From a virus, in the IMG/VR virus record IMGVR_UViG_3300021962_000030, positions 90,287 through 154,286 of that record: DNA of 64,000 nt; one strand, written 5' to 3'. Both the position numbers and the translations under genes were made by a program. Below, in pieces: positions 1 to 64,000 of the stretch; within the stretch, counting starts at the first letter, position 1; each line of letters opens with the position of its first letter. Below the pieces are notes generated by a model. It had not been told where the DNA came from. It made no database searches and saw only the letters and a list, made by a program, of their open reading frames with translations.

Positions 1-3000
1 CGGTAAGTCCTCCAATAGGTACAGTTAGAACCTCTTCATTGCCATATGCATATCCAAAGTTCTTAATTTCAAAGCTGATTACGCTGGAACCCTGCCCAAC
101 AACAATATCAATTGTTGCCTCCGTCCCAATACCAGTTGTCGGTGATGATGCTGAATACTGAAGAGGAATGTTGCTATAGTGAAGAGGTGCGTCAAAAATT
201 ACAAGTGGTTCATTTGTATTTGTATATCCAGATCCTGGATTTGTGATGACATAATCTGTAGAAATTCTACCAGCAACGATTGTTGTGAATCCAATAAATT
301 CATAATTGCCAATATTTGTTTGGGCAACACCAATATTAACAATACCAGCGGTTGGATTGTTTAGATTGATATGCGCAGTAGAACCAGATTCAATTGCAAT
401 TGCTGGAACATCACCAGACCCAACTGTAACGAATGTATCGCCAACGCTGACAATTGATACGTCAGTTAATGCAGAACCAACGCTAATTGTGTTTGATGAT
501 GAGTATGCGAGTTTGTTGAGAACAGCGCCGGTATTTGCAACATAAATTACTGTTGTCCCAAGACCAACGGGATGATTGATCGTTGTTACCAACTCATATT
601 CAGAACTTGCTCTATATCCCCCACCAGTATTTCCGATGGATAGACTTGAAATTGTTCCAAGTCCGGAAACAGTCGCAGTTGCGCCAGCAGAAATGCGAGG
701 TTGATATCCAAGACCCTCTACTGTAGCAACAGAAACTATTACACCACCTCTTGGTAATTGTGTTGAATTTACATCATAACTTGTTGCTGTAGTATCACCA
801 GTAAAGGTAATTGTTGTAATTCCAGAAACTTCAGATAGAGAATAGTCAATATTCTGCGGACTCTGGAAAACGCTATTGATCAATACAATTGCATTACTGG
901 TAGAAATTCCAGTAACATCAACTCTATTGCTTTGGAGATTGAATTGGCTAGAGATTCCATTAAATTGCTGGTTAAGTGAATCAAATACAACGTTGGTCGC
1001 ATAAGGTTCTTCAGTTCCACCAGGAATACCAGATCTCAAGAAAGATCTACCACTAAAGGAAGAGCGAACATCATATCCAAAATAATCTTGCTCATCAGAT
1101 CTTAATCCAGTAAGATCTACGTTTCCATATGGCGGTGTTGCAAAGTAAATGCTATTATTACTAATATTGTAATTACCATAAACCTTTCTAATAATCGATG
1201 TTGCTGTGTGTAGACCAGCAGTTGAACCCAATTGTGACCTTCTAACAAGAAGATCGCTTGTGATTCCAAGATAACCAACTGCCCTAATCAGAATGATTTC
1301 ATTACCAATTTGAGCATAATCACCAGCGAAGAACGATGAAATTCCAGTAAGAGTAATAACTTCTGCTCCAAGGTTTGCTGGAACTTCAAGAGATGATGTA
1401 ATCGCTGTTGAAACTACTGGAGATTGAATCACATTATCAATTGTAATCAGACATCTACTATTCTGCTTTTTGGAAGTTAGATAGTGTTCAGTTCCAATTC
1501 CCGACGTGTTGGAAATTGTTAGATTTGTGAATGCGAGTGCATCTTGTGCGGATGCAGCAAACTGGAACGTGGAATTATCATTCTTAATAATATAGACGGT
1601 TTCTGGAAGTTGATCAGTGGATCCAATGCCAGGAATTGTTGCTGTAACAATTCCAATTGGCAATCCACCTTCGGCATATGTGTATACAACCTCTTCACCA
1701 CTTGTAAAGAAGTGATTTGGTAGGAATACTGACGAATTTGCAAGTATAGTGTCTATGGATGGATTGAATTCCTTTTGGAATAGTGGATAACCTTCATGAT
1801 AAAGATCGAATGAAGTTTTTCGCGCAAGTTCAGTTCCTTGGAAAGTTCCATTTGCATCTGAAATTGATCCAACAGATCCAAGAACAATATCATTCTCATC
1901 CACAACACTTCTTGATTCACCAAGAGCAAATTCAATTACTCTCACATCAACATTAATTCCAGATGCTGGAACAAATGTCAGTTCAGATACTGTACTAATT
2001 CCAGCACTAATTGTTCCCAACGAACCACTTGTCTGTAATGTAGCAAACTCCAATATTTGCACATCAGTATCATCATCAGTCATCATGACTTCTGATATTT
2101 GATATTCATCATTTGTTGTGTCATGAACACAAACTAGGCAATACGCACCTTGATAGAAGTTATTGTATTGTGCAATCTTTTCTGGAACTGTTGTGGATGC
2201 AATTGATGTATAAGAAGTTTCGATGGTTGCTCCTGGGAAGAATGTCACTCCAACGCCAGTGTCCGCTGCAGAAATTGCAATAGTTTCAACATTAAAGATG
2301 AAATCTGTCGGTGTGGTTGCATCGGGAATGAACCACAGATCCAATCCACCAGCATTCAGATTCGACTGATAGGTTCCCAATCCACTATACGTTCCACCTG
2401 ATGATGAGAGCGTGTTAAATTCTATTTGAGAAACATCAACATCATCATGAATAACGGACACCTCAGTATATTCAAATTCGGTAGACGCAGAGTTTCTAAT
2501 CGAAATCATAAATTTCGCTGCTCTATAAGTTGATGCAATTCCAACAACTGTATTTGTTGTTCCTGCACCGGCACCAGCACTAAGTGTCGTTGTAGATGTG
2601 AATGCATTTACACAACCAAATCCAGAGAATCCTGTGGATGATACGGAATCATTCAGAGAGAATGTTAGTCCACTCATTTCATAATCATTAACTTCAGATT
2701 TGAATGGGTAGAATAGGAGTTCATTCTTTCCATCTAAGTATCTGTAATCAAAATCACCAAGATCTTCGAAACTCCAAACTTTTGCATATTGATTGAGGAA
2801 ACCTTGAGTGTTATATTGTAGAAGTGTGAGCAGCTGAACCTGTCGTTGAATCTCATAGTTTACTGATCTATCACCGACCCACATAATATACTTTTTAACC
2901 CTAACACCATCGAAGGAATCTGCAACTCCATAATTTTCAATACCAGTAGCAACTGTGAACTGGTCACTAATATCATCAATAACTAGAACTCTATTTCCAA

Positions 3001-6000
3001 TTGCTTCAATATAATCCTGAATAATCTTAGTCTTAAACAGAATTTGATCGGATTTTAAGGTATTGTCAATATAAAGAACGTTTTCCGTTGCGAGATCAAA
3101 ATCGTAGACGGTATTTACATCAACGTAAGATGCAAGATCTGCTAGAATTGATACAGTTCCATTATCCTGTGAGGTTTGAATACCACTTACGACACCGGAA
3201 TCCGTGGTTGATTCTACAATCAGATCACTAAATTTCTTAAATCCTGCAGTGTGGTTCAGATTGCTGACAGCATCATCCCACTTATCAATCTCAACCTCAG
3301 ATTTCAGAGAATATGAGAAATATTGGTAATAGTCACTATCATGAATTCTTTGGAGAGAATTGTTTAGGAATCCAGTATTACTGTTCCATCCCTTAGTTAC
3401 AATAGAGGATGCTGCAATATTCAGATTTGAATCATATACAAATGCTTCGAGAACGTCAACTTCTAATCCAGTAACGTTAGATCTGATGGAATCTCCAACT
3501 TCAAAGTTCTTAGTTGACGCAATTTTTACTGTTTCATTAACAGTATCCCAATAAATTACTGTACCATCATTCTGATTTGCTGTGACGGATTCTCCCGGAG
3601 AGAATGTTCCCCTCTCAAGTTCCCAATTAAATACGGGGAATTCTTCCTCGCGAATTACCTTTCCATAAGACTCTAGAGCATTGTAGACACCGGGTGTTTC
3701 TGTTCCTGACAGATATTCTGTCAGGTTGTATGTAATCGTTGGAGAAAGACCACCAAGATCTGGATCTGTGGCGGTAATTGTAAACAGAGCATAGTTATAA
3801 TTTGCTGAATTGTAACCAGTTCCTGACTGAGTGTTTACGACGTTGCCAAATCTGTCTACGGTAGTAATACCAACACTAGTATTCTCAATAAGAATTTTAT
3901 TACCAATTACAAATGGGAACTGTGAAGCAAAACTATATGTGGATGCGAGAGACACCACTACATCCTTACTCAGATCATTAAATTCGATTGTTCTGATTGA
4001 AGTGCCATTGATATTGTCAACTGGAATGATATGTGGCTCACCACGAAGTCTTGTTGTATTATTAATAATTGTTACTGTGGTTTGTCCAATTTCATATTCC
4101 AATTCAACTTCATTCAGATATGTTCCGGTTACTGTATCCAGAACAATCAGATTTGGTGCAATTGTATAATTTCTACCAGCAGAGGAAATGCCTATTGATT
4201 TGAAGGAATAAGCGGGATTAACTCTAAGAATATTTGGCAGAACTGTTGTTGGTCTTAATGTTGGATCTGAGGAATAATCATATCCAATATTTGAGAAGTT
4301 TACTTTCTTAAGTGTTCCAATATTTTTACCATCAACAATTAGAACAGCATTTTCACCATATGTGGTATTGACAGAGGAAACTTGTGGCAATCTCTTGTAA
4401 TTTTTGCCAGAGGAATTTACCTTAACCTTGGCAATAGAACCAATTCCAGTTGTAGAATTTGTTGTATAGTAAAGAGCAGAACTTGTGGAAGTGTATGTAT
4501 CAATCTCTGGAGTGTTTCTGATTTGGAAATCGAAGGACGATCCCAAAGTATCTTTAACAATATGCTTTCCACTATAAACACTTGACACCAGAGAAATTGC
4601 ATTGTGACCAGCAACTTCATTGTCGATAGTTACGGGAACCGTTGTGAGTGTATTCTCTGTAAGGTTGACTGGGGAGAGATTGTAATATAGTGTGTTGGGA
4701 ACATTATCATTTAGTGTGAGAGTTGCTTTTGCACCAGCATCTACACCAATAGCACCACTCTTTGAAACTTCAAATACTGGAGATTCTTGTGTTGAAACAA
4801 ATGCATTAAATAATTGATTATCAATGTATAGGTCAAAATCGAAAGCACTCAAGTTGGATAGACCAAGCACATAAGATAGGGATGCATCAGACAGATCAAA
4901 TTCAACAACACTATTTCTAGTGAGAGTGAGTGGTGGGTTGATTGGAGAAAGTGTTCCAATATCGGCAGAACTAATAACTACTGCATTATTGTTCAGCGCA
5001 TCATAACGACTTGTTGCCAGTTTAATTTTGTTATTGTTGACTACAATTAGGTAATAAATTGTATCATCAACCAATCCACCTGGGGATGATGTTGAGTTGA
5101 AGATTACTTTCTGCGCAGTTACAAATCCATGATTCTGAATTTGAATTTCATTTGTGACTATGTTAACATCCAAAGCGACAAAATCAACAGGATTTGCTAC
5201 TAATCTATTGTGAGTTGCGTTATACTTGATTGTAACTGTGGTGGTAATTCCCGATACAACAGATAGATTGATTGCATCTCCATATTTCAGTCCATGAGTT
5301 TCGCCTGTAGATACAGTAACTGTACGTTTTGTTGCACTTCCAATGAGTGGGTTTGCATAGTTCTTTGTGAAACTATGGTATACATCTGTGCCGAAACCGG
5401 TGAAATACATTAGACCGGCACTTGGAGTTAAACCAAGACCGACGAAAGTTCCTGTTGATCCTAAACCAACTCTTACTGTTGCAATACCAATGATGTCATT
5501 TGTGATTTTTGCAGCATAAACTTTCGTATCACTTGCTAGAGTATATGTGCTGATGCCAGCATCTACGGACACAGTAATACCTTCACCAGCATTTGAGGTG
5601 TAAATCAATTCATCTCCTGTGCGGATATCGTGCCCAGGAATATAAATTGATCTGATGGGAATTGTTAATTGTGTGACACCAACACCTGGACTTGAGAAAT
5701 ATAGTGTTGAGTTGATCCCAACAGTCCCCAATCCAACGGATTCTGATGGATCAAAATAGTATTCTCTATCTAATTTTGTTGCATAAGATGTTGTGATGCC
5801 AAAAGTTACACCAAACTTTTGTGATTTTTCTGTGAGGGCAAATCCAACTGGGAGACTTGTTATTCCAGAAGTTCCATTCTGATCACGAAGAACTCTAATT
5901 CTTTGCGCTACTGGATCCACATTCAGTATTTTGACTTGCTCGGGACCAAATTGATAGATATCGTTTTCTCTAACGGTTGGATATGTTAATTTACCAACAA

Positions 6001-9000
6001 CGTTTAGATAGGTCACTGGACCAGAGGTTGTTGATGCTGTGGAAACGGAAGATAGGAATAGGCGATTCTCTTCAAATCTAATATTATCAAATGTTGTTCT
6101 TTCGCCATCAATATCAATCTGAACCTCATCAAGATTTGTCAGATTGTGAATTTCACTAGCGAAACCAACGTAACGATACGGAACATTACCTGTTGATCTA
6201 ATGAATTGGATGTTAGATATGGTTGTTGCTGCCAAACTTACTTGAGATACGGTCTTACCATATACAAGTTCAACCTCAGCATCTACTCCATTACCACCAC
6301 TTCCACTTTCATCAAATACAAGTTCATCCTTAACGGAATAATTTGATCCGCCATTTAGAACCTTAATTGCTTCAACACTTCCAGATCCAATATATTCCAC
6401 CTTGCCGAAGGAAGACCTGAAGATTTCTGGCGGTGGTAAGAATTCGTAGATACTATTCTCACTTAGAAGATTGAATGGGGTTGAATTTCTCAGCAGACGA
6501 TTTGATGAGAAATCATATAAATCTTGATTGTTTGTTGTGAGGAAATTAAATGCAATTGGTTTGGAATGATAAGTATCTCCAATTACATATGGGAATTGTG
6601 GTTCTCTATAAAACTTAAATGGACCAGAGTTTGCAAGAGATCCAACGGTGCAGAAATATGCATACGTTCCGTTTGGATATTCTGGGGTAATGCAGAATCT
6701 TCCATTATGCTCATCAAGATCTCCACTTGCATCATAGACATAATCCTGAACAAAGAAACCAGATGGATATTGTGGGGGTCTATTTGAGTTTGCTTGAATT
6801 GTATAACTGGACAACATTCTCTTAATATCCCCAGGAGTTTGGGGATCTGAGTAACCATATGGACCATAAATTGGATTTCCATCGTATGCCCATCCCAAAA
6901 TTGGAGAGTGGGAAGTTGGAGTTCTTTCAAATCCATTATCTTCAAATGTCAGATCTGGAACATATGATAATTGGCCAGATATGCGCAATTCACTCAATAC
7001 AGTTCTTCTTAATAGTCTTGGCGCATATGCGTGGCAATACTGCAGACCAATTTCAGCATTCAATCCCTGGTCAATAATTCCATCATCATCAGTAATATTA
7101 TTCTTTTCGATCAATCTTCTAACAATATTGATAGTCCATGGAGTGATCTGTGCCTGGAATTTCGCACCTTCTCCAGAAGTTGTGACTACAATAAAAGTAT
7201 CATTAATACTATATCCGCCACCATTTTCGTTAATGATGACATCAACTATTTGTCCATTCTGAATAATAGGTGTAAGTAAAGCACCAGAACCAGAACCGGA
7301 AACAACGGTTAGTAGTGGATTTGTATTATAATTTTTACCTTTGTTTGCAATAATAACATCAACAACTCTTCCATTAGAAATGATTGGAGTAATTTGTGCA
7401 TTTTCTCCAGATACAATATTGAATTCTGGTTGGCGATTGTGATTTATAATATCAGCTGATCCATATCCAGATCCATTATTTGTTAGATGGACGCCATAAA
7501 CTTGCCCTGAGAAGATTGGAATCAATTTGGCGTTAAAATCTTGTCCAGATTCTGTAGATACACCAATTCTACCTCTCACCGTTAGGGTAATTGGTTCATA
7601 ATTAAAGTCATGATTTCCTGACCCAATTGAAGTTAGGTCAACATATTGCTTTGAAATATAGTAGAAATCTTTCGCAGTATTTCCAACACCAATTTCAGAT
7701 AGTCTGATATTATCCTCATCAACCACAGTTACATAGTAACTGGAACCAGATACCAATCCCCCGATTGGAGTTGTGGATGGATAGTATGAAATTTTTTCAC
7801 CACTATTATAATTGTGTGCCTTGATGTTGATAATATTTCCATTAATATCAATATTGCTGGGAGCACATCTGGTTAATCTATTTCTATAACCAGATCCCGG
7901 TTCTTCAATTGTTACTGAACCAATTTTAGTCTTCTTTATAGTGGATTTGAATGTCTGTACTCCATATCCGTAAGAACCCAGGGAAATTGTATTAATTCCT
8001 GTGGATGCATCTGATAATGACTTGTGGAGGCGAATTTTCTTTCCAACATGACCAGATGGGAATGAAACAAAATATGATGCATTCGTAGTCAATCCACTAA
8101 TGATTTGTTGATTTTGTGGATTGTAAATTACCTGTTCATAATTTCTAAATCCATGATATGTTGAAAAACCAATAGTATTTTCAGTAAGATCAACTCCAGA
8201 TGTTGAACCTGCATCGAAATTAACAACATGATTAAAATCAACTAAGTTTGCAACAGCTCTAGCATTTCCATTAATCTCTGATCCACCACCACTAATTTCA
8301 ATAATTGGTTGCTCAACGAAGTCAAATCCAGGATTTTCAACATCGATTCTTACCAATTTTCCAGAAATTGATAGATTTCCTGTTGCAGCAATACCTGTTG
8401 AATCACTAATGATGAGTGATGGCGGATTGATAACATCATATCCATCGCCACCAGCAGTTACAACAACATCCTCAATTGGACCATAATATACAAAATTTCT
8501 AGATTTATAGTTCAACAACTCAACGCCGTTGATGAACATACCAATTTGACCTGGCAGAGTCTTATTCTCTACACTATCAGATTCGGGTGCTGTGAGTTTT
8601 CTAACTAGTCTTTGAGATTCAATTGGTTGCCTTGATAGATTTCTGAAAGAAAATGCTGTCAATTCTACTGTACTTTCATATCCTGGATTGATTGTTCCAG
8701 AGAATGAAACATAAAATGAATCATCACCAGTTAAGTCAGCATTAAAAATATTGTCCCTCGACTTAGCAAGACGAATAGATGTGGATGAAATTACCTTTAC
8801 GAAGTAAATTCCTTCGGGAGCGACCGCATTATCTTCATCAAATGGTCTGTAAATTACGGAATCGCCAGTATAAAATGAGTGGGGTGTTGGGAAAACAAGA
8901 TCTTTTCCGTTAAATGTGCCCGAAAATGAAACAGAACGATCCTCAAGATCTAATTGTTGGTCAAGATATGATGGAATTGAACTGGATGTTACATATAATT

Positions 9001-10684
9001 CATTCTTATTGATTTCATCACAGTAAATATTTTGAACATTTGTTACATACTTGAGAATATCTGGATATTTTTCTGGCTGCCTTACATAAGTTTTGAGTAG
9101 ATTATTTTGAATTGATTTGATTAAATTCTTATTTGGGATCAGACTATTCTGTGTTACTTGAATGGTCTTTGGTCCAACAACGGAGGAGACGTATCCCCCA
9201 GTAAATGTATCACCATTTGTGGCAATAAATGTTACTCTATTACCAATCACGAAAGAATGTTCATCAATAGTAGTAACTGTATAGATGAATGATGTTCCGG
9301 ATGGATCTGAAATGCTGGAGATATTATAAACTAATGGAATATTGAAGATCCAATCGTTCGCTTTTTTGGAAGTTAGATCTTCACCAAGACTCTTAATATA
9401 AATTCTATCATTAGGAGTTAATTCTTCTGGTTGATCCCCAGTAACAACAAGATCCGAGATTACCCCATTTACTCTAACTTCAATCCTTTCTCTCTCTACA
9501 CCACCAAAACCATATACATAAATTTCCTTTCCACCGACAGCATGAAGCTTCACTTCAGTTGCAGTTGGAATTATGTCATCAATTCCAGTACAACCAAAGA
9601 ATTGTGTGGTGGATTTTGATGTATAAGTGATGTATTGAGTTGCCCCATTTTCAAGATCAACTCTCAATTGTCCAGATTCTGGGAACCCAATTGTACTGTC
9701 AACCTCAATTGTTTCTGCTGCGGCAGCAATATCAATAATATTCTTGGTCTTGGGATGAATTGAAAATGTACCAGCAACCGTACCGCTGGATACGTTAATA
9801 TCTCTGTTATAATCTGAGTCTAAACTGATAATGTAGAGTTCTTTATTTTCACGTAAAATTCTTTCTACATGAGTTACTGCACCACTTGCTTGGAAGATGA
9901 AGTCATTTTCATCTTGAAAAATTGTTGAATTCAGCAGTTTTTCAGGATCTCCAGTAATAGCTTCTACTACAAGATCCTTAGTAATGCGATATTCTGCATC
10001 GGATGGTTCAATTAGAAAGTCCCTAGGGCGGATCAGTTCAACTTTCTTCCCATACAACGCATTAAAAAGAATCTTGAAAGATACTTCAGTACCTTTTGAT
10101 GAATAAAAATCCTTAATATGTGATAGGAAAATTTCCTCATTCAGATTATCTGTCAGTTCCCTCTTTCTAAATCCGGGAGCAATTAGGGATTTGATCTTGA
10201 ATAAAAACTGTTGAAGGAATAAGATGCTAAGATTTTTAACTTCAGATCCGGAGATGTGTGTAGACGCAACGGTTTCTGAGAATACCAATTCGTCGGGAAC
10301 GTTTGACTCTAGGGATGAAACTCCACTAAATCCGCGAGTGCATCCATAAAAATAGTTACTTTCCTTTCCATCATATAGGATGATCTCGTCATCAATCTGA
10401 ATTAGACCATGGCGAAGAGGGAATCCATATGTGGAGTCAACATAGATCGTATCATCAGATGCACTCACACTTGAAGTGGTTGTTGTGCCCTCAGTTAGAT
10501 TTGTTACAGCATCAAGCGATACATGTCTATCAATATTATGGAGGATGTCTAGTGGTCCCCCAGCATATTCATTAGAGATGTAGTATTGAGATAGAAATTC
10601 CTCAGCAACTGGGAATTCTTGTTTGATGAAGTCAGGAAGTTGACTTTCAAGGATAGAACTTATCTTAACTCTTGTATCGTTCAT
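1..10684 (-). CDS. Giant YHYH-domain baseplate/tail structural protein (3' end outside window)
   Basis: The reading frame opens with ATG at 10684, three bases after the gp6 stop, and stays open to the left edge, giving at least 3,561 residues. The N-terminus (MNDTRVKISSILESQLPDF) and about the first 1,300 residues read as a coherent protein. After roughly residue 500 it consists of beta-type segments with recurring G-x-G-Y and D-V-I-I-x-N-x-G-x-x-Y motifs. Around residues 1260-1330 it carries a YHYH-type signature (GWAYDGNPIYGPYGY, then NGRFCITPEYPNGTYAYF). Position after gp25 and gp6 is where T4 has baseplate wedge gp7, so a wedge or peripheral baseplate role is inferred, though T4 gp7 is only about 1,000 residues. 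Transcription is probably from the late promoter upstream of gp25. C-terminus not seen. Confidence 0.85.
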   Translation of the reverse strand, partial: MNDTRVKISSILESQLPDFIKQEFPVAEEFLSQYYISNEYAGGPLDILHNIDRHVSLDAVTNLTEGTTTTSSVSASDDTIYVDSTYGFPLRHGLIQIDDEIILYDGKESNYFYGCTRGFSGVSSLESNVPDELVFSETVASTHISGSEVKNLSILFLQQFLFKIKSLIAPGFRKRELTDNLNEEIFLSHIKDFYSSKGTEVSFKILFNALYGKKVELIRPRDFLIEPSDAEYRITKDLVVEAITGDPEKLLNSTIFQDENDFIFQASGAVTHVERILRENKELYIISLDSDYNRDINVSSGTVAGTFSIHPKTKNIIDIAAAAETIEVDSTIGFPESGQLRVDLENGATQYITYTSKSTTQFFGCTGIDDIIPTATEVKLHAVGGKEIYVYGFGGVERERIEVRVNGVISDLVVTGDQPEELTPNDRIYIKSLGEDLTSKKANDWIFNIPLVYNISSISDPSGTSFIYTVTTIDEHSFVIGNRVTFIATNGDTFTGGYVSSVVGPKTIQVTQNSLIPNKNLIKSIQNNLLKTYVRQPEKYPDILKYVTNVQNIYCDEINKNELYVTSSSIPSYLDQQLDLEDRSVSFSGTFNGKDLVFPTPHSFYTGDSVIYRPFDEDNAVAPEGIYFVKVISSTSIRLAKSRDNIFNADLTGDDSFYVSFSGTINPGYESTVELTAFSFRNLSRQPIESQRLVRKLTAPESDSVENKTLPGQIGMFINGVELLNYKSRNFVYYGPIEDVVVTAGGDGYDVINPPSLIISDSTGIAATGNLSISGKLVRIDVENPGFDFVEQPIIEISGGGSEINGNARAVANLVDFNHVVNFDAGSTSGVDLTENTIGFSTYHGFRNYEQVIYNPQNQQIISGLTTNASYFVSFPSGHVGKKIRLHKSLSDASTGINTISLGSYGYGVQTFKSTIKKTKIGSVTIEEPGSGYRNRLTRCAPSNIDINGNIINIKAHNYNSGEKISYYPSTTPIGGLVSGSSYYVTVVDEDNIRLSEIGVGNTAKDFYYISKQYVDLTSIGSGNHDFNYEPITLTVRGRIGVSTESGQDFNAKLIPIFSGQVYGVHLTNNGSGYGSADIINHNRQPEFNIVSGENAQITPIISNGRVVDVIIANKGKNYNTNPLLTVVSGSGSGALLTPIIQNGQIVDVIINENGGGYSINDTFIVVTTSGEGAKFQAQITPWTINIVRRLIEKNNITDDDGIIDQGLNAEIGLQYCHAYAPRLLRRTVLSELRISGQLSYVPDLTFEDNGFERTPTSHSPILGWAYDGNPIYGPYGYSDPQTPGDIKRMLSSYTIQANSNRPPQYPSGFFVQDYVYDASGDLDEHNGRFCITPEYPNGTYAYFCTVGSLANSGPFKFYREPQFPYVIGDTYHSKPIAFNFLTTNNQDLYDFSSNRLLRNSTPFNLLSENSIYEFLPPPEIFRSSFGKVEYIGSGSVEAIKVLNGGSNYSVKDELVFDESGSGGNGVDAEVELVYGKTVSQVSLAATTISNIQFIRSTGNVPYRYVGFASEIHNLTNLDEVQIDIDGERTTFDNIRFEENRLFLSSVSTASTTSGPVTYLNVVGKLTYPTVRENDIYQFGPEQVKILNVDPVAQRIRVLRDQNGTSGITSLPVGFALTEKSQKFGVTFGITTSYATKLDREYYFDPSESVGLGTVGINSTLYFSSPGVGVTQLTIPIRSIYIPGHDIRTGDELIYTSNAGEGITVSVDAGISTYTLASDTKVYAAKITNDIIGIATVRVGLGSTGTFVGLGLTPSAGLMYFTGFGTDVYHSFTKNYANPLIGSATKRTVTVSTGETHGLKYGDAINLSVVSGITTTVTIKYNATHNRLVANPVDFVALDVNIVTNEIQIQNHGFVTAQKVIFNSTSSPGGLVDDTIYYLIVVNNNKIKLATSRYDALNNNAVVISSADIGTLSPINPPLTLTRNSVVEFDLSDASLSYVLGLSNLSAFDFDLYIDNQLFNAFVSTQESPVFEVSKSGAIGVDAGAKATLTLNDNVPNTLYYNLSPVNLTENTLTTVPVTIDNEVAGHNAISLVSSVYSGKHIVKDTLGSSFDFQIRNTPEIDTYTSTSSALYYTTNSTTGIGSIAKVKVNSSGKNYKRLPQVSSVNTTYGENAVLIVDGKNIGTLKKVNFSNIGYDYSSDPTLRPTTVLPNILRVNPAYSFKSIGISSAGRNYTIAPNLIVLDTVTGTYLNEVELEYEIGQTTVTIINNTTRLRGEPHIIPVDNINGTSIRTIEFNDLSKDVVVSLASTYSFASQFPFVIGNKILIENTSVGITTVDRFGNVVNTQSGTGYNSANYNYALFTITATDPDLGGLSPTITYNLTEYLSGTETPGVYNALESYGKVIREEEFPVFNWELERGTFSPGESVTANQNDGTVIYWDTVNETVKIASTKNFEVGDSIRSNVTGLEVDVLEAFVYDSNLNIAASSIVTKGWNSNTGFLNNSLQRIHDSDYYQYFSYSLKSEVEIDKWDDAVSNLNHTAGFKKFSDLIVESTTDSGVVSGIQTSQDNGTVSILADLASYVDVNTVYDFDLATENVLYIDNTLKSDQILFKTKIIQDYIEAIGNRVLVIDDISDQFTVATGIENYGVADSFDGVRVKKYIMWVGDRSVNYEIQRQVQLLTLLQYNTQGFLNQYAKVWSFEDLGDFDYRYLDGKNELLFYPFKSEVNDYEMSGLTFSLNDSVSSTGFSGFGCVNAFTSTTTLSAGAGAGTTNTVVGIASTYRAAKFMISIRNSASTEFEYTEVSVIHDDVDVSQIEFNTLSSSGGTYSGLGTYQSNLNAGGLDLWFIPDATTPTDFIFNVETIAISAADTGVGVTFFPGATIETSYTSIASTTVPEKIAQYNNFYQGAYCLVCVHDTTNDEYQISEVMMTDDDTDVQILEFATLQTSGSLGTISAGISTVSELTFVPASGINVDVRVIEFALGESRSVVDENDIVLGSVGSISDANGTFQGTELARKTSFDLYHEGYPLFQKEFNPSIDTILANSSVFLPNHFFTSGEEVVYTYAEGGLPIGIVTATIPGIGSTDQLPETVYIIKNDNSTFQFAASAQDALAFTNLTISNTSGIGTEHYLTSKKQNSRCLITIDNVIQSPVVSTAITSSLEVPANLGAEVITLTGISSFFAGDYAQIGNEIILIRAVGYLGITSDLLVRRSQLGSTAGLHTATSIIRKVYGNYNISNNSIYFATPPYGNVDLTGLRSDEQDYFGYDVRSSFSGRSFLRSGIPGGTEEPYATNVVFDSLNQQFNGISSQFNLQSNRVDVTGISTSNAIVLINSVFQSPQNIDYSLSEVSGITTITFTGDTTATSYDVNSTQLPRGGVIVSVATVEGLGYQPRISAGATATVSGLGTISSLSIGNTGGGYRASSEYELVTTINHPVGLGTTVIYVANTGAVLNKLAYSSSNTISVGSALTDVSIVSVGDTFVTVGSGDVPAIAIESGSTAHINLNNPTAGIVNIGVAQTNIGNYEFIGFTTIVAGRISTDYVITNPGSGYTNTNEPLVIFDAPLHYSNIPLQYSASSPTTGIGTEATIDIVVGQGSSVISFEIKNFGYAYGNEEVLTVPIGGLT

Positions 10685-10687
10685 TTT

Positions 10688-12598
10688 TTATAGTCTAACG
10701 AGAGCGCCGTTTGCGTAACTTGAAGTAACTGTATATGTTGAACCAGAAATATCTGATCCTGATGAAATAGGATCTGCCAGCATATTGACAGAAGTGTTAT
10801 TAATATCTAGCTGCAAATAAAGATCCTGTAATCCGATCACATCGTTCGATTTTGGTGTGACCGAAATCTGAACAATTGAATCTGCGGAATCGAATTTCGC
10901 AGTCTCAATAATATTTAATGGATATAAAAGAATCTCTCCTTTTACATAATCAACCTTGCCAGCATTCTTTCTAACAATTGTTGGAGTGGTGCCGGTTGCA
11001 TCAAGTTTAAAGAATACAATTTTTCCGGTCTCAAGATCCGAATTTGGAATATCAGTTAGGTAAACAAACTCAGATACTCCACTAATTTTGAATCCCGATG
11101 ACTTAATGTTGTATCCAGTATTATTTTTGATGTGGAACGCATTACCATAACAAATTTCATAATCAGCATATTTTCCAAGGGCAATACGAAGATCTCTCCT
11201 CATGGATACTGTTGTGATGTTGGATGTTACAGAGGAGTCACTTTCATCAACGAGTTTGAGGAATTTACTATATTTAAATCTTGCGCCATAACGGTTCAGT
11301 TCAGTTGAATCTGCATATCTTTCAACGTTCTTAATTACCTTGCTGCGAACAGATGCTGCACTCAAACTTGTATTGGTATTGTAGTATGCTGTGCAATCAA
11401 TCTCAACATAAAGATACTTGAGATCTAGAATTTCTGGCACAATTCCCGCAACAGAATATCTGCGAAGAGTTCTCTTTAAATTATCTTTAATTGAGGATGG
11501 TATATATGTACCATTTAGTGGTTTAATCGTAATGAACACCTTTCCAAACTGTGGGGGATTCAGATCTTCACCACCAAATACAGAGATGGATTCTGTTTCT
11601 GGGAAGATTGTGGGAATGATTGATTCATAGTCAGTTGCTGTAACTGCTCTATTATGTGCCTCATAAATTTTTGGCGCATATTTGCGAATTGACTCAACAG
11701 ATTCAATTGGTGTGCCGAATCTGGAGACAGCATCTGCAGTCAACGCAGAAATTCCACCGGAGATTACTGTATCGTTATTATCAAGAAGTCTTCCATTAAA
11801 TGTAAATCCTGCAACACCATTTCCATCTTCGCCATTAGACAGGTGATATGAGATTTCAATTCTACTTCCATCAATTAATTTATTACCAAAGATGCCATCA
11901 CCAAAGATGATTTCATATCGTTCATCTGCAATTTCTTGTAGGAAGAAGACTCTAGATGTTGAAGTTACATCAAGTAGATTGTTTGAAAGTTGATATCTTA
12001 CTCCAGTATTGGAACCGGGATCAAATACACGAACTCTGATTAGGGAAGTATCAACTCCAGCATTATCAAGAAGGAATCTTTGGTTGGGATCATTATAGTT
12101 TACTGTATATTCTGCTGTTACATATGAACCCTCATACACATAAACATTATTGAAGGATGCCACTCCAGAAACGACTGGAACGGTCACTTCATCCTGAATG
12201 GCAAAGGTATAACTCTGACTACCGAAACGGGCGTTAGAGGTGCATACAAGACCCTTCTGGAGGGTGATTGTGGTTGGGTTGTTTGAGTATCCGGTCGTAT
12301 CAACAGTAAAGGATATTGCTGCCCTCGCTGCCCTTCTGGATCGAGGAAGATATCCAATTTGCTTTGCCAGAGAAACGACATTTTCCCTTAGCGTAGCACT
12401 ATCGATGAATACCTCATTACTCAACATGTTGGCATTATATGCCGAGATATAGGTATTAAACGCTAAAACGTCTATAAGAGTTGCTAGATTGGATCCTTCA
12501 AAATCGAAATCGGTAAAATCTGAGTTTGACCTCAGATAATCGACAATTGATTTTTTTATTTGATCAAAATCCAGGTTTGTGAAGTTAACTAGTGCCAT
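10688..12598 (-). CDS. gp6: Baseplate wedge protein gp6
   Basis: 636 residues, close to T4 gp6 (about 660). The N-terminus has the gp6/J-like hallmark: a FDQIKKSIVDYLRS segment, then a long helix around LATLIDVLAFNTY and SLAKQIGYLPRSRRAARA (residues about 40-90). The middle contains the baseplate-J type stretch ending in RKYAPKIYEAHNRAVTATDY (residues about 310-330). gp6 forms the dimeric ring of inner wedge proteins that controls sheath contraction. It starts one base after the gp25 stop and is followed three bases later by the giant YHYH protein, which supports one co-transcribed baseplate operon. No truncation or frameshift seen. Confidence 0.93.
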   Translation of the reverse strand: MALVNFTNLDFDQIKKSIVDYLRSNSDFTDFDFEGSNLATLIDVLAFNTYISAYNANMLSNEVFIDSATLRENVVSLAKQIGYLPRSRRAARAAISFTVDTTGYSNNPTTITLQKGLVCTSNARFGSQSYTFAIQDEVTVPVVSGVASFNNVYVYEGSYVTAEYTVNYNDPNQRFLLDNAGVDTSLIRVRVFDPGSNTGVRYQLSNNLLDVTSTSRVFFLQEIADERYEIIFGDGIFGNKLIDGSRIEISYHLSNGEDGNGVAGFTFNGRLLDNNDTVISGGISALTADAVSRFGTPIESVESIRKYAPKIYEAHNRAVTATDYESIIPTIFPETESISVFGGEDLNPPQFGKVFITIKPLNGTYIPSSIKDNLKRTLRRYSVAGIVPEILDLKYLYVEIDCTAYYNTNTSLSAASVRSKVIKNVERYADSTELNRYGARFKYSKFLKLVDESDSSVTSNITTVSMRRDLRIALGKYADYEICYGNAFHIKNNTGYNIKSSGFKISGVSEFVYLTDIPNSDLETGKIVFFKLDATGTTPTIVRKNAGKVDYVKGEILLYPLNIIETAKFDSADSIVQISVTPKSNDVIGLQDLYLQLDINNTSVNMLADPISSGSDISGSTYTVTSSYANGALVRL

Positions 12599-13000
12599 TT
12601 ATCGCGTTGGCTGAAGGGCAAATGATATTTGTTGCGCTGGAATATCGATTCCAACAATTTCGTAAGAAATTGTCACGTTAAATTCATTATTATCGTAGTC
12701 CGGACTGACAACTACTTCAATTAATTTGACTCTGGGTTCATATTGGTTGATAGTATCTTCAATTTCTTGCTGAATAAATCCCGCAGTAACAGGATCCATG
12801 TTCTCAAAAAGTGCAGCACTTACTCTAGAACCCAAATTTTCATTAAAAAACCGCTCTCCGGGTTGAGTAAGGACAAGATTTCGCACGGAACGTGCAATAG
12901 CACTCGCATTTTTAAGTGCGATGAGGTCATAATTGATGGGATTCACCAAAAATGACATGCTCAAATCTTTAAATCCTTTACTTACCCTTTGAATCGGCAT
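12599..13000 (-). CDS. gp25: Baseplate wedge protein gp25
   Basis: 133 residues, the same size as T4 gp25 (132). It has the GPW/gp25 (lysozyme-like) fold signature: a helical N-terminal half with LVLTQPGERFFNENLGSRV (residues 43-60) and the conserved EPR triplet at residues 88-90 followed by beta strands (VKLIEVVVSPD). gp25 nucleates sheath polymerisation on the wedge and binds gp6, whose gene follows directly. The start ATG at 13000 lies about 22 bases downstream of a T4-type late promoter (CATAAATA), so it is the first gene of the late wedge operon. A small hairpin (GGTAGA/TCTACC) sits in the leader at 13004-13020. Confidence 0.95.
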   Translation of the reverse strand: MPIQRVSKGFKDLSMSFLVNPINYDLIALKNASAIARSVRNLVLTQPGERFFNENLGSRVSAALFENMDPVTAGFIQQEIEDTINQYEPRVKLIEVVVSPDYDNNEFNVTISYEIVGIDIPAQQISFALQPTR

Positions 13001-13021
13001 GTAGGTAGAACAAATCTACCT

Positions 13022-13029
13022 TATTTATG
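13022..13029 (-). promoter_or_regulatory. T4-type late promoter (CATAAATA) for the gp25-gp6 operon
   Basis: The minus strand reads CATAAATA, matching the NATAAATA late box used by T4-like cyanophages. It lies 22 bases upstream of the gp25 ATG with a short 6-bp hairpin in between (13004-13020). Confidence 0.8.
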
Positions 13030-13034
13030 ATGAT

Positions 13035-13313
13035 TTATTGCAACCAATCTTTACCATAAATCGCTTCTGTGCCGTAATCCCAATCATCATAGTCCTGATC
13101 GTTGCGAATACGTTCATGAAGCTCATTTTGAGCCTGAAAATCATGTCTTTTGGGTGTTTGATCGTCTTCGTTGATCTCACGAAGCATTCTTGCCTTGTGA
13201 AAACCCACTCCATGAGCAAAATGATTACCCTCAAGTGTGGTTTCATTTGCCTCCAGACTCTGAATTTCCCGTTCAGACCACATTCGTTGGATATTTTCGG
13301 AATTTTTGGTCAT
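13035..13313 (-). CDS. Hypothetical acidic protein, 92 aa
   Basis: Start MTKNSENIQRMW at 13313, preceded by GGTGAAAAAAT, a weak Shine-Dalgarno. The product is highly charged and rich in Asp, Glu, His and Arg, with an acidic C-terminal stretch (NDQDYDDWDYG). No domain recognised and no signal or membrane segment. It lies between gp25 and a terminator and may be transcribed separately from the late wedge operon. Other frames here give lower-quality peptides. Confidence 0.65.
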   Translation of the reverse strand: MTKNSENIQRMWSEREIQSLEANETTLEGNHFAHGVGFHKARMLREINEDDQTPKRHDFQAQNELHERIRNDQDYDDWDYGTEAIYGKDWLQ

Positions 13314-13340
13314 ATTTTTTCACCATTTATAGGTATTTAA

Positions 13341-13372
13341 CAAAAAACCGGGTTTCCCCGGTTCATTTTTTA
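13341..13372 (-). terminator. Rho-independent terminator
   Basis: On the minus strand AACCGGG-GAAA-CCCGGTT forms a perfect 7-bp stem with a GAAA tetraloop (13346-13363), followed by a T run. It lies directly downstream of the small basic protein gene (13384-13524). A T-rich run on the plus side may make it bidirectional. Confidence 0.85.
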
Positions 13373-13383
13373 TCTAATTTTGA

Positions 13384-13524
13384 TCAACCTTGACCACGAT
13401 AACGCTTATTTCTGCCATTTCGGGACGTTGCACTGAGTTTTGTGTTAGGACCACGCCCTTGGCGAGTTTTTTTCGGCTTGGACTCAATCTTGTGATCACC
13501 AGTAAACGAGGGACGCTTAGCCAT
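13384..13524 (-). CDS. Small basic protein, 46 aa
   Basis: ATG at 13524 is preceded by AGGAG eight to nine bases upstream, a strong ribosome site. The 46-residue product begins MAKRPSFTGDHKIESKPKKT and is rich in Lys, Arg, Gly and Asn (ending YRGQG). It resembles a small basic protein that recurs in marine cyanophages (from memory); the function is unknown. Basic composition suggests nucleic-acid or ribosome contact, which is inference only. Bounded by a terminator on its 3' side and the glycosyltransferase gene on its 5' side. Confidence 0.75.
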   Translation of the reverse strand: MAKRPSFTGDHKIESKPKKTRQGRGPNTKLSATSRNGRNKRYRGQG

Positions 13525-13559
13525 AATAAAAATCTCCTATAAGAAACGAGAAAAAATAA

Positions 13560-14336
13560 TCAAATGATACGAGTCTTTTCATGACCCACTCTGATACGAG
13601 GATCGCACCAGATTTCAAAGCCTTGATCCTTGGCATCAAGACAGAAGGACACGTCTTCTCCACACATATCCTGAACCGCACCGGACTCAAAGACTTGCAT
13701 CTTTGGAGCAAACCAGGGGTATTCAAGATTCTCAAAGACACCCTTCTTGATGAGAACCCAACCAAAACCAGTATAGTCTACTGTGAAGGGCTTCTTACGA
13801 CGTGCCATGGTCTCTGTGGTCTCATGATTCATGACACCGCCATTGTTGCGGAAGTCTTCTTCTTCCAACCAGTGTGCTACTGAGGTGGTGTGACCATCCT
13901 CTGTTGCATACCATCCTGCGGTGATCTCACGTTCCGTGCCATCCTCAGACAGTGCAAGATCGCACAATTGCCAGAATTTTTCTGTGTTGAATACAATGTC
14001 GCTGTCAATCCACAGTTGATAATCGTAGGGAAGTTTGCCATCCCACGGCACCTGCTTTGGACCGCGAAGGACGTTTGCGCCCAGACACTTACAACGTGCG
14101 AAGTTTACCATGGACGAGTAATCCTGAGAGATCTGAATACTCAGACCACTCTGTACCATATCAAAGCAGAGTTGTACAAATGCTTTTAGAAATGTAAATG
14201 AGCATCCTCGCCCCGGAAGACAGAACACGATAGTCTTTCCGCGCATACGCTCTTTAATGGCTGCGTAGTCCCAGGAAGTCTCTGGCTTCGCAGTTGCAGT
14301 GGGCGGTTTCGCCTTAACTCTAAATCCTTTTGCCAT
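13560..14336 (-). CDS. GT-A fold glycosyltransferase-like protein, 258 aa
   Basis: Has the marks of a GT-A (family 2-like) enzyme: a beta strand ending in a DxD-type motif (LWIDSDIVF, DSD at residues 111-113), an acceptor-side aromatic region (VDYTGFGWVLIKK, about 187-199), and a late GEDVSFC motif (226-232) followed by a VGH histidine (250-252) that could complete metal binding. The N-terminus is Lys/Pro/Thr rich and probably flexible. Likely role is sugar transfer to DNA, phage structural protein or host surface; the acceptor cannot be told. It has its own promoter (14361-14389) inside the 3' end of the HNH gene. Confidence 0.7.
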   Translation of the reverse strand: MAKGFRVKAKPPTATAKPETSWDYAAIKERMRGKTIVFCLPGRGCSFTFLKAFVQLCFDMVQSGLSIQISQDYSSMVNFARCKCLGANVLRGPKQVPWDGKLPYDYQLWIDSDIVFNTEKFWQLCDLALSEDGTEREITAGWYATEDGHTTSVAHWLEEEDFRNNGGVMNHETTETMARRKKPFTVDYTGFGWVLIKKGVFENLEYPWFAPKMQVFESGAVQDMCGEDVSFCLDAKDQGFEIWCDPRIRVGHEKTRII

Positions 14337-14360
14337 AACTGTTAGTACACTTCAAGTTCA

Positions 14361-14389
14361 ATTTTATCGTTCTATTTAGGTTTTGTCAA
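14361..14389 (-). promoter_or_regulatory. Sigma70-type promoter TTGACA-17-TAAAAT
   Basis: Minus strand: -35 TTGACA at 14389-14384, 17-base spacer, -10 TAAAAT at 14366-14361, about 25 bases upstream of the glycosyltransferase ATG. The -35 lies in the 3' end of the HNH gene. A TAAATAG string in the spacer weakly resembles a late box. Confidence 0.75.
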
Positions 14390-14792
14390 CCCTCAAAAAT
14401 CTCCCCCCTTTCCCTCTTGGAATATCTGTATTTCGGAAGTTTTCCGCGTGATCACACCATCTCAGATTTGTGACCTCGTTGCAGAGTTTGTCTCTGTTGA
14501 TGTGGTCCACCTCTGAGAGATTGTGGGGGTTCTCTAGGAGGGTCTCCGCAATCAGTCTATGAACATAGTATCTGATCTGCTTGATGAACCTTCCAGACTC
14601 ATCTCTGAGGGATATATTGACTGCCGCATACAGTCGCTTATTCCCTCCTGCGCCCCCTCTAAGGTGCTGTGCCACCTCAACCTTTTCTGTGAGAATTTTT
14701 TCCCCGGATTTTTTTTGCGCATCTCTAAACACCTTTCCGTCTTCTGTGACGTAGTATCTGGGAAATTTTGTGGGGAAAAATATTTTTTGCAT
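14376..14792 (-). CDS. HNH homing endonuclease, 138 aa
   Basis: Freestanding HNH enzyme. The N-terminus (FPRYYVTEDGKVFRD) resembles NUMOD4-type modules, followed by VHRLIAETLLENP and the HNH core VDHINRDKLCNEVTNLRW (D96 H97 N99, then N109-W112). Such enzymes nick or cut DNA and spread themselves between phage genomes. No group I intron boundary is visible around it, so it is probably freestanding. Its 3' end contains the promoter of the next gene. Confidence 0.88.
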   Translation of the reverse strand: MQKIFFPTKFPRYYVTEDGKVFRDAQKKSGEKILTEKVEVAQHLRGGAGGNKRLYAAVNISLRDESGRFIKQIRYYVHRLIAETLLENPHNLSEVDHINRDKLCNEVTNLRWCDHAENFRNTDIPRGKGGRFLRVDKT

Positions 14793-14911
14793 GAGCTCGA
14801 TATCACTCTAAGGGGTATATACTTTTATAGATTGGGGGGACCCTTCAATTTAGCTTTAGGGGCGCTATGCCCGCATATACGCGGCACATCCGCATCGGTA
14901 TAACTGCCAAT

Positions 14912-14960
14912 CACGAATGGTCATCACGAATACAGTATGGGGGCCATTCGTGACCCCCAT
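14912..14960 (-). promoter_or_regulatory. Interlocking stem-loops (pseudoknot-like) in a 177-base intergenic gap
   Basis: The gap 14793-14969 has no gene. On the minus strand ATGGGGG (14960-14954) pairs with CCCCCAT (14943-14937). The loop between them contains CACGAATGG, a perfect 9-base complement of CCATTCGTG at 14920-14912 downstream. The two stems interlock as an H-type pseudoknot or are alternatives, as in an attenuator. It lies just after the stop of the 52-aa gene. Confidence 0.5.
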
Positions 14961-14969
14961 AAGTATCAA

Positions 14970-15128
14970 TCACAGACCCGGAAAAGGATGAGCAGAAAGA
15001 CTCACCGAATCAGCAGTCTCAGAATCGGAAGCATTATCGCCCCCATCAACAAGTGCATCCAGAATTTGAAGAATTTGGTTGCCATCTTGACCTTTGGAAA
15101 GAAGTGACAGAAGAACTTCGCGGGACAT
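14970..15128 (-). CDS. Small hypothetical protein, 52 aa
   Basis: Chosen start is the internal ATG giving MSREVLLSLLSKGQDGNQIL; an upstream ATG at 15182 would add 18 hydrophobic residues with no better ribosome site. The sequence 'LLSKG.DGNQIL.ILDALVDG' looks like a short helical family seen in marine cyanophages and picocyanobacteria (from memory), and the C-terminus is acidic and Ser rich. Function unknown. Confidence 0.65.
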   Translation of the reverse strand: MSREVLLSLLSKGQDGNQILQILDALVDGGDNASDSETADSVSLSAHPFPGL

Positions 15129-15194
15129 GTTAATAACAAAAAGAAGAACGATTTGAAAGATGTGTGACTTTGGGGCAAACACATTCCCATGAAT

Positions 15195-15329
15195 TCAGAT
15201 TACAATTGATGCCTTAGTTCCACATGCGATGAAGAAGTCAACCATGGAACATGCCTCAGAGTAAGTTACAAACCAGAGGTTCTTCCACATGGCAGAGGTA
15301 GGACACCAGAAGCGAACTTGTGTTTTCAT
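15195..15329 (-). CDS. Small hypothetical protein, 44 aa
   Basis: ATG at 15329, stop TGA at 15195. Product MKTQVRFWCPTSAMWKN... contains three Cys and a hydrophobic aromatic centre. The same CATGATTC context as neighbouring starts (AATCATG on the coding strand) supports the start. No domain recognised. Confidence 0.55.
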   Translation of the reverse strand: MKTQVRFWCPTSAMWKNLWFVTYSEACSMVDFFIACGTKASIVI

Positions 15330-15338
15330 GATTCAATC

Positions 15339-15518
15339 TCAGTTGGAACATGCAGGGGGAACATATGAAGAATCGATCTGTACAACACCATCGATGACAA
15401 ACTCTTGAAGAATGTAATTGATAGAAATGCCATACTGAATGCTCATTGCCTCTAACTCCCTTCGAATGTCTTCAGTACCTTGAAAGGGGCGAAAGTGAGT
15501 GGGTTGATAGTCTTTCAT
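15339..15518 (-). CDS. Small hypothetical protein, 59 aa
   Basis: Start MKDYQPTHFRPFQGTEDIRR at 15518, in the same AATCATG context as neighbours. An upstream in-frame start at 15599 would overlap the previous gene entirely and encode a Cys/Ser-rich segment, so it was rejected. Predicted helical middle (ELEAMSIQYGISINYILQEF). Function unknown. Confidence 0.6.
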   Translation of the reverse strand: MKDYQPTHFRPFQGTEDIRRELEAMSIQYGISINYILQEFVIDGVVQIDSSYVPPACSN

Positions 15519-15532
15519 GATTCGAAGTGAGA

Positions 15533-15661
15533 TTAACGAACAGGGCGAACAGGAGCAGGTTGAAGAACAGGTTTTGCCTTGATGATTGCGTTCTTGCATT
15601 GTGCTTCAATCTCAGAAAGAGTGAAGCGAGTGGGAGTGTTCAGACGTTGACGCTTGTTCAT
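15533..15661 (-). CDS. Small hypothetical protein, 42 aa
   Basis: ATG at 15661, TAA at 15533. MNKRQRLNTPTRFTLSEIEA followed by a Pro/Val-rich basic tail (VLQPAPVRPVR). First gene downstream of the intergenic cassette at 15702-15747. Function unknown. Confidence 0.55.
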   Translation of the reverse strand: MNKRQRLNTPTRFTLSEIEAQCKNAIIKAKPVLQPAPVRPVR

Positions 15662-15701
15662 GATTTGAATGGGAATGGTGTGGGAGAGTTGTTCCCCTCC
15701 C

Positions 15702-15747
15702 GTATCTTCATCATAGGGTGCTGAAGACCGTTGGAGGGTTTTTCAGC
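15702..15747 (-). promoter_or_regulatory. Intergenic cassette 1 (GC hairpin plus TATGATGAAGATAC)
   Basis: Coding-strand order: GCTGAAAAACCCTCC, GC-rich arm, then CTATGATGAAGATACGGGAGG. TATGAT is a -10-like box and GGGAGG a ribosome-site-like purine run. On the plus strand the hairpin is followed by TTTTT. First of about eleven related copies between 15.7 and 29 kb. Confidence 0.65.
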
Positions 15748-15756
15748 GTATCTGCT

Positions 15757-16008
15757 TCAGACTTCTTCATCCAGCAGATTGGGGACTTCTTTAATCTCAA
15801 CCCCGAAATCTTCCAACACTTCATCACCATAAACATCACGAATCTCATTGATAAGTTCCGACTCGGAGTAGTTGTTAAGATTCTCCACAAGAGTATCAAA
15901 CACAAACTGTTCCATCGATTTCGTGTCCATGCTGTCCATAATCTGTTCAGCATACTTCTCAACCAGTTCGGAGAAGTTGTCAGTCCAGGTGTAAGCGTTG
16001 TTGTTCAT
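15757..16008 (-). CDS. Hypothetical acidic protein, 83 aa
   Basis: Starts MNNNAYTWTDNFSELVEKYA at 16008. Strongly acidic and mostly helical (EQFVFDTLVENLNNYSESEL), ending LLDEEV. No membrane or signal segment. Overlapping frames give basic low-complexity peptides, so this frame was chosen. Part of a run of similar small acidic genes (15.7-16.6 kb). Confidence 0.7.
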   Translation of the reverse strand: MNNNAYTWTDNFSELVEKYAEQIMDSMDTKSMEQFVFDTLVENLNNYSESELINEIRDVYGDEVLEDFGVEIKEVPNLLDEEV

Positions 16009-16012
16009 GGTT

Positions 16013-16228
16013 TCAGTTCAGAATGATACGATAGTCGATTTCCAGGATGCACCAACCGGTTGCACAACTAATCTCTTCGATTAGATCCTCTTCATCATCT
16101 GCCTCCCAGATTTGACCAACATACTCTTGATTGAGTTTTTCTTCAGTACAGATCTGGTCACTCAAAGACCAATCATCTTCACAATCAAGAGAGCAATCAA
16201 ACTCAATTTTGGTGATTTGGAATTGCAT
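16013..16228 (-). CDS. Hypothetical acidic protein, 71 aa
   Basis: MQFQITKIEFDCSLDCEDDW at 16228; four bases upstream of the next gene. Very acidic (EADDEEDLIEEIS) with five Cys residues and a beta-like N- and C-terminus (ILEIDYRIILN). Function unknown; composition resembles small phage proteins that bind host enzymes, but nothing specific is recognised. Confidence 0.7.
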   Translation of the reverse strand: MQFQITKIEFDCSLDCEDDWSLSDQICTEEKLNQEYVGQIWEADDEEDLIEEISCATGWCILEIDYRIILN

Positions 16229-16231
16229 GAT

Positions 16232-16411
16232 TCAAACCAGTTCGGATTGCATTTCGACCTCTAAGGTCTTGAACTTGAAGTAATCATAACCGTCAACTTC
16301 TACCACCTCTTGCATGTACTTTTCAGCAGCAGAGAGACAGTCAAACAAACGAAGGGAAGAGAAATCTTCACCTTCATAATCGAATCCACCGATCACAGAG
16401 TAGACTTTCAT
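16232..16411 (-). CDS. Hypothetical acidic protein, 59 aa
   Basis: ATG at 16411 overlaps the TGA of the upstream gene (TGATG), which decides the start; a GTG one codon earlier is less likely. MKVYSVIGGFDYEGEDFSSL suggests a small beta-alpha domain (SAAEKYMQEV helix). Function unknown. Confidence 0.7.
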   Translation of the reverse strand: MKVYSVIGGFDYEGEDFSSLRLFDCLSAAEKYMQEVVEVDGYDYFKFKTLEVEMQSELV

Positions 16412-16581
16412 CACAGATCAATCACGACGGAGTAGTATGCAACAGAGGAAGGAACTCCGCTTAAAGCAAGCGAACCGTTCCGGGAATCGCAATAGTCTTG
16501 CGCTTCATCATAGGACTCAAAAGGTCCAACGTACTCTGGGGATTCCAGAGACAGAGAATCAAATCGAACGGTGTGGGTCAT
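16411..16581 (-). CDS. Small hypothetical protein, 56 aa
   Basis: ATG at 16581 (MTHTVRFDSLSLESPEYVGP), TGA at 16411 overlapping the next start. The body contains FESYDEAQDYCDSRNG, the pattern of a short phage protein with one helix between strands. It follows cassette 2 directly (16597-16642) and heads a short operon with the next three genes. Confidence 0.65.
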   Translation of the reverse strand: MTHTVRFDSLSLESPEYVGPFESYDEAQDYCDSRNGSLALSGVPSSVAYYSVVIDL

Positions 16582-16596
16582 GGGTGGTTTCCTTTG

Positions 16597-16642
16597 GTAT
16601 CTTCATCATAGGGTGCTGGAACCCATTGAAGGGTTTTTCAGC
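16597..16642 (-). promoter_or_regulatory. Intergenic cassette 2
   Basis: Coding strand: GCTGAAAAACCCTTC, hairpin arms, CTATGATGAAGATACCAAAGGAA. Preceded by the 10-base palindrome GCACATGTGC. Same architecture as cassette 1. Confidence 0.65.
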
Positions 16643-16651
16643 ACATGTGCA

Positions 16652-16801
16652 TCAGAGTTCATCCCTCATTTCAGAAAGTTTATCGTAGATCAGAGATACA
16701 TCTGCACCCACGATTTCACTTACCTCAGACCAATCATCATGAAACTCAATGAGGGCAAGCAGAGCATCAAGTTCATCAAACGTGAGAGTTACTTTTTCCA
16801 T
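16652..16801 (-). CDS. Small hypothetical protein, 49 aa
   Basis: ATG at 16801, two bases after the TGA of the upstream gene. MEKVTLTFDELDALLALIEF then EVSEIVGADVSLIYDKLSEM: an amphipathic, acidic helical protein typical of small phage regulators. Its stop lies next to cassette 2. Confidence 0.65.
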   Translation of the reverse strand: MEKVTLTFDELDALLALIEFHDDWSEVSEIVGADVSLIYDKLSEMRDEL

Positions 16802-16803
16802 GA

Positions 16804-16974
16804 TCAGAAACCGTTGAGAAAGTTAGCAAGTGCTTCATCATACTCCTCTTTGGAGTTAAACACCTTTCCACCAACTGTGCGGGGATAGGTAGACTCTTTA
16901 GCAGGAGTTTGCGTCTCAGCGACACTGTAACCCTTCTCCAGAAGGGTCTGAACGTAGGGGTTGGAATGGGTCAT
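16804..16974 (-). CDS. Small hypothetical protein, 56 aa
   Basis: ATG at 16974 (MTHSNPYVQTLLEKGYSVAE), in the same 'ACCCATG' context as the 56-aa gene at 16581. C-terminal half has VFNSKEEYDEALANFLNGF, an amphipathic helix. First gene after cassette 3. Confidence 0.65.
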   Translation of the reverse strand: MTHSNPYVQTLLEKGYSVAETQTPAKESTYPRTVGGKVFNSKEEYDEALANFLNGF

Positions 16975-16987
16975 GGGTCTTTCTTTG

Positions 16988-17033
16988 GTATCTTCATCAT
17001 AACCCCTCCAGGGCGGTTGGAGGGGTTTTCAGC
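16988..17033 (-). promoter_or_regulatory. Intergenic cassette 3
   Basis: On the plus strand CCCCTCC/GGAGGGG forms a perfect 7-bp stem followed by TTTT (terminator-like for plus-strand transcripts). On the minus strand the stem is followed by TTATGATGAAGATACC. Confidence 0.7.
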
Positions 17034-17042
17034 ACTTGTGCC

Positions 17043-17366
17043 TCAGTTGAGACGCATTCCGCTGAAGAAGGGAATTGCGGATCCGTCATACTGAACGAAC
17101 CACTCACCTTTCTTTTGGAACACATACTCACCAGGCATTCCGTGTGCCTGAAGAATAGCGTTCAGACGGGATTTGGTGGTGTTGGTCCTCCAACCACCAT
17201 CAAACAATTCGACGAACGTTTCACCAATCCGAGCGATCAGATTGTCGTACAGATACACATCAGAAACATGAGAATATGCGATCACTTCAGTGTTATCTTT
17301 CTTCCAATCCTTGTGCTGCAGGATTGCATCGTTCATTTGGGATTCGATCTTACGCATGGTGCGCAT
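17043..17366 (-). CDS. Hypothetical protein, 107 aa
   Basis: Start placed at the ATG at 17366 (MRTMRKIESQMNDAILQHKD); 17357 is an equally good ATG. The frame stays open up to 17420, but that part would be encoded by cassette 4 itself, so it was rejected. The body alternates strands and helices (DVYLYDNLIARIGETFVELF, EWFVQYDGSAIPFFSGMRL). No known domain. Confidence 0.65.
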   Translation of the reverse strand: MRTMRKIESQMNDAILQHKDWKKDNTEVIAYSHVSDVYLYDNLIARIGETFVELFDGGWRTNTTKSRLNAILQAHGMPGEYVFQKKGEWFVQYDGSAIPFFSGMRLN

Positions 17367-17407
17367 GGTGGGAAAAGCGATGGGATGATGGGAGGTCTTC
17401 CCCCCTG

Positions 17408-17453
17408 GTAACTTCATCATACCCCCTCAGGGGTCGTTGGCGGGTTTTTCAGC
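17408..17453 (-). promoter_or_regulatory. Intergenic cassette 4
   Basis: GCTGAAAAACCCGCC, GC arm and TATGATGAAGTTACC; one base differs from the usual GATACC end. The hairpin is less perfect than in cassette 3. Confidence 0.6.
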
Positions 17454-17479
17454 AGAAGTGATGCAGATCTTCACAATAT

Positions 17480-17507
17480 AAAAAATCCGGGGTTACCAGC
17501 CCCGGAT
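17480..17507 (-). terminator. Rho-independent terminator
   Basis: Minus strand ATCCGGGG-CTGGTAA-CCCCGGAT, a perfect 8-bp stem, followed by TTTTT. It ends the transcript carrying the 86-aa gene (17625-17885). Between 17512 and 17624 there is no gene, only a further 8-bp dyad (17558-17580). Confidence 0.9.
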
Positions 17508-17624
17508 CATTAACCCAACACCTATCCACTATTGATATCATTATCTCCGTTCAACTTCGATTCGGTTCCCATCCGAATCGGGGTGACTTTTCTTATAGCA
17601 GCGGCAAACCCTTTCCGCTCTTAC

Positions 17625-17885
17625 TTAGAAGTCGAAGACCTCAGAATTCAGTTCAATTGTATTCACCTTCTTGCTGTTATACTTAACGCCGTCCGGAGTT
17701 TCTTTTACTCCACACTCATAGAGTGCTTCCACGACATCTTCATAGTTGCCGAGTTCACCCGCAAGAGCATAGAGACCTTCATCATTCTGCAACCAGAGTG
17801 CAACATTCCAGGTTTCATAGTTGGTCCAACCATTATAACCTTTGTCGAAAACATTGGTCTTGTGAATGTCAAAGATGGTGTTCAT
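17625..17885 (-). CDS. Phage protein with NYETWNV motif, 86 aa
   Basis: Start MNTIFDIHKTNVFDKGYNGW at 17885; the in-frame region upstream (to 17954) is Pro-rich and lies in a structured leader, so it was rejected. The GWTNYETWNVALWLQND motif is shared by a small protein family in many phages and plasmids. The rest is helical and acidic. Function unknown. It has an unusually long leader (about 100 bases) after cassette 5. Confidence 0.75.
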   Translation of the reverse strand: MNTIFDIHKTNVFDKGYNGWTNYETWNVALWLQNDEGLYALAGELGNYEDVVEALYECGVKETPDGVKYNSKKVNTIELNSEVFDF

Positions 17886-17912
17886 GATCTTAGAAACAAT
17901 TGGGTTGGGGTT

Positions 17913-17954
17913 GGGGGGTGCCCTTAGTTCCCCCCGTTGTGGCAGTTGTGCCAC
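17913..17954 (-). promoter_or_regulatory. Structured 5' leader with two stem-loops
   Basis: Coding-strand order: GTGGCA-CAAC-TGCCAC (17954-17939), then GGGGGG (17935-17930) pairing with CCCCCC (17918-17913) and a C/A-rich run before the ATG at 17885. Other cassettes place the start codon within 15-25 bases of the purine run; here about 100 bases intervene. Confidence 0.45.
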
Positions 17955-17986
17955 TTCCTAGAGCAGAGTGGAGGTCTTTCCCTCCC

Positions 17987-18032
17987 GTATCTTCATCATA
18001 CCCCCCGGAAGGGGTTCGGAAGGTTTTTCAGC
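17987..18032 (-). promoter_or_regulatory. Intergenic cassette 5
   Basis: GCTGAAAAACCTTCC, GC arm, TATGATGAAGATACGGGAGGG. Preceded by TGATGCACATCTGC, as in cassettes 2 and 6. Confidence 0.65.
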
Positions 18033-18041
18033 AGATGTGCA

Positions 18042-18269
18042 TCAGAAGTGAGATTCGGACCAATCAAGCATTTCGCTATACTTAGCGATGCCATCATAGC
18101 AACGCTTGCTCATCTCATGATCACCGTCTGCAACATAACCTTTCAGGAATTCGAAGCAATACTTGATACGCAGTTCAGGTGCGATTGCTTCCAGTTGTTG
18201 ACGCTTACGCTCTTGATAGGAGTTGTAAGCAAACATTTCACGATCTTCGAATGACATTTGGTGAAACAT
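18042..18269 (-). CDS. Hypothetical protein, 75 aa
   Basis: Start MFHQMSFEDREMFAYNSYQE at 18269, nine to ten bases after AAAGGA. The in-frame extension to 18302 (MMKIPK...) is translated promoter sequence from cassette 6, so it was rejected. Charged, helical protein (ERKRQQLEAIAPELR), no domain recognised. Confidence 0.7.
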   Translation of the reverse strand: MFHQMSFEDREMFAYNSYQERKRQQLEAIAPELRIKYCFEFLKGYVADGDHEMSKRCYDGIAKYSEMLDWSESHF

Positions 18270-18289
18270 GGTGTGGGTCCTTTCCTTTG

Positions 18290-18335
18290 GTATCTTCATC
18301 ATACCCCCCAGAGAGGGTCTGGAGGGTTTTTCAGC
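18290..18335 (-). promoter_or_regulatory. Intergenic cassette 6
   Basis: CCCCCCAGA/TCTGGAGGG stem with one mismatch, TTTTT on the plus side, TATGATGAAGATACCAAAGG on the coding side. Best-conserved form of the cassette. Confidence 0.7.
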
Positions 18336-18347
18336 AGAAGTGATGCA

Positions 18348-18746
18348 TTACCACTTCTCCATCCACCCATGGCGGGTGCATTCTAAAGTAACGCCAGCAC
18401 GGTTGATGTTACGATCAAAATCAACATTTGCGGCACGAAGTGCATCATGATCAATCTTGGTTGCATCACAGTAGAATTTGATCGCACCATATGCAGTTTG
18501 AATCCTAGCAGCACCGTTGAGTTCATTATACTCAAGAACGGTATACTTGGTGAAATCAGTGCCGCCGCGGCCAACGGCTTTACCATCTACAACTGCATCA
18601 TCTTTGATGTCGATATAATGCTCCTGAAATCCGTATGCATCATAATAGCGACCATTCGGAAGTGCAACACCGGGAGCACATGCAGTGGTGAGAATAGCAA
18701 GACCAGCAACCAGAATGCCGGTGAGTTTGGTGAGAGTGGCAGTCAT
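18348..18746 (-). CDS. Predicted exported or lipoprotein-like protein, 132 aa
   Basis: MTATLTKLTGILVAGLAILT is followed by TAC and then AP: a type II-like signal with Cys at residue 23 (lipobox TTAC, a weak match). The mature part has charged, beta-like segments (GRYYDAYGFQEHYIDIKD; FTKYTVLEYNELNGAARIQ) and one more Cys pair. Expected location is the host periplasm or inner membrane. Function unknown. Confidence 0.65.
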   Translation of the reverse strand: MTATLTKLTGILVAGLAILTTACAPGVALPNGRYYDAYGFQEHYIDIKDDAVVDGKAVGRGGTDFTKYTVLEYNELNGAARIQTAYGAIKFYCDATKIDHDALRAANVDFDRNINRAGVTLECTRHGWMEKW

Positions 18747-18767
18747 GGTGTGGGTCCTCCCCTTTCT

Positions 18768-18811
18768 GTTATCAGTATAGGGTCCCGCAGGACCCCGACT
18801 GAGTTTTCAGC
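18768..18811 (-). promoter_or_regulatory. Intergenic cassette 7 (variant with TATACT)
   Basis: GCTGAAAACTC, then GGGGTCCTGCGGGACCC (perfect GGGTCC/GGACCC-type stem) and CTATACTGATAAC. TATACT replaces TATGAT as the -10-like box. The TGA of the upstream gene lies inside the GCTGAAAA part. Confidence 0.65.
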
Positions 18812-19091
18812 ACATGTGCAGCACAGGTGCTGGTTGAACAGAAAAGGTGCCCAATCGGTCACAAGAGATAGAAACAGCGTGAGAAGGTGCTCCACACTCA
18901 TCTACAACTTCCCACCAATCTTCACCTTCTTGAATCACAACATAACCGAAACATCCAGCGATGGAAAGAGACTTAAGGCCCCACTTTTCTGCATGAGTCT
19001 GATAATTCCACCAAGTCCTTTCGTTATAGAATTTGGAGGAATCATCAGAGCGAGGACCAAACGTGATGCAGGTGAATTTGAATTTGTCCAT
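18807..19091 (-). CDS. Hypothetical protein, 94 aa
   Basis: MDKFKFTCITFGPRSDDSSK at 19091. Aromatic-rich (ERTWWNYQTHAEKWG) with a central beta region (GYVVIQEGEDWWEVVDECG) reminiscent of small immunity or DUF-type proteins; not assigned. The last codons overlap cassette 7, so the C-terminus (PAPVLHMC) doubles as regulatory DNA. Confidence 0.65.
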   Translation of the reverse strand: MDKFKFTCITFGPRSDDSSKFYNERTWWNYQTHAEKWGLKSLSIAGCFGYVVIQEGEDWWEVVDECGAPSHAVSISCDRLGTFSVQPAPVLHMC

Positions 19092-19093
19092 GA

Positions 19094-19249
19094 TCAGGAG
19101 ATTGCACGAAGGTGTTTACGGGTGTCGAAACCTTTAGCATGTTCTTCCTTGCGCAACTTAGCAGCAAGTTCTGCAAAGGTATAGGGTTGATTTGCAGCAA
19201 TCATGATTAATTGCTGAGATTGCAAATCACACGCCAATTGGTAAGACAT
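19094..19249 (-). CDS. Small hypothetical protein, 51 aa
   Basis: ATG at 19249 (MSYQLACDLQSQQLIMIAAN) follows the TGA of the upstream gene by seven bases; a start at 19324 would lie wholly in that gene. FAELAAKLRKEEHAKGFDTR is a basic helix. Function unknown. Confidence 0.6.
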   Translation of the reverse strand: MSYQLACDLQSQQLIMIAANQPYTFAELAAKLRKEEHAKGFDTRKHLRAIS

Positions 19250-19256
19250 GGTGAAT

Positions 19257-19376
19257 TCAGTTGGCAAGAGCGTGACAATGAGCAAGGGCACCATAAGTCC
19301 TGAGAGCATACTGATATGCTTCAACTTTGGTGTAGAAGCACGCCACGGGACTTCCTTTGTAGTAGAGAGTGAACAT
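19257..19376 (-). CDS. Small hypothetical protein, 39 aa
   Basis: ATG at 19376 after GGAGGAGACCCACC, a strong ribosome site 8-12 bases upstream. MFTLYYKGSPVACFYTKVEA followed by a His/Cys-containing tail (YGALAHCHALAN). First gene after cassette 8. Confidence 0.65.
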   Translation of the reverse strand: MFTLYYKGSPVACFYTKVEAYQYALRTYGALAHCHALAN

Positions 19377-19394
19377 GGTGGGTCTCCTCCTTTG

Positions 19395-19440
19395 GTATCT
19401 TCATCATACCCCCTCAGGACCCCCCGGAGGGTTTTTCAGC
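19395..19440 (-). promoter_or_regulatory. Intergenic cassette 8
   Basis: GCTGAAAAACCCTCCGGGGG...GGGGGTATGATGAAGATACCAAAGGAGG. Preceded by the palindrome GCATCGATGC at the same relative position as GCACATGTGC in cassette 2. Confidence 0.7.
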
Positions 19441-19449
19441 ATCGATGCG

Positions 19450-19734
19450 TCACATACGTTCACGCATCATCCGGTGAGCATGAGATTCTACAACTTTTAG
19501 TCCATCTTCTGTAGATGATACAAACCACGCTGCACATGTGCTTCCGTTGAGTGCAACTTCATCAGCAATCTTCCACGAATTCCCATAATATTGAATCAGC
19601 ACGTAGTAATCATCAACTGCGCCAGCAATGAGTTGATTGAATGCATGGTAAACAGTATACTCATCTTCATGACGAACATGATGATTAAAAATATTTCCAT
19701 CTTCTAGAAGACGTGCGGTGATGATTTCAAACAT
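19450..19734 (-). CDS. Hypothetical protein, 94 aa
   Basis: MFEIITARLLEDGNIFNHHV at 19734. Beta-rich centre (DDYYVLIQYYGNSWKIADEV) and a C-terminal helix ending HAHRMMRERM. No domain recognised. First gene after cassette 9. Confidence 0.65.
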   Translation of the reverse strand: MFEIITARLLEDGNIFNHHVRHEDEYTVYHAFNQLIAGAVDDYYVLIQYYGNSWKIADEVALNGSTCAAWFVSSTEDGLKVVESHAHRMMRERM

Positions 19735-19756
19735 GGTGGGTCTTTGATCTCAACAA

Positions 19757-19799
19757 TGTCAGCATATGCCCCTCAGGGCCCCCTGCAGGGTATTTCAGC
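19757..19799 (-). promoter_or_regulatory. Intergenic cassette 9 (diverged)
   Basis: GCTGAAATACCCTGCAGGGGGCCCTGAGGGG then CATATGCTGACATTG. Hairpin and TATGCT box retained; GATACC end lost. Confidence 0.5.
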
Positions 19800-19805
19800 A
19801 GATAT

Positions 19806-20138
19806 TTAGCGGGAGAGCATCACCCGTGCAGCACGACCGCTGTTATAAGTCCACAGAACGGCAGATGCGAATCGATTCTTTACATCTTCACCGTTCACTT
19901 CCCACCATAGTTGTACAGCAGCGATCACATCTTTCACGAATGAGTATACTTTATGCAGGAATGCTTTAATCTCAGTCTCATGCTCTTTTACATATTCGAT
20001 CACCACAGTTACAATCACTGCCACGAAGGCAACTAGTGTAACAAATTGATTCCAGAGATTCTTATAATCCACTGCCCGAAGATAATCATAAAGATCATTC
20101 ACAGGGGGAAAAGATTTGGCGAAAGGTTGAGTGTTCAT
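19806..20138 (-). CDS. Predicted single-pass membrane protein, 110 aa
   Basis: MNTQPFAKSFPPVNDLYDYL start at 20138. One strong membrane segment at about residues 30-48 (FVTLVAFVAVIVTVVIEYV), then a charged helical domain (EHETEIKAFLHKVYSFVKDV) and a basic C-terminus. Probably a host inner-membrane protein of unknown role. The 134 bases downstream of the next gene's stop (20139-20272) hold no gene. Confidence 0.7.
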   Translation of the reverse strand: MNTQPFAKSFPPVNDLYDYLRAVDYKNLWNQFVTLVAFVAVIVTVVIEYVKEHETEIKAFLHKVYSFVKDVIAAVQLWWEVNGEDVKNRFASAVLWTYNSGRAARVMLSR

Positions 20139-20272
20139 GATTTCAAAAGAATTAATTGTGTGGTGGCAATCCGTCTGCCTCCACGTTCACACCATAGCAC
20201 TCCCAGGACCACGTGACGTGCTGCAGATACGAATCTTAACCGCAGCATCATGCATCATGTTACACGTGTATA

Positions 20273-20434
20273 CTACCAGAGATCATCTGTGTTGAGTTCT
20301 TTTACATCTACCTCTAGATGTTCACCACCTTCAAGATTTAAAATAGTATCCCAATCTAAATCTTGAGGATCAAAATCATCCATAACTTCTAGATCTAGAG
20401 TAATTCTGTACCTATGCATCTGTGCGTATACCAT
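20273..20434 (-). CDS. Small acidic hypothetical protein, 53 aa
   Basis: ATG at 20434 (or the in-frame ATG at 20419, MHRYRITLDLEVMDDFDPQD). Ends ELNTDDLW. The pattern 'YRITLDLEV..DF.P..LDW' fits a small beta-alpha protein family common in cyanophages (from memory). Transcribed from a near-consensus promoter 25-53 bases upstream, alone in its transcript. Confidence 0.75.
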   Translation of the reverse strand: MVYAQMHRYRITLDLEVMDDFDPQDLDWDTILNLEGGEHLEVDVKELNTDDLW

Positions 20435-20458
20435 AAGAACCATCTGAACTCTATGTGT

Positions 20459-20487
20459 ATTATACCGCGCTTAGATTAATAAGGCAA
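20459..20487 (-). promoter_or_regulatory. Sigma70 promoter TTGCCT-17-TATAAT
   Basis: Minus strand -35 TTGCCT (20487-20482), 17-base spacer, consensus -10 TATAAT (20464-20459), 25 bases upstream of the 53-aa gene. One of the best early-type promoters in the window. Confidence 0.85.
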
Positions 20488-20489
20488 GC

Positions 20490-21020
20490 GTTGAATGTAT
20501 ATATGCAGCATGTGTAAATCTAGTGTACTTATGTGAAGTATGTACATGAATCTAGATGTGTATATGCAGCATACATGAATCTAGATGTATATGTGTATGA
20601 TGTGAATCTAGTTGCATATGTGCAGCAGATCTAGTGCAATCTAGTTGTGTATATGATGTGCTGTAATCTAGTTGCAGAAATCTAGTTGCATATGTGCAGC
20701 AGATCTAGTTGTGTTTCAGCGGACCCGTGGCATTTCTGCAGCGTCCCTGGGGCAAATTTTCCGCGTCCCGTGGTTGACAAACTGCGCGTCCGGTGCTAAG
20801 CTGTCCAAGATCACAAGACCTGGGGGCATTTAAATGATCATAAGTGTATTAAAGATCTAGTTACATGATGTATAGATGATTTAATACATGATGATGATTA
20901 ATCTAGTTGTGTATATGATGATTAATCTAGTACATGAATCTAGTTGTGTATATGATGATGAATCTAGTTACATCTAGTTGTATAATACATGATGATTAAT
21001 CTAGTTGTGTATACATTGTT
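20490..21020. repeat. ATCTAG-rich irregular repeat field (non-coding)
   Basis: About twenty copies of ATCTAG, mostly inside longer units of the type AATCTAGTTGTGTATATGATG or ATCTAGTTGCATATGTGCAGC, spread over about 500 bases and interrupted by a GC-richer block (20705-20835). No open frame of note on either strand. Could be an origin-like or protein-binding region or recombination debris. Confidence 0.7.
20774..20802 (+). promoter_or_regulatory. Plus-strand sigma70 promoter TTGACA-17-TAAGCT
   Basis: Consensus -35 TTGACA (20774-20779), 17-base spacer, -10 TAAGCT (20797-20802) inside the GC-richer block of the repeat field. It points toward the GIY-YIG gene 400 bases downstream; no gene lies between, so it may produce a long leader or a non-coding RNA. 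Confidence 0.6.
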
Positions 21021-21208
21021 TAAAGAGATAATAAGATCAATATAAGTATCGTACCCATCCATATACCCATTAAAGCAACAGTTAATTGAAACATAATACT
21101 ATCCATATCTAATGGTTTATACTCCTATTATAGCACACTTAAACCTTTTATTTATTCCTCTAAAACATATATATTTTTACGTTTAACACAAACATCATAT
21201 TATTCATT

Positions 21209-22015
21209 ATGACAAATACGGGCACAATATACCTCATTCTCAATCGTGTCAATGGACATAAGTATGTGGGTCAAACTAGGCAACAATTGAACACCAGATG
21301 GAAGGCACATCTGACTGAAGCACGTTCTTATCCTACTCGTCCTCTCTACTATGCAATTAACAAATATGGTGCAGATAAGTTTACCATTAAGGTATTAGAA
21401 GAATGTTCGGTAGATAAGTTAAATGAAAGAGAAGTGTATTGGATTTCTAAACTCAATACCTTTAAAAGTGGTGTCGATTATAATGCAACTGCAGGTGGTG
21501 ATTTCTTTGAACATACAGAGGCTACTAAACAAAAGATCTCTGAAGGAATGAGAAAGGTAGAGCGTTCGGATGAATGGATACAGAACATGTCTACCTCATT
21601 AAAGGAAAAGGCAAAGAAAGAACCTTGGGGGTTTTTGAATGCAAAGAATAGAGCAGATGGTAAACATACACGTCGTAGAGTTAAAGGTGTATGTGTCACC
21701 ACTGGAAAAGAGAGAATCTTTGAAAGTATGACTGAAGCAGCAAGACAGGTGAATGGAAAGAGTGGTAATATCTGTGCTGCGATCAAGAACAATTGGATGG
21801 CATATGGTTACAGATGGGAAAAGATTGATACACGTCCCAGTAAGTTACAATGCTATGGTGTGAATAAGCATACTGGTGAACAAACAGTCGTCTTTCCCAG
21901 TATTAAAGCTGCATGTCGTTATATGGGTGGAGATCATGATTCTGGTATTCGCAAAGCATTAAAAGCACCAGGAGTGTCCACATGGTATGGATACTACTGG
22001 TTCTTTGTGGCATAG
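21209..22015 (+). CDS. GIY-YIG homing endonuclease (Seg-like), 268 aa
   Basis: N-terminal GIY-YIG nuclease domain: GTIYLIL (residues 5-11) and KYVGQT (18-23) with the catalytic Arg in TRWKAH (about residue 30) and YAINKYGADKF following. The C-terminal half carries DNA-binding repeats of the intron-encoded-nuclease type (VCVTTGKERIFESMTEAAR; VNKHTGEQTVVFPSIKAACRYM). Freestanding mobile endonuclease, one of only five plus-strand genes; its 3' end overlaps the convergent 155-aa gene by 22 bases, which suggests insertion. Confidence 0.9.
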   Translation: MTNTGTIYLILNRVNGHKYVGQTRQQLNTRWKAHLTEARSYPTRPLYYAINKYGADKFTIKVLEECSVDKLNEREVYWISKLNTFKSGVDYNATAGGDFFEHTEATKQKISEGMRKVERSDEWIQNMSTSLKEKAKKEPWGFLNAKNRADGKHTRRRVKGVCVTTGKERIFESMTEAARQVNGKSGNICAAIKNNWMAYGYRWEKIDTRPSKLQCYGVNKHTGEQTVVFPSIKAACRYMGGDHDSGIRKALKAPGVSTWYGYYWFFVA

Positions 22016-22458
22016 AGTAGCACAATACAAACACCAACTGCAATACCAATCAAAGTGAATGGTGCAATGTCATTCACTCCCAAAGGTAATCTTTGATAGG
22101 TCTCAGAATCATCAGATCCATTTCTACACTTAGATGAAGATGCATAATCCCAGATTACTCTTGGTCCTTCGGTGTAGAACATTTTTGGATAATCATAATA
22201 TCCAATCTCTGCCTTGCAGATCTTACCTGAAGAGATTACATATCCACCTGAACAGGAGACTTCAAATCCTTCTTCTGTTTCAATCAGATGAAGATCAGAT
22301 TGCTCAAAATGCTTGGCTTTGATGCCTCTTGACCTTGCATTAAAGTGAGATTGCATTTCCTTACACTCTGCCTTAAATGGAAGATTCGCAGCAGAAACAG
22401 AACCACCTGTCGTAAGTGCAAGGAATGCAATTAAAGATGCAATAGTAGATTTAAGCAT
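21994..22458 (-). CDS. Secreted, membrane-anchored protein, 154 aa
   Basis: Start MLKSTIASLIAFLALTTGGS at 22458, a Sec-type signal peptide (cleavage about after VSA, residue 23); longer in-frame starts would overlap PTOX further and spoil the signal. The exported part has four or more Cys (KAECKEM, VSCSGG, GKICKAE, SSKCRNG), probably disulfide-bonded. C-terminal membrane segment (FTLIGIAVGVCIVLLYAT). Overlaps the end of the PTOX gene by eight bases, so the two are translated together. Function unknown. Confidence 0.75.
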   Translation of the reverse strand: MLKSTIASLIAFLALTTGGSVSAANLPFKAECKEMQSHFNARSRGIKAKHFEQSDLHLIETEEGFEVSCSGGYVISSGKICKAEIGYYDYPKMFYTEGPRVIWDYASSSKCRNGSDDSETYQRLPLGVNDIAPFTLIGIAVGVCIVLLYATKNQ

Positions 22459-23077
22459 GATACTCTTTTTCACAATACTGACATGTAAGAACATGTTGCA
22501 TTTCATCATTTCTCACTTCACGAATCACATCCGCAAGTGTTTCCAGTTTGGGACGACGTTGAAGTTCGCATTGTGGTTGAAACTTGTCAAATAGATACTG
22601 ATTCTCCTCATTCACATAATAGGTGATTGCGGCAGCAGGAACTGGTCCTTTCAGCAGATCTGAGTCAGATTGAAGAAACTTATCATAGGTCCCATAGGCA
22701 TGTTTCTCAATCTCTGCCATCATGTAGTATGCTGCTGGGGCATCTACCACATACAAAATCACAACTGCCCAGTAATACAGTAGAGCAGCATGATAGGCTA
22801 TAAATCGATTGATCCATTGCTTGTTGCCACCCAGTTCTTCAAAGATGCGAAGATGATGTTCTTCATTATAGGATTCTGCATAATGCACACTCAGCCAATC
22901 ATAGCGATCCCACATACCCAGAGATTGATACAGGTGCAGAACACTCATCCATGAGAAATAAGGTACTCGCGCAACTGTTTCCAATACCCAAAATCGTTCG
23001 ATTGGTGCATTCTTGTAAACAATATCCAGTAGAAATACAACTACTGACACCATAAGATTTGCAATTAAACGTGTCAT
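22451..23077 (-). CDS. ptox: Plastoquinol terminal oxidase (PTOX), alternative oxidase family
   Basis: 208 residues. Di-iron carboxylate oxidase motifs in order: LETVA (E33), NEEHHLRIFEELGG (E72, H75), the AEIEKHAYGTY region (E124), and NDEMQH (E192, H195), plus DAPAAYYM and RVPYFSW typical of PTOX/AOX. It oxidises plastoquinol and reduces oxygen to water at the thylakoid surface, relieving over-reduction when photosystem I or carbon fixation is limiting. PTOX is a known cyanophage auxiliary gene. Start ATG at 23077 overlaps the upstream stop (ATGA) with GGAG seven bases before it. Confidence 0.92.
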   Translation of the reverse strand: MTRLIANLMVSVVVFLLDIVYKNAPIERFWVLETVARVPYFSWMSVLHLYQSLGMWDRYDWLSVHYAESYNEEHHLRIFEELGGNKQWINRFIAYHAALLYYWAVVILYVVDAPAAYYMMAEIEKHAYGTYDKFLQSDSDLLKGPVPAAAITYYVNEENQYLFDKFQPQCELQRRPKLETLADVIREVRNDEMQHVLTCQYCEKEYHA

Positions 23078-23475
23078 ATCCACACTCCAATTTCTTTTCT
23101 GGTTGCAATTTGATAATCTTGAAGTTTTCCTCTTACAAAATGAAGCCTACAGAGTGGAGCATCATCATAAGATTCATTACCTCTGTAATTATACACCGTT
23201 ACATAATCTGTCAACTCAACTGGTTTGACCTTTCCATGCTTTCCAGTTGATTTAACTTTGTATTTGAACAAGGCAGACTTCAGAGTTCCATCATCAACCC
23301 AATTTGGATCTTCTTGAAGTTCACTCGTTCCTGTGTAATCTGTAATCCACAATTGACCAGAAGGATCCATCCAATAGTAATCCATGAAGGAATTTAGATC
23401 TTTGGTCTGACACTCCACATTTGTAAAACGTGGGCCCAGATCATAAGATGACCTGAAAGTGTCGTACATACCCAT
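23074..23475 (-). CDS. Conserved cyanophage hypothetical protein, 133 aa
   Basis: MGMYDTFRSSYDLGPRFTNV at 23475, with GGAGA eight bases upstream. The pattern 'QTKDL..FM.YYW.DPSGQLW..DY.GT' reads like a widespread phage hypothetical. Likely a beta-rich fold. Its stop overlaps the PTOX start (ATGA), so PTOX expression is probably coupled to this gene. Confidence 0.75.
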   Translation of the reverse strand: MGMYDTFRSSYDLGPRFTNVECQTKDLNSFMDYYWMDPSGQLWITDYTGTSELQEDPNWVDDGTLKSALFKYKVKSTGKHGKVKPVELTDYVTVYNYRGNESYDDAPLCRLHFVRGKLQDYQIATRKEIGVWI

Positions 23476-23478
23476 AAT

Positions 23479-23808
23479 TTAGATCTCCGTTGACTTATAA
23501 TGATTTAGCATGTGTTGAGTATATGTCTTCCAATAAGATAGAAGATCTTCATCGGATGCAGCATTCACAAATTCTTCACTGAATTCATCTCCAAGTGCGA
23601 ACAACAGATCATCATTCAGATCCATTTCAATATGTCCGCGATTTAACTCAAACCAAAAGTCATCTGCAATTTCAACTTCTGTTTGTGCAGTTGAATAGAA
23701 CATATATCGCATCCAGTGCCAGAATGGCGTCTTGTACAGAAAGATGGTGCGATAGAACAGACTATCCTTAAACTGCTGTAGAAAGGACTTGAACATTTTC
23801 AAATTCAT
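23479..23808 (-). CDS. Hypothetical protein, 109 aa
   Basis: ATG at 23808 (MNLKMFKSFLQQFKDSLFYR); ATG 23796 is possible. N-terminal basic/aromatic part (FLYKTPFWHWMRYMFYST) may lie at a membrane surface; the rest is acidic and helical (MDLNDDLLFALGDEFSEEF). Overlaps the 3' end of the next upstream gene. No domain known. Confidence 0.65.
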   Translation of the reverse strand: MNLKMFKSFLQQFKDSLFYRTIFLYKTPFWHWMRYMFYSTAQTEVEIADDFWFELNRGHIEMDLNDDLLFALGDEFSEEFVNAASDEDLLSYWKTYTQHMLNHYKSTEI

Positions 23809-23944
23809 AATGAGGTACAACGATACGGACTTCTTCAGATGGATGTGATGCTTCGCGCATCAGAATTGAGATAGAACTTTGTGTTGCATATACAATCGGT
23901 CCCGTAATCTCTTTATATCTAACAAACGTTCCTATTGAAAACAT
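23768..23944 (-). CDS. Small hypothetical protein (SH3-like beta barrel?), 58 aa
   Basis: ATG at 23944, TAA at 23768. MFSIGTFVRYKEITGPIVYA then SSISILMREASH and EEVRIVVPHYEFENV: the 'F..G.FVRYK...G.IV' opening matches small SH3-like barrel proteins common in cyanophages. Overlaps both neighbours (13 and 41 bases). Confidence 0.65.
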   Translation of the reverse strand: MFSIGTFVRYKEITGPIVYATQSSISILMREASHPSEEVRIVVPHYEFENVQVLSTAV

Positions 23945-24219
23945 AATTCTAAGGGAGATAGTTTAAGTGGCATAGAAGTATAATTCCTTGTGTCAGAGAT
24001 ATTGACCTTCTTTCCTACTTTCGTTGCATTGATTGGGGCATAATATTCATCCTTTTTGAGAGAATAAAATCCCCAAATACATGAAACTGTCTCACCATTG
24101 TTATAATCGAATTTGCGATGATGGCGAATCCAGATTGAAAGTACACCACGCTTAAACTCCTGAACTTCATATGAATATCCTTTTGGAGGTTTGTGATGAA
24201 ATGATTTGGGAAGTTTCAT
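23932..24219 (-). CDS. Hypothetical protein, 95 aa
   Basis: MKLPKSFHHKPPKGYSYEVQ at 24219. Basic first half with beta strands (GVLSIWIRHHRKFDYNNGE; SCIWGFYSLKKDEYYAPI). No known domain. Stop overlaps the following start by 13 bases. Confidence 0.65.
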   Translation of the reverse strand: MKLPKSFHHKPPKGYSYEVQEFKRGVLSIWIRHHRKFDYNNGETVSCIWGFYSLKKDEYYAPINATKVGKKVNISDTRNYTSMPLKLSPLELCFQ

Positions 24220-24225
24220 GTTTAT

Positions 24226-24399
24226 TTACACGTCGTATTCTTTATCGGCAGACAGAAGTTCATTGTAATATCGGAGACTTCGAACCTCACTTTCCAGACG
24301 GTGAACCTCATTGACAAGATCATCAACAACTGATCGAAGCCATTCTGGATTGTCACTATCAAAAGAATGTGCCAGCAAATCTACAAGTTTTTCATTCAT
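24226..24399 (-). CDS. Small coiled-coil protein, 57 aa
   Basis: ATG at 24399 overlaps the TGA of the upstream gene (ATGA). MNEKLVDLLAHSFDSDNPEW then a heptad-like helix (LVNEVHRLESEVRSLRYYNE). Probably dimeric; function unknown. Confidence 0.7.
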   Translation of the reverse strand: MNEKLVDLLAHSFDSDNPEWLRSVVDDLVNEVHRLESEVRSLRYYNELLSADKEYDV

Positions 24400-24632
24400 G
24401 TCGTAAACTCTCCAAGAACACGGGAAACTTCTTCTTCAACTAGAGCAAACCTTGATGCTCTCACAACTGCTGCCATGATCAAATTGTCATAAGCATTGTC
24501 ATAATAGAATTCTGATCGTTCGGCAAGAAGATCGTGACATTCAACATCACTCTCTGCGATGACGTTAATCATCCCACCATACTCGGAAGATGGAAACGGC
24601 ACCCAATAATCAACCTCGTAAAGAAATTTCAT
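24396..24632 (-). CDS. Hypothetical protein, 78 aa
   Basis: MKFLYEVDYWVPFPSSEYGG at 24632. Alpha/beta pattern (GMINVIAESDVECHDLLAER) with helical C-terminus. Translationally coupled to the coiled-coil gene by ATGA. Unassigned. Confidence 0.7.
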   Translation of the reverse strand: MKFLYEVDYWVPFPSSEYGGMINVIAESDVECHDLLAERSEFYYDNAYDNLIMAAVVRASRFALVEEEVSRVLGEFTT

Positions 24633-24636
24633 TTGC

Positions 24637-24807
24637 TTAAATGTAACCCTCCTGAATAAGAATAGCAGCAGTTCTCTGGTAGGAACCCTGCAATGAATTT
24701 ATCATACCACTTGAGACCAACTCTGTAAAGAGTTCAAGGGTCTCATCAAAGTCAAGCTCACCATTCTCATAATCCATGATCAGATCAACAAGACTTGCAG
24801 TAATCAT
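24637..24807 (-). CDS. Conserved small cyanophage protein, 56 aa
   Basis: ATG at 24807 with GAGGAG eight bases upstream. MITASLVDLIMDYENGELDF, then ELVSSGMINSLQGSYQRTAA and GYI at the end: this matches a short protein widespread in marine phages whose pattern is 'MIT.SL...I..YE.GE....E....F.ELV..G....LQGSY.R'. Function unknown. First gene of the PTOX transcript; a TATACT box lies 27 bases upstream. Confidence 0.8.
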   Translation of the reverse strand: MITASLVDLIMDYENGELDFDETLELFTELVSSGMINSLQGSYQRTAAILIQEGYI

Positions 24808-24833
24808 TGGTGCTCCTCAACTCTCATATTGTT

Positions 24834-24839
24834 AGTATA
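24834..24839 (-). promoter_or_regulatory. -10 box TATACT for the 24.8-22 kb operon
   Basis: TATACT on the minus strand, 27 bases upstream of the 56-aa gene. No convincing -35 at 16-18 bases. The surrounding stretch 24840-24984 is GC-richer than the rest, has no gene, and separates this unit from the terminator at 24985-25022. Confidence 0.5.
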
Positions 24840-24984
24840 TGCGCCATATGCCCCCTGAAGCGACCCGATGTGACAGTTGCGTGAGTGGCACGTGTGAGTG
24901 GGGAAAGGGGTCCTGTGGGCGCTGCTGGGTGCTGCAGAGCGTCAGATCCCTGTCGTGGACTGGACGGAAACCACGATTTTCTTG

Positions 24985-25022
24985 CAAAAAAAGGGAGGAA
25001 GGACACTAGGACCCTCCTCCCC
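24985..25022 (-). terminator. Rho-independent terminator
   Basis: Minus strand GGGAGGA (25021-25015) and TCCTCCC (24999-24993) form a 7-bp stem followed by TTTTTTT. Lies 24 bases after the stop of the secreted 120-aa gene. Confidence 0.85.
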
Positions 25023-25045
25023 ATGAAATTGACGATTTTGGCAGA

Positions 25046-25408
25046 TTAACAGCCACCCAGACCAAGTGCAAATCCTTTGGTACGAATGCCCAGATGTGAG
25101 CATCCATATCCACGATATCCACGATAAGGAGTTCCGTAGTATGGACCAGGAACAGGTGCATAATATGGTGCAGGAGCAACAACCGGAGGTGGAGCAACAT
25201 AACCACAGTTATGATAGACAGGTTCTCTAACTATTCCACCGCGAAACCAATTCCCGTATTGGTCATAATATCCGGGTCTGCTATATGTTCTCCAAGTTGT
25301 ACATGTTTGCACATAAGTGCGAGTTCTACCATCATACCTAACCTCCTGCGCATTAGCAGAGAAAGGCATCGACAACAATAACAAAGGAAGTAGCAAAAGT
25401 GCTTTCAT
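25046..25408 (-). CDS. Secreted Pro/Tyr-rich protein, 120 aa
   Basis: Start MKALLLLPLLLLSMPFSANA at 25408, a clear Sec signal peptide ending ANA; an upstream in-frame start at 25429 would disrupt the signal. The mature protein is rich in Tyr, Gly and Pro (VAPPPVVAPAPYYAPVPGPY; GYRGYGCSHLG) with several Cys. Probably exported to the host envelope. Role unknown; such proteins could alter the cell surface late in infection (inference). Confidence 0.7.
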   Translation of the reverse strand: MKALLLLPLLLLSMPFSANAQEVRYDGRTRTYVQTCTTWRTYSRPGYYDQYGNWFRGGIVREPVYHNCGYVAPPPVVAPAPYYAPVPGPYYGTPYRGYRGYGCSHLGIRTKGFALGLGGC

Positions 25409-25435
25409 AATCGATATGCAAAGGTACAATACTAT

Positions 25436-25840
25436 TTAATTGAATGTGAGAGCGAAGAACCTCTGCTCTTCAAGAGCACCAGGAACTTCAAAATATTTCC
25501 ACCCATCATTGGTAAAGATGTATGCATATTCACATCCCTGATCATTTGCACACTCAAGATATTCATTCACATTATCATGAAGCTCAGGCTCAATATTTGT
25601 CTCGCCCCGGTCGCGGTAATAAAGTACAATATTTTCGTCCAGCGCCATATTATCCCAAGAAGAGTTGCTGTCGATGCAACTAATGTCGCCCCCATCAATC
25701 AACGACTTGATCTTATCTACAGTGTCATACTTCTCAACAAGTCGCTTGCCCAACCATTCCGGATACGCATCCCAATGGTGGTACACAGATACTACATGTC
25801 CAGAGGGCAGTTCCAGACCAATCCGGCCGCGAGTTGCCAT
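25436..25840 (-). CDS. Conserved phage protein (MATRGRIGLELPSG family), 134 aa
   Basis: MATRGRIGLELPSGHVVSVY at 25840 then HHWDAYPEWLGKRLVEKY: this N-terminus recurs in many phage and bacterial hypothetical proteins. It ends in a beta-rich acidic region (CEYAYIFTNDGWKYFEV). Function unknown. First gene after cassette 10, with AAAGGAGGATT a few bases before the start. Confidence 0.78.
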   Translation of the reverse strand: MATRGRIGLELPSGHVVSVYHHWDAYPEWLGKRLVEKYDTVDKIKSLIDGGDISCIDSNSSWDNMALDENIVLYYRDRGETNIEPELHDNVNEYLECANDQGCEYAYIFTNDGWKYFEVPGALEEQRFFALTFN

Positions 25841-25860
25841 TTGAGAATCCTCCTTTGGTT

Positions 25861-25905
25861 CAATACCATCATACCCCCCACGGGGTCTCCGGAGGGGTTT
25901 TCAGC
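25861..25905 (-). promoter_or_regulatory. Intergenic cassette 10
   Basis: GCTGAAAACCCCTCCGGAG...GGGGGGTATGATGGTATTG. Hairpin and TATGAT kept, downstream half diverged (GGTATTG instead of AAGATACC). It lies 5.9 kb from the main cluster. Confidence 0.6.
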
Positions 25906-25920
25906 ATACCTGCAGCATTT

Positions 25921-26907
25921 CTACACACCCATAGCGTCCAGAAGGGGTGAATGTTCTACCTCTGCCACATCAATCTGCAGGTTTTCTATTGACTTCTCAA
26001 ACAACTTCTTGCCTTCTTTGTTAAGATCGAATAAAACGTAATTTCTGCCGGTCAGAAGGGCACTCCTGCCCACCGTCCCAGACCCAGCGCAAGGATCCAG
26101 AACAATAGAATCCTCATCGCTAAACATCCTCAGAATACGATTCAGTAGAGCAACAGGTTTCTGTGTGGCATAATCCAGTTTCTCAACACCCTGTATCTGC
26201 TTAATGTCTGACCACACATCTTTGACTGGAATTCCATCCATCTCATCAAGATACTTCTTGACCCTAGGAATACCAGTATTGGATGAGTATTCAAGGCGAT
26301 TGTCATCATGAAGCATCTGCATTCTCTCCTTTGATACATGCCACTGGAGATCATGTCCATTCCATTTATATCTCAGGTTGGGTCTGGATACAACGTTTGG
26401 TTGACGATTTACCAGGGCAGATGTGTGATACTTCTTCTTGCGATATGGACAAATCTTTGCCTTTCGAACTGTCTCATCATCATACTCTTTATGCTCTGGA
26501 TGATAGATGGACTCGGCACCCTTTTGATAGACTATGATCGTATCATGATTGCGCTGCAGTTGTTTCTTTGACTTGTGATTGCCGCCAGAGACCCATACAA
26601 TCTCATTCTTAAATCTCTTCTCACCAAACACATCATCAAGAACAATACGAATATGATGTGAGATCTTTGGTTCAACATGCACAACAATATTACCACGATC
26701 TGTGAGAATACGATGACACTCCTGTAGAAGTGGGCGCATCAACAAATCGCGGTAATCTGCACTTGATTTGAACCTATCATCAAAATGATAGAAGTCCCTA
26801 CCGGTACAATATGGTGGATCAATGTAAACAAGATCTACAGTATTCGCTTCAACTTTCTGCAGCAAATCTCTACTGTCACCGATGTTGTACTCGTTTAAGA
26901 TCTTCAT
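25921..26907 (-). CDS. DNA methyltransferase, beta class (DPPY), 328 aa
   Basis: Motif IV DPPY at residues 30-33 precedes QKPVALL (249-255) and motif I DPCAGSGT (271-278), the order of beta-class amino-methyltransferases; DPPY suggests N6-adenine or N4-cytosine methylation. The long middle (residues 100-240) is the target recognition region. Start MKILNEYNIGDSRDLLQKVE at 26907, nine bases after GAGG, inside the 3' end of the upstream gene (32-base overlap). With that gene it may form a restriction-modification pair; it could equally be an orphan protecting methyltransferase. Confidence 0.88.
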   Translation of the reverse strand: MKILNEYNIGDSRDLLQKVEANTVDLVYIDPPYCTGRDFYHFDDRFKSSADYRDLLMRPLLQECHRILTDRGNIVVHVEPKISHHIRIVLDDVFGEKRFKNEIVWVSGGNHKSKKQLQRNHDTIIVYQKGAESIYHPEHKEYDDETVRKAKICPYRKKKYHTSALVNRQPNVVSRPNLRYKWNGHDLQWHVSKERMQMLHDDNRLEYSSNTGIPRVKKYLDEMDGIPVKDVWSDIKQIQGVEKLDYATQKPVALLNRILRMFSDEDSIVLDPCAGSGTVGRSALLTGRNYVLFDLNKEGKKLFEKSIENLQIDVAEVEHSPLLDAMGV

Positions 26908-27421
26908 AGATAAGAACCTCTTTCGCACGTCCTGTATACTTCTTACGAACTGCTGCTGGCACAGAACCAACACAGTATCCTGGCATATTCTTGTCTTCTA
27001 ACTCATAACTGGGAATAGCAAGATACTCCCAATCAGAGATGTCCTCATAACCATTTGGTATGATGAACAGTATAACATCAAATGAATTGATTGCATACCT
27101 CACCTGACCATTCTTTGCTCCCTGAGTAGCATTCTTACCCGTGGTCCTTCGGGTCTGTTCCATGTGAAGGGAATTGCCTCCACGATACTTCACTTGAATG
27201 CGAAGATTGTTGGTAGATAGACGATCATACTTCTCCTGCTGACCATCAGCATCATTAGGAGATGGTTTTGTTTGAATTCCACACTCCTCACGCAACCACT
27301 GGGGTGCGATAATCCTTTCCGTTGGAAATGCAAGAAACTTACCAATCTCTCTGGTGTCACCTTCGGTGATGAGTTCCTGAAACCCAAGGGCAACAATTTC
27401 TGAAAGTGATGATACTGACAT
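26876..27421 (-). CDS. Putative PD-(D/E)XK restriction nuclease-like protein, 181 aa
   Basis: ATG at 27421 (MSVSSLSEIVALGFQELITE). Its core reads D66, then RIQVK (74-78) and FDVILFIIP (114-122), the order of the metal-binding Asp, Q/ExK and following strand in many PD-(D/E)XK nucleases. Basic patches (QTRRTTGKNATQGAKNG) flank it. It overlaps the methyltransferase gene, the classical layout of type II systems. The nuclease assignment is inferred from this motif order and context, not from a family match. Confidence 0.5.
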   Translation of the reverse strand: MSVSSLSEIVALGFQELITEGDTREIGKFLAFPTERIIAPQWLREECGIQTKPSPNDADGQQEKYDRLSTNNLRIQVKYRGGNSLHMEQTRRTTGKNATQGAKNGQVRYAINSFDVILFIIPNGYEDISDWEYLAIPSYELEDKNMPGYCVGSVPAAVRKKYTGRAKEVLIYEDLKRVQHR

Positions 27422-27422
27422 T

Positions 27423-27545
27423 TCAACCACCGTAGATCATTGCAAAGGTGAAAAGCACAAATAAAACAACTGTGAAAACCATCATACCAACACCTGCCCA
27501 GATTACCCAGTTGGGCATTGGTTCATAATTGTGATTGTGTGCCAT
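27423..27545 (-). CDS. Small membrane peptide, 40 aa
   Basis: ATG at 27545; its TGA at 27423 overlaps the region just before the nuclease start, so the two are coupled. MAHNHNYEPMPNWVIWAGVG is followed by one strong membrane span (MMVFTVVLFVLFTFAMIY). Short N-out or N-in anchor; function unknown. Confidence 0.65.
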   Translation of the reverse strand: MAHNHNYEPMPNWVIWAGVGMMVFTVVLFVLFTFAMIYGG

Positions 27546-27571
27546 GGTGTCTCATATCATACAATAGTATT

Positions 27572-27592
27572 GTAGGGTCCAGAAGACCCTAC
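27572..27592 (-). terminator. Hairpin at operon boundary
   Basis: GTAGGGTC-TTCTG-GACCCTAC, perfect 8-bp stem. The stop codon of the metallophosphoesterase gene is in the right arm. Followed on the minus strand by AATACTATTGTATGAT, which offers -10-like boxes for the 40-aa gene. Confidence 0.65.
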
Positions 27593-28368
27593 GGCAGGTC
27601 AATCAGCAGATCCGGATCAAATCCGTTGCTGTCACTCTCACCAGTATAACCTGATGGATTGCAAATTACCCTACATCCTTCAATCATGTAATCAAACCTA
27701 GAATGTGTATGACCATGGACCCAATACTTAATCTGGGGATGTGCCAAGATCAGATTATCCAAGTCACTCACATATGCACCATTTGACTCATTACGATACT
27801 TAGATGCAATTGATTGCAAACTTGGTCCATGATGACTGATGACAAATACATTCTCTGTGAGAGATTGTAGTTGCTTCAGAAGATACTTCTTACTCTTCTT
27901 ATGAAGATCAAGAGTATCATCAGGGTTCAACTTTCTATACTTTGAAGTAATCCTGATGCTACGATAATCATTCATGACTGTAGCAGCATCCATCATTTCA
28001 AGAACATTTTCATTCCTGAAGTCGGTCCAAAGTGTGAACCCAATGAAGTTCCAGACACCAATCTTTACTGTATCATTATCAAGCACTTGAAAGTTGCTTG
28101 GAAGATTGCTTAGGATCTTTTTCTTAGCACCCTCAACGTTGTATCCATAGTATTCATGATTGCCAAAAACGTAGAGAATCTTATCATAGTTCTTACTGCA
28201 TTCATACAAGAAATTATCATAAATGGAATGAATATAACCATCCGTCTTGAAGTGCCTTGCACAGAGAATGTCACCAGCAAGAATGAGAACATCACCCTCA
28301 CCAACAGGGAACACCTGACAGGCAGAGTAGTGCTCAAGATGTAGATCAGAGTAAACTTTGACTTTCAT
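27589..28368 (-). CDS. Calcineurin-like metallophosphoesterase, 259 aa
   Basis: All five metallophosphoesterase motifs are present: SDLHLE (D8, H10), GDIL (D33), GNHEYYG (N70, H71), SHHGPS (H179) and HGHTHSRFD (H218-H222). It hydrolyses phosphoester bonds with two metal ions; the substrate cannot be told (nucleotide, cyclic nucleotide or protein). Related enzymes occur in T4-like phages. First gene of its transcript, start MKVKVYSDLH at 28368; a hairpin (28399-28422) lies upstream. Confidence 0.88.
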   Translation of the reverse strand: MKVKVYSDLHLEHYSACQVFPVGEGDVLILAGDILCARHFKTDGYIHSIYDNFLYECSKNYDKILYVFGNHEYYGYNVEGAKKKILSNLPSNFQVLDNDTVKIGVWNFIGFTLWTDFRNENVLEMMDAATVMNDYRSIRITSKYRKLNPDDTLDLHKKSKKYLLKQLQSLTENVFVISHHGPSLQSIASKYRNESNGAYVSDLDNLILAHPQIKYWVHGHTHSRFDYMIEGCRVICNPSGYTGESDSNGFDPDLLIDLP

Positions 28369-28398
28369 GATGCTCCAATATCATAATTACGCAGGAGA

Positions 28399-28422
28399 CC
28401 CTTCCCAGTGGTCCAGGAAGGG
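28399..28422. terminator. Intergenic hairpin
   Basis: CCCTTCC...GGAAGGG, perfect 7-bp stem with a 10-base loop, between the 149-aa and metallophosphoesterase genes. No T tract on the minus side, so terminator function is uncertain. Confidence 0.5.
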
Positions 28423-28443
28423 CACTTTACTATGTTTCAGGTG

Positions 28444-28893
28444 TCAGCGGGAATACAAATACCCACCCGACCAATCAGCGTTCTGTAGAACCCACTCACG
28501 ATCTTTAATCAGACGGAGATCGTAACGAACACCTTTGGCAGGTGCTTTCCAAGATGCAGACTTGTAGACTTCACCAGTCTTCTTGTCCACAAAACAATGC
28601 ACAGAACGGGACGCCCCAGCATCAACAAAGATGATCTTGTGATACTTGCGACCACTCTCAATCACATAATCAATGGGCAGTTTACCACTCTTGAGTTCAT
28701 CAATAGAACGCTGATGATATCCATGGGCATCTTCTGGAGTGCCAACATAACGCTGATGACCACGAATTGCATACTCGCGATAGTTGTCACGCAGAGCATC
28801 AGTAAGCATCCAGCACCACTTAACCACATTCAACTGAATGGTGTTGCGGGCATCCTGCTGCGCAGCGTAGTCGGCAAAGGTGGTGGCAGTCAT
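28444..28893 (-). CDS. Conserved phage hypothetical protein, 149 aa
   Basis: MTATTFADYAAQQDARNTIQ at 28893. The C-terminal half carries 'RKYHKIIFVDAG.SRSVHCFVDKKTGEVYK.ASWKAPAKGVRYDL', a pattern shared by hypothetical proteins of many marine phages (recalled, not checked). The N-terminal half is helical. Function unknown. First gene after cassette 11. Confidence 0.8.
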   Translation of the reverse strand: MTATTFADYAAQQDARNTIQLNVVKWCWMLTDALRDNYREYAIRGHQRYVGTPEDAHGYHQRSIDELKSGKLPIDYVIESGRKYHKIIFVDAGASRSVHCFVDKKTGEVYKSASWKAPAKGVRYDLRLIKDREWVLQNADWSGGYLYSR

Positions 28894-28912
28894 GGCAAGG
28901 TCTCCCTCTCTT

Positions 28913-28956
28913 CAATACCATCATATCCCCCCAGAGGTCTCTGGAGGGATTTTAAT
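28913..28956 (-). promoter_or_regulatory. Intergenic cassette 11 (diverged)
   Basis: AAAATCCCTCCAGAGACC...GGGGGGATATGATGGTATTG; CCAGAG/CTCTGG stem retained. Preceded by CACATGTGCTGC in shuffled order. Confidence 0.5.
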
Positions 28957-28971
28957 CACATGTGCTGCAGA

Positions 28972-29097
28972 TCAACCGCGCCAACCATGTGGATATAGGA
29001 TTGAAAGGACTACCATGAAGACGCCAAATGAAATGAACGCACCAAGCATCCAAAAGAATGCGATTCCATCAACTCCGGACATACTCTTGTGCTCCAT
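28972..29097 (-). CDS. Small membrane protein, 41 aa
   Basis: ATG at 29097 (MEHKSMSGVDGIAFFWMLGA) followed by a single membrane span (FFWMLGAFISFGVFMVVLSI) and a short basic tail. The frame upstream would lie inside the next gene. Overlaps that gene by 29 bases. Function unknown. Confidence 0.6.
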   Translation of the reverse strand: MEHKSMSGVDGIAFFWMLGAFISFGVFMVVLSILYPHGWRG

Positions 29098-29200
29098 TTT
29101 TAATTGAATCCACACCTCTATCAAGAATAGATGTGACGCCATTAAATCCAACAGTAGCAACAACTATTCCAATAAAGACGCCAAAGAAAAAATTGCTCAT
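29069..29200 (-). CDS. Small membrane protein, 43 aa
   Basis: ATG at 29200, directly after the previous stop. MSNFFFGVFIGIVVATVGFN then GVTSILDRGVDSIKNGAQEY: hydrophobic N-terminus with Gly zipper and amphipathic tail, the look of a short family repeated across cyanophages. Function unknown. Confidence 0.65.
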   Translation of the reverse strand: MSNFFFGVFIGIVVATVGFNGVTSILDRGVDSIKNGAQEYVRS

Positions 29201-29335
29201 TTAAAATACCTCCAAATCCATTGGGAAATCTTCAGTTTTTGACATTTCTTCTATGTATCCATCAATATCGAAGATTTCCCCAGACATGTCTTGAATTTCA
29301 TCCCAAAGGGAAGTATCAAAATCAAAGTCGTCCAC
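29201..29335 (-). CDS. Small acidic protein with GTG start, 44 aa
   Basis: GTG at 29335 is preceded by AGGAG eight bases upstream; there is no ATG. Product (V/M)DDFDFDTSLWDEIQDMSGE is very acidic. The TATACT box at 29359-29364 lies 24 bases upstream, so this heads the small operon. Confidence 0.65.
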   Translation of the reverse strand: MDDFDFDTSLWDEIQDMSGEIFDIDGYIEEMSKTEDFPMDLEVF

Positions 29336-29358
29336 TTGAATTGCTCCTGAACATCTTC

Positions 29359-29414
29359 AGTATATGTGCGGTATTGGTTCTGAATGGGAAAAGGGGCCAG
29401 TTTGCAAACTGGCC
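29359..29414 (-). promoter_or_regulatory. TATACT box and 20-bp perfect palindrome
   Basis: 29395-29414 is the perfect palindrome GGCCAGTTTGCAAACTGGCC, which can act as a bidirectional hairpin after the 62-aa gene. TATACT (29364-29359) follows 30 bases later on the minus strand as -10 for the next operon. Confidence 0.6.
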
Positions 29415-29436
29415 ACAGGGAATAACAACTCCACCA

Positions 29437-29625
29437 TCAGACATCATACTCTAAAACAGTAACATACTTCACGTTGCAGTTGAATTTCAAATATCTAATT
29501 AAATCGGAAACATTCAACTCAGAATTTAGTTTGAACGTATCCACAAGTAGACCATCGCGAATTGGCGTCCAATATTCAATTGTTACTTCATAATTGTGCT
29601 GTTTTTTAGGGGGTCGTTGGTACAT
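29437..29625 (-). CDS. Hypothetical protein, 62 aa
   Basis: ATG at 29625 (MYQRPPKKQHNYEVTIEYWT); an upstream TTG was rejected. Beta-rich with a basic N-terminus, ending KYVTVLEYDV. Unassigned. Confidence 0.65.
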   Translation of the reverse strand: MYQRPPKKQHNYEVTIEYWTPIRDGLLVDTFKLNSELNVSDLIRYLKFNCNVKYVTVLEYDV

Positions 29626-29645
29626 TTGCGTAATGCAAAGGAATT

Positions 29646-29825
29646 TCAATCTTCCAACACAGACACCTCATCACCGGTCATTACAATACCACGCCCACAA
29701 AAGGTTCCAATATCGCTGGTCAAAAGTTCTTGAAGAATGATTGCATCCTTCTCAGACTCCAGACAAACTTTGAGTAAGTAAGAATCCTTAAGAGATGTAG
29801 TAAATTTTATATAATAATCAATCAT
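29646..29825 (-). CDS. Small hypothetical protein, 59 aa
   Basis: ATG at 29825, TGA at 29646. MIDYYIKFTTSLKDSYLLKV CLESEKDAIILQELL... fits an alpha/beta protein ending in a beta hairpin (GIVMTGDEVSVLED). Overlaps the upstream gene by eight bases. Confidence 0.7.
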   Translation of the reverse strand: MIDYYIKFTTSLKDSYLLKVCLESEKDAIILQELLTSDIGTFCGRGIVMTGDEVSVLED

Positions 29826-30039
29826 GAAGAATGGTCTTCTCTAACGCATTTCGTAGTTTTTCAAAGTACAACCTAGGTGTATCATCCAAAGTATACCAGG
29901 GCATACTATATGCATTATCTATATGATGAAATAATCCAATAACATCATCTGTGGGTGGAATGCACATCAATTCCCCGCGATCATCCATATAGTACAAGCA
30001 ATTAGATTGTTCGTCATAGTAAATTTTGGAGTTAATCAT
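29818..30039 (-). CDS. Hypothetical protein, 73 aa
   Basis: MINSKIYYDEQSNCLYYMDD at 30039. Beta hairpin N-terminus, then a helix (RLYFEKLRNALEKTILHD). Overlaps the next gene by eight bases. Unassigned. Confidence 0.7.
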   Translation of the reverse strand: MINSKIYYDEQSNCLYYMDDRGELMCIPPTDDVIGLFHHIDNAYSMPWYTLDDTPRLYFEKLRNALEKTILHD

Positions 30040-30047
30040 AATTACAT

Positions 30048-30368
30048 TTACTTAATGAATTTGTTATAGAACCAACGTGCGGCATAAATTAGACCAATGA
30101 TGCCAAAGATCCACCAGAAGGTTGCAACCAACCAAAGACCAAACATGACAGCAAGTACAATACCCACCGTTCTAAGGTCTACGCCATCACCATCATCGTG
30201 GGATGAGGATGATCCAGATTTAACATCTTTCGCATAGATAACCTTTCCACCTTCCCTGCGCTCAACAATATTATGTGCATCACTGATGGTGTTGGCAGAT
30301 TGCTCCACCCAATATGCACTAGTGCCTTGACCATAGGGGGGTTGAACTTTGAATTTCCAAGTGCCCAT
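30048..30368 (-). CDS. Membrane protein with soluble N-terminal domain, 106 aa
   Basis: MGTWKFKVQPPYGQGTSAYW, a small domain with helix (SDAHNIVERREGGKVIYAKD), a Ser/Asp linker (SGSSSSHDDGDG), then one or two membrane spans (TVGIVLAVMFGLWLVATFWW; IFGIIGLIYAARWFY). The N-domain could be an interaction module. Preceded by GGAGACC. Function unknown. Confidence 0.72.
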   Translation of the reverse strand: MGTWKFKVQPPYGQGTSAYWVEQSANTISDAHNIVERREGGKVIYAKDVKSGSSSSHDDGDGVDLRTVGIVLAVMFGLWLVATFWWIFGIIGLIYAARWFYNKFIK

Positions 30369-30390
30369 GAGGTCTCCTTCATCTACTAAT

Positions 30391-30429
30391 AGTATAGGGG
30401 ATCCCCAATCGACTGACGGAATCCCCTAT
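30391..30429 (-). promoter_or_regulatory. TATACT box embedded in a 9-bp hairpin
   Basis: ATAGGGGAT (30429-30421) and ATCCCCTAT (30402-30394) pair perfectly; the -10-like TATACT (30396-30391) overlaps the right arm. It separates two small-gene operons. Confidence 0.55.
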
Positions 30430-30445
30430 GACACTTATTCAACTG

Positions 30446-30670
30446 TCACATATCAACATTTGGTCCCCATGACCCGCGTTCACCACCCTTTCGCTGCTCA
30501 AGTTTATCAAGAAGTTCATCAGTTTTGATCAGAACATCAATATCAGCAACCAGAAGTGCAATCGTCTTTGCAACAAATGCAGGTTCCTGACGTGCAGCAT
30601 ATGCTAGTGCATTTCGTAGGGATGATTCTGCTTCGCGCAGAGAGTCTTCTACAGATTTACTAAGTGCCAT
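30446..30670 (-). CDS. Conserved helical cyanophage protein, 74 aa
   Basis: MALSKSVEDSLREAESSLRN at 30670 then ALAYAARQEPAFVAKTIALL and DELLDKLEQRKGGERGSWGP. Helical hairpin-like protein recognised from memory as recurring in cyanophages; function unknown. Confidence 0.75.
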   Translation of the reverse strand: MALSKSVEDSLREAESSLRNALAYAARQEPAFVAKTIALLVADIDVLIKTDELLDKLEQRKGGERGSWGPNVDM

Positions 30671-30672
30671 AA

Positions 30673-31050
30673 TTACCCAAAAGAAACAACATGATTATCA
30701 TATTCGCGGACCATCTGATTATAGGTCTCTTCATCCAAACTGTATGGTTCATCGGGCAGATAATCTGACACAACATCTAAACCCACTTCACCATCAAGAT
30801 TGACACTTACAGATTCAATTGTTGAACCTGCTTCCATTACAACATCAAAGGCAGACATAAACTTATCCCTAAAGTCACCTTCAATGTCATCAAGAAGATC
30901 AATAGCAGTAATCAAATTGCACACACTATCAAAATCGCCACTATTGCGGCGAACAGCAACATTCAGAAGATCACGTACAGAAGATAAGCGAACCATGCTT
31001 TCTTCAATATCGTTCATAACATTCCAAAGGCGATCACTAACAACAGACAT
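30673..31050 (-). CDS. Hypothetical acidic protein, 125 aa
   Basis: MSVVSDRLWNVMNDIEESMV at 31050. Helical first half (LLNVAVRRNSGDFDSVCNLI), acidic second half with short strands. Two bases upstream of the 74-aa gene. Unassigned. Confidence 0.7.
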   Translation of the reverse strand: MSVVSDRLWNVMNDIEESMVRLSSVRDLLNVAVRRNSGDFDSVCNLITAIDLLDDIEGDFRDKFMSAFDVVMEAGSTIESVSVNLDGEVGLDVVSDYLPDEPYSLDEETYNQMVREYDNHVVSFG

Positions 31051-31052
31051 AA

Positions 31053-31265
31053 TTAATACCTCTTTTTTATTCCTTTAAGGTCATGTGAACATGGGTGACA
31101 ATAATAAGAATACCCATCACGAAAATGCTTCACAACCTCATAATTCTCAGTGTTTAAGAGTTTGTCCACTCCACACCTTTTACAAACTCTAGTCGTTGGA
31201 ATTGTCCTTCCTAGACTTCTTGAGTTTTTTATAAAGTTTTTTAATTTCCTGATAAGCTTGGTCAC
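31053..31265 (-). CDS. Small zinc-finger protein, up to 70 aa
   Basis: Contains CKRCGVDKLL (CxxC) and YYCHPC (CxxC) 28 residues apart, the layout of a zinc ribbon or HNH-like knuckle, with a basic N-terminus. The only standard start in frame is the GTG at 31265, which lies 77 bases inside the upstream gene; the true start is uncertain and may be non-ATG near GGAAGG (about 31200). Could be a degraded HNH endonuclease or a stand-alone zinc ribbon. Confidence 0.5.
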   Translation of the reverse strand: MTKLIRKLKNFIKNSRSLGRTIPTTRVCKRCGVDKLLNTENYEVVKHFRDGYSYYCHPCSHDLKGIKKRY

Positions 31266-31362
31266 TTGTAATTTTGTCCCCTAATTCCAAAGCAACAATA
31301 ATCTCCACACGGTCGCCAAAATAGGCCAGATTTCTTTCAAACTTTGAAAGATCTTCGTACAT
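31189..31362 (-). CDS. Small conserved helical protein, 57 aa
   Basis: ATG at 31362 preceded by GGAGGT nine bases upstream. MYEDLSKFERNLAYFGDRVE then DQAYQEIKKLYKKLKKSRKD: basic helical C-terminus. Resembles a cyanophage family starting MYEDLSKFER (recalled). Driven by the TTGACA promoter at 31385-31414. Confidence 0.75.
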   Translation of the reverse strand: MYEDLSKFERNLAYFGDRVEIIVALELGDKITSDQAYQEIKKLYKKLKKSRKDNSND

Positions 31363-31384
31363 AATGTCTTAACCTCCTACTTTA

Positions 31385-31414
31385 ATCATAGTAAAGGTTC
31401 CTGCTTTTTGTCAA
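31385..31414 (-). promoter_or_regulatory. Sigma70 promoter TTGACA-18-TATGAT
   Basis: Consensus -35 TTGACA (31414-31409) and -10 TATGAT (31390-31385), 18-base spacer, 23 bases upstream of the 57-aa gene. The -35 lies inside the 3' end of the 68-aa gene. Confidence 0.8.
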
Positions 31415-31592
31415 GACGTGCTTGCAGTCTATTTACATCAGATCTGAGTTGATCATTCTCATTCATAAGAAATGAGACCTTCTTATCAAGTTCCATGATC
31501 CAATCTACAATACTGTAACTAACCTCATCAGAATTGCGATTTCGAATATCATACTTTTCCAGGATGCCCTTCCACTTCTTATCTAAACTCAT
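31386..31592 (-). CDS. Coiled-coil protein, 68 aa
   Basis: MSLDKKWKGILEKYDIRNRN at 31592 (ATGA overlap with the upstream stop). The C-terminal half is a heptad coiled coil (VSFLMNENDQLRSDVNRLQA). Probably oligomeric; function unknown. Confidence 0.72.
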   Translation of the reverse strand: MSLDKKWKGILEKYDIRNRNSDEVSYSIVDWIMELDKKVSFLMNENDQLRSDVNRLQARLDKKQEPLL

Positions 31593-31825
31593 AGTTTTCC
31601 TCCGACTGTTCCATCATTCAGAACTCTACTGTTTTCTTCACCCCACCCCTCTTGTCTACCTTTGAGGTAGAAGCGAGCGCCATCAATACATCCTTGCTCA
31701 TCTAAAGCAGTTACTAACTCTTCTCCATCTTTTGTTGCACTGTGCCACAAACCATACTTAGTTTCATAGACGCGAAAGCAATCATCAATCCAATTGACTT
31801 CGGCAATCTCCGGATGTTCAGACAT
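31589..31825 (-). CDS. Hypothetical protein, 78 aa
   Basis: ATG at 31825 (MSEHPEIAEVNWIDDCFRVY), one base after the previous TGA; a TTG upstream was rejected. Beta strands with KYGLWHSATKDGEELVTAL; acidic. Unassigned. Confidence 0.7.
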   Translation of the reverse strand: MSEHPEIAEVNWIDDCFRVYETKYGLWHSATKDGEELVTALDEQGCIDGARFYLKGRQEGWGEENSRVLNDGTVGGKL

Positions 31826-31826
31826 A

Positions 31827-31958
31827 TCAAAGATCCTCAAGACGTGCTTTATTCTCCAAGCAAGTCTGCCTGTATCTGTTAAGTGCTTCTAGGAATTCGG
31901 GTGTCTCCACCCACTCCCAAACATCACCATTCTTTGTTGTATGTGTCTTGGTTTCCAT
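31827..31958 (-). CDS. Small hypothetical protein, 43 aa
   Basis: ATG at 31958, TGA at 31827. METKTHTTKNGDVWEWVETP then EFLEALNRYRQTCLENKARL. Strand pair plus helix. Coupled to the next gene. Confidence 0.65.
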   Translation of the reverse strand: METKTHTTKNGDVWEWVETPEFLEALNRYRQTCLENKARLEDL

Positions 31959-31960
31959 AA

Positions 31961-32098
31961 TCATTTAATCAAATTAGTTAATAGTGCGGAAAAGTTTGCC
32001 TTTCCCTTCATCAGCATAGCACAGATGATCAGAATGTCAAACAATACAAAGGATAGAAATATGATTGACAGTTGAATGTGATTATTTTTTTGCATCAT
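31961..32098 (-). CDS. Small membrane protein, 45 aa
   Basis: ATG at 32098 (or 32095). MMQKNNHIQLSIIFLSFVLF starts a span continuing DILIICAMLM, then a basic tail. Overlaps the upstream gene by 17 bases. Function unknown. Confidence 0.6.
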   Translation of the reverse strand: MMQKNNHIQLSIIFLSFVLFDILIICAMLMKGKANFSALLTNLIK

Positions 32099-32309
32099 AA
32101 TGTATTTCAATGACGAGTGGTGGTTTATCGTTCCAATGTCTAATTGCATTGGCAATAATGAATGCATTGGTGGCCAGATACGCGAATAAGATCACGGTTC
32201 GTATCACCGCAACATTATCAGATTCTTTACTGCAGGAAGATGCTTTTTCTCCAAGTGCCTTGCACCAGAGTCTCCAGATTAACCGAAGCTTCGATTTAAG
32301 TCGTACCAT
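32082..32309 (-). CDS. Small membrane protein, 75 aa
   Basis: MVRLKSKLRLIWRLWCKALG at 32309: strongly basic N-terminus, then one membrane span (VIRTVILFAYLATNAFIIAN). The positive-inside rule puts the N-terminus in the cytoplasm. Overlaps the upstream gene by 31 bases. Confidence 0.65.
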   Translation of the reverse strand: MVRLKSKLRLIWRLWCKALGEKASSCSKESDNVAVIRTVILFAYLATNAFIIANAIRHWNDKPPLVIEIHYDAKK

Positions 32310-32443
32310 CGATTTCCAAGTAAAACGCGATTCATAATTCTATGCAAAAGACTGGGCCTAACCTTTTTCATGATGTGAATTCCATCTCCACAATCATCAT
32401 TCAAAGACCAGTACCCAACGTATAACTCAGACTCGGACTTCAT
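32279..32443 (-). CDS. GYWSL-type small protein A, 54 aa
   Basis: ATG at 32443, TAA at 32279. MKSESELYVGYWSLNDDCGD... ending RPSLLHRIMNRVLLGNRWYD. It shares the order GYWSL-DD-G-RPS-LG-W-D-N with the 68-aa gene at 32895-33101, so the two look like diverged paralogues on either side of the CpeS-like gene. Function unknown. Confidence 0.65.
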   Translation of the reverse strand: MKSESELYVGYWSLNDDCGDGIHIMKKVRPSLLHRIMNRVLLGNRWYDLNRSFG

Positions 32444-32885
32444 AATACTGTCCAACTAAGAATACCTGACCAGTAGAGTCTTTCTTACCAACAGTTTGGC
32501 GAAGACGAATTGTGTCCCCATCAAGAAGTCTAATCTCTTCCCTAAACTTCATACCACTATATGCTGTGTTGAGCACAACGCAGTCATCATCAATCATATG
32601 AATATTACACTCTGTCTCATCTTTGGTCATATAACCAATATCACGCTTAAGAACCTCACCATCAGTCTCTGTGATCATTTCGCCTTCAGAGATCAACTTT
32701 TCTGTATGAACATCGGAAGTTTTCCAAGCAAGTCTGGAACGCACAACATCTCCAGTATCGCTCAGAATTTCAACTTCAAGTTTTGATCGAGAGTTGTCAA
32801 TAACCCCACTTTCAGTATACAAATATCTGCGATGAGAAACCCACTCTCCAGCAGTTCTTCTCAGAAAATTCCTAAAATCACTCAT
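32427..32885 (-). CDS. CpeS/CpcS-like phycobiliprotein lyase, 152 aa
   Basis: Lipocalin-like CpeS-family pattern: an N-terminal FLRRTAGEWVSHRRY, SKLEVEILS, KRDIGYM, VVLNTAYSG, FREEIRLLDGDTIRLRQTV and a terminal YYEVRV. Length matches phage CpeS-like proteins (about 150). These lyases attach or carry open-chain bilins for phycoerythrin; phage versions are known auxiliary genes in cyanomyoviruses. The assignment is by pattern; a distant bilin-binding or unrelated lipocalin fold cannot be excluded. Confidence 0.68.
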   Translation of the reverse strand: MSDFRNFLRRTAGEWVSHRRYLYTESGVIDNSRSKLEVEILSDTGDVVRSRLAWKTSDVHTEKLISEGEMITETDGEVLKRDIGYMTKDETECNIHMIDDDCVVLNTAYSGMKFREEIRLLDGDTIRLRQTVGKKDSTGQVFLVGQYYEVRV

Positions 32886-32894
32886 ACATTTGCC

Positions 32895-33101
32895 TCAATT
32901 AGAATCAAACCACACATGACCAAACATAACATGCATCACAACTCTTGTAATCCATGATGGTCTATTTTGCCTCACGACGCAGTATTTTGTTCCCCCGTCA
33001 TCATGGTGCAGGCTCCAATATCCAGCTGGTCTTGCAAATCTTATTTTTGCTGGATGCCCCGTTTTATCCCCATGAAGGATCTTTTCAAGTATCGCCTTCA
33101 T
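32895..33101 (-). CDS. GYWSL-type small protein B, 68 aa
   Basis: ATG at 33101 (MKAILEKILHGDKTGHPAKI); an upstream TTG is less likely. The C-terminal half (PAGYWSLHHDDGG... RPSWITRVVMHVMFGHVWFD) parallels the 54-aa gene. Overlaps the upstream gene by 17 bases. Confidence 0.65.
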   Translation of the reverse strand: MKAILEKILHGDKTGHPAKIRFARPAGYWSLHHDDGGTKYCVVRQNRPSWITRVVMHVMFGHVWFDSN

Positions 33102-33291
33102 CTCCCCCAAATCCAAGTGCTCTTACCTTTTGAACATCTATAATAAGTTGTTGCTTTTGCTCATCAAACTGAACACCATCTCCCTTATCAAGGAGTGATG
33201 CCAATCCAACGGCAATACAATATTCACATACCTTCCAACCAAAAGCAGATCCCAAAATAAATGACAAAATTACATAAACTGGTGTGGGCAT
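33085..33291 (-). CDS. Small membrane protein, 68 aa
   Basis: MPTPVYVILSFILGSAFGWK at 33291: N-terminal membrane span, then an amphipathic tail (FDEQKQQLIIDVQKVRALGF). Shape is like small spanin or anchor proteins but no motif supports that. Confidence 0.62.
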   Translation of the reverse strand: MPTPVYVILSFILGSAFGWKVCEYCIAVGLASLLDKGDGVQFDEQKQQLIIDVQKVRALGFGGDEGDT

Positions 33292-33293
33292 AA

Positions 33294-33605
33294 TTACCTC
33301 ATTACACTAAAAGGATTTCTATCTGGATATGCATAAAATTGAACATAACGCGATAATCTATCCAATTTTGCGGGATCCATCAACATAGATGCTGGGACCG
33401 CGTTTAATTGTTTGTTGTATTTATGCATCCACGTTTTTAGTCTACTCAAAAGAACCGTCTCACCATCACTTGTGTTTTTGTAGATGTGATGGAGATCATA
33501 ATACAATTGAATAACCTTGCTCTCATTGCATATCATGCTCACGGAGATACTTAACTCTGTGGCAATTGTTCTAATGTCTTTAAAGAATAATTCTGATTGG
33601 GTCAT
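33294..33605 (-). CDS. Hypothetical helical protein, 103 aa
   Basis: ATG at 33605 (MTQSELFFKDIRTIATELSI), overlapping the upstream TGA (ATGA). All-helical appearance (VIQLYYDLHHIYKNTSDGET; LSRLKTWMHKYNKQL). No domain known. Confidence 0.7.
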   Translation of the reverse strand: MTQSELFFKDIRTIATELSISVSMICNESKVIQLYYDLHHIYKNTSDGETVLLSRLKTWMHKYNKQLNAVPASMLMDPAKLDRLSRYVQFYAYPDRNPFSVMR

Positions 33606-33733
33606 CTTATACAAATTTTAACATTTTTTGCGCCATTTTCCTTGACGTAACTCTCCCACCGAATGGCATCTATAAGTTCAAAGAAGGTCGCTGATTGCTC
33701 AGAATACCCCTTTTTCTTTGGTTTCGTGTACAT
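33602..33733 (-). CDS. Small conserved basic protein, 43 aa
   Basis: ATG at 33733, TGA at 33602. MYTKPKKKGYSEQSATFFEL IDAIRWESYVKENGAKNVKI: pattern 'GYSEQSA.F..I.DA..WE.YV...G.KN' appears in other cyanophages (recalled). ATGA coupling to the next gene. Confidence 0.7.
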   Translation of the reverse strand: MYTKPKKKGYSEQSATFFELIDAIRWESYVKENGAKNVKICIR

Positions 33734-33747
33734 AACAACGTATCGCA

Positions 33748-33825
33748 TCAAAAGAAACTCCAAATCAAAAAGAAACCAAGAATTAAATTAACTGCGATCC
33801 AGACCCTCAGGTGTCTATCACTCAT
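33748..33825 (-). CDS. Very small membrane peptide, 25 aa
   Basis: ATG at 33825, overlapping the end of the upstream gene (AATGAGTGA). MSDRHLRVWIAVNLILGFFL then IWSFF: charged head plus single span, typical of phage micropeptides. Confidence 0.45.
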   Translation of the reverse strand: MSDRHLRVWIAVNLILGFFLIWSFF

Positions 33826-33991
33826 TATACTGCTCCATACACTGCAAGTAACCTGCTTCAAATGCAGATTTGAGCCATATCTTCATCGTTTTGTAGTCGC
33901 GGGTGTCAACAGAATGCTCATAATCATCCCAGAAACGCTCCGATCTAAATGCAAATCCTTCCAATTCCTCAAACCAAGCATCAAAATCCAT
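33818..33991 (-). CDS. Small hypothetical protein, 57 aa
   Basis: ATG at 33991 overlaps the upstream TAA (TAATG). MDFDAWFEELEGFAFRSERF then MKIWLKSAFEAGYLQCMEQY. Acidic aromatic helices. Unassigned. Confidence 0.7.
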   Translation of the reverse strand: MDFDAWFEELEGFAFRSERFWDDYEHSVDTRDYKTMKIWLKSAFEAGYLQCMEQYNE

Positions 33992-34218
33992 TATCCGAAC
34001 CCCCCGGATTTCTTTCGGTGTTTGTTTTTCTTTTCTGGTTTTAGTGGTTCCACATCTACAACTTGCACATAACCTTTCAGATTATCTGGAATCATGCGCC
34101 AAAGTCCATACAAGTGCTCATAATCTTCAACCATCACCTTTTGTCCATCATTAAGAACAACTTTGTACGTGTGTCTGATGTAGGGTTCGGAAGAGGTTGC
34201 TGAAAATTGAGTTGTCAT
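33991..34218 (-). CDS. Hypothetical protein, 75 aa
   Basis: MTTQFSATSSEPYIRHTYKV at 34218. SH3-like beta pattern (YKVVLNDGQKVMVEDYEHL) then a basic tail (KPEKKNKHRKKSGGFG) that suggests nucleic-acid contact. Couples to both neighbours. Confidence 0.7.
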   Translation of the reverse strand: MTTQFSATSSEPYIRHTYKVVLNDGQKVMVEDYEHLYGLWRMIPDNLKGYVQVVDVEPLKPEKKNKHRKKSGGFG

Positions 34219-34466
34219 GACTTGAAGAAATTATCTAAATCTGAGAAGAGTTTACGTTGATCCTTTTTAGTTTTTGATTCAACTGCAGTAAAGTCACCAC
34301 CATCCTTAATGGAAATCTTGTAATTACTTACAGAAGTTCTCTCCAAGTATTTTTGGAGATGCTCTTTACATTGAAAGAAGCACCTCTTTGCAAGTTTCTT
34401 TCCATCATACTCTTCCAGTCTAATTGGCATAGATTCGTATGGAAAGTAATCGTCAGAGTTTTTCAT
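34215..34466 (-). CDS. Hypothetical basic protein, 83 aa
   Basis: MKNSDDYFPYESMPIRLEEY at 34466. LAKRCFFQCKEHLQKYLERT helix with two Cys and a Lys-rich C-terminus. ATGA overlaps on both sides. Confidence 0.7.
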   Translation of the reverse strand: MKNSDDYFPYESMPIRLEEYDGKKLAKRCFFQCKEHLQKYLERTSVSNYKISIKDGGDFTAVESKTKKDQRKLFSDLDNFFKS

Positions 34467-34651
34467 AGTTCAGTATAATCTGATGCAACTTTTTGAATGC
34501 GAATTGTCTGTGTTTTCTCATCCACACTCCATTCTACCACAGTTCCTTCACCCCAACCCAAACTACGAAGTAATTCTTCATGAAGATCAAGAACTAATTC
34601 ACCATTCACTTCACGAACTAGTGAATAATACAATTTGCTATTCGGATTCAT
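34463..34651 (-). CDS. AbrB-like small protein, 62 aa
   Basis: Three consecutive ATG codons (34657, 34654, 34651) follow AGAGGTG; the last has the best spacing. MNPNSKLYYSLVREVNGELV LDLHEELLRSLGWGEGTVVE WSVDE: the 'L..ELL..LGW.EG..V.W' segment is that of SpoVT/AbrB swapped-hairpin antitoxin-like regulators common in cyanophages. It may act as a DNA-binding regulator (inference). Confidence 0.65.
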   Translation of the reverse strand: MNPNSKLYYSLVREVNGELVLDLHEELLRSLGWGEGTVVEWSVDEKTQTIRIQKVASDYTEL

Positions 34652-34901
34652 CATCATCACCTCTGCCTTTTGGCCATGTGTGGCCGCATAGGTCAAAAGA
34701 GAACCCAAGCTTGCCAAGAACAAACAAGAAACTCAAAAGTCTACCATACCCACAACTCATTTGGAGGTATAGTCCACTACCATAAACAGACCAATCAAAT
34801 TCTACTTGAAGAAAGGAGAAATTCCGACCCTTCAATAGGGTCAAGTACCATTCACCACCAAAGTCTTCATTATATCCAAAATCAACAATTTTAAAGTCCA
34901 T
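34638..34901 (-). CDS. Hypothetical protein, 87 aa
   Basis: MDFKIVDFGYNEDFGGEWYL at 34901; beta-rich aromatic sequence with a hydrophobic stretch (LLSFLFVLGKLGFSFDLCGH) and an acidic tail. Overlaps the AbrB-like start. Unassigned. Confidence 0.65.
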   Translation of the reverse strand: MDFKIVDFGYNEDFGGEWYLTLLKGRNFSFLQVEFDWSVYGSGLYLQMSCGYGRLLSFLFVLGKLGFSFDLCGHTWPKGRGDDDESE

Positions 34902-35139
34902 GTGCGCGATAATTTACTGGATTTGTTGTTTCATTAAATGCATTTCTATAATTCACCGGATCAATTGCTTGATTAGGAACTCTTCTATAATTCACATACT
35001 CACTTCGTTCAATTAATTCTGCCTTTATAGCGTTGATGAAATCACTTTCATCCCACGTATTTAGAATTTGCCCCTCCAGACTATTGGAATCCCAATCAAT
35101 AAGTAAACTACCATCGGGATTTTCTGTGACGTTGATCAT
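34891..35139 (-). CDS. Protein with C-terminal PVNYR repeats, 82 aa
   Basis: MINVTENPDGSLLIDWDSNS then WDESDFINAIKAELIERSE and three short repeats (YVNYRRVPNQAID, PVNYRNAFNETTN, PVNYRAHGL). Start follows AAAGGAAATCTCT and the TATAAT box at 35165-35170. Function unknown; the repeats may bind a partner. Confidence 0.7.
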   Translation of the reverse strand: MINVTENPDGSLLIDWDSNSLEGQILNTWDESDFINAIKAELIERSEYVNYRRVPNQAIDPVNYRNAFNETTNPVNYRAHGL

Positions 35140-35164
35140 AGAGATTTCCTTTTGCTACATTCTT

Positions 35165-35206
35165 ATTATACGAAAAAAGGCACACCACCGAAGGGGGGGA
35201 TGTGCC
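35165..35206 (-). terminator. Terminator fused to a TATAAT promoter
   Basis: GGCACA...TGTGCC stem with TTCG loop region and TTTTTT (35206-35173), followed at once by CGTATAAT (TATAAT at 35170-35165). TTCGGT in the hairpin sits 16 bases before the -10 and may serve as -35. Confidence 0.8.
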
Positions 35207-35222
35207 ACTTTATGAACTGTCC

Positions 35223-35519
35223 TCACATATTCATGTGCAGTTGGCCTACATTCAATAGGTCCCAAAACAAAACACTAGAATCTGGATCACTACCCAAATA
35301 CCAATTCCACTCCGTGTAAGTTACTGCCAACCCATGAACACCACGGACAAATTCTATCCATGCTGGGTGTAAAGACTTATTTCTAACATCAAATACATTA
35401 TGAACATTCACCACAGGAACCCATAGACCATGCTCGTCATATTCTCCTGCAGGTGGCGTAGATGCAACCCAAGCGTCATATCTTGCTCTAATATCTGCAA
35501 CAACCTTAGCAAACATCAT
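35223..35519 (-). CDS. Hypothetical protein, 98 aa
   Basis: Start placed at ATG 35519 (MMFAKVVADIRARYDAWVAS), after AAGGTAAAAGGT. The ATG at 35534 lies only six bases after the TATACT -10 box (35540-35545), so it would precede the transcript start. Aromatic C-terminus (TYTEWNWYLGSDPDSSVLFW). Unassigned. Confidence 0.65.
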   Translation of the reverse strand: MMFAKVVADIRARYDAWVASTPPAGEYDEHGLWVPVVNVHNVFDVRNKSLHPAWIEFVRGVHGLAVTYTEWNWYLGSDPDSSVLFWDLLNVGQLHMNM

Positions 35520-35552
35520 ACCTTTTACCTTCATACTAGAGTATATATTGAA

Positions 35553-35795
35553 TCAAAAAATACCTTGTTCTTTAAGATACTGCAGCGACTCTTTCAATCC
35601 ACCAATATGTTTAAACCCAATTGAAACTTGTGGATATTCAGATTCACTTCCAAATTCTGCGCGAAACTGTCTATCACTAAAGTCAATACCCAATTCATAC
35701 TCATGATATTCACCGCCAAGACTAGTCAAAAGCATACGAATACGCTCACATTCCTGGCTGCCATTTGAATATAAAACTACAGTTTCTTCAATCAT
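35553..35795 (-). CDS. Glutaredoxin-like protein with altered active site, 80 aa
   Basis: Start MIEETVVLYSNGSQECERIR at 35795. Thioredoxin-fold glutaredoxin layout: strand, active-site position, helix, a cis-Pro strand (EYPQV, P55) and a C-terminal IGG motif (64-66). The CPxC motif is SQEC, so the first (nucleophilic) Cys is Ser and only C16 remains. Glutaredoxins are frequent in T4-like phages and supply electrons to ribonucleotide reductase; this variant may be inactive in that role or bind instead. Confidence 0.75.
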   Translation of the reverse strand: MIEETVVLYSNGSQECERIRMLLTSLGGEYHEYELGIDFSDRQFRAEFGSESEYPQVSIGFKHIGGLKESLQYLKEQGIF

Positions 35796-36027
35796 TTGAT
35801 TTCTCACAGTGTAAAAAATACTTATATTCGGCAAGAGGGCCGTAGTGCCATTGAATTATATCACATCCTTTGTACTCTCCAACCACCTTAGTGGACTGTT
35901 CTTCAACTGGCGGATTCTGTACCGATCCAATAAAGATCAGTCCTCCGATGAAAACTCCTACAACAAAAACAATAATCCCAACACCCTCCACAAACTCTCT
36001 GAGTGCATGTTTATCATCTTCAGTCAT
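35788..36027 (-). CDS. Membrane protein with VVGEYKGCDIIQWHYG domain, copy 1, 79 aa
   Basis: Start MTEDDKHALREFVEGVGIIV at 36027; one membrane span (GIIVFVVGVFIGGLIFIGSV), then KVVGEYKGCDIIQWHYGPLA and EYKYFL. The C-terminal coding DNA is identical over 62 bases to that of the paralogue at 37814-38068. Overlaps the glutaredoxin start by eight bases. Function unknown. Confidence 0.75.
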   Translation of the reverse strand: MTEDDKHALREFVEGVGIIVFVVGVFIGGLIFIGSVQNPPVEEQSTKVVGEYKGCDIIQWHYGPLAEYKYFLHCEKSND

Positions 36028-36325
36028 AGGTAGATACCAGAAATACTTTGATAGTTTGTCCATCATCTTGTAGTGACACCTGAACGTTAGAACATTCATA
36101 ACGAACATACTCACGTCCATCACTACCAATTACCTCTACACGGGTGACATCAGGATAACTCCTGATGACATCTTTGTGTTCAAGATCATCTTCATCCCAT
36201 GGTTTCTGCCCGAAGGTTTCGCGATCAATTCCAAGAGATTTCAATGCAAGATCCTCATTGAATCCATCATAGGTAGTGTCTAACCAGGGAGCATCATCTT
36301 TGTCAGGTAAATTGTGCTCAGTCAT
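36020..36325 (-). CDS. Hypothetical acidic protein, 101 aa
   Basis: ATG at 36325 (MTEHNLPDKDDAPWLDTTYD) six bases after GAGGGGC; the ATG at 36340 was rejected. Acidic N-half, beta C-half (VRYECSNVQVSLQDDGQTIK). Unassigned. Confidence 0.7.
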   Translation of the reverse strand: MTEHNLPDKDDAPWLDTTYDGFNEDLALKSLGIDRETFGQKPWDEDDLEHKDVIRSYPDVTRVEVIGSDGREYVRYECSNVQVSLQDDGQTIKVFLVSTYD

Positions 36326-36509
36326 CAATTTGCCCCTCATAAGAGTAATTCACATATAGATTGTCTCCACCAATGTTTAGGTGGTACATTTTGCCATCTG
36401 CAAGATAGATTCCCATCCACACAGCACGACCTTCTTCCATGGTTTCAAAGTGAAACATTCTCACATTTTCCAGAACAATTTCGTCTGGATTCTTTATAAA
36501 GTGTGTCAT
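36318..36509 (-). CDS. Hypothetical protein, 63 aa
   Basis: MTHFIKNPDEIVLENVRMFH at 36509, TAATG overlap. Beta strands (GIYLADGKMYHLNIGG). Unassigned. Confidence 0.7.
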   Translation of the reverse strand: MTHFIKNPDEIVLENVRMFHFETMEEGRAVWMGIYLADGKMYHLNIGGDNLYVNYSYEGQIDD

Positions 36510-37003
36510 TATGAATAATTATAATGGACTTGAGTATAAAAGTGAAAGAAACATTTTTTCCCAATTCTACTCAGTATTGGTGGTAGGTATTGAGACCATT
36601 CGCGCAAAAAGTCCTCTTCTGTGTGAAAGTCCAATCCATGACAATGCCACGTGCCAAATTCATCCATAAACTCCCTTACAGCACGATACTCTCTATCGTT
36701 GCCAGGAACTCCATACGGATCTTCTGGACTAAGATCTTTGGCAGTTGGAAGTGCTTGCGTAATCATTAAGCAAACAGTTTGACCCTCTCCAGTTCCATAA
36801 TAACTGGAGGACATGAACATCCAAGGTTCATCAAGACCCTTAATACCGAATCGCATCTCATAATTAGTTTTTCGGTCTGCGGCAATATTTAGAATGTTTG
36901 TGTGACGAACTTCTTCCAATTGTGCAAGGGCATCGTCTCTCTCAATCAATCGTTCAATTCTCTCACCCTCAGGAAGATGCTTCAAAGATTTAATATCAGT
37001 CAT
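36509..37003 (-). CDS. RAVREF-type hypothetical protein, copy 1, 164 aa
   Basis: MTDIKSLKHLPEGERIERLI at 37003. Residues about 55-164 (WMFMSSSYYGTGEGQTVCLM ... YRAVREFMDEFGTWHCHGL ... FYTQVHYNYS) align collinearly with the C-terminal two thirds of the 38075-38674 gene, so they are paralogues. Helical N-terminus. Function unknown. Confidence 0.75.
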   Translation of the reverse strand: MTDIKSLKHLPEGERIERLIERDDALAQLEEVRHTNILNIAADRKTNYEMRFGIKGLDEPWMFMSSSYYGTGEGQTVCLMITQALPTAKDLSPEDPYGVPGNDREYRAVREFMDEFGTWHCHGLDFHTEEDFLREWSQYLPPILSRIGKKCFFHFYTQVHYNYS

Positions 37004-37178
37004 AAGGCAATTGCACGTCTTTGTGCCATACTCTGGTGAATACTAACCATGGTTCAACTTGGTGTGACATTTCTGCCATCCAGTGCTGACCATTCTCATC
37101 AATTGCATCCAAATAATGAATGCGACTTTGGGGATCAATCGTGCGGGTGACTGATGTAAATTTTACTCTCTCAATCAT
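36996..37178 (-). CDS. Small hypothetical protein, 60 aa
   Basis: MIERVKFTSVTRTIDPQSRI HYLDAIDENGQHWMAEM...: an all-beta small protein whose 'IDPQ.RIHYLDAIDENG.HWMAEMSH' pattern seems recurrent in cyanophages (recalled). ATGA coupling with the upstream gene. Confidence 0.7.
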   Translation of the reverse strand: MIERVKFTSVTRTIDPQSRIHYLDAIDENGQHWMAEMSHQVEPWLVFTRVWHKDVQLPYD

Positions 37179-37402
37179 ACTCCGTCTCCAGTTTCTTGCC
37201 AGTCAGTCATGTATTCATGTTGGTGTGCCTGCCACCTCAAAAGTGTAGGAATACAAGAAGGTTGAATTCCAATTTGCTCCAAAACTTCTTCAAACCAATC
37301 TGCTGTAGCATCAATCACTGCTTGTGCTTCTGCCTCCTCATTGGGTGGTGCTGTTTGAAGGGCATTTTCAATCATCTTGAGAAGTTTAGTTTTGTCAGTC
37401 AT
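37175..37402 (-). CDS. Protein with MTDKTKLLKMIENALQ head, copy 1, 75 aa
   Basis: MTDKTKLLKMIENALQTAPP at 37402. The first 20-odd codons are identical in DNA (59 bases) to the start of the 38075-38674 gene; the rest (AVIDATADWFEEVLEQIGIQ) is unrelated to it. Helical. Function unknown. Confidence 0.75.
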   Translation of the reverse strand: MTDKTKLLKMIENALQTAPPNEEAEAQAVIDATADWFEEVLEQIGIQPSCIPTLLRWQAHQHEYMTDWQETGDGV

Positions 37403-37641
37403 CAGTCCTGTCCGCTAAAGTTCCATTTACTATTAAAGAATACTCTCGTCCAAAATCTAATCCATCGATTTGGAATAGGAAAATTATCACTTTTATAAAA
37501 TGAGATTACCAGTTGTTCCTGCCCAAACAAATCACACTTACAAATCACTTCTGGTTGATTAAAATAAGAAGCATTATAAGGATATGGTAGATTATCCCCC
37601 AAAGGTTTTACTGGTTGTCCTTCGTTGATTTCATTGTTCAT
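37402..37641 (-). CDS. Hypothetical protein, 79 aa
   Basis: ATG at 37641 (MNNEINEGQPVKPLGDNLPY) overlaps the upstream TGA by 11 bases; ATGs at 37653 and 37659 lie further inside the upstream gene. Beta-rich aromatic C-terminus (RWIRFWTRVFFNSKWNF). Unassigned. Confidence 0.65.
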   Translation of the reverse strand: MNNEINEGQPVKPLGDNLPYPYNASYFNQPEVICKCDLFGQEQLVISFYKSDNFPIPNRWIRFWTRVFFNSKWNFSGQD

Positions 37642-37786
37642 CAGTTTTCTCATAAGCATCCTGAACCATCTCTGCGATTTCCATCACTTCTGCTTTGAAC
37701 TCTGGTTTTGCGGTCTTTGAAACCTCATCATAGAACAGAGTGAGGGCAGTTGTCAATAGAATCAGTTGGCGTTTTGTGAAATCCAT
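37631..37786 (-). CDS. Small helical protein, 51 aa
   Basis: ATG at 37786, TGA at 37631. MDFTKRQLILLTTALTLFYD EVSKTAKPEFKAEVMEIAEM: two amphipathic helices. Function unknown. Confidence 0.68.
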   Translation of the reverse strand: MDFTKRQLILLTTALTLFYDEVSKTAKPEFKAEVMEIAEMVQDAYEKTDEQ

Positions 37787-37813
37787 TTTAGTTGTTTTCC
37801 TGATAAATGGCGT

Positions 37814-38068
37814 TTATTCGGAATCCTGATATTTTGGGCAATATAGGAAATACTTGTATTCGGCAAGAGGGCCGTAGTGCCATTGAATTATATCACATCC
37901 TTTGTACTCTCCAACCACTTTGGTGGTCTGTTCTTTAACTGGCACAGTCTTAGTGCCTGATGCCCAAACGATATAGGAAAGCACTAAACAAAGACCAATA
38001 AAAACAATACTAGCACTCCCAAAACCACGCAGAAACTCTTTCAAAAATTCTTTATCATCTTGTGTCAT
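37814..38068 (-). CDS. Membrane protein with VVGEYKGCDIIQWHYG domain, copy 2, 84 aa
   Basis: MTQDDKEFLKEFLRGFGSAS at 38068; membrane span (SIVFIGLCLVLSYIVW), then the same C-terminal domain as copy 1. The shared 62 bases are identical (37857-37918 and 35825-35886) while the N-terminal halves diverge, which suggests recent duplication or gene conversion. Confidence 0.75.
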   Translation of the reverse strand: MTQDDKEFLKEFLRGFGSASIVFIGLCLVLSYIVWASGTKTVPVKEQTTKVVGEYKGCDIIQWHYGPLAEYKYFLYCPKYQDSE

Positions 38069-38074
38069 AGTAAT

Positions 38075-38674
38075 TTATGAGAAATTGTAATGAACACGGG
38101 TGTAGAAGTCTTTGAAGCAACTCCGATTGAGAAGCTTCATCATCGCTGGAGGAATGTAGTATGAATATTCACTAAAGAAATCTTCTTTAGTGAGAAATCT
38201 GAGACCATGAAGATACCAAGTGCCAAACTGTTGGTGAAACTCTCTCACAGCACGATATTGTTTGGAGTTGATAGGCACATACTTATGCTCTTCATCAAAG
38301 TCATCACCATAAGGAGTTGCTTGAGTCATCATAATACACATAGTTTGATCTTCGCCTGTGCCGAAGTATTCACTAACCATATACACCCAGTATTCATCAA
38401 CTGGGAATACATCACGCTGATACTTCTCCTCGTAATCTTTCATACAAGCATCAGCGACCAGTTGGAAGTTTTCTTTCTTCTTTGCTTCCAACTCGGCACG
38501 TAGTTCTACTTTTTCAGTTTCAGCAAGTGCTTTGAGTGCATAATACTTATCAATAGCACCACAAGCAGTTTGAATCACTTTGTTTTTTGCTTCACGACGC
38601 TCTGCTTCTTCATTAGGTGGTGCTGTTTGAAGGGCATTTTCAATCATCTTGAGAAGTTTAGTTTTGTCAGTCAT
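38075..38674 (-). CDS. Chimeric RAVREF-type protein, copy 2, 199 aa
   Basis: Start MTDKTKLLKMIENALQTAPP at 38674 (ATGA with the upstream gene). Its head is identical to the 75-aa gene at 37175 and its C-terminal two thirds (YWVYMVSEYFGTGEDQTMCI ... YRAVREFHQQFGTWYLHGL ... FYTRVHYNFS) match the 164-aa gene at 36509. The middle is a coiled coil (ALAETEKVELRAELEAKKKE). It appears to be a fusion of modules found separately 1.3-2 kb away. Function unknown. Confidence 0.75.
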   Translation of the reverse strand: MTDKTKLLKMIENALQTAPPNEEAERREAKNKVIQTACGAIDKYYALKALAETEKVELRAELEAKKKENFQLVADACMKDYEEKYQRDVFPVDEYWVYMVSEYFGTGEDQTMCIMMTQATPYGDDFDEEHKYVPINSKQYRAVREFHQQFGTWYLHGLRFLTKEDFFSEYSYYIPPAMMKLLNRSCFKDFYTRVHYNFS

Positions 38675-38865
38675 ACATCCCACTCCCTTGCTTCCCAGTC
38701 CATCAAACACATTTCACCTTGCTCCTTGTCTGTGTAGTTTTCATAAGCATACTGACGGCACTCTTCTTCTGTGCCTTCAAACAGCAAATCCCACATTTTG
38801 TGGTCTCCATCATAGGTAATACGATAAAGTCCCCATTCATCATAACAATCAGGAAAGATTGGCAT
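38671..38865 (-). CDS. Small hypothetical protein, 64 aa
   Basis: MPIFPDCYDEWGLYRITYDG at 38865. Acidic, Trp/Tyr-rich with helix TEEECRQYAYENYTDKEQGE. ATGA coupling to the chimeric gene. Confidence 0.7.
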   Translation of the reverse strand: MPIFPDCYDEWGLYRITYDGDHKMWDLLFEGTEEECRQYAYENYTDKEQGEMCLMDWEAREWDV

Positions 38866-39154
38866 ACTTTGCCTCCACTTCTTTCACACGATCCATAAAA
38901 CTATCATCACCATGGTCACCTGAATACAGATAATCAATGTGCCTCATAATCTCTGCCATCTTCCTCATCTTGGGAATTTGTGCTTTCATATACTCAATGG
39001 ATTCATCAGAATATTTGGGATAGTAATCAACACCATAGTATCCAGTATCATTACGCTCCTTACCATTGTTGAGGATCTCTTCCTCCAACTCATCAGCAAA
39101 CTGATAAACTTTATAGTAATCGTATCCACAGTCAGTAAAGTGTCCGCCGCTCAT
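38849..39154 (-). CDS. Conserved phage hypothetical protein (MSGGHF), 101 aa
   Basis: MSGGHFTDCGYDYYKVYQFA at 39154, then ADELEEEILNNGKER and a helical region IEYMKAQIPKMRKMAEIMRH ending with IDYLYSGDHGDDSFMDRV. The 'MSGGHF..' opening with a following helical acidic body is a common phage/prophage family. Function unknown. Confidence 0.8.
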   Translation of the reverse strand: MSGGHFTDCGYDYYKVYQFADELEEEILNNGKERNDTGYYGVDYYPKYSDESIEYMKAQIPKMRKMAEIMRHIDYLYSGDHGDDSFMDRVKEVEAKYANLS

Positions 39155-39363
39155 TTGCTGTCCTCCAGTTCATCAAGTTTCTCATTCATAATACCAGTCA
39201 TGTCAAGTGTGCGTGGGTCAATACCAGCATCAGTGCAATCCATGATAAACTCCATGAAGGCACCTAGAATAAGACAGGCACGGCGTTTGTCATGCTCTGT
39301 GATGGTAGTGTGAGGCATGGCAACATAATTCACCACATGATCGTAGAGTTCGTCGTAAGTCAT
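39151..39363 (-). CDS. Small helical protein, 70 aa
   Basis: MTYDELYDHVVNYVAMPHTT at 39363 (ATGA with the upstream gene). All-helical: RRACLILGAFMEFIMDCTDA. Unassigned. Confidence 0.7.
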   Translation of the reverse strand: MTYDELYDHVVNYVAMPHTTITEHDKRRACLILGAFMEFIMDCTDAGIDPRTLDMTGIMNEKLDELEDSK

Positions 39364-39545
39364 TTGAATTGCTCTAATACATCAATGAAATGTTGGATAC
39401 AATCTTTGGGAATGTGGATGGTTTGGTATCCAGGACCATTACCATCCTCTACACTCACAGTGCCACATTCATCAGCAGTGAAATCAAAACTCCAACCATC
39501 TTCTTCTTGTTCAATTTTGATGTATTTGGTGATCGTGTAGGTCAT
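39360..39545 (-). CDS. Small hypothetical protein, 61 aa
   Basis: ATG at 39545 (MTYTITKYIKIEQEEDGWSF) just after AAAGGACCG; the in-frame ATG at 39560 is too close to the -10-like TATGAT (about 39567). Beta sandwich-like sequence then helix (DCIQHFIDVLEQFK). Unassigned. Confidence 0.68.
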   Translation of the reverse strand: MTYTITKYIKIEQEEDGWSFDFTADECGTVSVEDGNGPGYQTIHIPKDCIQHFIDVLEQFK

Positions 39546-39575
39546 CGGTCCTTTGCTCATACAGTCATCATAAGG

Positions 39576-39602
39576 TAAAAACCACCCCCAGAAGGAGGTG
39601 GT
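39576..39602 (-). terminator. Terminator followed by TATGAT
   Basis: ACCACCTCC-TTCT-GGGGGTGGT stem and TTTT on the minus strand, after the 62-aa gene. CTTATGATG follows directly as the promoter box for the next operon. Confidence 0.75.
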
Positions 39603-39622
39603 GTGTCAGTTCTTCAACTGGA

Positions 39623-39811
39623 TCAGGATCGGCCGCGCAAATTCCAAGGATCAACACCAGGAGGAATCGGATCATCCCACGTGTCTTCTTCAAGTTCAAT
39701 AATTTGCTCTACAAGATCCATAATAGTTGGTTGCTTGTCCATGGGCCGAGCAAATACTGTATCCCACCACTCAGAGATGACAAAGTATAGTTCTTTTTCG
39801 CGATCAGTCAT
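39623..39811 (-). CDS. Small hypothetical protein, 62 aa
   Basis: MTDREKELYFVISEWWDTVF at 39811; helical acidic middle (IMDLVEQIIELEEDTWDD), Pro-rich end. Last gene before the terminator. Unassigned. Confidence 0.7.
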   Translation of the reverse strand: MTDREKELYFVISEWWDTVFARPMDKQPTIMDLVEQIIELEEDTWDDPIPPGVDPWNLRGRS

Positions 39812-40139
39812 CTAACTCAACATCCTCCAAAAGATCCGAAAGTCTTTCCAATTCCTCCAAGTCCATCGGAATAACTTTTTCTTCACCCCGATCAATTCTA
39901 TCACACATGTCCATCAAGTATTCAAGAAACTCTTTAGGTAGAGTTTCATCCATATTGATGCTTCCCCAGAACCATTCATAACATTCTTGGTATGGGTCAT
40001 CGGTTGGAAGTAAGGCATAACCATCATAGTTTCCACTAACCAGATCACGCCACATTTTGAAGTTATTCCACATCTCCCGCCAACCAGTTTGAAGGCAGTG
40101 TCCAAAGTAATATTCAAACCAATTCAATTTTGTTTTCAT
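39804..40139 (-). CDS. Hypothetical acidic protein, 111 aa
   Basis: MKTKLNWFEYYFGHCLQTGW at 40139, Trp/Tyr-rich first half, acidic helices at the end (LEELERLSDLLEDVELDD). ATGA coupling with the lipoprotein gene upstream. Confidence 0.7.
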   Translation of the reverse strand: MKTKLNWFEYYFGHCLQTGWREMWNNFKMWRDLVSGNYDGYALLPTDDPYQECYEWFWGSINMDETLPKEFLEYLMDMCDRIDRGEEKVIPMDLEELERLSDLLEDVELDD

Positions 40140-40339
40140 CGGACTTTATATGGTGAATTTGGACATTCTGGATGAAAAACACCCTCAATATAACAAGCTG
40201 GATATGGACCACTCTCCTTTTTTCTTGGCATCGCCATCTGAACTGCTCTGACAGGATTATCTACGACCCTGTTAAACTCTTCAAATGGGACATCCTGTAA
40301 ACATCCCAGCAGAATACATGCGATGGGAAGTATAATCAT
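40136..40339 (-). CDS. Predicted lipoprotein, 67 aa
   Basis: MIILPIACILLGCLQDVPFE: a short hydrophobic signal ending in LLGC, a good lipobox with Cys at residue 13. The rest is small, with three more Cys. Lipoproteins of this size resemble o-spanins (Rz1-like) used to fuse membranes at lysis, and a tiny membrane protein gene overlaps its start, but a spanin role is only inference. Confidence 0.65.
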   Translation of the reverse strand: MIILPIACILLGCLQDVPFEEFNRVVDNPVRAVQMAMPRKKESGPYPACYIEGVFHPECPNSPYKVR

Positions 40340-40437
40340 TATTTCCGCAGTCCTTTAATAAGTTTAATAGCAATATCGGTCACATAATATCCGATAAAAA
40401 ACCAGATAATAAAAGTGGCAACGTATGAAAGAATCAT
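40339..40437 (-). CDS. Very small membrane protein, 32 aa
   Basis: ATG at 40437, TAA at 40339 overlapping the lipoprotein start (TAATG). MILSYVATFIIWFFIGYYVT then DIAIKLIKGLRK: one span and a basic amphipathic tail. Confidence 0.6.
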   Translation of the reverse strand: MILSYVATFIIWFFIGYYVTDIAIKLIKGLRK

Positions 40438-40985
40438 GATTCATCTCCAAAATTATGACTACCGGGATGTTCGACTTCATTCAGGGGATCATGCTTTATA
40501 AGAGGCATAACATCGCGCATAATTTCCTCAGTCATCGCTTCAACCTCTTCATCAGTATAATTTGGATTATCTGGATTTAAAGCACGTGAAAGTTGTGCCT
40601 TCAAGTCAAGAACAACCTCACTCAACTCCTTTACACGGGTCTCTGCTGCCAGAGCACGTTCTTCCACGGGAAGAAGAACTTCTACAATACGCTCACCCAA
40701 GTCCTCATCAAGAACAATATCGTTATTCTCAGCAACCTTACGCATATCTTCGACTCTGCGCATCTCATTAAATGCACATTGCGCTGCTCCGTCCATGATA
40801 GTTTCGTCCGCAAATCCAACTGCGCGAAGAAAACTATTGAACAGATTGAAATACTGATGAATATTCAGATCTGTCACAGGAGATTGAATCTCAACTGTTT
40901 GATTATCGACTAGATCTTTATAGATGGAGTTATACTCAGAACCTGCTGTATGATACACAATCTTAACATAGCCATCAGAAATCAT
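40434..40985 (-). CDS. Hypothetical protein, 183 aa
   Basis: Start MISDGYVKIVYHTAGSEYNS at 40985 with GAGG upstream; the ATG at 41000 is less likely. N-terminal alpha/beta part, helical middle (FNEMRRVEDMRKVAENNDIV), coiled coil (VEERALAAETRVKELSEVVL) and an acidic tail. No known family. Confidence 0.7.
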   Translation of the reverse strand: MISDGYVKIVYHTAGSEYNSIYKDLVDNQTVEIQSPVTDLNIHQYFNLFNSFLRAVGFADETIMDGAAQCAFNEMRRVEDMRKVAENNDIVLDEDLGERIVEVLLPVEERALAAETRVKELSEVVLDLKAQLSRALNPDNPNYTDEEVEAMTEEIMRDVMPLIKHDPLNEVEHPGSHNFGDES

Positions 40986-41010
40986 ACTCTGTTTCCTCAT
41001 TCATATATTC

Positions 41011-41040
41011 AGTATAGCATCAACAGACGCCATATGGCAA
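41011..41040 (-). promoter_or_regulatory. Sigma70 promoter TTGCCA-18-TATACT
   Basis: -35 TTGCCA (41040-41035), 18-base spacer, -10 TATACT (41016-41011), 26 bases before the 183-aa gene. Confidence 0.75.
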
Positions 41041-41068
41041 GTGCCAGGACACTTTGATGATTGTCACA

Positions 41069-41296
41069 TCATGGTAATATTCCGAAAACAGGATCATCGC
41101 CATCATCTATTTTACACTCTGTAAATCTGGATCGAATGCTTAAATCAGATTCAATCCAAAAATTAACACTTGCCTTTGCGTGAGATCCAGGTCTTTCAAT
41201 CCCAACCCAATAATGTTGAGAACCTAATTTTTCAATTCTTACATCAACATTTTTAAAATACAGTTTGCCAAAATCATTTGCTTCGGAAAAGGCCAT
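41069..41296 (-). CDS. Hypothetical protein, 75 aa
   Basis: ATG at 41296 (MAFSEANDFGKLYFKNVDVR) after AGGAG. Beta-rich (VRIEKLGSQHYWVGIERPG; SVNFWIESDLSIRSRF). Unassigned. Confidence 0.68.
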   Translation of the reverse strand: MAFSEANDFGKLYFKNVDVRIEKLGSQHYWVGIERPGSHAKASVNFWIESDLSIRSRFTECKIDDGDDPVFGILP

Positions 41297-41311
41297 TTGC
41301 AACTCCTGCGG

Positions 41312-41449
41312 TTAATCGTCATCGCGACCATGCAATCTTCCAATTAAATAACCAAGATACAATCCGCCAACGAAAAACACATAAAGATAAAAAACTTGTG
41401 TTAAAACTTTTAAAGTTTCTGTAAACAAGAACTCAAATTCACTTTGCAT
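41312..41449 (-). CDS. Small membrane protein, 45 aa
   Basis: ATG at 41449, TAA at 41312. MQSEFEFLFTETLKVLTQVF leads into YLYVFFVGGLYLGYLIGRLH, one membrane span, and an acidic end. Confidence 0.62.
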   Translation of the reverse strand: MQSEFEFLFTETLKVLTQVFYLYVFFVGGLYLGYLIGRLHGRDDD

Positions 41450-41452
41450 AAT

Positions 41453-41770
41453 TTAATCACGTGTTCTCCAATCATCTGTATCTTCACGCTTGAACCAATC
41501 CACAATATCATCAGCACCATTAAATTGTGTGCGATGATTTCTTGGATCTGGATCACCCAAATCCATAATATTCATGAAATTGTCCAAACTATCTTCGTGC
41601 ATATTTGGATTAGATGCTCTTCGCCTTGCTTGACGAAGCATTGTTCCTGCCGATCTATTTGACTTTGCAAGTTTCTCTGCCCAAATCATGTCTTCCAATC
41701 CAACCGGTTCACCCGTGGCAATTCGGTTGCAAATTTCTTCTAATCTCAGACGATATTGTGTTGAAAGCAT
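41453..41770 (-). CDS. Conserved cyanophage protein, 105 aa
   Basis: MLSTQYRLRLEEICNRIATG at 41770. 'MIWAEKLAKSNRSAGTMLRQARRRASNPNMHEDSLDNF' followed by LGDPDPRNHR is a pattern recalled from several T4-like cyanophages. Basic helical centre; function unknown. Confidence 0.78.
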   Translation of the reverse strand: MLSTQYRLRLEEICNRIATGEPVGLEDMIWAEKLAKSNRSAGTMLRQARRRASNPNMHEDSLDNFMNIMDLGDPDPRNHRTQFNGADDIVDWFKREDTDDWRTRD

Positions 41771-41790
41771 TTGTATTGTAGCCTCTTGAA

Positions 41791-42000
41791 TTATTTTGAT
41801 TGAGTATCGTGCAGCATCGATTCTAGCTCATTAAGTCTAGAAAATTCTGCATATGCCTTTTCTGACCGGGCAGAAAGAATACTATGAATATCACTCAGAA
41901 TTATATTGTTGTCAACATAATCGTCCAAGTATTTGTCCAACGCCTCCTGTAGAAAACGTCTTCGATGCCACTCTTTGGAGTATGGTTTATAATGATTCAT
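41791..42000 (-). CDS. Conserved small helical protein, 69 aa
   Basis: ATG at 42000 (MNHYKPYSKEWHRRRFLQEA) then LDKYLDDYVDNNIILSDIHS and RLNELESMLHD. Resembles a cyanophage family beginning 'PYS.EWHR.R.L.EA' (recalled). Confidence 0.75.
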   Translation of the reverse strand: MNHYKPYSKEWHRRRFLQEALDKYLDDYVDNNIILSDIHSILSARSEKAYAEFSRLNELESMLHDTQSK

Positions 42001-42001
42001 T

Positions 42002-42253
42002 TTAGTCGTCACACACTCCATGCATACTAAGCATTTCTTCTGCTATTTTCTGATATTTGCGATCCAAATGCCACTTAACAATGGGATTTTTTGGATTGTG
42101 GCGAATATGCCAATTTACAATGAACCACATTCGTTGGACATTGAGTTTAATCATCGCAACAACAAGCAGAAAAAATTCTGCAATAGAGTTGTCCGTCACA
42201 ATGAAATAACCTAGAACAGCAAAAATTGCTGTCCAAATGTATAATTGAATCAT
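42002..42253 (-). CDS. Membrane protein, 83 aa
   Basis: MIQLYIWTAIFAVLGYFIVT at 42253, one or two spans (AEFFLLVVAMIKLNV), then a basic cytoplasmic tail (NPKNPIVKWHLDRKYQKIAE). Function unknown. Confidence 0.68.
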   Translation of the reverse strand: MIQLYIWTAIFAVLGYFIVTDNSIAEFFLLVVAMIKLNVQRMWFIVNWHIRHNPKNPIVKWHLDRKYQKIAEEMLSMHGVCDD

Positions 42254-42414
42254 GAGTTCCGTTTTCCTCTGAGATACTCCAAAAGTTCATTCTTGATTAT
42301 GTCCAACTCCCTCTCACACGCATTTTCCTTCGCCATACTTCGAATTCTTGAATGAACTTCGCAAAGATCTTCAAACATTAAATCGCAGGCACTTAGATAC
42401 GCTTCGTCAGTCAT
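42250..42414 (-). CDS. Small helical protein, 54 aa
   Basis: ATG at 42414 (MTDEAYLSACDLMFEDLCEV) overlaps the upstream gene by eight bases. Charged helices (AKENACERELDIIKNELLEY). Unassigned. Confidence 0.65.
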   Translation of the reverse strand: MTDEAYLSACDLMFEDLCEVHSRIRSMAKENACERELDIIKNELLEYLRGKRNS

Positions 42415-42607
42415 TTTTTTTAGAATCCCCTTCAAGTAGGTTACAATGTGGCATTGATTCCTGTAATGTAATAACAATATCCATTTTTTGGGTCACGGTC
42501 ATATTTTCAATAGACCATACACGATTAGTCATTTTTTGAGCATCAACACATGAGATGCCGGTTATGTAAGCAAATAATAAAGCGTGAATCATGAGATTAG
42601 ATATCAT
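42407..42607 (-). CDS. Secreted small protein, 66 aa
   Basis: ATG at 42607 or 42592 (MIHALLFAYITGISCVDAQK): hydrophobic signal-like N-terminus ending VDA-Q. The exported part is short with conserved-looking helix (TVTQKMDIVITLQESMPHC). Unassigned. Confidence 0.6.
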   Translation of the reverse strand: MISNLMIHALLFAYITGISCVDAQKMTNRVWSIENMTVTQKMDIVITLQESMPHCNLLEGDSKKND

Positions 42608-42616
42608 TCATAGTAT

Positions 42617-42868
42617 TTAGTCCTCAACACCATTTGCATCGCGCATAAACTCCATGCAGGAAACAAATTCCTCCCAGGATTTTTTAGGAACCTCACCCTT
42701 CTCATAAGGGATTCCCGATAATATTGCGCAGACACGATTTGAGTTAAATCGAACCATACGAACTTCTGAAGTGGGATCAACATATTCAAGACCACCCTTG
42801 GAGGTCTGTGCTGTCATGTCACCACCGAACAGAATTGAAATTGAAGACGCTAATGCCAGTAGTTTCAT
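42617..42868 (-). CDS. Secreted small protein, 83 aa
   Basis: MKLLALASSISILFGGDMTA at 42868, a signal peptide, then mature part with two Cys and helix (PKKSWEEFVSCMEFMRDANG). ATGA coupling with the 65-aa gene. Likely periplasmic. Confidence 0.65.
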   Translation of the reverse strand: MKLLALASSISILFGGDMTAQTSKGGLEYVDPTSEVRMVRFNSNRVCAILSGIPYEKGEVPKKSWEEFVSCMEFMRDANGVED

Positions 42869-43062
42869 GAAACAATCTCCCAGTCAGAATTTCCACCTTT
42901 ACTCAACCAAAAAGAATGTTTTCGATTGATTGAGATCAAATACATTTCATCACGTTCAATTCTTACAACTTGGCAAGAATGAAGGCCATACATTTTATAA
43001 TGAAATGTGTCCTTTGCTCCCACAGATCTGGGAGACACGCACACGAATTTCTTTTTACTCAT
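42865..43062 (-). CDS. Small beta protein, 65 aa
   Basis: MSKKKFVCVSPRSVGAKDTF at 43062. Beta-barrel-like pattern (SCQVVRIERDEMYLISINRK). Has its own promoter at 43084-43112. Unassigned. Confidence 0.68.
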   Translation of the reverse strand: MSKKKFVCVSPRSVGAKDTFHYKMYGLHSCQVVRIERDEMYLISINRKHSFWLSKGGNSDWEIVS

Positions 43063-43083
43063 AAGTTTTTTCGGTACATTGTC

Positions 43084-43143
43084 ATCATATCAACGTTTGA
43101 ATACGATGACAAGCACGATGTGACACTTTTTAATGTGTCACAT
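43084..43143 (-). promoter_or_regulatory. Hairpin and sigma70 promoter TTGTCA-17-TATGAT
   Basis: Hairpin ATGTGACA/TGTCACAT (43143-43118) after the 67-aa gene includes its stop codon. It is followed by -35 TTGTCA (43112-43107), a 17-base spacer and -10 TATGAT (43089-43084) for the 65-aa gene. Confidence 0.75.
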
Positions 43144-43341
43144 ATCCTGAAACGTGCGATGCTTTTTAATAAAGTTCTTTGCCTGCAGTTGCGTGTTCAC
43201 AACTTCCAACTGCTGTCCATTGTAAATGATTACAAATTGTTTTTTACCATACCGAACAGCAGCATATCCATCCGGTGTTACAAATCCATCCTTAGAATTT
43301 TTATAGAATTTGTAAATTTGCTTCAGTTCCTTTTCATTCAT
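43138..43341 (-). CDS. Small hypothetical protein, 67 aa
   Basis: MNEKELKQIYKFYKNSKDGF at 43341, ATGA overlap with the prs stop, so it is co-translated with PRPP synthetase. Beta strands (QFVIIYNGQQLEVVNTQ) then a basic tail. Unassigned. Confidence 0.7.
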   Translation of the reverse strand: MNEKELKQIYKFYKNSKDGFVTPDGYAAVRYGKKQFVIIYNGQQLEVVNTQLQAKNFIKKHRTFQDM

Positions 43342-44294
43342 TTGAACATACTGCTCATCGAAACTTCTTGATGAATGCGTGAAATTGCTTCTCCCATGAC
43401 GTTAGAAATTGATAGAACTTGCAAATTTGAAAAGTTCTTTTCTGGTGTAATTGGAAGCGTGTTTGTAACAACAACTTCTTCAAAGACTCCCGGTTCTGAA
43501 AGTCTTTCTACCGCAGGACCAGAGAATACTGCATGAGTTGCACATGCCAGAACCTTTCTTGCACCACAATTCTTTAAGAGTTTTGCTGCTCCGGAGATAG
43601 TACCTGCAGTATCAATCATATCATCCACAAGAATTGCAATCTTGCCCCTCACATCACCAATCACGGTTAGGCTTTCTGCAACATTATGACCGGTGCGACG
43701 TTTATCCACAATTGCAAGTGGAGCATTATTCAACAACTTGCCAAAAGACCTTGCTCTAGCAACACCACCAACGTCAGGAGAAACAACAACAACATCATCC
43801 AATTGATCTTCATACTTTGTTCGAAGATACTTTGCCATGGATGGTGATCCATAGGTGTTGTCACATGGAATATCAAAGTATCCCTGAAGTTGTGCGGAGT
43901 GAAGATCCATCGAAAGAACACGATCTGCTCCTGCGGAAGTGAGAAGATTTGCAACCAACTTTGCTGCGATACTTTCTCTTCCTGCTGCCTTTCGATCAGA
44001 TCGAGCATATCCAAAATATGGAATGACTGCGGTAATCTCTTTGGCAGATGCTCTGCGTAGGGCATCAATCAAAATCAAAAGTTCCATCAAGTTATTGTTT
44101 GCTGGAGCACATGTTGGTTGAACGATGAATACATTACAACCACGCACAGCAGAATTAACCTGAACATAAGTTTCGCCATCGGCAAATGACTTAATCGTTC
44201 GATCTGTGAGGTCAACATTCAAGTATTCGGCAATCTCTTGAGCAAGTTCTTCATTTGAAGTCCCACTAATCAGGCGAAACTTATCATTAATCAT
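43338..44294 (-). CDS. prs: Ribose-phosphate pyrophosphokinase (PRPP synthetase), 318 aa
   Basis: Full-length class I-like enzyme with PYFGYARSDRK (92-102), MDLHSAQ (129-135), VSPDVGGVARA (171-181), the catalytic flexible loop KRR (198-200) and the PRPP loop VDDMIDTAGT (223-232). It makes PRPP from ribose-5-phosphate and ATP for purine, pyrimidine and NAD synthesis in the host cytoplasm. Length and motifs match bacterial enzymes, so it should be active. An auxiliary metabolic gene; it shares its neighbourhood with a LOG-family enzyme that can release ribose-5-phosphate. Confidence 0.95.
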   Translation of the reverse strand: MINDKFRLISGTSNEELAQEIAEYLNVDLTDRTIKSFADGETYVQVNSAVRGCNVFIVQPTCAPANNNLMELLILIDALRRASAKEITAVIPYFGYARSDRKAAGRESIAAKLVANLLTSAGADRVLSMDLHSAQLQGYFDIPCDNTYGSPSMAKYLRTKYEDQLDDVVVVSPDVGGVARARSFGKLLNNAPLAIVDKRRTGHNVAESLTVIGDVRGKIAILVDDMIDTAGTISGAAKLLKNCGARKVLACATHAVFSGPAVERLSEPGVFEEVVVTNTLPITPEKNFSNLQVLSISNVMGEAISRIHQEVSMSSMFK

Positions 44295-44387
44295 GAATTC
44301 ATGTCTCCATTTACACTTTACGAAAAGTCCATCATCTGAATGTCCTGGTGGTCCGTTGGTCCATTCTACGGCAAAATGACGAAAAAA

Positions 44388-44522
44388 TCAATTTTCGCCC
44401 CTGTCCTCATCAGGGTTCTCAGCGATGCATTCTGCATCAGTCTCCTCAATCTCCGGCACCAGACCAGATAGGGCACGTTCCACAACCTCATCAGAGAACA
44501 AAAAATCCAAAGGAATCGGCAT
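44388..44522 (-). CDS. Small acidic protein, 44 aa
   Basis: ATG at 44522, TGA at 44388. MPIPLDFLFSDEVVERALSG followed by an acidic tail (EIEETDAECIAENPDEDRGE). It lies in the same frame as prs, with 31 sense codons between its stop and the prs ATG. Preceded by a -10 box TATACT (44534-44539). Confidence 0.6.
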   Translation of the reverse strand: MPIPLDFLFSDEVVERALSGLVPEIEETDAECIAENPDEDRGEN

Positions 44523-44533
44523 AATCTCAATAC

Positions 44534-44577
44534 ATCTAAGAACAGTATATAGACAAAAAAAGGGAACCGAAGTTCCC
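44534..44577 (-). terminator. Terminator fused to a TATACT promoter
   Basis: GGGAAC-TTCG-GTTCCC perfect stem with TTCG tetraloop, then TTTTTTT (44577-44554), followed by TATACT (44539-44534). TTCGGT in the hairpin lies 16 bases before the -10, as at 35165-35206. Confidence 0.85.
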
Positions 44578-44591
44578 CATGTGCCAGTTTG

Positions 44592-45143
44592 TCAAATGTC
44601 GTATCCTTCAAGAATGTGAACTGCTTCACTAAAGCGATCCACATAGTGAATCATCTTCATTTCATCATAATTCAGAAAGTGATTGTCCAGCATCTCATCT
44701 TCCAACCAATGTCTGAATGATCTCCACATTCTTCCCACACAAATGACAGGTTTTCTTTTCAAGTGAGAAACCTGAATCAGTTGATAGACCAATGACATTT
44801 CCAGAAGAGTTCCAATTCCTCCTGGTGTTACAATAAAGGCATCACACTCAGAGAATGTCTGCAGACGTGTGAAGAAGTCATCGTGCTTTGTGTGCTCTTG
44901 CACATAATCATTTACTGCTTCTTCAAATGGAAGATAGATCGCATGAGCAAGAGAACATGTTTCAGTATCTCCACATGCACTCATTGCACCTTTATTTGCT
45001 GCTTCCATCGTTCCTGGTCCACCACCAGTCACAATAATCCATCCCTTTTCAGATAGATTTTTTGCCATTCTCTCTACGGATTTATAAAGTCCAGATTCAA
45101 CATCTGTTCTTGCAGATCCAAAAATAGCAACTTTCTTCTTCAT
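44592..45143 (-). CDS. LOG-family phosphoribohydrolase, 183 aa
   Basis: Rossmann-type protein with GGGPGTMEAANKGA (40 onward), Arg93 and PGGIGTLLE (107-115), the nucleotide- and catalytic signature of LOG / TIGR00730 proteins. Members split nucleoside 5'-monophosphates into base and ribose-5-phosphate. Length matches short LOG proteins. With prs next door a salvage role is inferred. Alternative: a cytokinin-activating type enzyme or a non-catalytic carrier. A TATAGT box lies in the gap upstream. Confidence 0.82.
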   Translation of the reverse strand: MKKKVAIFGSARTDVESGLYKSVERMAKNLSEKGWIIVTGGGPGTMEAANKGAMSACGDTETCSLAHAIYLPFEEAVNDYVQEHTKHDDFFTRLQTFSECDAFIVTPGGIGTLLEMSLVYQLIQVSHLKRKPVICVGRMWRSFRHWLEDEMLDNHFLNYDEMKMIHYVDRFSEAVHILEGYDI

Positions 45144-45179
45144 AAGAAGTACCTACTATACCTCTTTAGTTATATGAGT

Positions 45180-45863
45180 TTATGAGAAACTCAGTATCGT
45201 GGAGTATAGATGCCCGTGCTGGCCAGACTCACCCATATCCACCGTAACGTTTTCTGTAGTGTCTCCAATAGCAAACATTTTATATCTGGTATAAAAACGA
45301 GCTGCAGGGGACTCCTCAGTAAAAGTGCCACCTGTCCAAGAACGGCCAGTGACGCTACCATCATATGCGAAATAAGTTGCTAGCAGGAGATGTGGAAGAG
45401 TTGACACTGCAGTTCCATTAATATTTTGTGAAGCGGGATCCCCGGTGCTGCCTCCACCTTGCGAATCCTCTATAGTGACAGAACATGTCTTCGAAGGCCT
45501 GAAAACTAAAGCCACAATACTATATGCAGCATGATCTGTTGCAGCAACGTTGAAGCTAGAACTTACATCACCAGATGTAATGAATTTATATGCACGATCA
45601 TGCACAGAGTCTTCTCCAGTTCCACCATCAAAAGACAGTCTATATAGTCTTGTCCAACCAGATGGTAAATAAATATCACTAGTATCCCCATCTCCACTAT
45701 TAAAACCGGAGCTAGTAGCATACATCACAAAATCTCCTGCTTGAGCAGATGCAGGAACCGTAAATGATCTTGTGGTAGAAGTTGTTGCGGCTACATAGGT
45801 CATAGTTAGGTCACGTATCTGCGCCCTTGAACCTAAACTAAATGTGGATAGTATTGGAGACAC
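45180..45863 (-). CDS. Late virion-type protein, 227 aa
   Basis: Ser/Thr/Gly-rich beta protein (YVAATTSTTRSFTVPASAQA; AGDFVMYATSSGF; HLLLATYFAYDGSVTG), like host-range or decoration domains of phage fibres. Standard start is GTG at 45863 and ATG 45803 (MTYVAATTST) is possible. The frame stays open further upstream through the late promoter (45889-45896). No enzyme motif. Confidence 0.65.
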   Translation of the reverse strand: MSPILSTFSLGSRAQIRDLTMTYVAATTSTTRSFTVPASAQAGDFVMYATSSGFNSGDGDTSDIYLPSGWTRLYRLSFDGGTGEDSVHDRAYKFITSGDVSSSFNVAATDHAAYSIVALVFRPSKTCSVTIEDSQGGGSTGDPASQNINGTAVSTLPHLLLATYFAYDGSVTGRSWTGGTFTEESPAARFYTRYKMFAIGDTTENVTVDMGESGQHGHLYSTILSFS

Positions 45864-45888
45864 AATATCACGTCTTAAGATCTTAGAG

Positions 45889-45896
45889 TATTTATA
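45889..45896 (-). promoter_or_regulatory. Late promoter TATAAATA
   Basis: Exact T4 late box on the minus strand, 26 bases upstream of the 227-aa gene start. Confidence 0.8.
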
Positions 45897-45956
45897 GAAC
45901 TTAAAGCTAAAGTCCCATTCAACCCTGACAAAGGTTATTGTACAGGGTTTTAGAGG

Positions 45957-46376
45957 TCATGTCAAGTCTTTCAAGTATTCTTTACACAACTTTACTTCAA
46001 GGTCATATGCTTCAACTTCCCAAGGTTGATCTTCATAATCAGTTTGACTATGATCCACACCTTTCCAGAGCCTTTTTGATCCCCGATCCTTTAACTCACC
46101 GCGAACATGTTGACGTACATGAACTAACTCATGAAGCAGAGTTTGAATGTAAAACTCACGCTCCATCTTGTTGTGAAGTTCAATCAGAAAAGACCTAGGA
46201 CGATGATCACAATCTTGAACGGTGCAAAGTCCATAGAAACCTTCCCTCATCATGCCACGATGAGATACTTCGATCTCCAGTTTGTGACGTGGAAGATATT
46301 TTTTGATGAACCAAGTCACCACACTTTCACACAGTTTCTTGCTGTAGTTGTACCCACTCAGATCAAGATAGAGCAT
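45957..46376 (-). CDS. SprT-like zinc metalloprotease, 139 aa
   Basis: MLYLDLSGYNYSKKLCESVV; zinc site HELVHVRQ (HExxH at 82-86) followed by RGELKDRGSKRLWKG and YEDQPWEVEAYDLE with the third-ligand region. Small SprT-like proteins occur in many T4-like and pelagic phages; substrates unknown. Followed by a hairpin AACCCTG/CAGGGTT (45910-45945). Overlaps the 35-aa gene by 14 bases. Confidence 0.8.
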   Translation of the reverse strand: MLYLDLSGYNYSKKLCESVVTWFIKKYLPRHKLEIEVSHRGMMREGFYGLCTVQDCDHRPRSFLIELHNKMEREFYIQTLLHELVHVRQHVRGELKDRGSKRLWKGVDHSQTDYEDQPWEVEAYDLEVKLCKEYLKDLT

Positions 46377-46470
46377 AGTTCAGAACCGAATGAACAACAC
46401 GCACACCCCAGTTCATGAAGATGCAGAAGGATGATACGAAAATCAGTCTGTCAAGCGTTGTAAGTTGCAT
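46363..46470 (-). CDS. Very small membrane protein, 35 aa
   Basis: ATG at 46470, TGA at 46363. MQLTTLDRLIFVSSFCIFMN WGVRVVHSVLNYALS: one membrane span. Coupled to the metalloprotease. Confidence 0.55.
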   Translation of the reverse strand: MQLTTLDRLIFVSSFCIFMNWGVRVVHSVLNYALS

Positions 46471-46501
46471 AGGGTGGTCCCTGGTCACATCCCTACAATA
46501 A

Positions 46502-46526
46502 GACCCTCCAGGGGGTCTGGAGGGTC
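46502..46526 (-). terminator. Strong intergenic hairpin
   Basis: GACCCTCCAG/CTGGAGGGTC perfect 10-bp stem with 5-base loop, downstream of the 1057-aa gene, followed on the minus strand by TTATTGTAGGG. No long T run. Confidence 0.65.
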
Positions 46527-46564
46527 CTCTGGGACACTTTGTGAACTGGTTGGGACTATATTAA

Positions 46565-49500
46565 TTATGCTCCATACTGTGATTGGGATGCAAATACAGT
46601 AAATGTTGCTGATGCAGTCTTTACAATTGTCCAAGTATACATGTCATAGTTTGAACCAGACAATCCTGCAGTTGGTGCAGACCCACCCAACCACAATTCA
46701 GTTTGTGCAGCACTATCGATAGTTATATCAGTTGCATAGTGAGTGGTGGAACTCTTTTTGGCAAGAATTGTGACTACAATCGAATCGCCAATTGCCATCG
46801 TACTGTTTAGTGATGTGCCAGAATCTCCGCGAATGTTATGAGTCCAGTTTGCAGATGCATTTGTTGTAAACATCCAAACGTTTGATGTCTTAACATCAAT
46901 ATTTGTGGTTCCATTTACAGTTCCTGCAACTACGTTCACATCTTCAAGAAGGGGTTTTGTTCCTGTTAGGTGTCCAAAAACACTATTTCCTGCCGCATAG
47001 AACGCAGATGCATCCAATTGACCAGCAGAGGCATTATATGTTAGAGCACTTGAATCAGTTTTGGGTGCTTGGTTTCCAGTAGCAGCTGTGGTAAATACCG
47101 GGAAGCAGGTAGTATCTGAAGATTCGTCCGCAACGTTAATGTTAGTGGCATTAGTTGCTGTACCACTTAAGGTTGCAGTAATTGTGCCTGCACTAAAGTT
47201 TCCTGATCCATCTCTGGCAACAACCTTGGATGCCGTATTGGCAGTATCTGCATCAACTGCTACGGTTTTTGTAGTAGAACCATTATATGTTTGTCCATTC
47301 TGAGTCAGATATGCACCAATTGATAAGTTGCTTAAGTTATTTCCAAGAGAAACACCAGAAATTGTGGATGCTGCTAATTTGGAAATAGCAATCGCAGCAG
47401 AAGCATTAATATCGGCGTTGAGAATAGATCCTGTAAGAGCTAATTTGCTATATGCAATTGCTGCAGAAACACTAAGATCATCATTTACGATTGTGCCATT
47501 TGCAATCATCGTGCTAGTGACTGTGCCACTATCTCCCGATGTGATTACAGTTCCAGTAGTTGCGGGAAGAGTGACTGTGTTAGACCCAGCAACTGCTGTT
47601 GCTTTGAGTGTTACTGTTCCGCTGGTTGATCCAGAATAGAATGCGCCAGTACCTTGAATTGTTGGTGTTGTGAGTGTTTTGTTGGTAAGTGTTTGTGAGT
47701 CTGTTGTACCAACAATTGATCCTGATGGAGCGGTTTTTCCACCAACATATTGAGCATTCAAGTTAGTAACCTGAACGTTCGAGTTTACAATAAATGGAGC
47801 GTAGACGTTAGTTCCTTGACAAAGGAATCTTGCTGCTTCCTCTTCGTATTTGGCGTAAACATCAAGAGTATACTCTGGTGGAACTGTTGTTCCCATACCA
47901 ACCAGAACGTCAGTTCTAACACCAATTTCTCCTAGACCATTGACAACTGTTCCCCATGCCTCACCAACTGCCGAACCATAGAGGTCAATTCTATAAACAC
48001 CTGGGGTGACTTCTACGGCATCACTACCTGCACCATCGATGATGCTTGTAACAATACCTGGGCCACTAAATCCATCACTAATTACAGTTCCAATAACTTT
48101 GAGGTTTCCAACAACGTCCAATGCCTCAGATGGTGATGTGGATTTAACTCCAACAGAACCAGAAGCATATACATTATTAAATGTGGACATCCCAGATACA
48201 TTAATCTGAGTTGGATTGATGTTGGATGCTGTCAAAATTCCAGTAACGTTTACATTTGTCACTCCAAGTGAAGTTGCAGTTGTGACCGTTAAAGTTGATA
48301 CACCGGAGATATTAACATTATCAAGTTCAGTGTGTCCATCAACATCAAGACCAGCACCAGAACCAATCACAAGATTGGATCCGGTGAAAGTTAGATTGGC
48401 ATTATCTTGAAGAGCACCAGAAGTTCCTGCAAGAACAACCCTAGTATTGGTAAGATCACTAACTGTGGCCGAAGAAAGGATGGTTTCTGCACCAGAAATA
48501 TTTGCACCAGCATTACCATCAATCAATCCAGCAACTGTAGTTATGCCGGAGATATTAACATTATCAAGTTCAGTGTGTCCATCAACATCAAGACCAGCAC
48601 CAGAACCAATCACAAGATTGGATCCAGTAAAGGTTAGATTGGCATTATCCTGAAGAGCACCACTAGTGCCAGCAATAACAACCCTAGTATTGGTAAGATC
48701 TGATACTGTTGCAGAAGAAAGGATGGTTTCTGCACCAGAAATATTTGCACCAGCATTACCATCAATCAATCCAGCAACTGTAGTTACTCCTGAAATATTG
48801 ACAGCATCAAGTTCTGTAGCACCTGTGACATCGATTCCACCATTAGCATCAATCAATCCAGCAACTGTGGTGATGCCAGATACATTTACATTATCAAGTT
48901 CTGTAGCGCCAGTAATATCAACTCCACCATTACCATCAATCAATCCAGCGACTGTAGTTACTCCTGAAATATTGACAGCATCAAGTTCTGTAGCACCTGT
49001 GACATCGATTCCATCATTAGCATCAATCAGACCCGTAAAAGTGGATACACCTGTCACTCCAAGTTGAGATATATTAACAGCACCAATCGTTGTGACACCA
49101 GTAACATTAATTTGGGAAACGTCTAATGGACCAGTTGTTGTGATGCCAAGAGTTGTATTTCCAGAAACACTCAATCTTGTTGCACCAGCAAATCCTAGTG
49201 TGCTAATACCAAGTACATTGAAATCTGTAGTCTCCAGATAAGTTGCATCTAAGTCTAGAAATGTGCTGACACCTGTTGAGTTGACATCACTATTAACAAC
49301 TAAAGCAGATAATGCTCCAGTAATATTTGCATCACCAGCAACTTCAAATCTCTTCGTTGGAATTGTTGTGCCTACACCCACCCCGTCAGATGTGACACTA
49401 AACGATGTTCCAGCAACACCAATAGCAAGTCTGGTAGATTTTAACTCCCCACTAACATCAATATTAGAACCTGTGAGAGAGGTTACAACGCCAGCAACCG

Positions 49501-49738
49501 CATACAAGTTGTCGGTGCCAACGTTCGTATAACTTAATTGCGACCCTTTCAGTTCTGTAAGTGTTGAGACTCCAGAAACAGTTAGATTATCAGCACTTAT
49601 TTGCCCACTAACCGATAAGGTGTCTTTGGGGACTGTTGATGCTATTCCAACGTGTCCTGTTACGTCATCCGCAAGTAAGAAATCGTTGCCGACTTGCAGG
49701 CCATTCTTAACGATGAAATTCTTGTTAATTGCGGTCAT
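46565..49738 (-). CDS. Repeat-rich tail fibre-like virion protein, 1057 aa
   Basis: MTAINKNFIVKNGLQVGNDF start at 49738, 31-38 bases after a TATAAATA late box. Residues about 150-520 are a ladder of beta repeats of 29 residues (VAGLIDANGGIDVTGATELD..) and an 81-residue unit repeated twice (GANISGAETILSSATVSDLT ..). Later come TNKTLTTPTIQGTGAF and a C-terminal variable domain. Typical of trimeric phage fibres with triple beta-helices. Exact T4 counterpart not recognised. Confidence 0.82.
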   Translation of the reverse strand: MTAINKNFIVKNGLQVGNDFLLADDVTGHVGIASTVPKDTLSVSGQISADNLTVSGVSTLTELKGSQLSYTNVGTDNLYAVAGVVTSLTGSNIDVSGELKSTRLAIGVAGTSFSVTSDGVGVGTTIPTKRFEVAGDANITGALSALVVNSDVNSTGVSTFLDLDATYLETTDFNVLGISTLGFAGATRLSVSGNTTLGITTTGPLDVSQINVTGVTTIGAVNISQLGVTGVSTFTGLIDANDGIDVTGATELDAVNISGVTTVAGLIDGNGGVDITGATELDNVNVSGITTVAGLIDANGGIDVTGATELDAVNISGVTTVAGLIDGNAGANISGAETILSSATVSDLTNTRVVIAGTSGALQDNANLTFTGSNLVIGSGAGLDVDGHTELDNVNISGITTVAGLIDGNAGANISGAETILSSATVSDLTNTRVVLAGTSGALQDNANLTFTGSNLVIGSGAGLDVDGHTELDNVNISGVSTLTVTTATSLGVTNVNVTGILTASNINPTQINVSGMSTFNNVYASGSVGVKSTSPSEALDVVGNLKVIGTVISDGFSGPGIVTSIIDGAGSDAVEVTPGVYRIDLYGSAVGEAWGTVVNGLGEIGVRTDVLVGMGTTVPPEYTLDVYAKYEEEAARFLCQGTNVYAPFIVNSNVQVTNLNAQYVGGKTAPSGSIVGTTDSQTLTNKTLTTPTIQGTGAFYSGSTSGTVTLKATAVAGSNTVTLPATTGTVITSGDSGTVTSTMIANGTIVNDDLSVSAAIAYSKLALTGSILNADINASAAIAISKLAASTISGVSLGNNLSNLSIGAYLTQNGQTYNGSTTKTVAVDADTANTASKVVARDGSGNFSAGTITATLSGTATNATNINVADESSDTTCFPVFTTAATGNQAPKTDSSALTYNASAGQLDASAFYAAGNSVFGHLTGTKPLLEDVNVVAGTVNGTTNIDVKTSNVWMFTTNASANWTHNIRGDSGTSLNSTMAIGDSIVVTILAKKSSTTHYATDITIDSAAQTELWLGGSAPTAGLSGSNYDMYTWTIVKTASATFTVFASQSQYGA
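48306..49035 (-). repeat. Coding repeats: 243-bp and 87-bp units
   Basis: Within the 1057-aa gene a 243-base unit (81 residues) occurs twice in tandem (starts near 48306 and 48549), and 87-base units (29 residues) recur from 48761 to about 49030 (174-base spacing between near-identical pairs). Confidence 0.8.
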
Positions 49739-49768
49739 GGGTTTCCCTATCCACCCTACAGTTTTAGT

Positions 49769-49790
49769 TATTTATAAGATCTTATAAATA
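49769..49790. promoter_or_regulatory. Palindromic divergent late promoter
   Basis: A perfect 22-bp palindrome holds TATAAATA on the minus strand (49776-49769, for the 1057-aa gene) and TATAAATA on the plus strand (49783-49790, for the 49822 gene), joined by AGATCT. One sequence can fire both ways. Confidence 0.85.
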
Positions 49791-49821
49791 TCTAAACATG
49801 TGGCAATTGATGATCTAATCC

Positions 49822-50235
49822 ATGGCAACAACTATTATATCCGGACAATCTTCAAACGGTGCAACTCTGCTATACACAGCACCTTCACCAACCAGAATTG
49901 TAATTCTATACATGGAAGGTGTTAGGACTGGTGGATCTGCTGGTCAGGTTGGTTTGTATTGGGGACCATCTGGTAGTCTTCTTTCGCAGACTACATCTTT
50001 ATGCAGAGCATTTGGAAGAAATATTGCATATCAAATTCATTATGATCCAGATGATTTTGGCAACACCCAAATTAATGTGTGGGGTGAAAATTTCGTCCCA
50101 ACAAATACAGAAACTTCAAATGCTGAAGACACTTATATTGATGCACTACCCACAGAAATATTTTTGAACACAAATGATCAATTCTATGCTCTTTGTGGTC
50201 CATATAATTGTGTTGCAATTCCGGAAAATGGTTGA
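49822..50235 (+). CDS. Plus-strand virion-like protein, 137 aa
   Basis: MATTIISGQSSNGATLLYTA then PSPTRIVILYMEGVRTGGSA. It shares the plan 'xxV/I..G.SS.....LFTA.S.TR..I' with the three following genes but is more diverged. Beta-rich. Transcribed from the palindromic late promoter. Likely a virion surface or fibre-tip protein (inference). Confidence 0.7.
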   Translation: MATTIISGQSSNGATLLYTAPSPTRIVILYMEGVRTGGSAGQVGLYWGPSGSLLSQTTSLCRAFGRNIAYQIHYDPDDFGNTQINVWGENFVPTNTETSNAEDTYIDALPTEIFLNTNDQFYALCGPYNCVAIPENG

Positions 50236-50241
50236 TGACTT

Positions 50242-50649
50242 ATGGCAAACGTAACAGTATTAAATGGAAACTCATCAACAGTTGGTGGAGCATCTTTATT
50301 TACTGCATCAAGTAATACAAGATTGTTAATTGCATTTATACATTCAACGGGTTCATCAACTATTACTATGCGATGGGGACACTCAGTTAATTATAATCAA
50401 GTGACGAGTTCTGATGTACATGCAATTGGGTCAAAATTGGCACAAATTCGCATATCAAACGACGACGCTAATTCGGCCGGTTGGGGGTCCGCGTGGGGAG
50501 GATATAGATTGACAAAAGGATTTCTTTCCGAATATACAGCTGCAGGAATAACAACTACCATGGCATATCCTTTGGAGTTATATTTAAAGTCTGGAGAAAT
50601 ATTTGATCTAACGTGCGACACTTATTCTATAACGGTTATTACGGAATAA
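50242..50649 (+). CDS. Tandem paralogue 1 (MANVTVLNG family), 135 aa
   Basis: MANVTVLNGNSSTVGGASLF then STITMRWGHSVNYNQVTSSD and PLELYLKSGEIFDLTC at the end. About the same length as its two neighbours and highly similar. Middle region (about 75-100) is variable. Late-expressed beta protein. Confidence 0.75.
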   Translation: MANVTVLNGNSSTVGGASLFTASSNTRLLIAFIHSTGSSTITMRWGHSVNYNQVTSSDVHAIGSKLAQIRISNDDANSAGWGSAWGGYRLTKGFLSEYTAAGITTTMAYPLELYLKSGEIFDLTCDTYSITVITE

Positions 50650-50657
50650 AATAAATT

Positions 50658-51056
50658 ATGGCAAACGTAACAGTATTAAATGGAACCTCATCAACAGTTG
50701 GTGGAGCAGCTTTATTTACTGCATCAAGTAATACAAGATTAATGATTAATTTCATTAAAGCATCTTCATCAACTATTACTATGCGATGGGGACACTCAGT
50801 TAATTATAATCAAGTGACCAGTGCTGATATGAATGCTATTGGAAGATCGCTAGGACATATATATATCTCCGACAATGATAGTGCCGGAGATTTTAATGAA
50901 TATCCTAGCAAGAGATTGACAAAGGGATTTCAAGCAGCATCCGATGCTGCAGGAATGACAACTACCATGGCATATCCTCTACAAATATATTTGAAGTCTG
51001 GGGAAATATTTGATCTAACTTGTGGTGCTTACTCCATATCCGTTATTACAGAATAA
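50658..51056 (+). CDS. Tandem paralogue 2 (MANVTVLNG family), 132 aa
   Basis: MANVTVLNGTSSTVGGAALF; shares near-identical N-terminal DNA with copy 3. Variable block around YISDNDSAGDFNEYPSKRLT. Ends YSISVITE. Confidence 0.75.
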   Translation: MANVTVLNGTSSTVGGAALFTASSNTRLMINFIKASSSTITMRWGHSVNYNQVTSADMNAIGRSLGHIYISDNDSAGDFNEYPSKRLTKGFQAASDAAGMTTTMAYPLQIYLKSGEIFDLTCGAYSISVITE

Positions 51057-51058
51057 TC

Positions 51059-51457
51059 ATGGCAAACGTAACAGTATTAAATGGAACCTCATCAACAGTT
51101 GGTGGAGCAGCTTTATTTACTGCATCGGGAAATTGTAGATTGCTGGTGAATTTCATTAAAGCATCTTCATCAACCATCACTATGCGATGGGGGCACTCAG
51201 TTAATTATAATCAAGTGACTAGTCCAGATATGAATTGTATCGGTAGAGAACTAGCTCAAGTTTATATCTCCGACAATGATACTAATGGAGATTTTAAAGA
51301 TTGGCCAGCTAAAAGAATAACTAACGGATTTCAAGCAGCATCGGATGCTGCAGGAATGACAACTACCATGGCGTATCCATTGCAGATATACTTGAAGTCG
51401 GGTGAAATTTTCGATCTCACCTGCGGTGCATATTCTCTATCCGTCATTACAGAATAA
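51059..51457 (+). CDS. Tandem paralogue 3 (MANVTVLNG family), 132 aa
   Basis: ATG at 51059 directly follows the TAA of copy 2 (TAATCATGG); an upstream in-frame start at 51020 is inside copy 2. Same framework with variable block YISDNDTNGDFKDWPAKRIT. Ends two bases from the shared terminator. Confidence 0.75.
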   Translation: MANVTVLNGTSSTVGGAALFTASGNCRLLVNFIKASSSTITMRWGHSVNYNQVTSPDMNCIGRELAQVYISDNDTNGDFKDWPAKRITNGFQAASDAAGMTTTMAYPLQIYLKSGEIFDLTCGAYSLSVITE

Positions 51458-51475
51458 AAACCCCCCGGAGGGGGG
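51456..51475 (-). terminator. Terminator between convergent late genes
   Basis: CCCCCC/GGGGGG stem with a short loop; on the minus strand TTTTT follows, so it ends the 2001-aa gene. The plus-strand genes end at its other side. Confidence 0.75.
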
Positions 51476-51481
51476 CATATA

Positions 51482-54400
51482 TCATCCAATTGGGATATTA
51501 AATCCTCTGGTTGCATATGGGAACGTTCCACTAATAACGTTGAAGTTGATGCGATTATTAGCATCATCATAATCAACTGTGATATTTGTCTGAATTCCCG
51601 CATTAATCGCAGCACCCACAGCATCTTGTGCTCTTTCTTGAGTGTGATACTGGTTAGATCCTTCTGGAAGAGATGATGTTGAAGAATTTGCCAGGATATT
51701 GTTTGGCGTAATCCATCCCAACACTCCAGATGAGGATGTGTAAAGAATACTATTTGCGCCACCAACCTGAGTTGGAAGTGTTAGGGTATATGCGGTTCCA
51801 ACAACGGAACTTGGTGCAGACAGAGTTATTCTGGCGTCTCTTTGCAAAGTGCTGAATGTAATTGCACTTGTTACGCCAACATTACCATTTACATCAAGTG
51901 TCAATCCATATGGTGTTGCATATCCAGAAATATCAGTCTTAATTCCAATATGACCATCATTATCCAACACAAATTTGATGTCATTGGTCACACCATTATG
52001 TTCTGTGCGAACAATCATGGCATTTCCGGATCCGGATCTATATCTAAGATCAAATCCAGCACCAGGAGTGTTTGTTCCAACACCAATATGCTTTGATGTT
52101 GTAAAGACAATTGGTGCCAGATCCGAAGCAGACGCTCCTGCTTGAAGGATTTTTCCACTTCCAGAATTGACCAGATCCAGAGTATTGCCACCAGCACCCT
52201 GATTTATCTTGAATAGAGTTGTTGCGGTGTTGCTGGTTAGATCTAAGATGTTGTTGAAATATGTGAGTGCTGGAACATCAGAAAGATTTCCTGCAACATC
52301 ATATGCAGCAATAGCATTCTCAGTTCCGGTTGGAGTTCCACCACCACCACCAGATTCAGTTGCTCTGAAGTTTACAGTTGCAATACCAGCAGATACTGTT
52401 GCTGAGATTGATACACCCGCACCAATAAAGTTAATCTGAGTTGCAATACCAGCAAAGATGTTGTTTGCTGTTGAAATAGCAACTCTTGGGTTTGCAGCAA
52501 TATTGAGAGTTGTAATTCCAGATGCACTTGTTGCTGCAGTAATGGAAACTGCAGTTCCTGTTATGTTGAGGTTTGTTGTAAACCCAATATATGTGCCAGC
52601 ACTTGAAATACCAACACCCTTAATATCGGCTGGGTTTACACCAACATAACCATACTTCTCCCAGCTGTGTCCAGTTGTGAAGATCCATCCAAGATAATTA
52701 TCTACGGTTGGATTGGCTGTCCAGACAATATCACCAATACTTCCTGGTGTTACTGGTGTGGAGATTCCAACGGTAAGTTTTCTTGGTGTTGGTGCTTCAC
52801 CCTGAATGAAGAGTGATCTGACCTCAAGACCTTCTGGTGATTTAGATGCAACTTTGCTGTTGAAAATTACAGGGCCATCAAATTTGGATAGTGAGTCCTT
52901 ATCCACACCACCACTTACGGACAGACCCTCATCAATTGTCAATCTGTCAAAAGATTCAACCGCATATCCAAGATCGCTCGAATTTTTCTGAAGCTTTGTT
53001 GCTGATGTTGTTTGAGATGGAACTCTGATCTTCTGAACTTCTCCAGAGGATCCATCTATTTTGGATCCACCACTGAACACATCACCATCTTGGTTAGTTC
53101 CGGAGAATACAACGGTTCCACCATCACCATCAATACTGTATGCATTAATTACTTCTTCACCCTTCAGTGTGCGAGATTGATAATCAAATTTGCCGGTGGA
53201 ATAGTTGCCAGGACCAAAACCAACATGCTCAAAATAATGTCCACCAGATCTAATTGATGAACTTCTTCTCAATTCAATTGGAATTGGTGTAATTCTCTTG
53301 AGAAGCGAATTTGCTGAGTGTGCAGCAGCAGATGTTCCAAGCAATCCTCTAAATGCCAGAACAGTATTACTGGTCACAACTCTCTTCACTCTGAAGATTT
53401 CAGAGTTAATTTGGAAGTAGTCCCCAAGTCTCAGACCAACATTAACAGCGTTGGAAACTGTAATACCACTTGTTTCAGTATCAGTAGATGATGTGATTGG
53501 TGCCAAAATGCAAGTGGTTAGACCTGCATATGATACAACCAATCTACCAGAAGTTGCCTCCACATCATACTTAATGCCACCACCATATGATGATGTTAAT
53601 TGTGCATATGCCTCAATAGTTCCTGCAACAATTGGATAATTTGTTCCAATTCCAAGCGATACTTTTGCAGTTGATAGTCCAACAACATCTGTAACAATTA
53701 CGTCCTTATTGTAGAAACTTTGTGTTGCCCCACCAAATCTAATTTTAGTTCCAACTCTATATCCATGTGCAGTAGTAAATCCTACAGTTGCAATACCAGT
53801 TGCATAGTCATAATTAATTGTGGACACCCCAACAACTTTGCCAGCGACAAATGCTTGTCCAGTTGCTGTTACAACATTACCAATACCAGTTGAAAGGGGT
53901 GATATTAGTGTGGACGATGCCTGTAGTTCAATCTGCTTAGTATTTCCTACAGAAACTCCAGTAATCTTGTAAAGATTGTTGAGGTGATTTGTTGTAATGC
54001 TGGAAATGCCGGAAATAATTAGAGTTTCTCCGACAGCATTTTCAATTCCTTCAACCTGAACAACACCATAATCAGCAAGATCATCATGTCCAACATCTGT
54101 AGTAATACCAGATGCAATTTGTAGAGTGTTTCCAATACCATAAGCACTACCATTATCCATAATTCTGATAGAACTGATGGATCCAGCACTTACGGTTAGT
54201 CTTGCTGTTGCATAATCACCTGTGATTGATGCTCCAATTGCAGTTAGTGGAACGTTGTAGTATTCACCATCAACATAATTTGCACCAGGAGAAACGATGC
54301 TTAGATTTGAAATTCCTTGGAGTCTATGATCTATACTTGTATAAACGGTATGTGCTAGACCAGTTGGTGATGATTTAAATTCTGTAATACCAACACCAAG

Positions 54401-57400
54401 ATTAGTATCATATAGTGCTTTTGATACTGCTTCTTTGGTTAAGCTATACTCCCTATCATTTACTAAGACTCTACCAATGTTATTGGATTCTGCAAAAGAT
54501 ACTGATGTATTTGGGTCAGAATTTCTATTGTCTCTATCAATTACTGGATATAGGTGAGTAGTATCCTGCGCAAATCTCTCACCAGAGAAATAACTATCTG
54601 TTGGAGAAACACTGGAATTTACAATCGTTAAGTGATAGATGCCATCCTTAACTCCACTTTCATATTCCTGAATAGTAGTAACCTCATAAACTTTATGCGT
54701 TAGACTAAAATCCTTTCTCTTGTAATATGGAAGTTGGGCATTTCTGAGGGAGTTATTGTTTGTGTATGCTCCGGGATTTGTGGCCAAAGCATAAGTGAAT
54801 TGCTTAGCTGAACCAATATTAATTACAACATGCTTTCCGTTAAATCCTGTTTCTGGATCTCCAGTAGTGTTATTTGTGCTAGTAACATTCAGAACCTGAA
54901 CGCTGGATCCAAGAGTTAGGTTGTGTGGAAGTTCGGTTGTAATTGTTGCGTTTCCAGACAACCAAGACGCATCTGCAATAACTCTTGTATTTCTCAGATC
55001 TGTTGCAGCAGCAAGTTCTGTGGAATTTGATGCATTCCATTGCGAAGACATTTCTGAGGTTGATCCAATTGAAGTATTGGATTCTTGAATAACAAGGTCA
55101 CGTGTTGGTGGAGATGCATTTGCAGATTCTTTTGGAATTACATAACGAACTTGGTAGATAGTATCACCATCAGATCTTTGGTCTGGATATCTGGTGACAT
55201 AAGAATATGATGTTCTTGTAGCACCAAAATTCGCCAAAGCTGAGTAAATGGTGTTCTCTGTTGCAGCAGCAGAAACATTTACATACCACTGACTATTTGT
55301 AGTATCCCATTGAATTGGGTGTCCAATATCACCACTTTGCTTATCAGATACTCTACTTTCAACCAACAACAATCCACCTTTGTTGTTAATTACAACATCG
55401 GTTCCGGATAGTGCGTCATCCAAAGTTTTTGCAACTTTGAGTTGATTTGCTGATACTCCAGAAACAATTGCGAAGTAAATCCTATCCGTTTCAAGGCCAT
55501 CAGGAATTTCGCCAGTTACGCCAACAATTCTAATTTTTTCACCATCAATTAGTGCGTGGTTAGTGGTGAGAGTGATTATGTTGCTGGAAATTGCATTACC
55601 ACTACCAGTTCTGGATACAACGAAGGATTTCTTAGATGAAATTTCTGCACCAGTTCCTTGGGTATTTGGCATCACAATTCTTGCCGAATACTCTGTAGTA
55701 ATTCCACCCTGTCCAGATAGAGTTACAAAGAGGGTGTCATTCTCCTTTGCACCAAGTCTATAACCGTCAACAATATATGCTGGTGGATATGCTTGAGATG
55801 TTTTGTCTGCAAAGAATAGTTTGTTTGTAGATCCTACGGAAACAGTCTTTGTTTTATCCAGGTTGTCGAACTTAATAGAAACTTTTTCTGCAGTTTCTTC
55901 TTTAGGTGCAATAACGTGAGAAACGTATCCAAGATCATTTCTTGCATATGCCTCTTCTTTATACCCCCTAGCAACTAGAGCTCTTGATCCAAACTTAGAT
56001 GCAACGTTGATAAGAGAAATTTCGGATCCAGATTCTGCTATAAATTGTTCCGCATATCCAACTACTTGACTGTTGGTAATTGTAATCTCTGCATCGTTCT
56101 GAGTATTTGCAAAGAAATTGACATAATCTGGCTTATATTTTGAATTAATATTTGAGTGTAGATTTTTTATTGGTCCAGTAATGTCATTATATGTGCCATT
56201 TGTTGCGTTGTAGATGACAAAAGCATTATCATCGTTTTGAAGTCCTATCGCATGGCAATCATGAATTTCAATAGATTTAAATCCATTTACTTTATCACCA
56301 TTTGCAGAAACTCCACTCATTCCATAAGATGTGCGGAATGAACAATTGTGAATTTCTGGGGATGTTGTAATTGTAGTATCTACAGAAACGTTTACTGTAG
56401 CACTTCCGATTTCTGCCGTTGATGGCGCTACAGTTGTTGGTGCGTTTGCTGCAATATACTTAAATGATGTTGAGTTTACAACCTCTGTTACAACATATTG
56501 TCCATCATAACCACTAACATTAATGCCACTAATTTCAATTAATGTGTCAATTGCAATATCCGCAAAAGGTGCTTTCGTTACAACAGTAATCTCAGTTGTG
56601 GAAGTTACTCCATCACCAGCATAAATGTCATCAATAGCATAGGTTGCACCAAGAGCACCAATAATCTTATATTCATCTACAATTGGTTCAATATCTACTG
56701 CAGCAGGATAGTCTGGACTAATTGCTCGACTGGTGCTATTACCATAAATGATGGATAGTTTTTGGTAATATCCTTCAAGATCTGTCCTATCTGTGCTATA
56801 AGTTTGGAAACTATCCTCGATGGAAATGTCATTTACACCATCAGCATATTCAAATGCAGATAGTTTGTGGTGGGAGAAATTTGGAATTGTAAGATTTGAT
56901 GTGTAATCAACATACACACTTCCTTGTGGGTCTGCGTCAAGGAGTGTTACATTCCAGATGTGCGAAGATCCGGTTAAACGGAAAATTGCGGATCTCTCAA
57001 CAGCACTATTTTCTGGATTTGGAATATACTTTGGTCTGATGATTGTCTTTTTCTCATCTAAACCAATGATGGAAGTTCCGCGTGGGACAATTGCACCACC
57101 ATAGAAACTATTCAGTTTGAAAAGCGTGTTGGCACTGCTGTTGATGTTGAAGTTAGTAACGAGGTCCCATTCAAAAAGATCAGTTACTGTGGTGCCAAGT
57201 CTTGTTTTAAATGAACTTCCATCTGGAAAATATCCAGGTCTGTTGTCAATAGTGTGAATACCTGGGTAAACCAGAATGGTTGTTTTTGAAAACCTGTCGT
57301 TATTTACACCCCTCTGATAAGAAAATCTTGCAGCTTCAATAAGAGCTCTTTGGATTGTCTTAAATGGACGGGTTAATGAATTTCCTTGGTTGTCAATACT

Positions 57401-57487
57401 ATCGGTAGAATCCAGGCTGCTGGGGTCAACGTATAGAATTGTACCAGTTGTTGATTTCAGAAAATTATCTAATCTGGAGAGACCCAT
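51482..57487 (-). CDS. Large virion structural protein, 2001 aa
   Basis: N-terminus MGLSRLDNFLKSTTGTILYV with GNSLTRPFKTIQRALIEAAR (residues about 35-55), a pectin-lyase-like parallel beta-helix opening, followed by asymmetric beta repeats (GYDGQYVVTEVVNSTSFKY ladder). Near residue 1680 onward come fibre-type segments (GIGTNTPGAGFDL). Appears as a widespread conserved cyanomyovirus structural gene. Possible baseplate or proximal tail fibre component; not matched to a T4 gene. Driven by the late box at 57519-57526. Confidence 0.8.
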   Translation of the reverse strand: MGLSRLDNFLKSTTGTILYVDPSSLDSTDSIDNQGNSLTRPFKTIQRALIEAARFSYQRGVNNDRFSKTTILVYPGIHTIDNRPGYFPDGSSFKTRLGTTVTDLFEWDLVTNFNINSSANTLFKLNSFYGGAIVPRGTSIIGLDEKKTIIRPKYIPNPENSAVERSAIFRLTGSSHIWNVTLLDADPQGSVYVDYTSNLTIPNFSHHKLSAFEYADGVNDISIEDSFQTYSTDRTDLEGYYQKLSIIYGNSTSRAISPDYPAAVDIEPIVDEYKIIGALGATYAIDDIYAGDGVTSTTEITVVTKAPFADIAIDTLIEISGINVSGYDGQYVVTEVVNSTSFKYIAANAPTTVAPSTAEIGSATVNVSVDTTITTSPEIHNCSFRTSYGMSGVSANGDKVNGFKSIEIHDCHAIGLQNDDNAFVIYNATNGTYNDITGPIKNLHSNINSKYKPDYVNFFANTQNDAEITITNSQVVGYAEQFIAESGSEISLINVASKFGSRALVARGYKEEAYARNDLGYVSHVIAPKEETAEKVSIKFDNLDKTKTVSVGSTNKLFFADKTSQAYPPAYIVDGYRLGAKENDTLFVTLSGQGGITTEYSARIVMPNTQGTGAEISSKKSFVVSRTGSGNAISSNIITLTTNHALIDGEKIRIVGVTGEIPDGLETDRIYFAIVSGVSANQLKVAKTLDDALSGTDVVINNKGGLLLVESRVSDKQSGDIGHPIQWDTTNSQWYVNVSAAATENTIYSALANFGATRTSYSYVTRYPDQRSDGDTIYQVRYVIPKESANASPPTRDLVIQESNTSIGSTSEMSSQWNASNSTELAAATDLRNTRVIADASWLSGNATITTELPHNLTLGSSVQVLNVTSTNNTTGDPETGFNGKHVVINIGSAKQFTYALATNPGAYTNNNSLRNAQLPYYKRKDFSLTHKVYEVTTIQEYESGVKDGIYHLTIVNSSVSPTDSYFSGERFAQDTTHLYPVIDRDNRNSDPNTSVSFAESNNIGRVLVNDREYSLTKEAVSKALYDTNLGVGITEFKSSPTGLAHTVYTSIDHRLQGISNLSIVSPGANYVDGEYYNVPLTAIGASITGDYATARLTVSAGSISSIRIMDNGSAYGIGNTLQIASGITTDVGHDDLADYGVVQVEGIENAVGETLIISGISSITTNHLNNLYKITGVSVGNTKQIELQASSTLISPLSTGIGNVVTATGQAFVAGKVVGVSTINYDYATGIATVGFTTAHGYRVGTKIRFGGATQSFYNKDVIVTDVVGLSTAKVSLGIGTNYPIVAGTIEAYAQLTSSYGGGIKYDVEATSGRLVVSYAGLTTCILAPITSSTDTETSGITVSNAVNVGLRLGDYFQINSEIFRVKRVVTSNTVLAFRGLLGTSAAAHSANSLLKRITPIPIELRRSSSIRSGGHYFEHVGFGPGNYSTGKFDYQSRTLKGEEVINAYSIDGDGGTVVFSGTNQDGDVFSGGSKIDGSSGEVQKIRVPSQTTSATKLQKNSSDLGYAVESFDRLTIDEGLSVSGGVDKDSLSKFDGPVIFNSKVASKSPEGLEVRSLFIQGEAPTPRKLTVGISTPVTPGSIGDIVWTANPTVDNYLGWIFTTGHSWEKYGYVGVNPADIKGVGISSAGTYIGFTTNLNITGTAVSITAATSASGITTLNIAANPRVAISTANNIFAGIATQINFIGAGVSISATVSAGIATVNFRATESGGGGGTPTGTENAIAAYDVAGNLSDVPALTYFNNILDLTSNTATTLFKINQGAGGNTLDLVNSGSGKILQAGASASDLAPIVFTTSKHIGVGTNTPGAGFDLRYRSGSGNAMIVRTEHNGVTNDIKFVLDNDGHIGIKTDISGYATPYGLTLDVNGNVGVTSAITFSTLQRDARITLSAPSSVVGTAYTLTLPTQVGGANSILYTSSSGVLGWITPNNILANSSTSSLPEGSNQYHTQERAQDAVGAAINAGIQTNITVDYDDANNRINFNVISGTFPYATRGFNIPIG

Positions 57488-57518
57488 TTTATTAAATCTT
57501 ATAGTTTCCGTTATGGAT

Positions 57519-57526
57519 TATTTATC
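57519..57526 (-). promoter_or_regulatory. Late promoter GATAAATA
   Basis: GATAAATA on the minus strand, 31 bases upstream of the 2001-aa gene and directly after a terminator. Confidence 0.8.
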
Positions 57527-57530
57527 ATAC

Positions 57531-57553
57531 AACAAAACCTCCCGTAGGAGGTT
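57531..57553 (-). terminator. Terminator upstream of the late box
   Basis: AACCTCC-TACG-GGAGGTT stem followed by TTGTTG; ends the 57.6-59.4 kb early cluster. The late promoter starts five bases further on. Confidence 0.7.
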
Positions 57554-57609
57554 CTGAAGTCACACTTTTTGGGTCACTAGCGAATTAGTATCACATATCT
57601 ATGTATATG

Positions 57610-58233
57610 TTAAGTTCTGAGCACTTTAATCAGAGTTTCTGCACCTTCCATTGTGTGATCAACCCAGAATGTTGTTCCACAGTAAGAATCTTCACGGTGA
57701 ATTTCTGTGTAATTGTCGGGCACATTCACAATATTGTATCCATAGACATATGGAATTACTCTTCCTGTCCTATCACTATCGTGGCAGGCAACAATAGGTG
57801 CTCTTCCAAATGCAAGATTTACAATATCCCCACGATTATGAATGCCAGGATCAACAAAAATAACATCATATTCGCGCTCTTCCATAAATGGAACAACAAG
57901 ACCTTCAAGAACGGGAAGGTAAGAAAGATCCTCTAGAGGATATTGGTTGTTGATTGCGTCCTGATTTGCTTTTTGAATTTCATCAGGAATATTCACATAA
58001 TGAAGTGTCCAGTTTTTATAATCCTTCAGTTGTTCTTTGGTTTGATTTGTCCATTGAAGATTATAATCCCCAGTTGAAAGTTCTACTGAGGTGACGTTCT
58101 CGGCATGATCGCAAAGAAATTCTGTCCCAACCCCAAGACCAAATTCTAGAAAATTTTCAACTTCAACAGTTCTAAACAGTCTATCAAAGTATTGTACCCA
58201 GTCTTGGGCACAGGTCAGATTATAATTTTTCAT
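57610..58233 (-). CDS. Class I SAM methyltransferase-like protein, 207 aa
   Basis: Motif I FLEFGLGVGTEFL (residues 28-40), acidic motif II VTSVELS, a catalytic-type DVIFVDPG (about 127-134) after a helix-strand alternation: a Rossmann-fold methyltransferase with an unclear target. Small-molecule or sugar methylation is as likely as DNA. Start MKNYNLTCAQDWVQYFDRLF at 58233 (ATGA with the next gene). Confidence 0.75.
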   Translation of the reverse strand: MKNYNLTCAQDWVQYFDRLFRTVEVENFLEFGLGVGTEFLCDHAENVTSVELSTGDYNLQWTNQTKEQLKDYKNWTLHYVNIPDEIQKANQDAINNQYPLEDLSYLPVLEGLVVPFMEEREYDVIFVDPGIHNRGDIVNLAFGRAPIVACHDSDRTGRVIPYVYGYNIVNVPDNYTEIHREDSYCGTTFWVDHTMEGAETLIKVLRT

Positions 58234-58415
58234 AATAGAATTGATGTGTTTTGTTGATGTATTTTATCCACCCTGGTATATATGGCATTGGTAGCTTCCT
58301 TTAAATGGTGGTGACTATCGCCATACATTTCGCGATCTGCGCCAAGATCATAACACAATGTCCACCTCCACCTCTTCATATTTTCACTCCACCACAAATT
58401 AACTTTAACGTTCAT
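58230..58415 (-). CDS. Small hypothetical protein, 61 aa
   Basis: ATG at 58415 (MNVKVNLWWSENMKRWRWTL) after AAGGAACAACA and overlapping the previous TGA. Trp/Arg-rich. Unassigned. Confidence 0.7.
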   Translation of the reverse strand: MNVKVNLWWSENMKRWRWTLCYDLGADREMYGDSHHHLKEATNAIYTRVDKIHQQNTSILL

Positions 58416-58558
58416 TGTTGTTCCTTGGCGTATTGTAGTTTTACCCAATTAAGAAGATTTAGATACTCGTTTTTTTCCTGAGGATTTTTAACCCAAGAAG
58501 AATAGTATTCGAGAGCCCTAATAGTTAGTTCACGATCACGTTGGGAGATCAAAGACAT
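58412..58558 (-). CDS. Small helical protein, 48 aa
   Basis: ATG at 58558, TGA at 58412. MSLISQRDRELTIRALEYYS then NEYLNLLNWVKLQYAKEQQ. ATGA coupling to the 61-aa gene. Confidence 0.68.
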   Translation of the reverse strand: MSLISQRDRELTIRALEYYSSWVKNPQEKNEYLNLLNWVKLQYAKEQQ

Positions 58559-58577
58559 TTTTTTATACCTCAATAAT

Positions 58578-58856
58578 TTAATTGCAGTCTGGCATACACT
58601 CTGGATTTACTAGATCAAGTTCATTAAAGCATGGATGACATTCTTCTTGAATTAAATAACAAGAACCCCTATAAAGATCTTCGGGGCCAAACGTCAGTTC
58701 TTGATCGGCAATTTTGATTACTTGTGGGTCATTCCAATACTCTTCGTCAAGATCATCAAATGTGAATGGGACAGTATTTAAAAAATACATCAACACAAGG
58801 TGTTTTGCTCCATCACATACATACCAACAAAACTTTTGTTCTATGTAATAATCCAT
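58578..58856 (-). CDS. Cys-rich hypothetical protein, 92 aa
   Basis: MDYYIEQKFCWYVCDGAKHL at 58856; eight Cys (FCWYVC, GSCYLI, EECHPC, PECMPDC), possibly metal-binding or disulfide-bonded. Unassigned. Confidence 0.65.
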   Translation of the reverse strand: MDYYIEQKFCWYVCDGAKHLVLMYFLNTVPFTFDDLDEEYWNDPQVIKIADQELTFGPEDLYRGSCYLIQEECHPCFNELDLVNPECMPDCN

Positions 58857-58898
58857 GGAATTGACCCCAAGTTAATGTATTTAGAACTGGATTTCCCA

Positions 58899-58979
58899 TG
58901 CGAGAGAGGGGAGTCGAACCCCTACACCTTTCGATACTGCGTTCTAAGCACAGCGTGGCTACCGTTACACCACTCTCGC
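58899..58979 (-). tRNA. tRNA-Leu (anticodon UAG)
   Basis: Minus-strand cloverleaf: acceptor GCGAGAG/CTCTCGC, anticodon stem CTGTG/CGCAG with loop CTTAGAA (anticodon TAG), a long variable arm of 13 bases (class II, hairpin with GAAA loop), T stem AGGGG/CCCCT with TTCGACT loop, discriminator A. CCA not encoded. Decodes CUA/CUG, codons that phages often use more than their hosts. Confidence 0.9.
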
Positions 58980-59183
58980 TTACTCATCATTATATATCAA
59001 TTCAAGTTGAGTTCCCTGCTCTTTGAATGTCGGTGGATGATACTTCAAGAACTCCCTAAATGTCATTTTCATTTCTTTAATCGTCATTCCACAATGATCT
59101 GCTGCTGTTGGCAAATTCCACTTTGCTTTGAATAGTGATTGATTTGCCTCATTGACATTTTGGGGAGTTGTCTTGTTTGCCAT
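58980..59183 (-). CDS. Conserved small cyanophage protein, 67 aa
   Basis: MANKTTPQNVNEANQSLFKA at 59183; 'KWNLPTAADHCGMTIKEMKMTFREFLKYHPP' is a helical DNA-binding-like module recalled from cyanophages. Directly upstream of the tRNA. Confidence 0.72.
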   Translation of the reverse strand: MANKTTPQNVNEANQSLFKAKWNLPTAADHCGMTIKEMKMTFREFLKYHPPTFKEQGTQLELIYNDE

Positions 59184-59185
59184 AA

Positions 59186-59401
59186 TTAACGTTGAAGAAC
59201 GGGGGGTTCAGCGAAGACAATATCATCTTCCTGAAGTGAATTGCGAATGGTATATAGAACATTTAGAAACTCATCAATGGTGCTGCACGCCACAGTCTTT
59301 TCAGTTCCCCGATTAGAATAAATTCTCACAGTCCTACAGGCAGTATCTACGACACATCGTGTAAGATACTCTTCATCATGTTCTTGAAATTTTTCGTTCA
59401 T
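59186..59401 (-). CDS. Hypothetical protein, 71 aa
   Basis: MNEKFQEHDEEYLTRCVVDT at 59401. Beta strands (TVRIYSNRGTEKTVACSTID) and a helix. First gene of the transcript from 59425-59453; includes ribosome site CAGGAA. Confidence 0.7.
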   Translation of the reverse strand: MNEKFQEHDEEYLTRCVVDTACRTVRIYSNRGTEKTVACSTIDEFLNVLYTIRNSLQEDDIVFAEPPVLQR

Positions 59402-59424
59402 GGAGATTTCCTGATTACCCTAAT

Positions 59425-59453
59425 AGTATAGGGTGTTTCTGGGAGGAAGTCAA
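59425..59453 (-). promoter_or_regulatory. Sigma70 promoter TTGACT-17-TATACT
   Basis: -35 TTGACT (59453-59448), exact 17-base spacer, -10 TATACT (59430-59425), 24 bases from the 71-aa start. The clearest example of the TATACT boxes seen across the small-gene operons. Confidence 0.85.
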
Positions 59454-59482
59454 GGTGAGTGGACAGTTTTTAAACTGTCATA

Positions 59483-61231
59483 TTATGCTAAAAGGAGAGT
59501 GTGAGTTCCAATTCCAGCAACCTCAAACACAAGATTCGAGTTTTCAACTCTTATTTGAACGGGTCCAGACCCATTGGTGCTAAAATTGCCAATAAATGTT
59601 GATGCAGTTAGTGTATTGGATGATGGGTTATAAGTAATGCCATCATCAGTATAAACGGTTTCCGCAATTGAACCTACATTATTACTATCTACAAATGTGG
59701 GATAGAATGTTGCATTAGTGCTATTGGATTGTACGCCAACTTGAGATGCTGTTGATGCGTTTCCACTTAGAGATCCGTTGAAAGTTGTGCAACTTAAAGT
59801 GTTTGATGAGGCGTTATAAGTCAATCCCGTATCATAAAGTGGTGATTGATTTCCTGCAGTTCCCCCAACCAAAACTACCCAACACGTACTATCTGATGTT
59901 GATGTTACTGGAATGGTGGATGCACTTGATCCAGAAACATTTGTCAATCCACTCCCATCGCCTGAGAAAAATCCAGCAGTTAGTGTATTGGATGATGGGT
60001 TATATGTAAGTGAACTATCTTCACTTAATCTCTTATATCCAGCAGTTGAGTTATCAACAAATGTGATGTACCTAGATGCGTTTGTTGATTCGTCATTATC
60101 AATATATGGTTCAACTGTAATGTTGGAGGATCCATTAAAAGAAACGCCATTAATATCTCTAGCAGTCTGTAATGTCGTTGCAGTCGATGCATTTCCATTC
60201 AAAGATCCACTAAATGTTGATGCAGTTAGTGTATTGGATGATGGGTTATATGTAATGCCAGCATCAGTATAAATGGTTTCTCCAGTTGCAACTCCATTAT
60301 TACTATCCACAAATGTGGGATAAAATGATGCATTAGTTGCTGTTGATGTTGTTTGGACCTGTGTTGCTGCGCCACTAAATGATGATGCAGTCACGACACC
60401 AGTAATATTAGCACCAGAACCAATAAAGGTGGTTGCAGTCACGACACCAGTAATATTAGCACCAGAACCAATAAAGGTGGTTGCAGTAACAATACCACTC
60501 AGTGATGCATGTACCCCACTAAATGCATTTGCAGTAACAATACCACTCAGTGATGCATGTACCCCACTAAATGCATTTGCAGTAACAATACCACTCAGTG
60601 ATGCATGTACCCCACTAAATGCATTTGCAGTAACAATACCGGTAGCGTTTAATCCAGATGCACCAATTATTCCGGCAACACTAATCCAATTTGAAAATGT
60701 ACCAATACCACCAATGGAAGCATTATTGTCAACTGTCAATGTTCCAGTTGTAGTTTTTAGTGCAAATACATCATCCCATCTTCTACTGGATGAACCGAGA
60801 TCATAAGTATTTGTTGCGTTTGGAATTAGGTTGGAAGTGAATTCCCCCAGAACTTCTACATCATCTGAAGCGGATCTTCCGACAGTAATTGTTCCATTGC
60901 CGAGACTAACATTTCCAGTTGCATGAATTGCACTATCTCCACTTACTATGAGACCAGATGTGTCTCCAACTGCAACAATTGCCGATGTTCCTGTTGCATA
61001 AAGAGCAGTTCCAACACCTGTATGTTCTGCATGAATAATTGATCTAAAATCATAATCATATATTGCATCAAGTCCCCGATAAGTTCCAACACCGGTAATA
61101 ATAATCTCAAAATTGGGGTCTGGTGATGGTGGCCCAGGCGGTATTGCAGTAAAGTATGATGAACTTAAATTTTCATCAACATTGGAGGAACCACTACCAG
61201 CTGGTTTGGGAATTATATATTGTTCTGCCAT
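59483..61231 (-). CDS. Repeat-rich virion fibre-like protein, 582 aa
   Basis: MAEQYIIPKPAGSGSSNVDE at 61231. Contains 16-residue repeats (GIVTANAFSGVHASLS x3, then GVVTATTFIGSGANIT x2) followed by SATTLQTARDINGVSFNGSS and repeated TFYPTFVDSNN segments, typical of trimeric fibre shafts. Ends in a beta-rich tip (VENSNLVFEVAGIGTHTLLL). Starts five bases after the upstream stop. Confidence 0.8.
   Translation of the reverse strand: MAEQYIIPKPAGSGSSNVDENLSSSYFTAIPPGPPSPDPNFEIIITGVGTYRGLDAIYDYDFRSIIHAEHTGVGTALYATGTSAIVAVGDTSGLIVSGDSAIHATGNVSLGNGTITVGRSASDDVEVLGEFTSNLIPNATNTYDLGSSSRRWDDVFALKTTTGTLTVDNNASIGGIGTFSNWISVAGIIGASGLNATGIVTANAFSGVHASLSGIVTANAFSGVHASLSGIVTANAFSGVHASLSGIVTATTFIGSGANITGVVTATTFIGSGANITGVVTASSFSGAATQVQTTSTATNASFYPTFVDSNNGVATGETIYTDAGITYNPSSNTLTASTFSGSLNGNASTATTLQTARDINGVSFNGSSNITVEPYIDNDESTNASRYITFVDNSTAGYKRLSEDSSLTYNPSSNTLTAGFFSGDGSGLTNVSGSSASTIPVTSTSDSTCWVVLVGGTAGNQSPLYDTGLTYNASSNTLSCTTFNGSLSGNASTASQVGVQSNSTNATFYPTFVDSNNVGSIAETVYTDDGITYNPSSNTLTASTFIGNFSTNGSGPVQIRVENSNLVFEVAGIGTHTLLLA
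60388..60640 (-). repeat. 48-bp tandem coding repeats (5 units)
   Basis: Units start at 60388, 60436, 60483, 60531 and 60579 with exact or near 48-base spacing; the last three are identical over the unit and the first two are identical to each other. Confidence 0.9.
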
Positions 61232-61235
61232 TTAT

Positions 61236-62054
61236 TCAACCCTCATCTTTTCGAACGTCATAGTTATATCCAACAATTGATCTCTGAGAATTATCTCCGG
61301 GATAATCTTCAATATTTCCTTTATATTCTGGAATCAATTTTTCGGTGTCCATTCTCTCACCGAAAATGTGGTAGAAGCAATGAATAGGAATACCACCTTT
61401 TGATTGCAAATATACCTTATTATCTCCAATCCTCTTCACAATAATATCCTGATGCGCTCCAATTGGAGTTAATGATACAGTAATTGATTGTGGATCTACA
61501 AGTTTTTTCCAATATTCTGGCAACTCAATCTCCATTTTATTAATAACCTTTCCCCTCACGTAAACTGCTGCCTCTGGACCTTCCACACAGCTATGTGCAA
61601 GTCTCCATCCATCTTTTGTTGGGTGTGGAATATCAAAATTTTTCTTTACGGAAAGAACGTGTGCGCCACAATTTGAAATTACATCTCCTTGAGCAAATAC
61701 AGTTCCACTCGATAGAACTCCACCACCAGTTGTGAGAGTTCCATTTACATCAAGATTTTGAAAAATTGCAGCATCTCCAATCACTGCCAGTGCATATGGA
61801 GAATTGTTTATTTTTGCGCCACATACACTAAGGTATCCAGGAATATTTGCAGGAGGAGAGTCTTTATTTTGCATCGGACCAACCATCAGCGATGCCCAAA
61901 TTCCTGGGAATGCCTTATCAGATCCCACATTCATGGGAGATTCGACGTAGGCACTACCTCTAATTTTAGTTGGACCTAGCCCATGTGGCATAGGATATCC
62001 CTCACCAACAAGAAATTGGTGGGAGACACACAAATCATCTAATTGAAAAGCCAT
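61236..62054 (-). CDS. Virion structural protein, 272 aa
   Basis: MAFQLDDLCVSHQFLVGEGY; middle part is a short beta ladder, and the C-terminal half (FDIPHPTKDGWRLAHSCVEG, PEAAVYVRGKV, IELPEYWKKLVDPQSITV) matches a beta domain seen in many cyanophage structural proteins. It may trimerise the fibre tip. No enzyme motif. Confidence 0.78.
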   Translation of the reverse strand: MAFQLDDLCVSHQFLVGEGYPMPHGLGPTKIRGSAYVESPMNVGSDKAFPGIWASLMVGPMQNKDSPPANIPGYLSVCGAKINNSPYALAVIGDAAIFQNLDVNGTLTTGGGVLSSGTVFAQGDVISNCGAHVLSVKKNFDIPHPTKDGWRLAHSCVEGPEAAVYVRGKVINKMEIELPEYWKKLVDPQSITVSLTPIGAHQDIIVKRIGDNKVYLQSKGGIPIHCFYHIFGERMDTEKLIPEYKGNIEDYPGDNSQRSIVGYNYDVRKDEG

Positions 62055-62059
62055 TCTTA

Positions 62060-62716
62060 TTAATTGTAAAGCGATTTATTGTCAAATTCTGCTGTTGAAG
62101 GATTATACTCTTTATTATTCTTTGTTGCCGATGCTGCTGTTAATCCATTCATGAAGTTGCTTACAATATGCATAGAAGTATTTGCAACCAAATTCATAGT
62201 TTTTGGAGTAAAGATGCGAGCACCAACGTTTGCCTGAACATCAAATGTTCCGGTTTTGAGATTAATTGATTGGTTTGAGTCTAGGTTAATAGAACCCTTT
62301 TTGTTATTTGGACCATCTGCTCTAATATCTATATCCAAAGCACTAAGGCGAATTCTACCTTTTGGTGCTCTGATTACAACATCACCTGTTTCACACATTA
62401 CAAAATATCCAATACCCTTTTCAGAGTTTACTGTTCCAGCATTATCCGTGGCACACTGAACACCATAGACACTTGGACATCTATTTAGTGTCCATCCTTG
62501 TCTAGGTCCATCATTATCCAAAGTTACATAATGTCTGGAGTCAAATGCCTGAAGCATAACTCCAGAAGTCACATCAGACTTTAAAGATTCTGAAGGATCG
62601 CCAAGGTGAAGATGTCCGAATTCAATCTGACCATGACGATTGCCGTATTTTGTGGCTTCATCATTTTCCTTTTTTCCACCATCATGGCGATTTCTATTGA
62701 TTAATTGCCCTGCCAT
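62060..62716 (-). CDS. Virion structural protein (baseplate/hub-type beta-helix), 218 aa
   Basis: MAGQLINRNRHDGGKKENDE at 62716; Residues about 110-160 (GDVVIRAPKGRIRLSALDID; SINLDSNQSINLKTGTFDVQ) look like the short parallel beta-helix repeats of spike proteins such as gp5. Between two other structural genes. No lysozyme motif seen. Confidence 0.72.
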   Translation of the reverse strand: MAGQLINRNRHDGGKKENDEATKYGNRHGQIEFGHLHLGDPSESLKSDVTSGVMLQAFDSRHYVTLDNDGPRQGWTLNRCPSVYGVQCATDNAGTVNSEKGIGYFVMCETGDVVIRAPKGRIRLSALDIDIRADGPNNKKGSINLDSNQSINLKTGTFDVQANVGARIFTPKTMNLVANTSMHIVSNFMNGLTAASATKNNKEYNPSTAEFDNKSLYN

Positions 62717-62737
62717 TAAAGTTCTCAGTCAGTATTA

Positions 62738-64000
62738 CTAGTTATTAGGGATTGTATTACCTCTGCTATCAGTTGTCACTTTACCAACACAATCAACAAC
62801 GTTGATTAGTTGTACATCTGGTGGTAGAGTGTCATCTTCTTCAGAAAGATCACCTACTCTAATTATATTGAATAGGGGAACCATTTTTGCATTCACTCCT
62901 TGACGTGATCGAATAATGATTTCTGGCCACTCAACAAATCCAATTCCCTTCTGAATTACATTTACATATGCCAATGCACCAACACTATCAAAGACTGGTT
63001 CAAGAACTGCTCCTCTATCTGGAGTGATTGTAATTGTATCTCCGGGAGCATAATTCACACCAGAATTTGTAACCACAACTTCACCAAGTTCCAGAACTAC
63101 TGGATAAGAACCATTGGAAGTTGGACTTGTTGGTTGTGGAAGTGTTGGTGGAGTATAATCTGGAGTTGTAAATGATCCACCAGTTTCTACTGGAATTCGT
63201 ACCAATGGACCCTGACCAACAATTATCTGAGTGATTTCCCCATCATTATCATAAATCTCCACTTGAGTATTTGGTGGCGCAGCGACTGTATCACCAGGAA
63301 GAACAGAGATTGGTGTGAATGGCGGCAGAACTTTATATCCATCAATATCATTACCAACAATAGTGTCAACTGATTTTGCATAAACATCACCATTTGCACC
63401 AACATCTCCATCTGGTCCTGGTAGGTAAGCAATTCCAGGATCAAGAACAAGAACCCCAGTAACAGAAAATTCCTCAGTCGTTTCAGAATCAACAGTTGTG
63501 AGATTATTTTGTGCTCCAATTACATTATTTCCGGTGAACGTTCCAGTTCCCACTGTTTGCCCTGTCGAATCTGTAACTGTACCAGTTCCACTAAATGCTG
63601 CATTATCATAATTTCCAGTTCCCTTAAATGGTTGGGTTCCAGTTCCGGTTCCAGTTCCTGTAATTTGACCACCACCAGTAAATCTTCCATCATCGCTCAG
63701 GAAAGTTCCTGATCCGGTCATATTTCCTTCATCATCAAATGTCACTTGACCGACGAAAGTTCCAGTGCCTTTTGGTAATTCCTGCTGTGGAGTTTCTGTT
63801 CCTGTTGTTGGTGTTGTTCCTGTTGTTGGTGTTGTTCCTGTTGTTCCTGTTGTTGGTGTTGTTCCTGTTGTTGGTGTTGTTCCTGTTGTTGGTGTTGTTC
63901 CTGTTGTTGGTGTTGTTCCTGCATCTGCGAACCCAGGCAATCCACCCAATCCAGTTCCACTACCTTGATCACCAAGACCCTGCACTTCTCCAACAACGGG
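62738..64000 (-). CDS. Virion structural protein with Thr-Pro repeat linker (5' end outside window)
   Basis: Open to the right edge (421 codons visible). Near the edge is a Gly/Thr/Pro linker with about seven copies of TPTTGT-type repeats, then TGTFVGQVTFDDEGNMTGSG... Gly-rich beta segments and a C-terminal domain with TTPDYTPPTLPQPTSPTSNG and GVNYAPGDTITITPDRG. The start is not in the window; GTG at 63985 is internal. Probably the C-terminal part of a longer baseplate or fibre protein. Confidence 0.75.
   Translation of the reverse strand, partial: PVVGEVQGLGDQGSGTGLGGLPGFADAGTTPTTGTTPTTGTTPTTGTTPTTGTTGTTPTTGTTPTTGTETPQQELPKGTGTFVGQVTFDDEGNMTGSGTFLSDDGRFTGGGQITGTGTGTGTQPFKGTGNYDNAAFSGTGTVTDSTGQTVGTGTFTGNNVIGAQNNLTTVDSETTEEFSVTGVLVLDPGIAYLPGPDGDVGANGDVYAKSVDTIVGNDIDGYKVLPPFTPISVLPGDTVAAPPNTQVEIYDNDGEITQIIVGQGPLVRIPVETGGSFTTPDYTPPTLPQPTSPTSNGSYPVVLELGEVVVTNSGVNYAPGDTITITPDRGAVLEPVFDSVGALAYVNVIQKGIGFVEWPEIIIRSRQGVNAKMVPLFNIIRVGDLSEEDDTLPPDVQLINVVDCVGKVTTDSRGNTIPNN
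63795..63925 (-). repeat. 18-bp coding repeats (Thr-Pro linker)
   Basis: Tandem GTTCCTGTTGTTGGTGTT units (18 bases, some shortened to 9), about seven copies. Encodes the (T)TPTTGT linker; expected to vary in copy number between isolates. Confidence 0.85.

What the first reader, a model, noticed from the sequence alone, without database searches (positions are those of the whole stretch)
15702..28956. Family of intergenic cassettes: GC hairpin joined to a TATGAT box
About eleven intergenic sites (15702-15747, 16597-16642, 16988-17033, 17408-17453, 17987-18032, 18290-18335, 18768-18811, 19395-19440, 19757-19799, 25861-25905, 28913-28956) share the coding-strand order: short dyad (GCACATGTGC, GCATCGATGC), TGCTGAAAA, GC hairpin, TATGATGAAGATACC, purine run, start codon. 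TATGAT looks like a -10, but there is no -35 at 16-18 bases; instead the hairpin fills the spacer. The T tract of the hairpin faces the plus strand, which has no genes there. They may be a portable early promoter/insulator that blocks antisense transcription, with the palindrome and TGCTGAAAA as a binding site for a phage activator.
Basis: partly seen in the sequence, partly recalled or inferred. Interest (0 to 1): 0.7.

Follow-up and report, generated by a model that had tools for sequence, protein, structure and literature searches.

The report
Repeated cyanophage promoters with hairpin spacers
A virus of marine-type cyanobacteria carries eleven copies of what looks like one on-switch for its small genes (a protein-binding box, a fixed 24-letter gap that usually folds into a hairpin, and an RNA-polymerase start signal), whereas its relatives put a different box in front of the same genes.

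Summary
The eleven sites are real. All lie on the minus strand between tandem small genes: a box (TG-NN-GCA...TGCTGAAAA), 24 nt (25 once), TATNNTG, then a start codon. A genome-wide pattern search finds nine strict copies on one strand and none on the other strand or in the reversed-pattern controls. Spacer sequence diverges (52% pairwise identity) but its length does not, and most spacers form hairpins kept by matched changes (p about 0.001). Three related viral contigs carry 4-7 copies each.

The best reading is a -35-less promoter with an upstream activator-type box. The key support is comparative. In other Kyanoviridae, orthologous genes carry a different box, TGTGACAGT-N7-CTGTCCAC, then 28-30 nt and TATNNT. 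The window's own genome uses that box elsewhere. The two designs are interchangeable in front of the same genes, and cassette-linked genes have moved between relatives, as with PeSL cassettes of T4-like phages.

The antisense-insulator idea is weak. Stem and T-tract adjoin in about 8 of 11 copies, and one relative's copy lacks the spacer hairpin yet keeps box, spacing and -10. Early timing and activator identity are untested. This is a new variant of a known kind.

The parts
15709..15759 (-). Cassette copy 1: box, 24-nt spacer (hairpin weak), TATGATG; long leader with G-rich hairpin
16604..16654 (-). Cassette copy 2: TGATGCACATGTGCTGAAAA, 24-nt spacer, TATGATG; drives ORF 16411-16581
16995..17045 (-). 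Cassette copy 3: TGAGGCACAAGTGCTGAAAA, 24-nt strong hairpin spacer, TATGATG; drives ORF 16804-16974 (phrog_649)
17415..17465 (-). Cassette copy 4: TGCATCACTTCTGCTGAAAA, 24-nt spacer, TATGATG; drives the phrog_554 gene (start ATG near 17357)
17994..18044 (-). Cassette copy 5: TGATGCACATCTGCTGAAAA, 24-nt hairpin spacer, TATGATG; drives the phrog_871 gene (ORF 17625-17885) through a leader of about 100 nt
18297..18347 (-). Cassette copy 6: TGCATCACTTCTGCTGAAAA, 24-nt strong hairpin spacer, TATGATG; drives ORF 18042-18269 (phrog_15469)
18773..18823 (-). Cassette copy 7: TGCTGCACATGTGCTGAAAA, 24-nt spacer, TATACTG variant; drives ORF 18348-18746
19402..19452 (-). Cassette copy 8: TGACGCATCGATGCTGAAAA, 24-nt hairpin spacer, TATGATG; drives ORF 19257-19376
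19760..19811 (-). Cassette copy 9 (variant): GCTGAAAT, 25-nt spacer, TATGCTG; drives ORF 19450-19734
25867..25917 (-). Cassette copy 10: TGCTGCAGGTATGCTGAAAA, 24-nt strong hairpin spacer, TATGATG; drives ORF 25436-25840 (phrog_1987)
28919..28969 (-). Cassette copy 11 (variant box GATTAAAA): 24-nt strong hairpin spacer, TATGATG; drives ORF 28444-28893 (phrog_818, DUF7717)
17484..17508 (-). Separate sense-strand intrinsic terminator just upstream of copy 4; shows the cassette hairpin is not the sense terminator there
59424..59482 (-). Second promoter class in the same genome: TATGACAGT-N7-CTGTCCAC-N28-TATACT, with TTGACT -35
41010..41068 (-). Second promoter class: TGTGACAAT-N7-GTGTCCTG-N28-TATACT
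30390..30450 (-). Second promoter class: TGTGACAGT-N7-GTGTCATA, 30-nt hairpin spacer (-15.9 kcal/mol), TATACT

Best explanation
Each cassette is a promoter for the small minus-strand gene or genes after it. TATNNT is the -10 read by a sigma-70-type host RNA polymerase, with a G right after it in every copy. There is no -35. Instead a sequence-specific activator, probably phage-encoded or phage-recruited, binds the dyad-like box TG-NN-GCA-NNNN-TGCTGAAAA, which would lie at about -56 to -37. It contacts polymerase across a fixed 24-nt gap. That gap is usually a GC hairpin whose sequence drifts while pairing and length are kept. In some copies the hairpin could also act as an antisense terminator or a 3'-end stem for upstream transcripts, but that is secondary. 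Near-identical copies let genes be gained, lost and reordered by recombination between cassettes, as proposed for PeSLs. Shown here: the anatomy, fixed spacing, coupled hairpin arms, copies in relatives, promoter exchange at orthologous genes, and gene rearrangement between cassette-bearing relatives. Inferred: promoter activity, the activator, its identity, the timing, and recombination as the cause of the rearrangement.
For: Spacing is exactly 24 nt in 10 of 11 copies and 24-25 in all listed related copies, although the spacer is only 52% identical between copies; GCTGAAAA is 95% and TATNNTG 94% identical. TATNNTG varies only at the two positions that vary in -10 boxes (TATGAT, TATACT, TATGCT). 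Orthologous genes in other Kyanoviridae have a different dyad box plus a -10 at the same place: 25436-25840 versus DSL-LC02 (operator, TATAAT; -10 to ATG about 33 nt in both), 18042 versus S-CREM1, the phrog_554 gene versus DSL-LC02, S-CAM9, S-SKS1, S-B43 and S-PM2. That second class, TGTGACAGT-N7-CTGTCCAC-N28..30-TATNNT, is found in over 100 viral stretches; of 102 distinct sites 57 have TANNNT at 27-30 nt and only 12 of those a TTGA/TTGC -35, and it also occurs in the window's own genome. Nine strict copies against zero in all controls. Hairpin arms are matched within copies: self-folds -10.3 against -8.5 for swapped arms, permutation p 0.0006; 0.0024 for window copies alone. A related copy (L032) with no spacer hairpin keeps box, 24 nt and TATACTG, so box and -10 are the invariant parts.
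Against: No expression data exist for this phage, and no start site is mapped. No DNA-binding protein was identified as the activator. MotA and AsiA profiles gave no match in this record, but the control genomes also gave none, so that search is uninformative. Copies share ancestry, so fixed spacing could partly reflect recent duplication. The box overlaps upstream stop codons (TGA), which inflates the TG conservation.
Confidence: 0.75

Rival explanations
1. Classical PeSL: a terminator stem-loop for the upstream gene followed by a host-sigma-70 early promoter, with no special activator.
For: Intergenic, many copies in a variable gene region, hairpin next to a -10, genes rearranged relative to cassettes. 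Other sites in this genome do show a sense terminator followed by TATGATG (39572 in the window; genome 38302).
Against: The cassette hairpin has no T-tract on the sense strand in any of the eleven copies, no -35 is present, and copy 17408 is preceded by a separate strong sense terminator. Fixed spacing to a conserved box that is not a -35 is not explained.
Confidence: 0.12
2. Antisense insulator: the main role is an intrinsic terminator facing the plus strand that stops antisense transcripts, with promoter function added.
For: The A-tract on the sense strand gives TTTT or TTTTT on the plus strand after a GC stem in about 8 of 11 copies; the terminator scan flags two of them.
Against: In copies 15702, 17408 and 18768 and in L032_12182 and L032_12896 the stem does not abut the T-tract; one L032 copy has no spacer hairpin but keeps AAAA. 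No plus-strand genes exist at the main cluster.
Confidence: 0.06
3. RNA-level element: the repeat acts in read-through mRNA as a processing site and 5' stabilising hairpin before each ribosome-binding site, not as a promoter.
For: The hairpin is maintained by matched changes, sits between tandem genes, and precedes a Shine-Dalgarno sequence.
Against: TATNNTG variants follow -10 rules; orthologs carry unrelated boxes with a -10 at the same place; a fixed 24-nt distance is expected for DNA-bound proteins, not for RNA processing.
Confidence: 0.07

Closest known systems
PeSL (promoter-early stem-loop) cassettes of T4-like phages (Arbiol 2010; Comeau 2014, known here through PMC4503421 and general knowledge)
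   Same: Intergenic, many copies in a variable early region, stem-loop joined to a -10; cassette-linked genes are rearranged between relatives
   Different: No -35; hairpin lies inside the promoter between box and -10 and lacks a sense T-tract; has a conserved upstream box at fixed distance. PMC4503421 reported that such density is not seen in cyanophage S-PM2
T4 middle promoters (MotA box plus -10)
   Same: No -35 needed, upstream activator box plus -10; the box even contains TGCT
   Different: From general knowledge the MotA box is centred near -30, here the box lies at about -56 to -37; cyanophages are reported to lack MotA and AsiA (PMC5780444, PMC2984593)
TGTGACAGT-N7-CTGTCCAC-N28..30-TATNNT class of Kyanoviridae (described here)
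   Same: Dyad box, fixed gap, -10, mostly no -35, frequent hairpins in the gap, same genes downstream
   Different: Different box sequence and spacing; widespread, whereas the TGCTGAAAA class is seen only in this genome and three related contigs
PeSL-like repeats of haloarchaeal virus HGTV-1 (PMC3950731)
   Same: Conserved motif with promoter-like box and inverted repeat before most genes of one genome arm
   Different: Archaeal TATA box, unrelated virus

Membership tests
PeSL | Multiple near-identical intergenic copies in a hypervariable early region | tested here: met
   Eleven copies, 15.7-29 kb, between small ORFs
PeSL | Strong sigma-70 promoter with -35 and -10 | tested here: not met
   -10 present, no -35 at 16-18 nt in any copy
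PeSL | Stem-loop able to terminate transcription of the upstream gene | tested here: not met
   No sense-strand T-tract after the stem; T-tract only on the antisense side
PeSL | Gene shuffling between cassettes in related phages | tested here: inconclusive
   Orthologs of 16804 and 19257 are adjacent in L032, separate in the window; 18042 and 17625 have no match in L032. Consistent, but recombination itself is not shown
T4 MotA-dependent middle promoter | MotA box centred near -30 upstream of a -10 | tested here: not met
   Conserved GCTGAAAA ends 24 nt upstream of TATNNT
T4 MotA-dependent middle promoter | Phage encodes MotA and AsiA | tested here: inconclusive
   No match, but controls silent too; literature says cyanophages lack them
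Sigma-70-type activator-dependent promoter (functional class) | -10 without -35 plus box at fixed upstream distance | tested here: met
Sigma-70-type activator-dependent promoter (functional class) | Transcription start 6-9 nt after -10, dependent on an activator | not testable with these tools
   Needs dRNA-seq and in vitro transcription

The most novel reading that the evidence does not exclude
Kyanoviridae control early or middle genes through lineage-specific DNA-binding activators, each with its own dyad box at a fixed distance from a -35-less -10. This lineage has evolved or acquired a second activator (the TGCTGAAAA box) and moved orthologous genes from the common TGTGACAGT/CTGTCCAC regulon into the new one, with hairpin spacers that may help melt or position the DNA.
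Probability: 0.4. Interest if true: 0.72.

Novelty: new variant of a known kind. Interest (0 to 1): 0.52.

Why it matters
How T4-like cyanophages switch on early and middle genes without MotA or AsiA is described as unclear (PMC2984593). This finding gives two concrete, testable promoter classes with defined boxes and spacings, one widespread in Kyanoviridae and one private to a small lineage, and shows that orthologous genes carry either class. That makes it possible to look for the activators and to test whether promoter exchange accompanies gene shuffling.

Tried and rejected
Scanning viral contigs with the bare 15-mer was useless (120 or more stretches, mostly chance). Of the 10 stretches from the looser box-plus-TATGATGAA pattern, only L032, L132 and L133 were real; the rest looked like chance matches without the GC hairpin. 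A third, looser scan again gave only these three. A blastn of one cassette against annotated phages gave only chance matches. A leader peptide starting at ATGATG was considered and dropped: the frame is not kept and the TATACTG and TATGCTG variants lack the ATG. A plus-strand promoter inside the repeat (TATCTT) was considered; it is not conserved in all copies. A T4-late promoter was dismissed because the sites lack TATAAATA. Profile searches of early proteins found no candidate transcription regulator. The primary PeSL papers and Doron 2016 were not held, so PeSL details come from citing papers and general knowledge.
Full report
Setting. The window is positions 90,287-154,286 of a 154,286-bp viral record. 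It is a T4-like cyanophage: a gp6-like baseplate protein lies at 10688-12598, and its best annotated DNA matches are S-PRM1 and S-CREM1, both Kyanoviridae. The finding lies in a run of small minus-strand genes between the baseplate genes and a plus-strand GIY-YIG endonuclease gene, with two further copies beyond it.

Observation. All eleven sites exist. Aligned on TATGAT without gaps, the conserved columns are TG at -44/-43, CA at -39/-38, TGCTGAAAA at -33 to -25 and TATNNTG at 0 to 6 (positions relative to the first T of TATGAT). Mean pairwise identity is 95% for GCTGAAAA, 94% for TATNNTG, 66% for the left part of the box, 52% for the 24-nt spacer and about 30% outside. The spacer length is 24 in ten copies and 25 in one. 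A whole-genome search for CANNNNNGCTGAAAAN{23,25}TATNNTG gives nine hits on one strand and none on the other strand or for the reversed pattern.

Hairpin. Spacers fold at -10.3 kcal/mol on average against -4.9 for shuffled spacers. Swapping arms between copies weakens them (-8.5; permutation p 0.0006 for 16 copies, 0.0024 for the 11 window copies). Pairing is therefore maintained by matched changes. It is not universal: copy 15702 is weak, 17408 and 18768 pair only on the -10 side, and one copy in relative L032 has no fold in the spacer at all. The invariant parts are the box, the distance and the -10. The A-tract stays even where no stem abuts it, which argues that it belongs to the box rather than to a terminator. 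On the sense strand no T-tract follows the stem; on the plus strand about 8 of 11 copies could form a terminator, and the simple scan flags two. Copy 17408 is preceded by its own strong sense terminator at 17508-17484.

Relatives with the same cassette. Only three viral contigs (L032, L132, L133) were found to carry it: six, six and four pattern matches, plus a more divergent one in L032 upstream of the ortholog of 18348-18746. Their gene content matches the window region (up to 97% protein identity in the flank), but order differs. In L032 the ortholog of 16804-16974 sits, with its cassette, directly before the ortholog of 19257-19376; in the window these two genes are apart and each has its own cassette. 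Genes 18042 and 17625 have no match in L032. This fits recombination between cassettes but does not prove it.

A second promoter class gives the key to function. Upstream of early genes in S-SZBM1, DSL-LC02, S-CREM1 and S-PRM1 I found TGTGACAGT-N7-CTGTCCAC followed 28-30 nt later by TATNNT, including perfect TATAAT. Of 102 distinct sites, 57 have TANNNT at 27-30 nt, only 12 of those have a TTGA/TTGC -35 at 16-18 nt, and about a fifth of these spacers fold clearly better than shuffles. The window's own genome uses this class too, for example at 59430, 41016 and 30396. At orthologous genes the two classes replace each other: 25436-25840 versus DSL-LC02 4787 (same distance from -10 to ATG), 18042 versus S-CREM1 8250, and the phrog_554 gene at 17043 versus DSL-LC02, S-CAM9, S-SKS1, S-B43 and S-PM2. 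This is the strongest evidence that TATGAT is a -10 and that TGCTGAAAA stands where a regulator binds.

Mechanism. I conclude that the cassette is a -35-less promoter with an activator-type box at about -56 to -37, a 24-nt gap that usually forms a hairpin, and a -10 with a following G. Shown: anatomy, spacing, coupled arms, promoter exchange, rearranged gene order. Inferred: activity, activator, timing, cassette recombination. The antisense insulator is at most a secondary effect. Rivals are given with refuting tests.

Known kinds. PeSL cassettes of T4-like phages are the closest match in layout and in the proposed shuffling role (cited in PMC4503421; similar repeats in a haloarchaeal virus, PMC3950731), but two defining features tested here are not met: the -35 and the sense terminator. 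MotA-type promoters are the closest in logic, but the box position differs and cyanophages are reported to lack MotA and AsiA (PMC5780444, PMC2984593). PMC2984593 states that the mechanism of early and middle transcription in cyanomyoviruses is unclear. [quoted passage not shown]

Verdict. Observation confirmed; interpretation partly supported; a new variant of a known kind, interest 0.52.

Noticed in passing
window 59430, 41016, 30396 (-10 positions, minus strand); L143, L144, L135, L134 and over 100 viral contigs: Widespread Kyanoviridae promoter class TGTGACAGT-N7-CTGTCCAC-N28..30-TATNNT, mostly without a -35; possibly an unrecognised family-wide regulator site.
   Followed up: partly
window 20440-21030: About 600 bp of non-coding AT-rich repeats of AATCTAGTTG(TGTATATGATG) type beside a homing endonuclease gene; could be an origin or regulatory array.
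   Followed up: no
window 21209-22015 (+) and 14376-14792 (-): GIY-YIG/NUMOD and HNH homing endonuclease genes flank the main cassette cluster.
   Followed up: no
leaders after copies 15702, 17408, 17987; L032 10508 and 12511; S-CREM1 and S-SZBM1 orthologs: Transcripts would begin with a G-rich 5' hairpin (GGGAGG...CCTCC) about 8 nt after the -10; similar G-rich leaders occur before the same genes in other genera, despite other promoter boxes.
   Followed up: partly
window 22451-23077, 32427-32885, 43338-44294, 44592-45143: Auxiliary metabolic genes: alternative oxidase, CpeS-like, PRPP synthetase and a LOG/lysine-decarboxylase-like protein.
   Followed up: no
L135 10988-11053, L144 2060-2109: Sigma-70 promoters whose TTGACA -35 lies inside a terminator-like hairpin: compact PeSL-like elements in cyanophages.
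   Followed up: no
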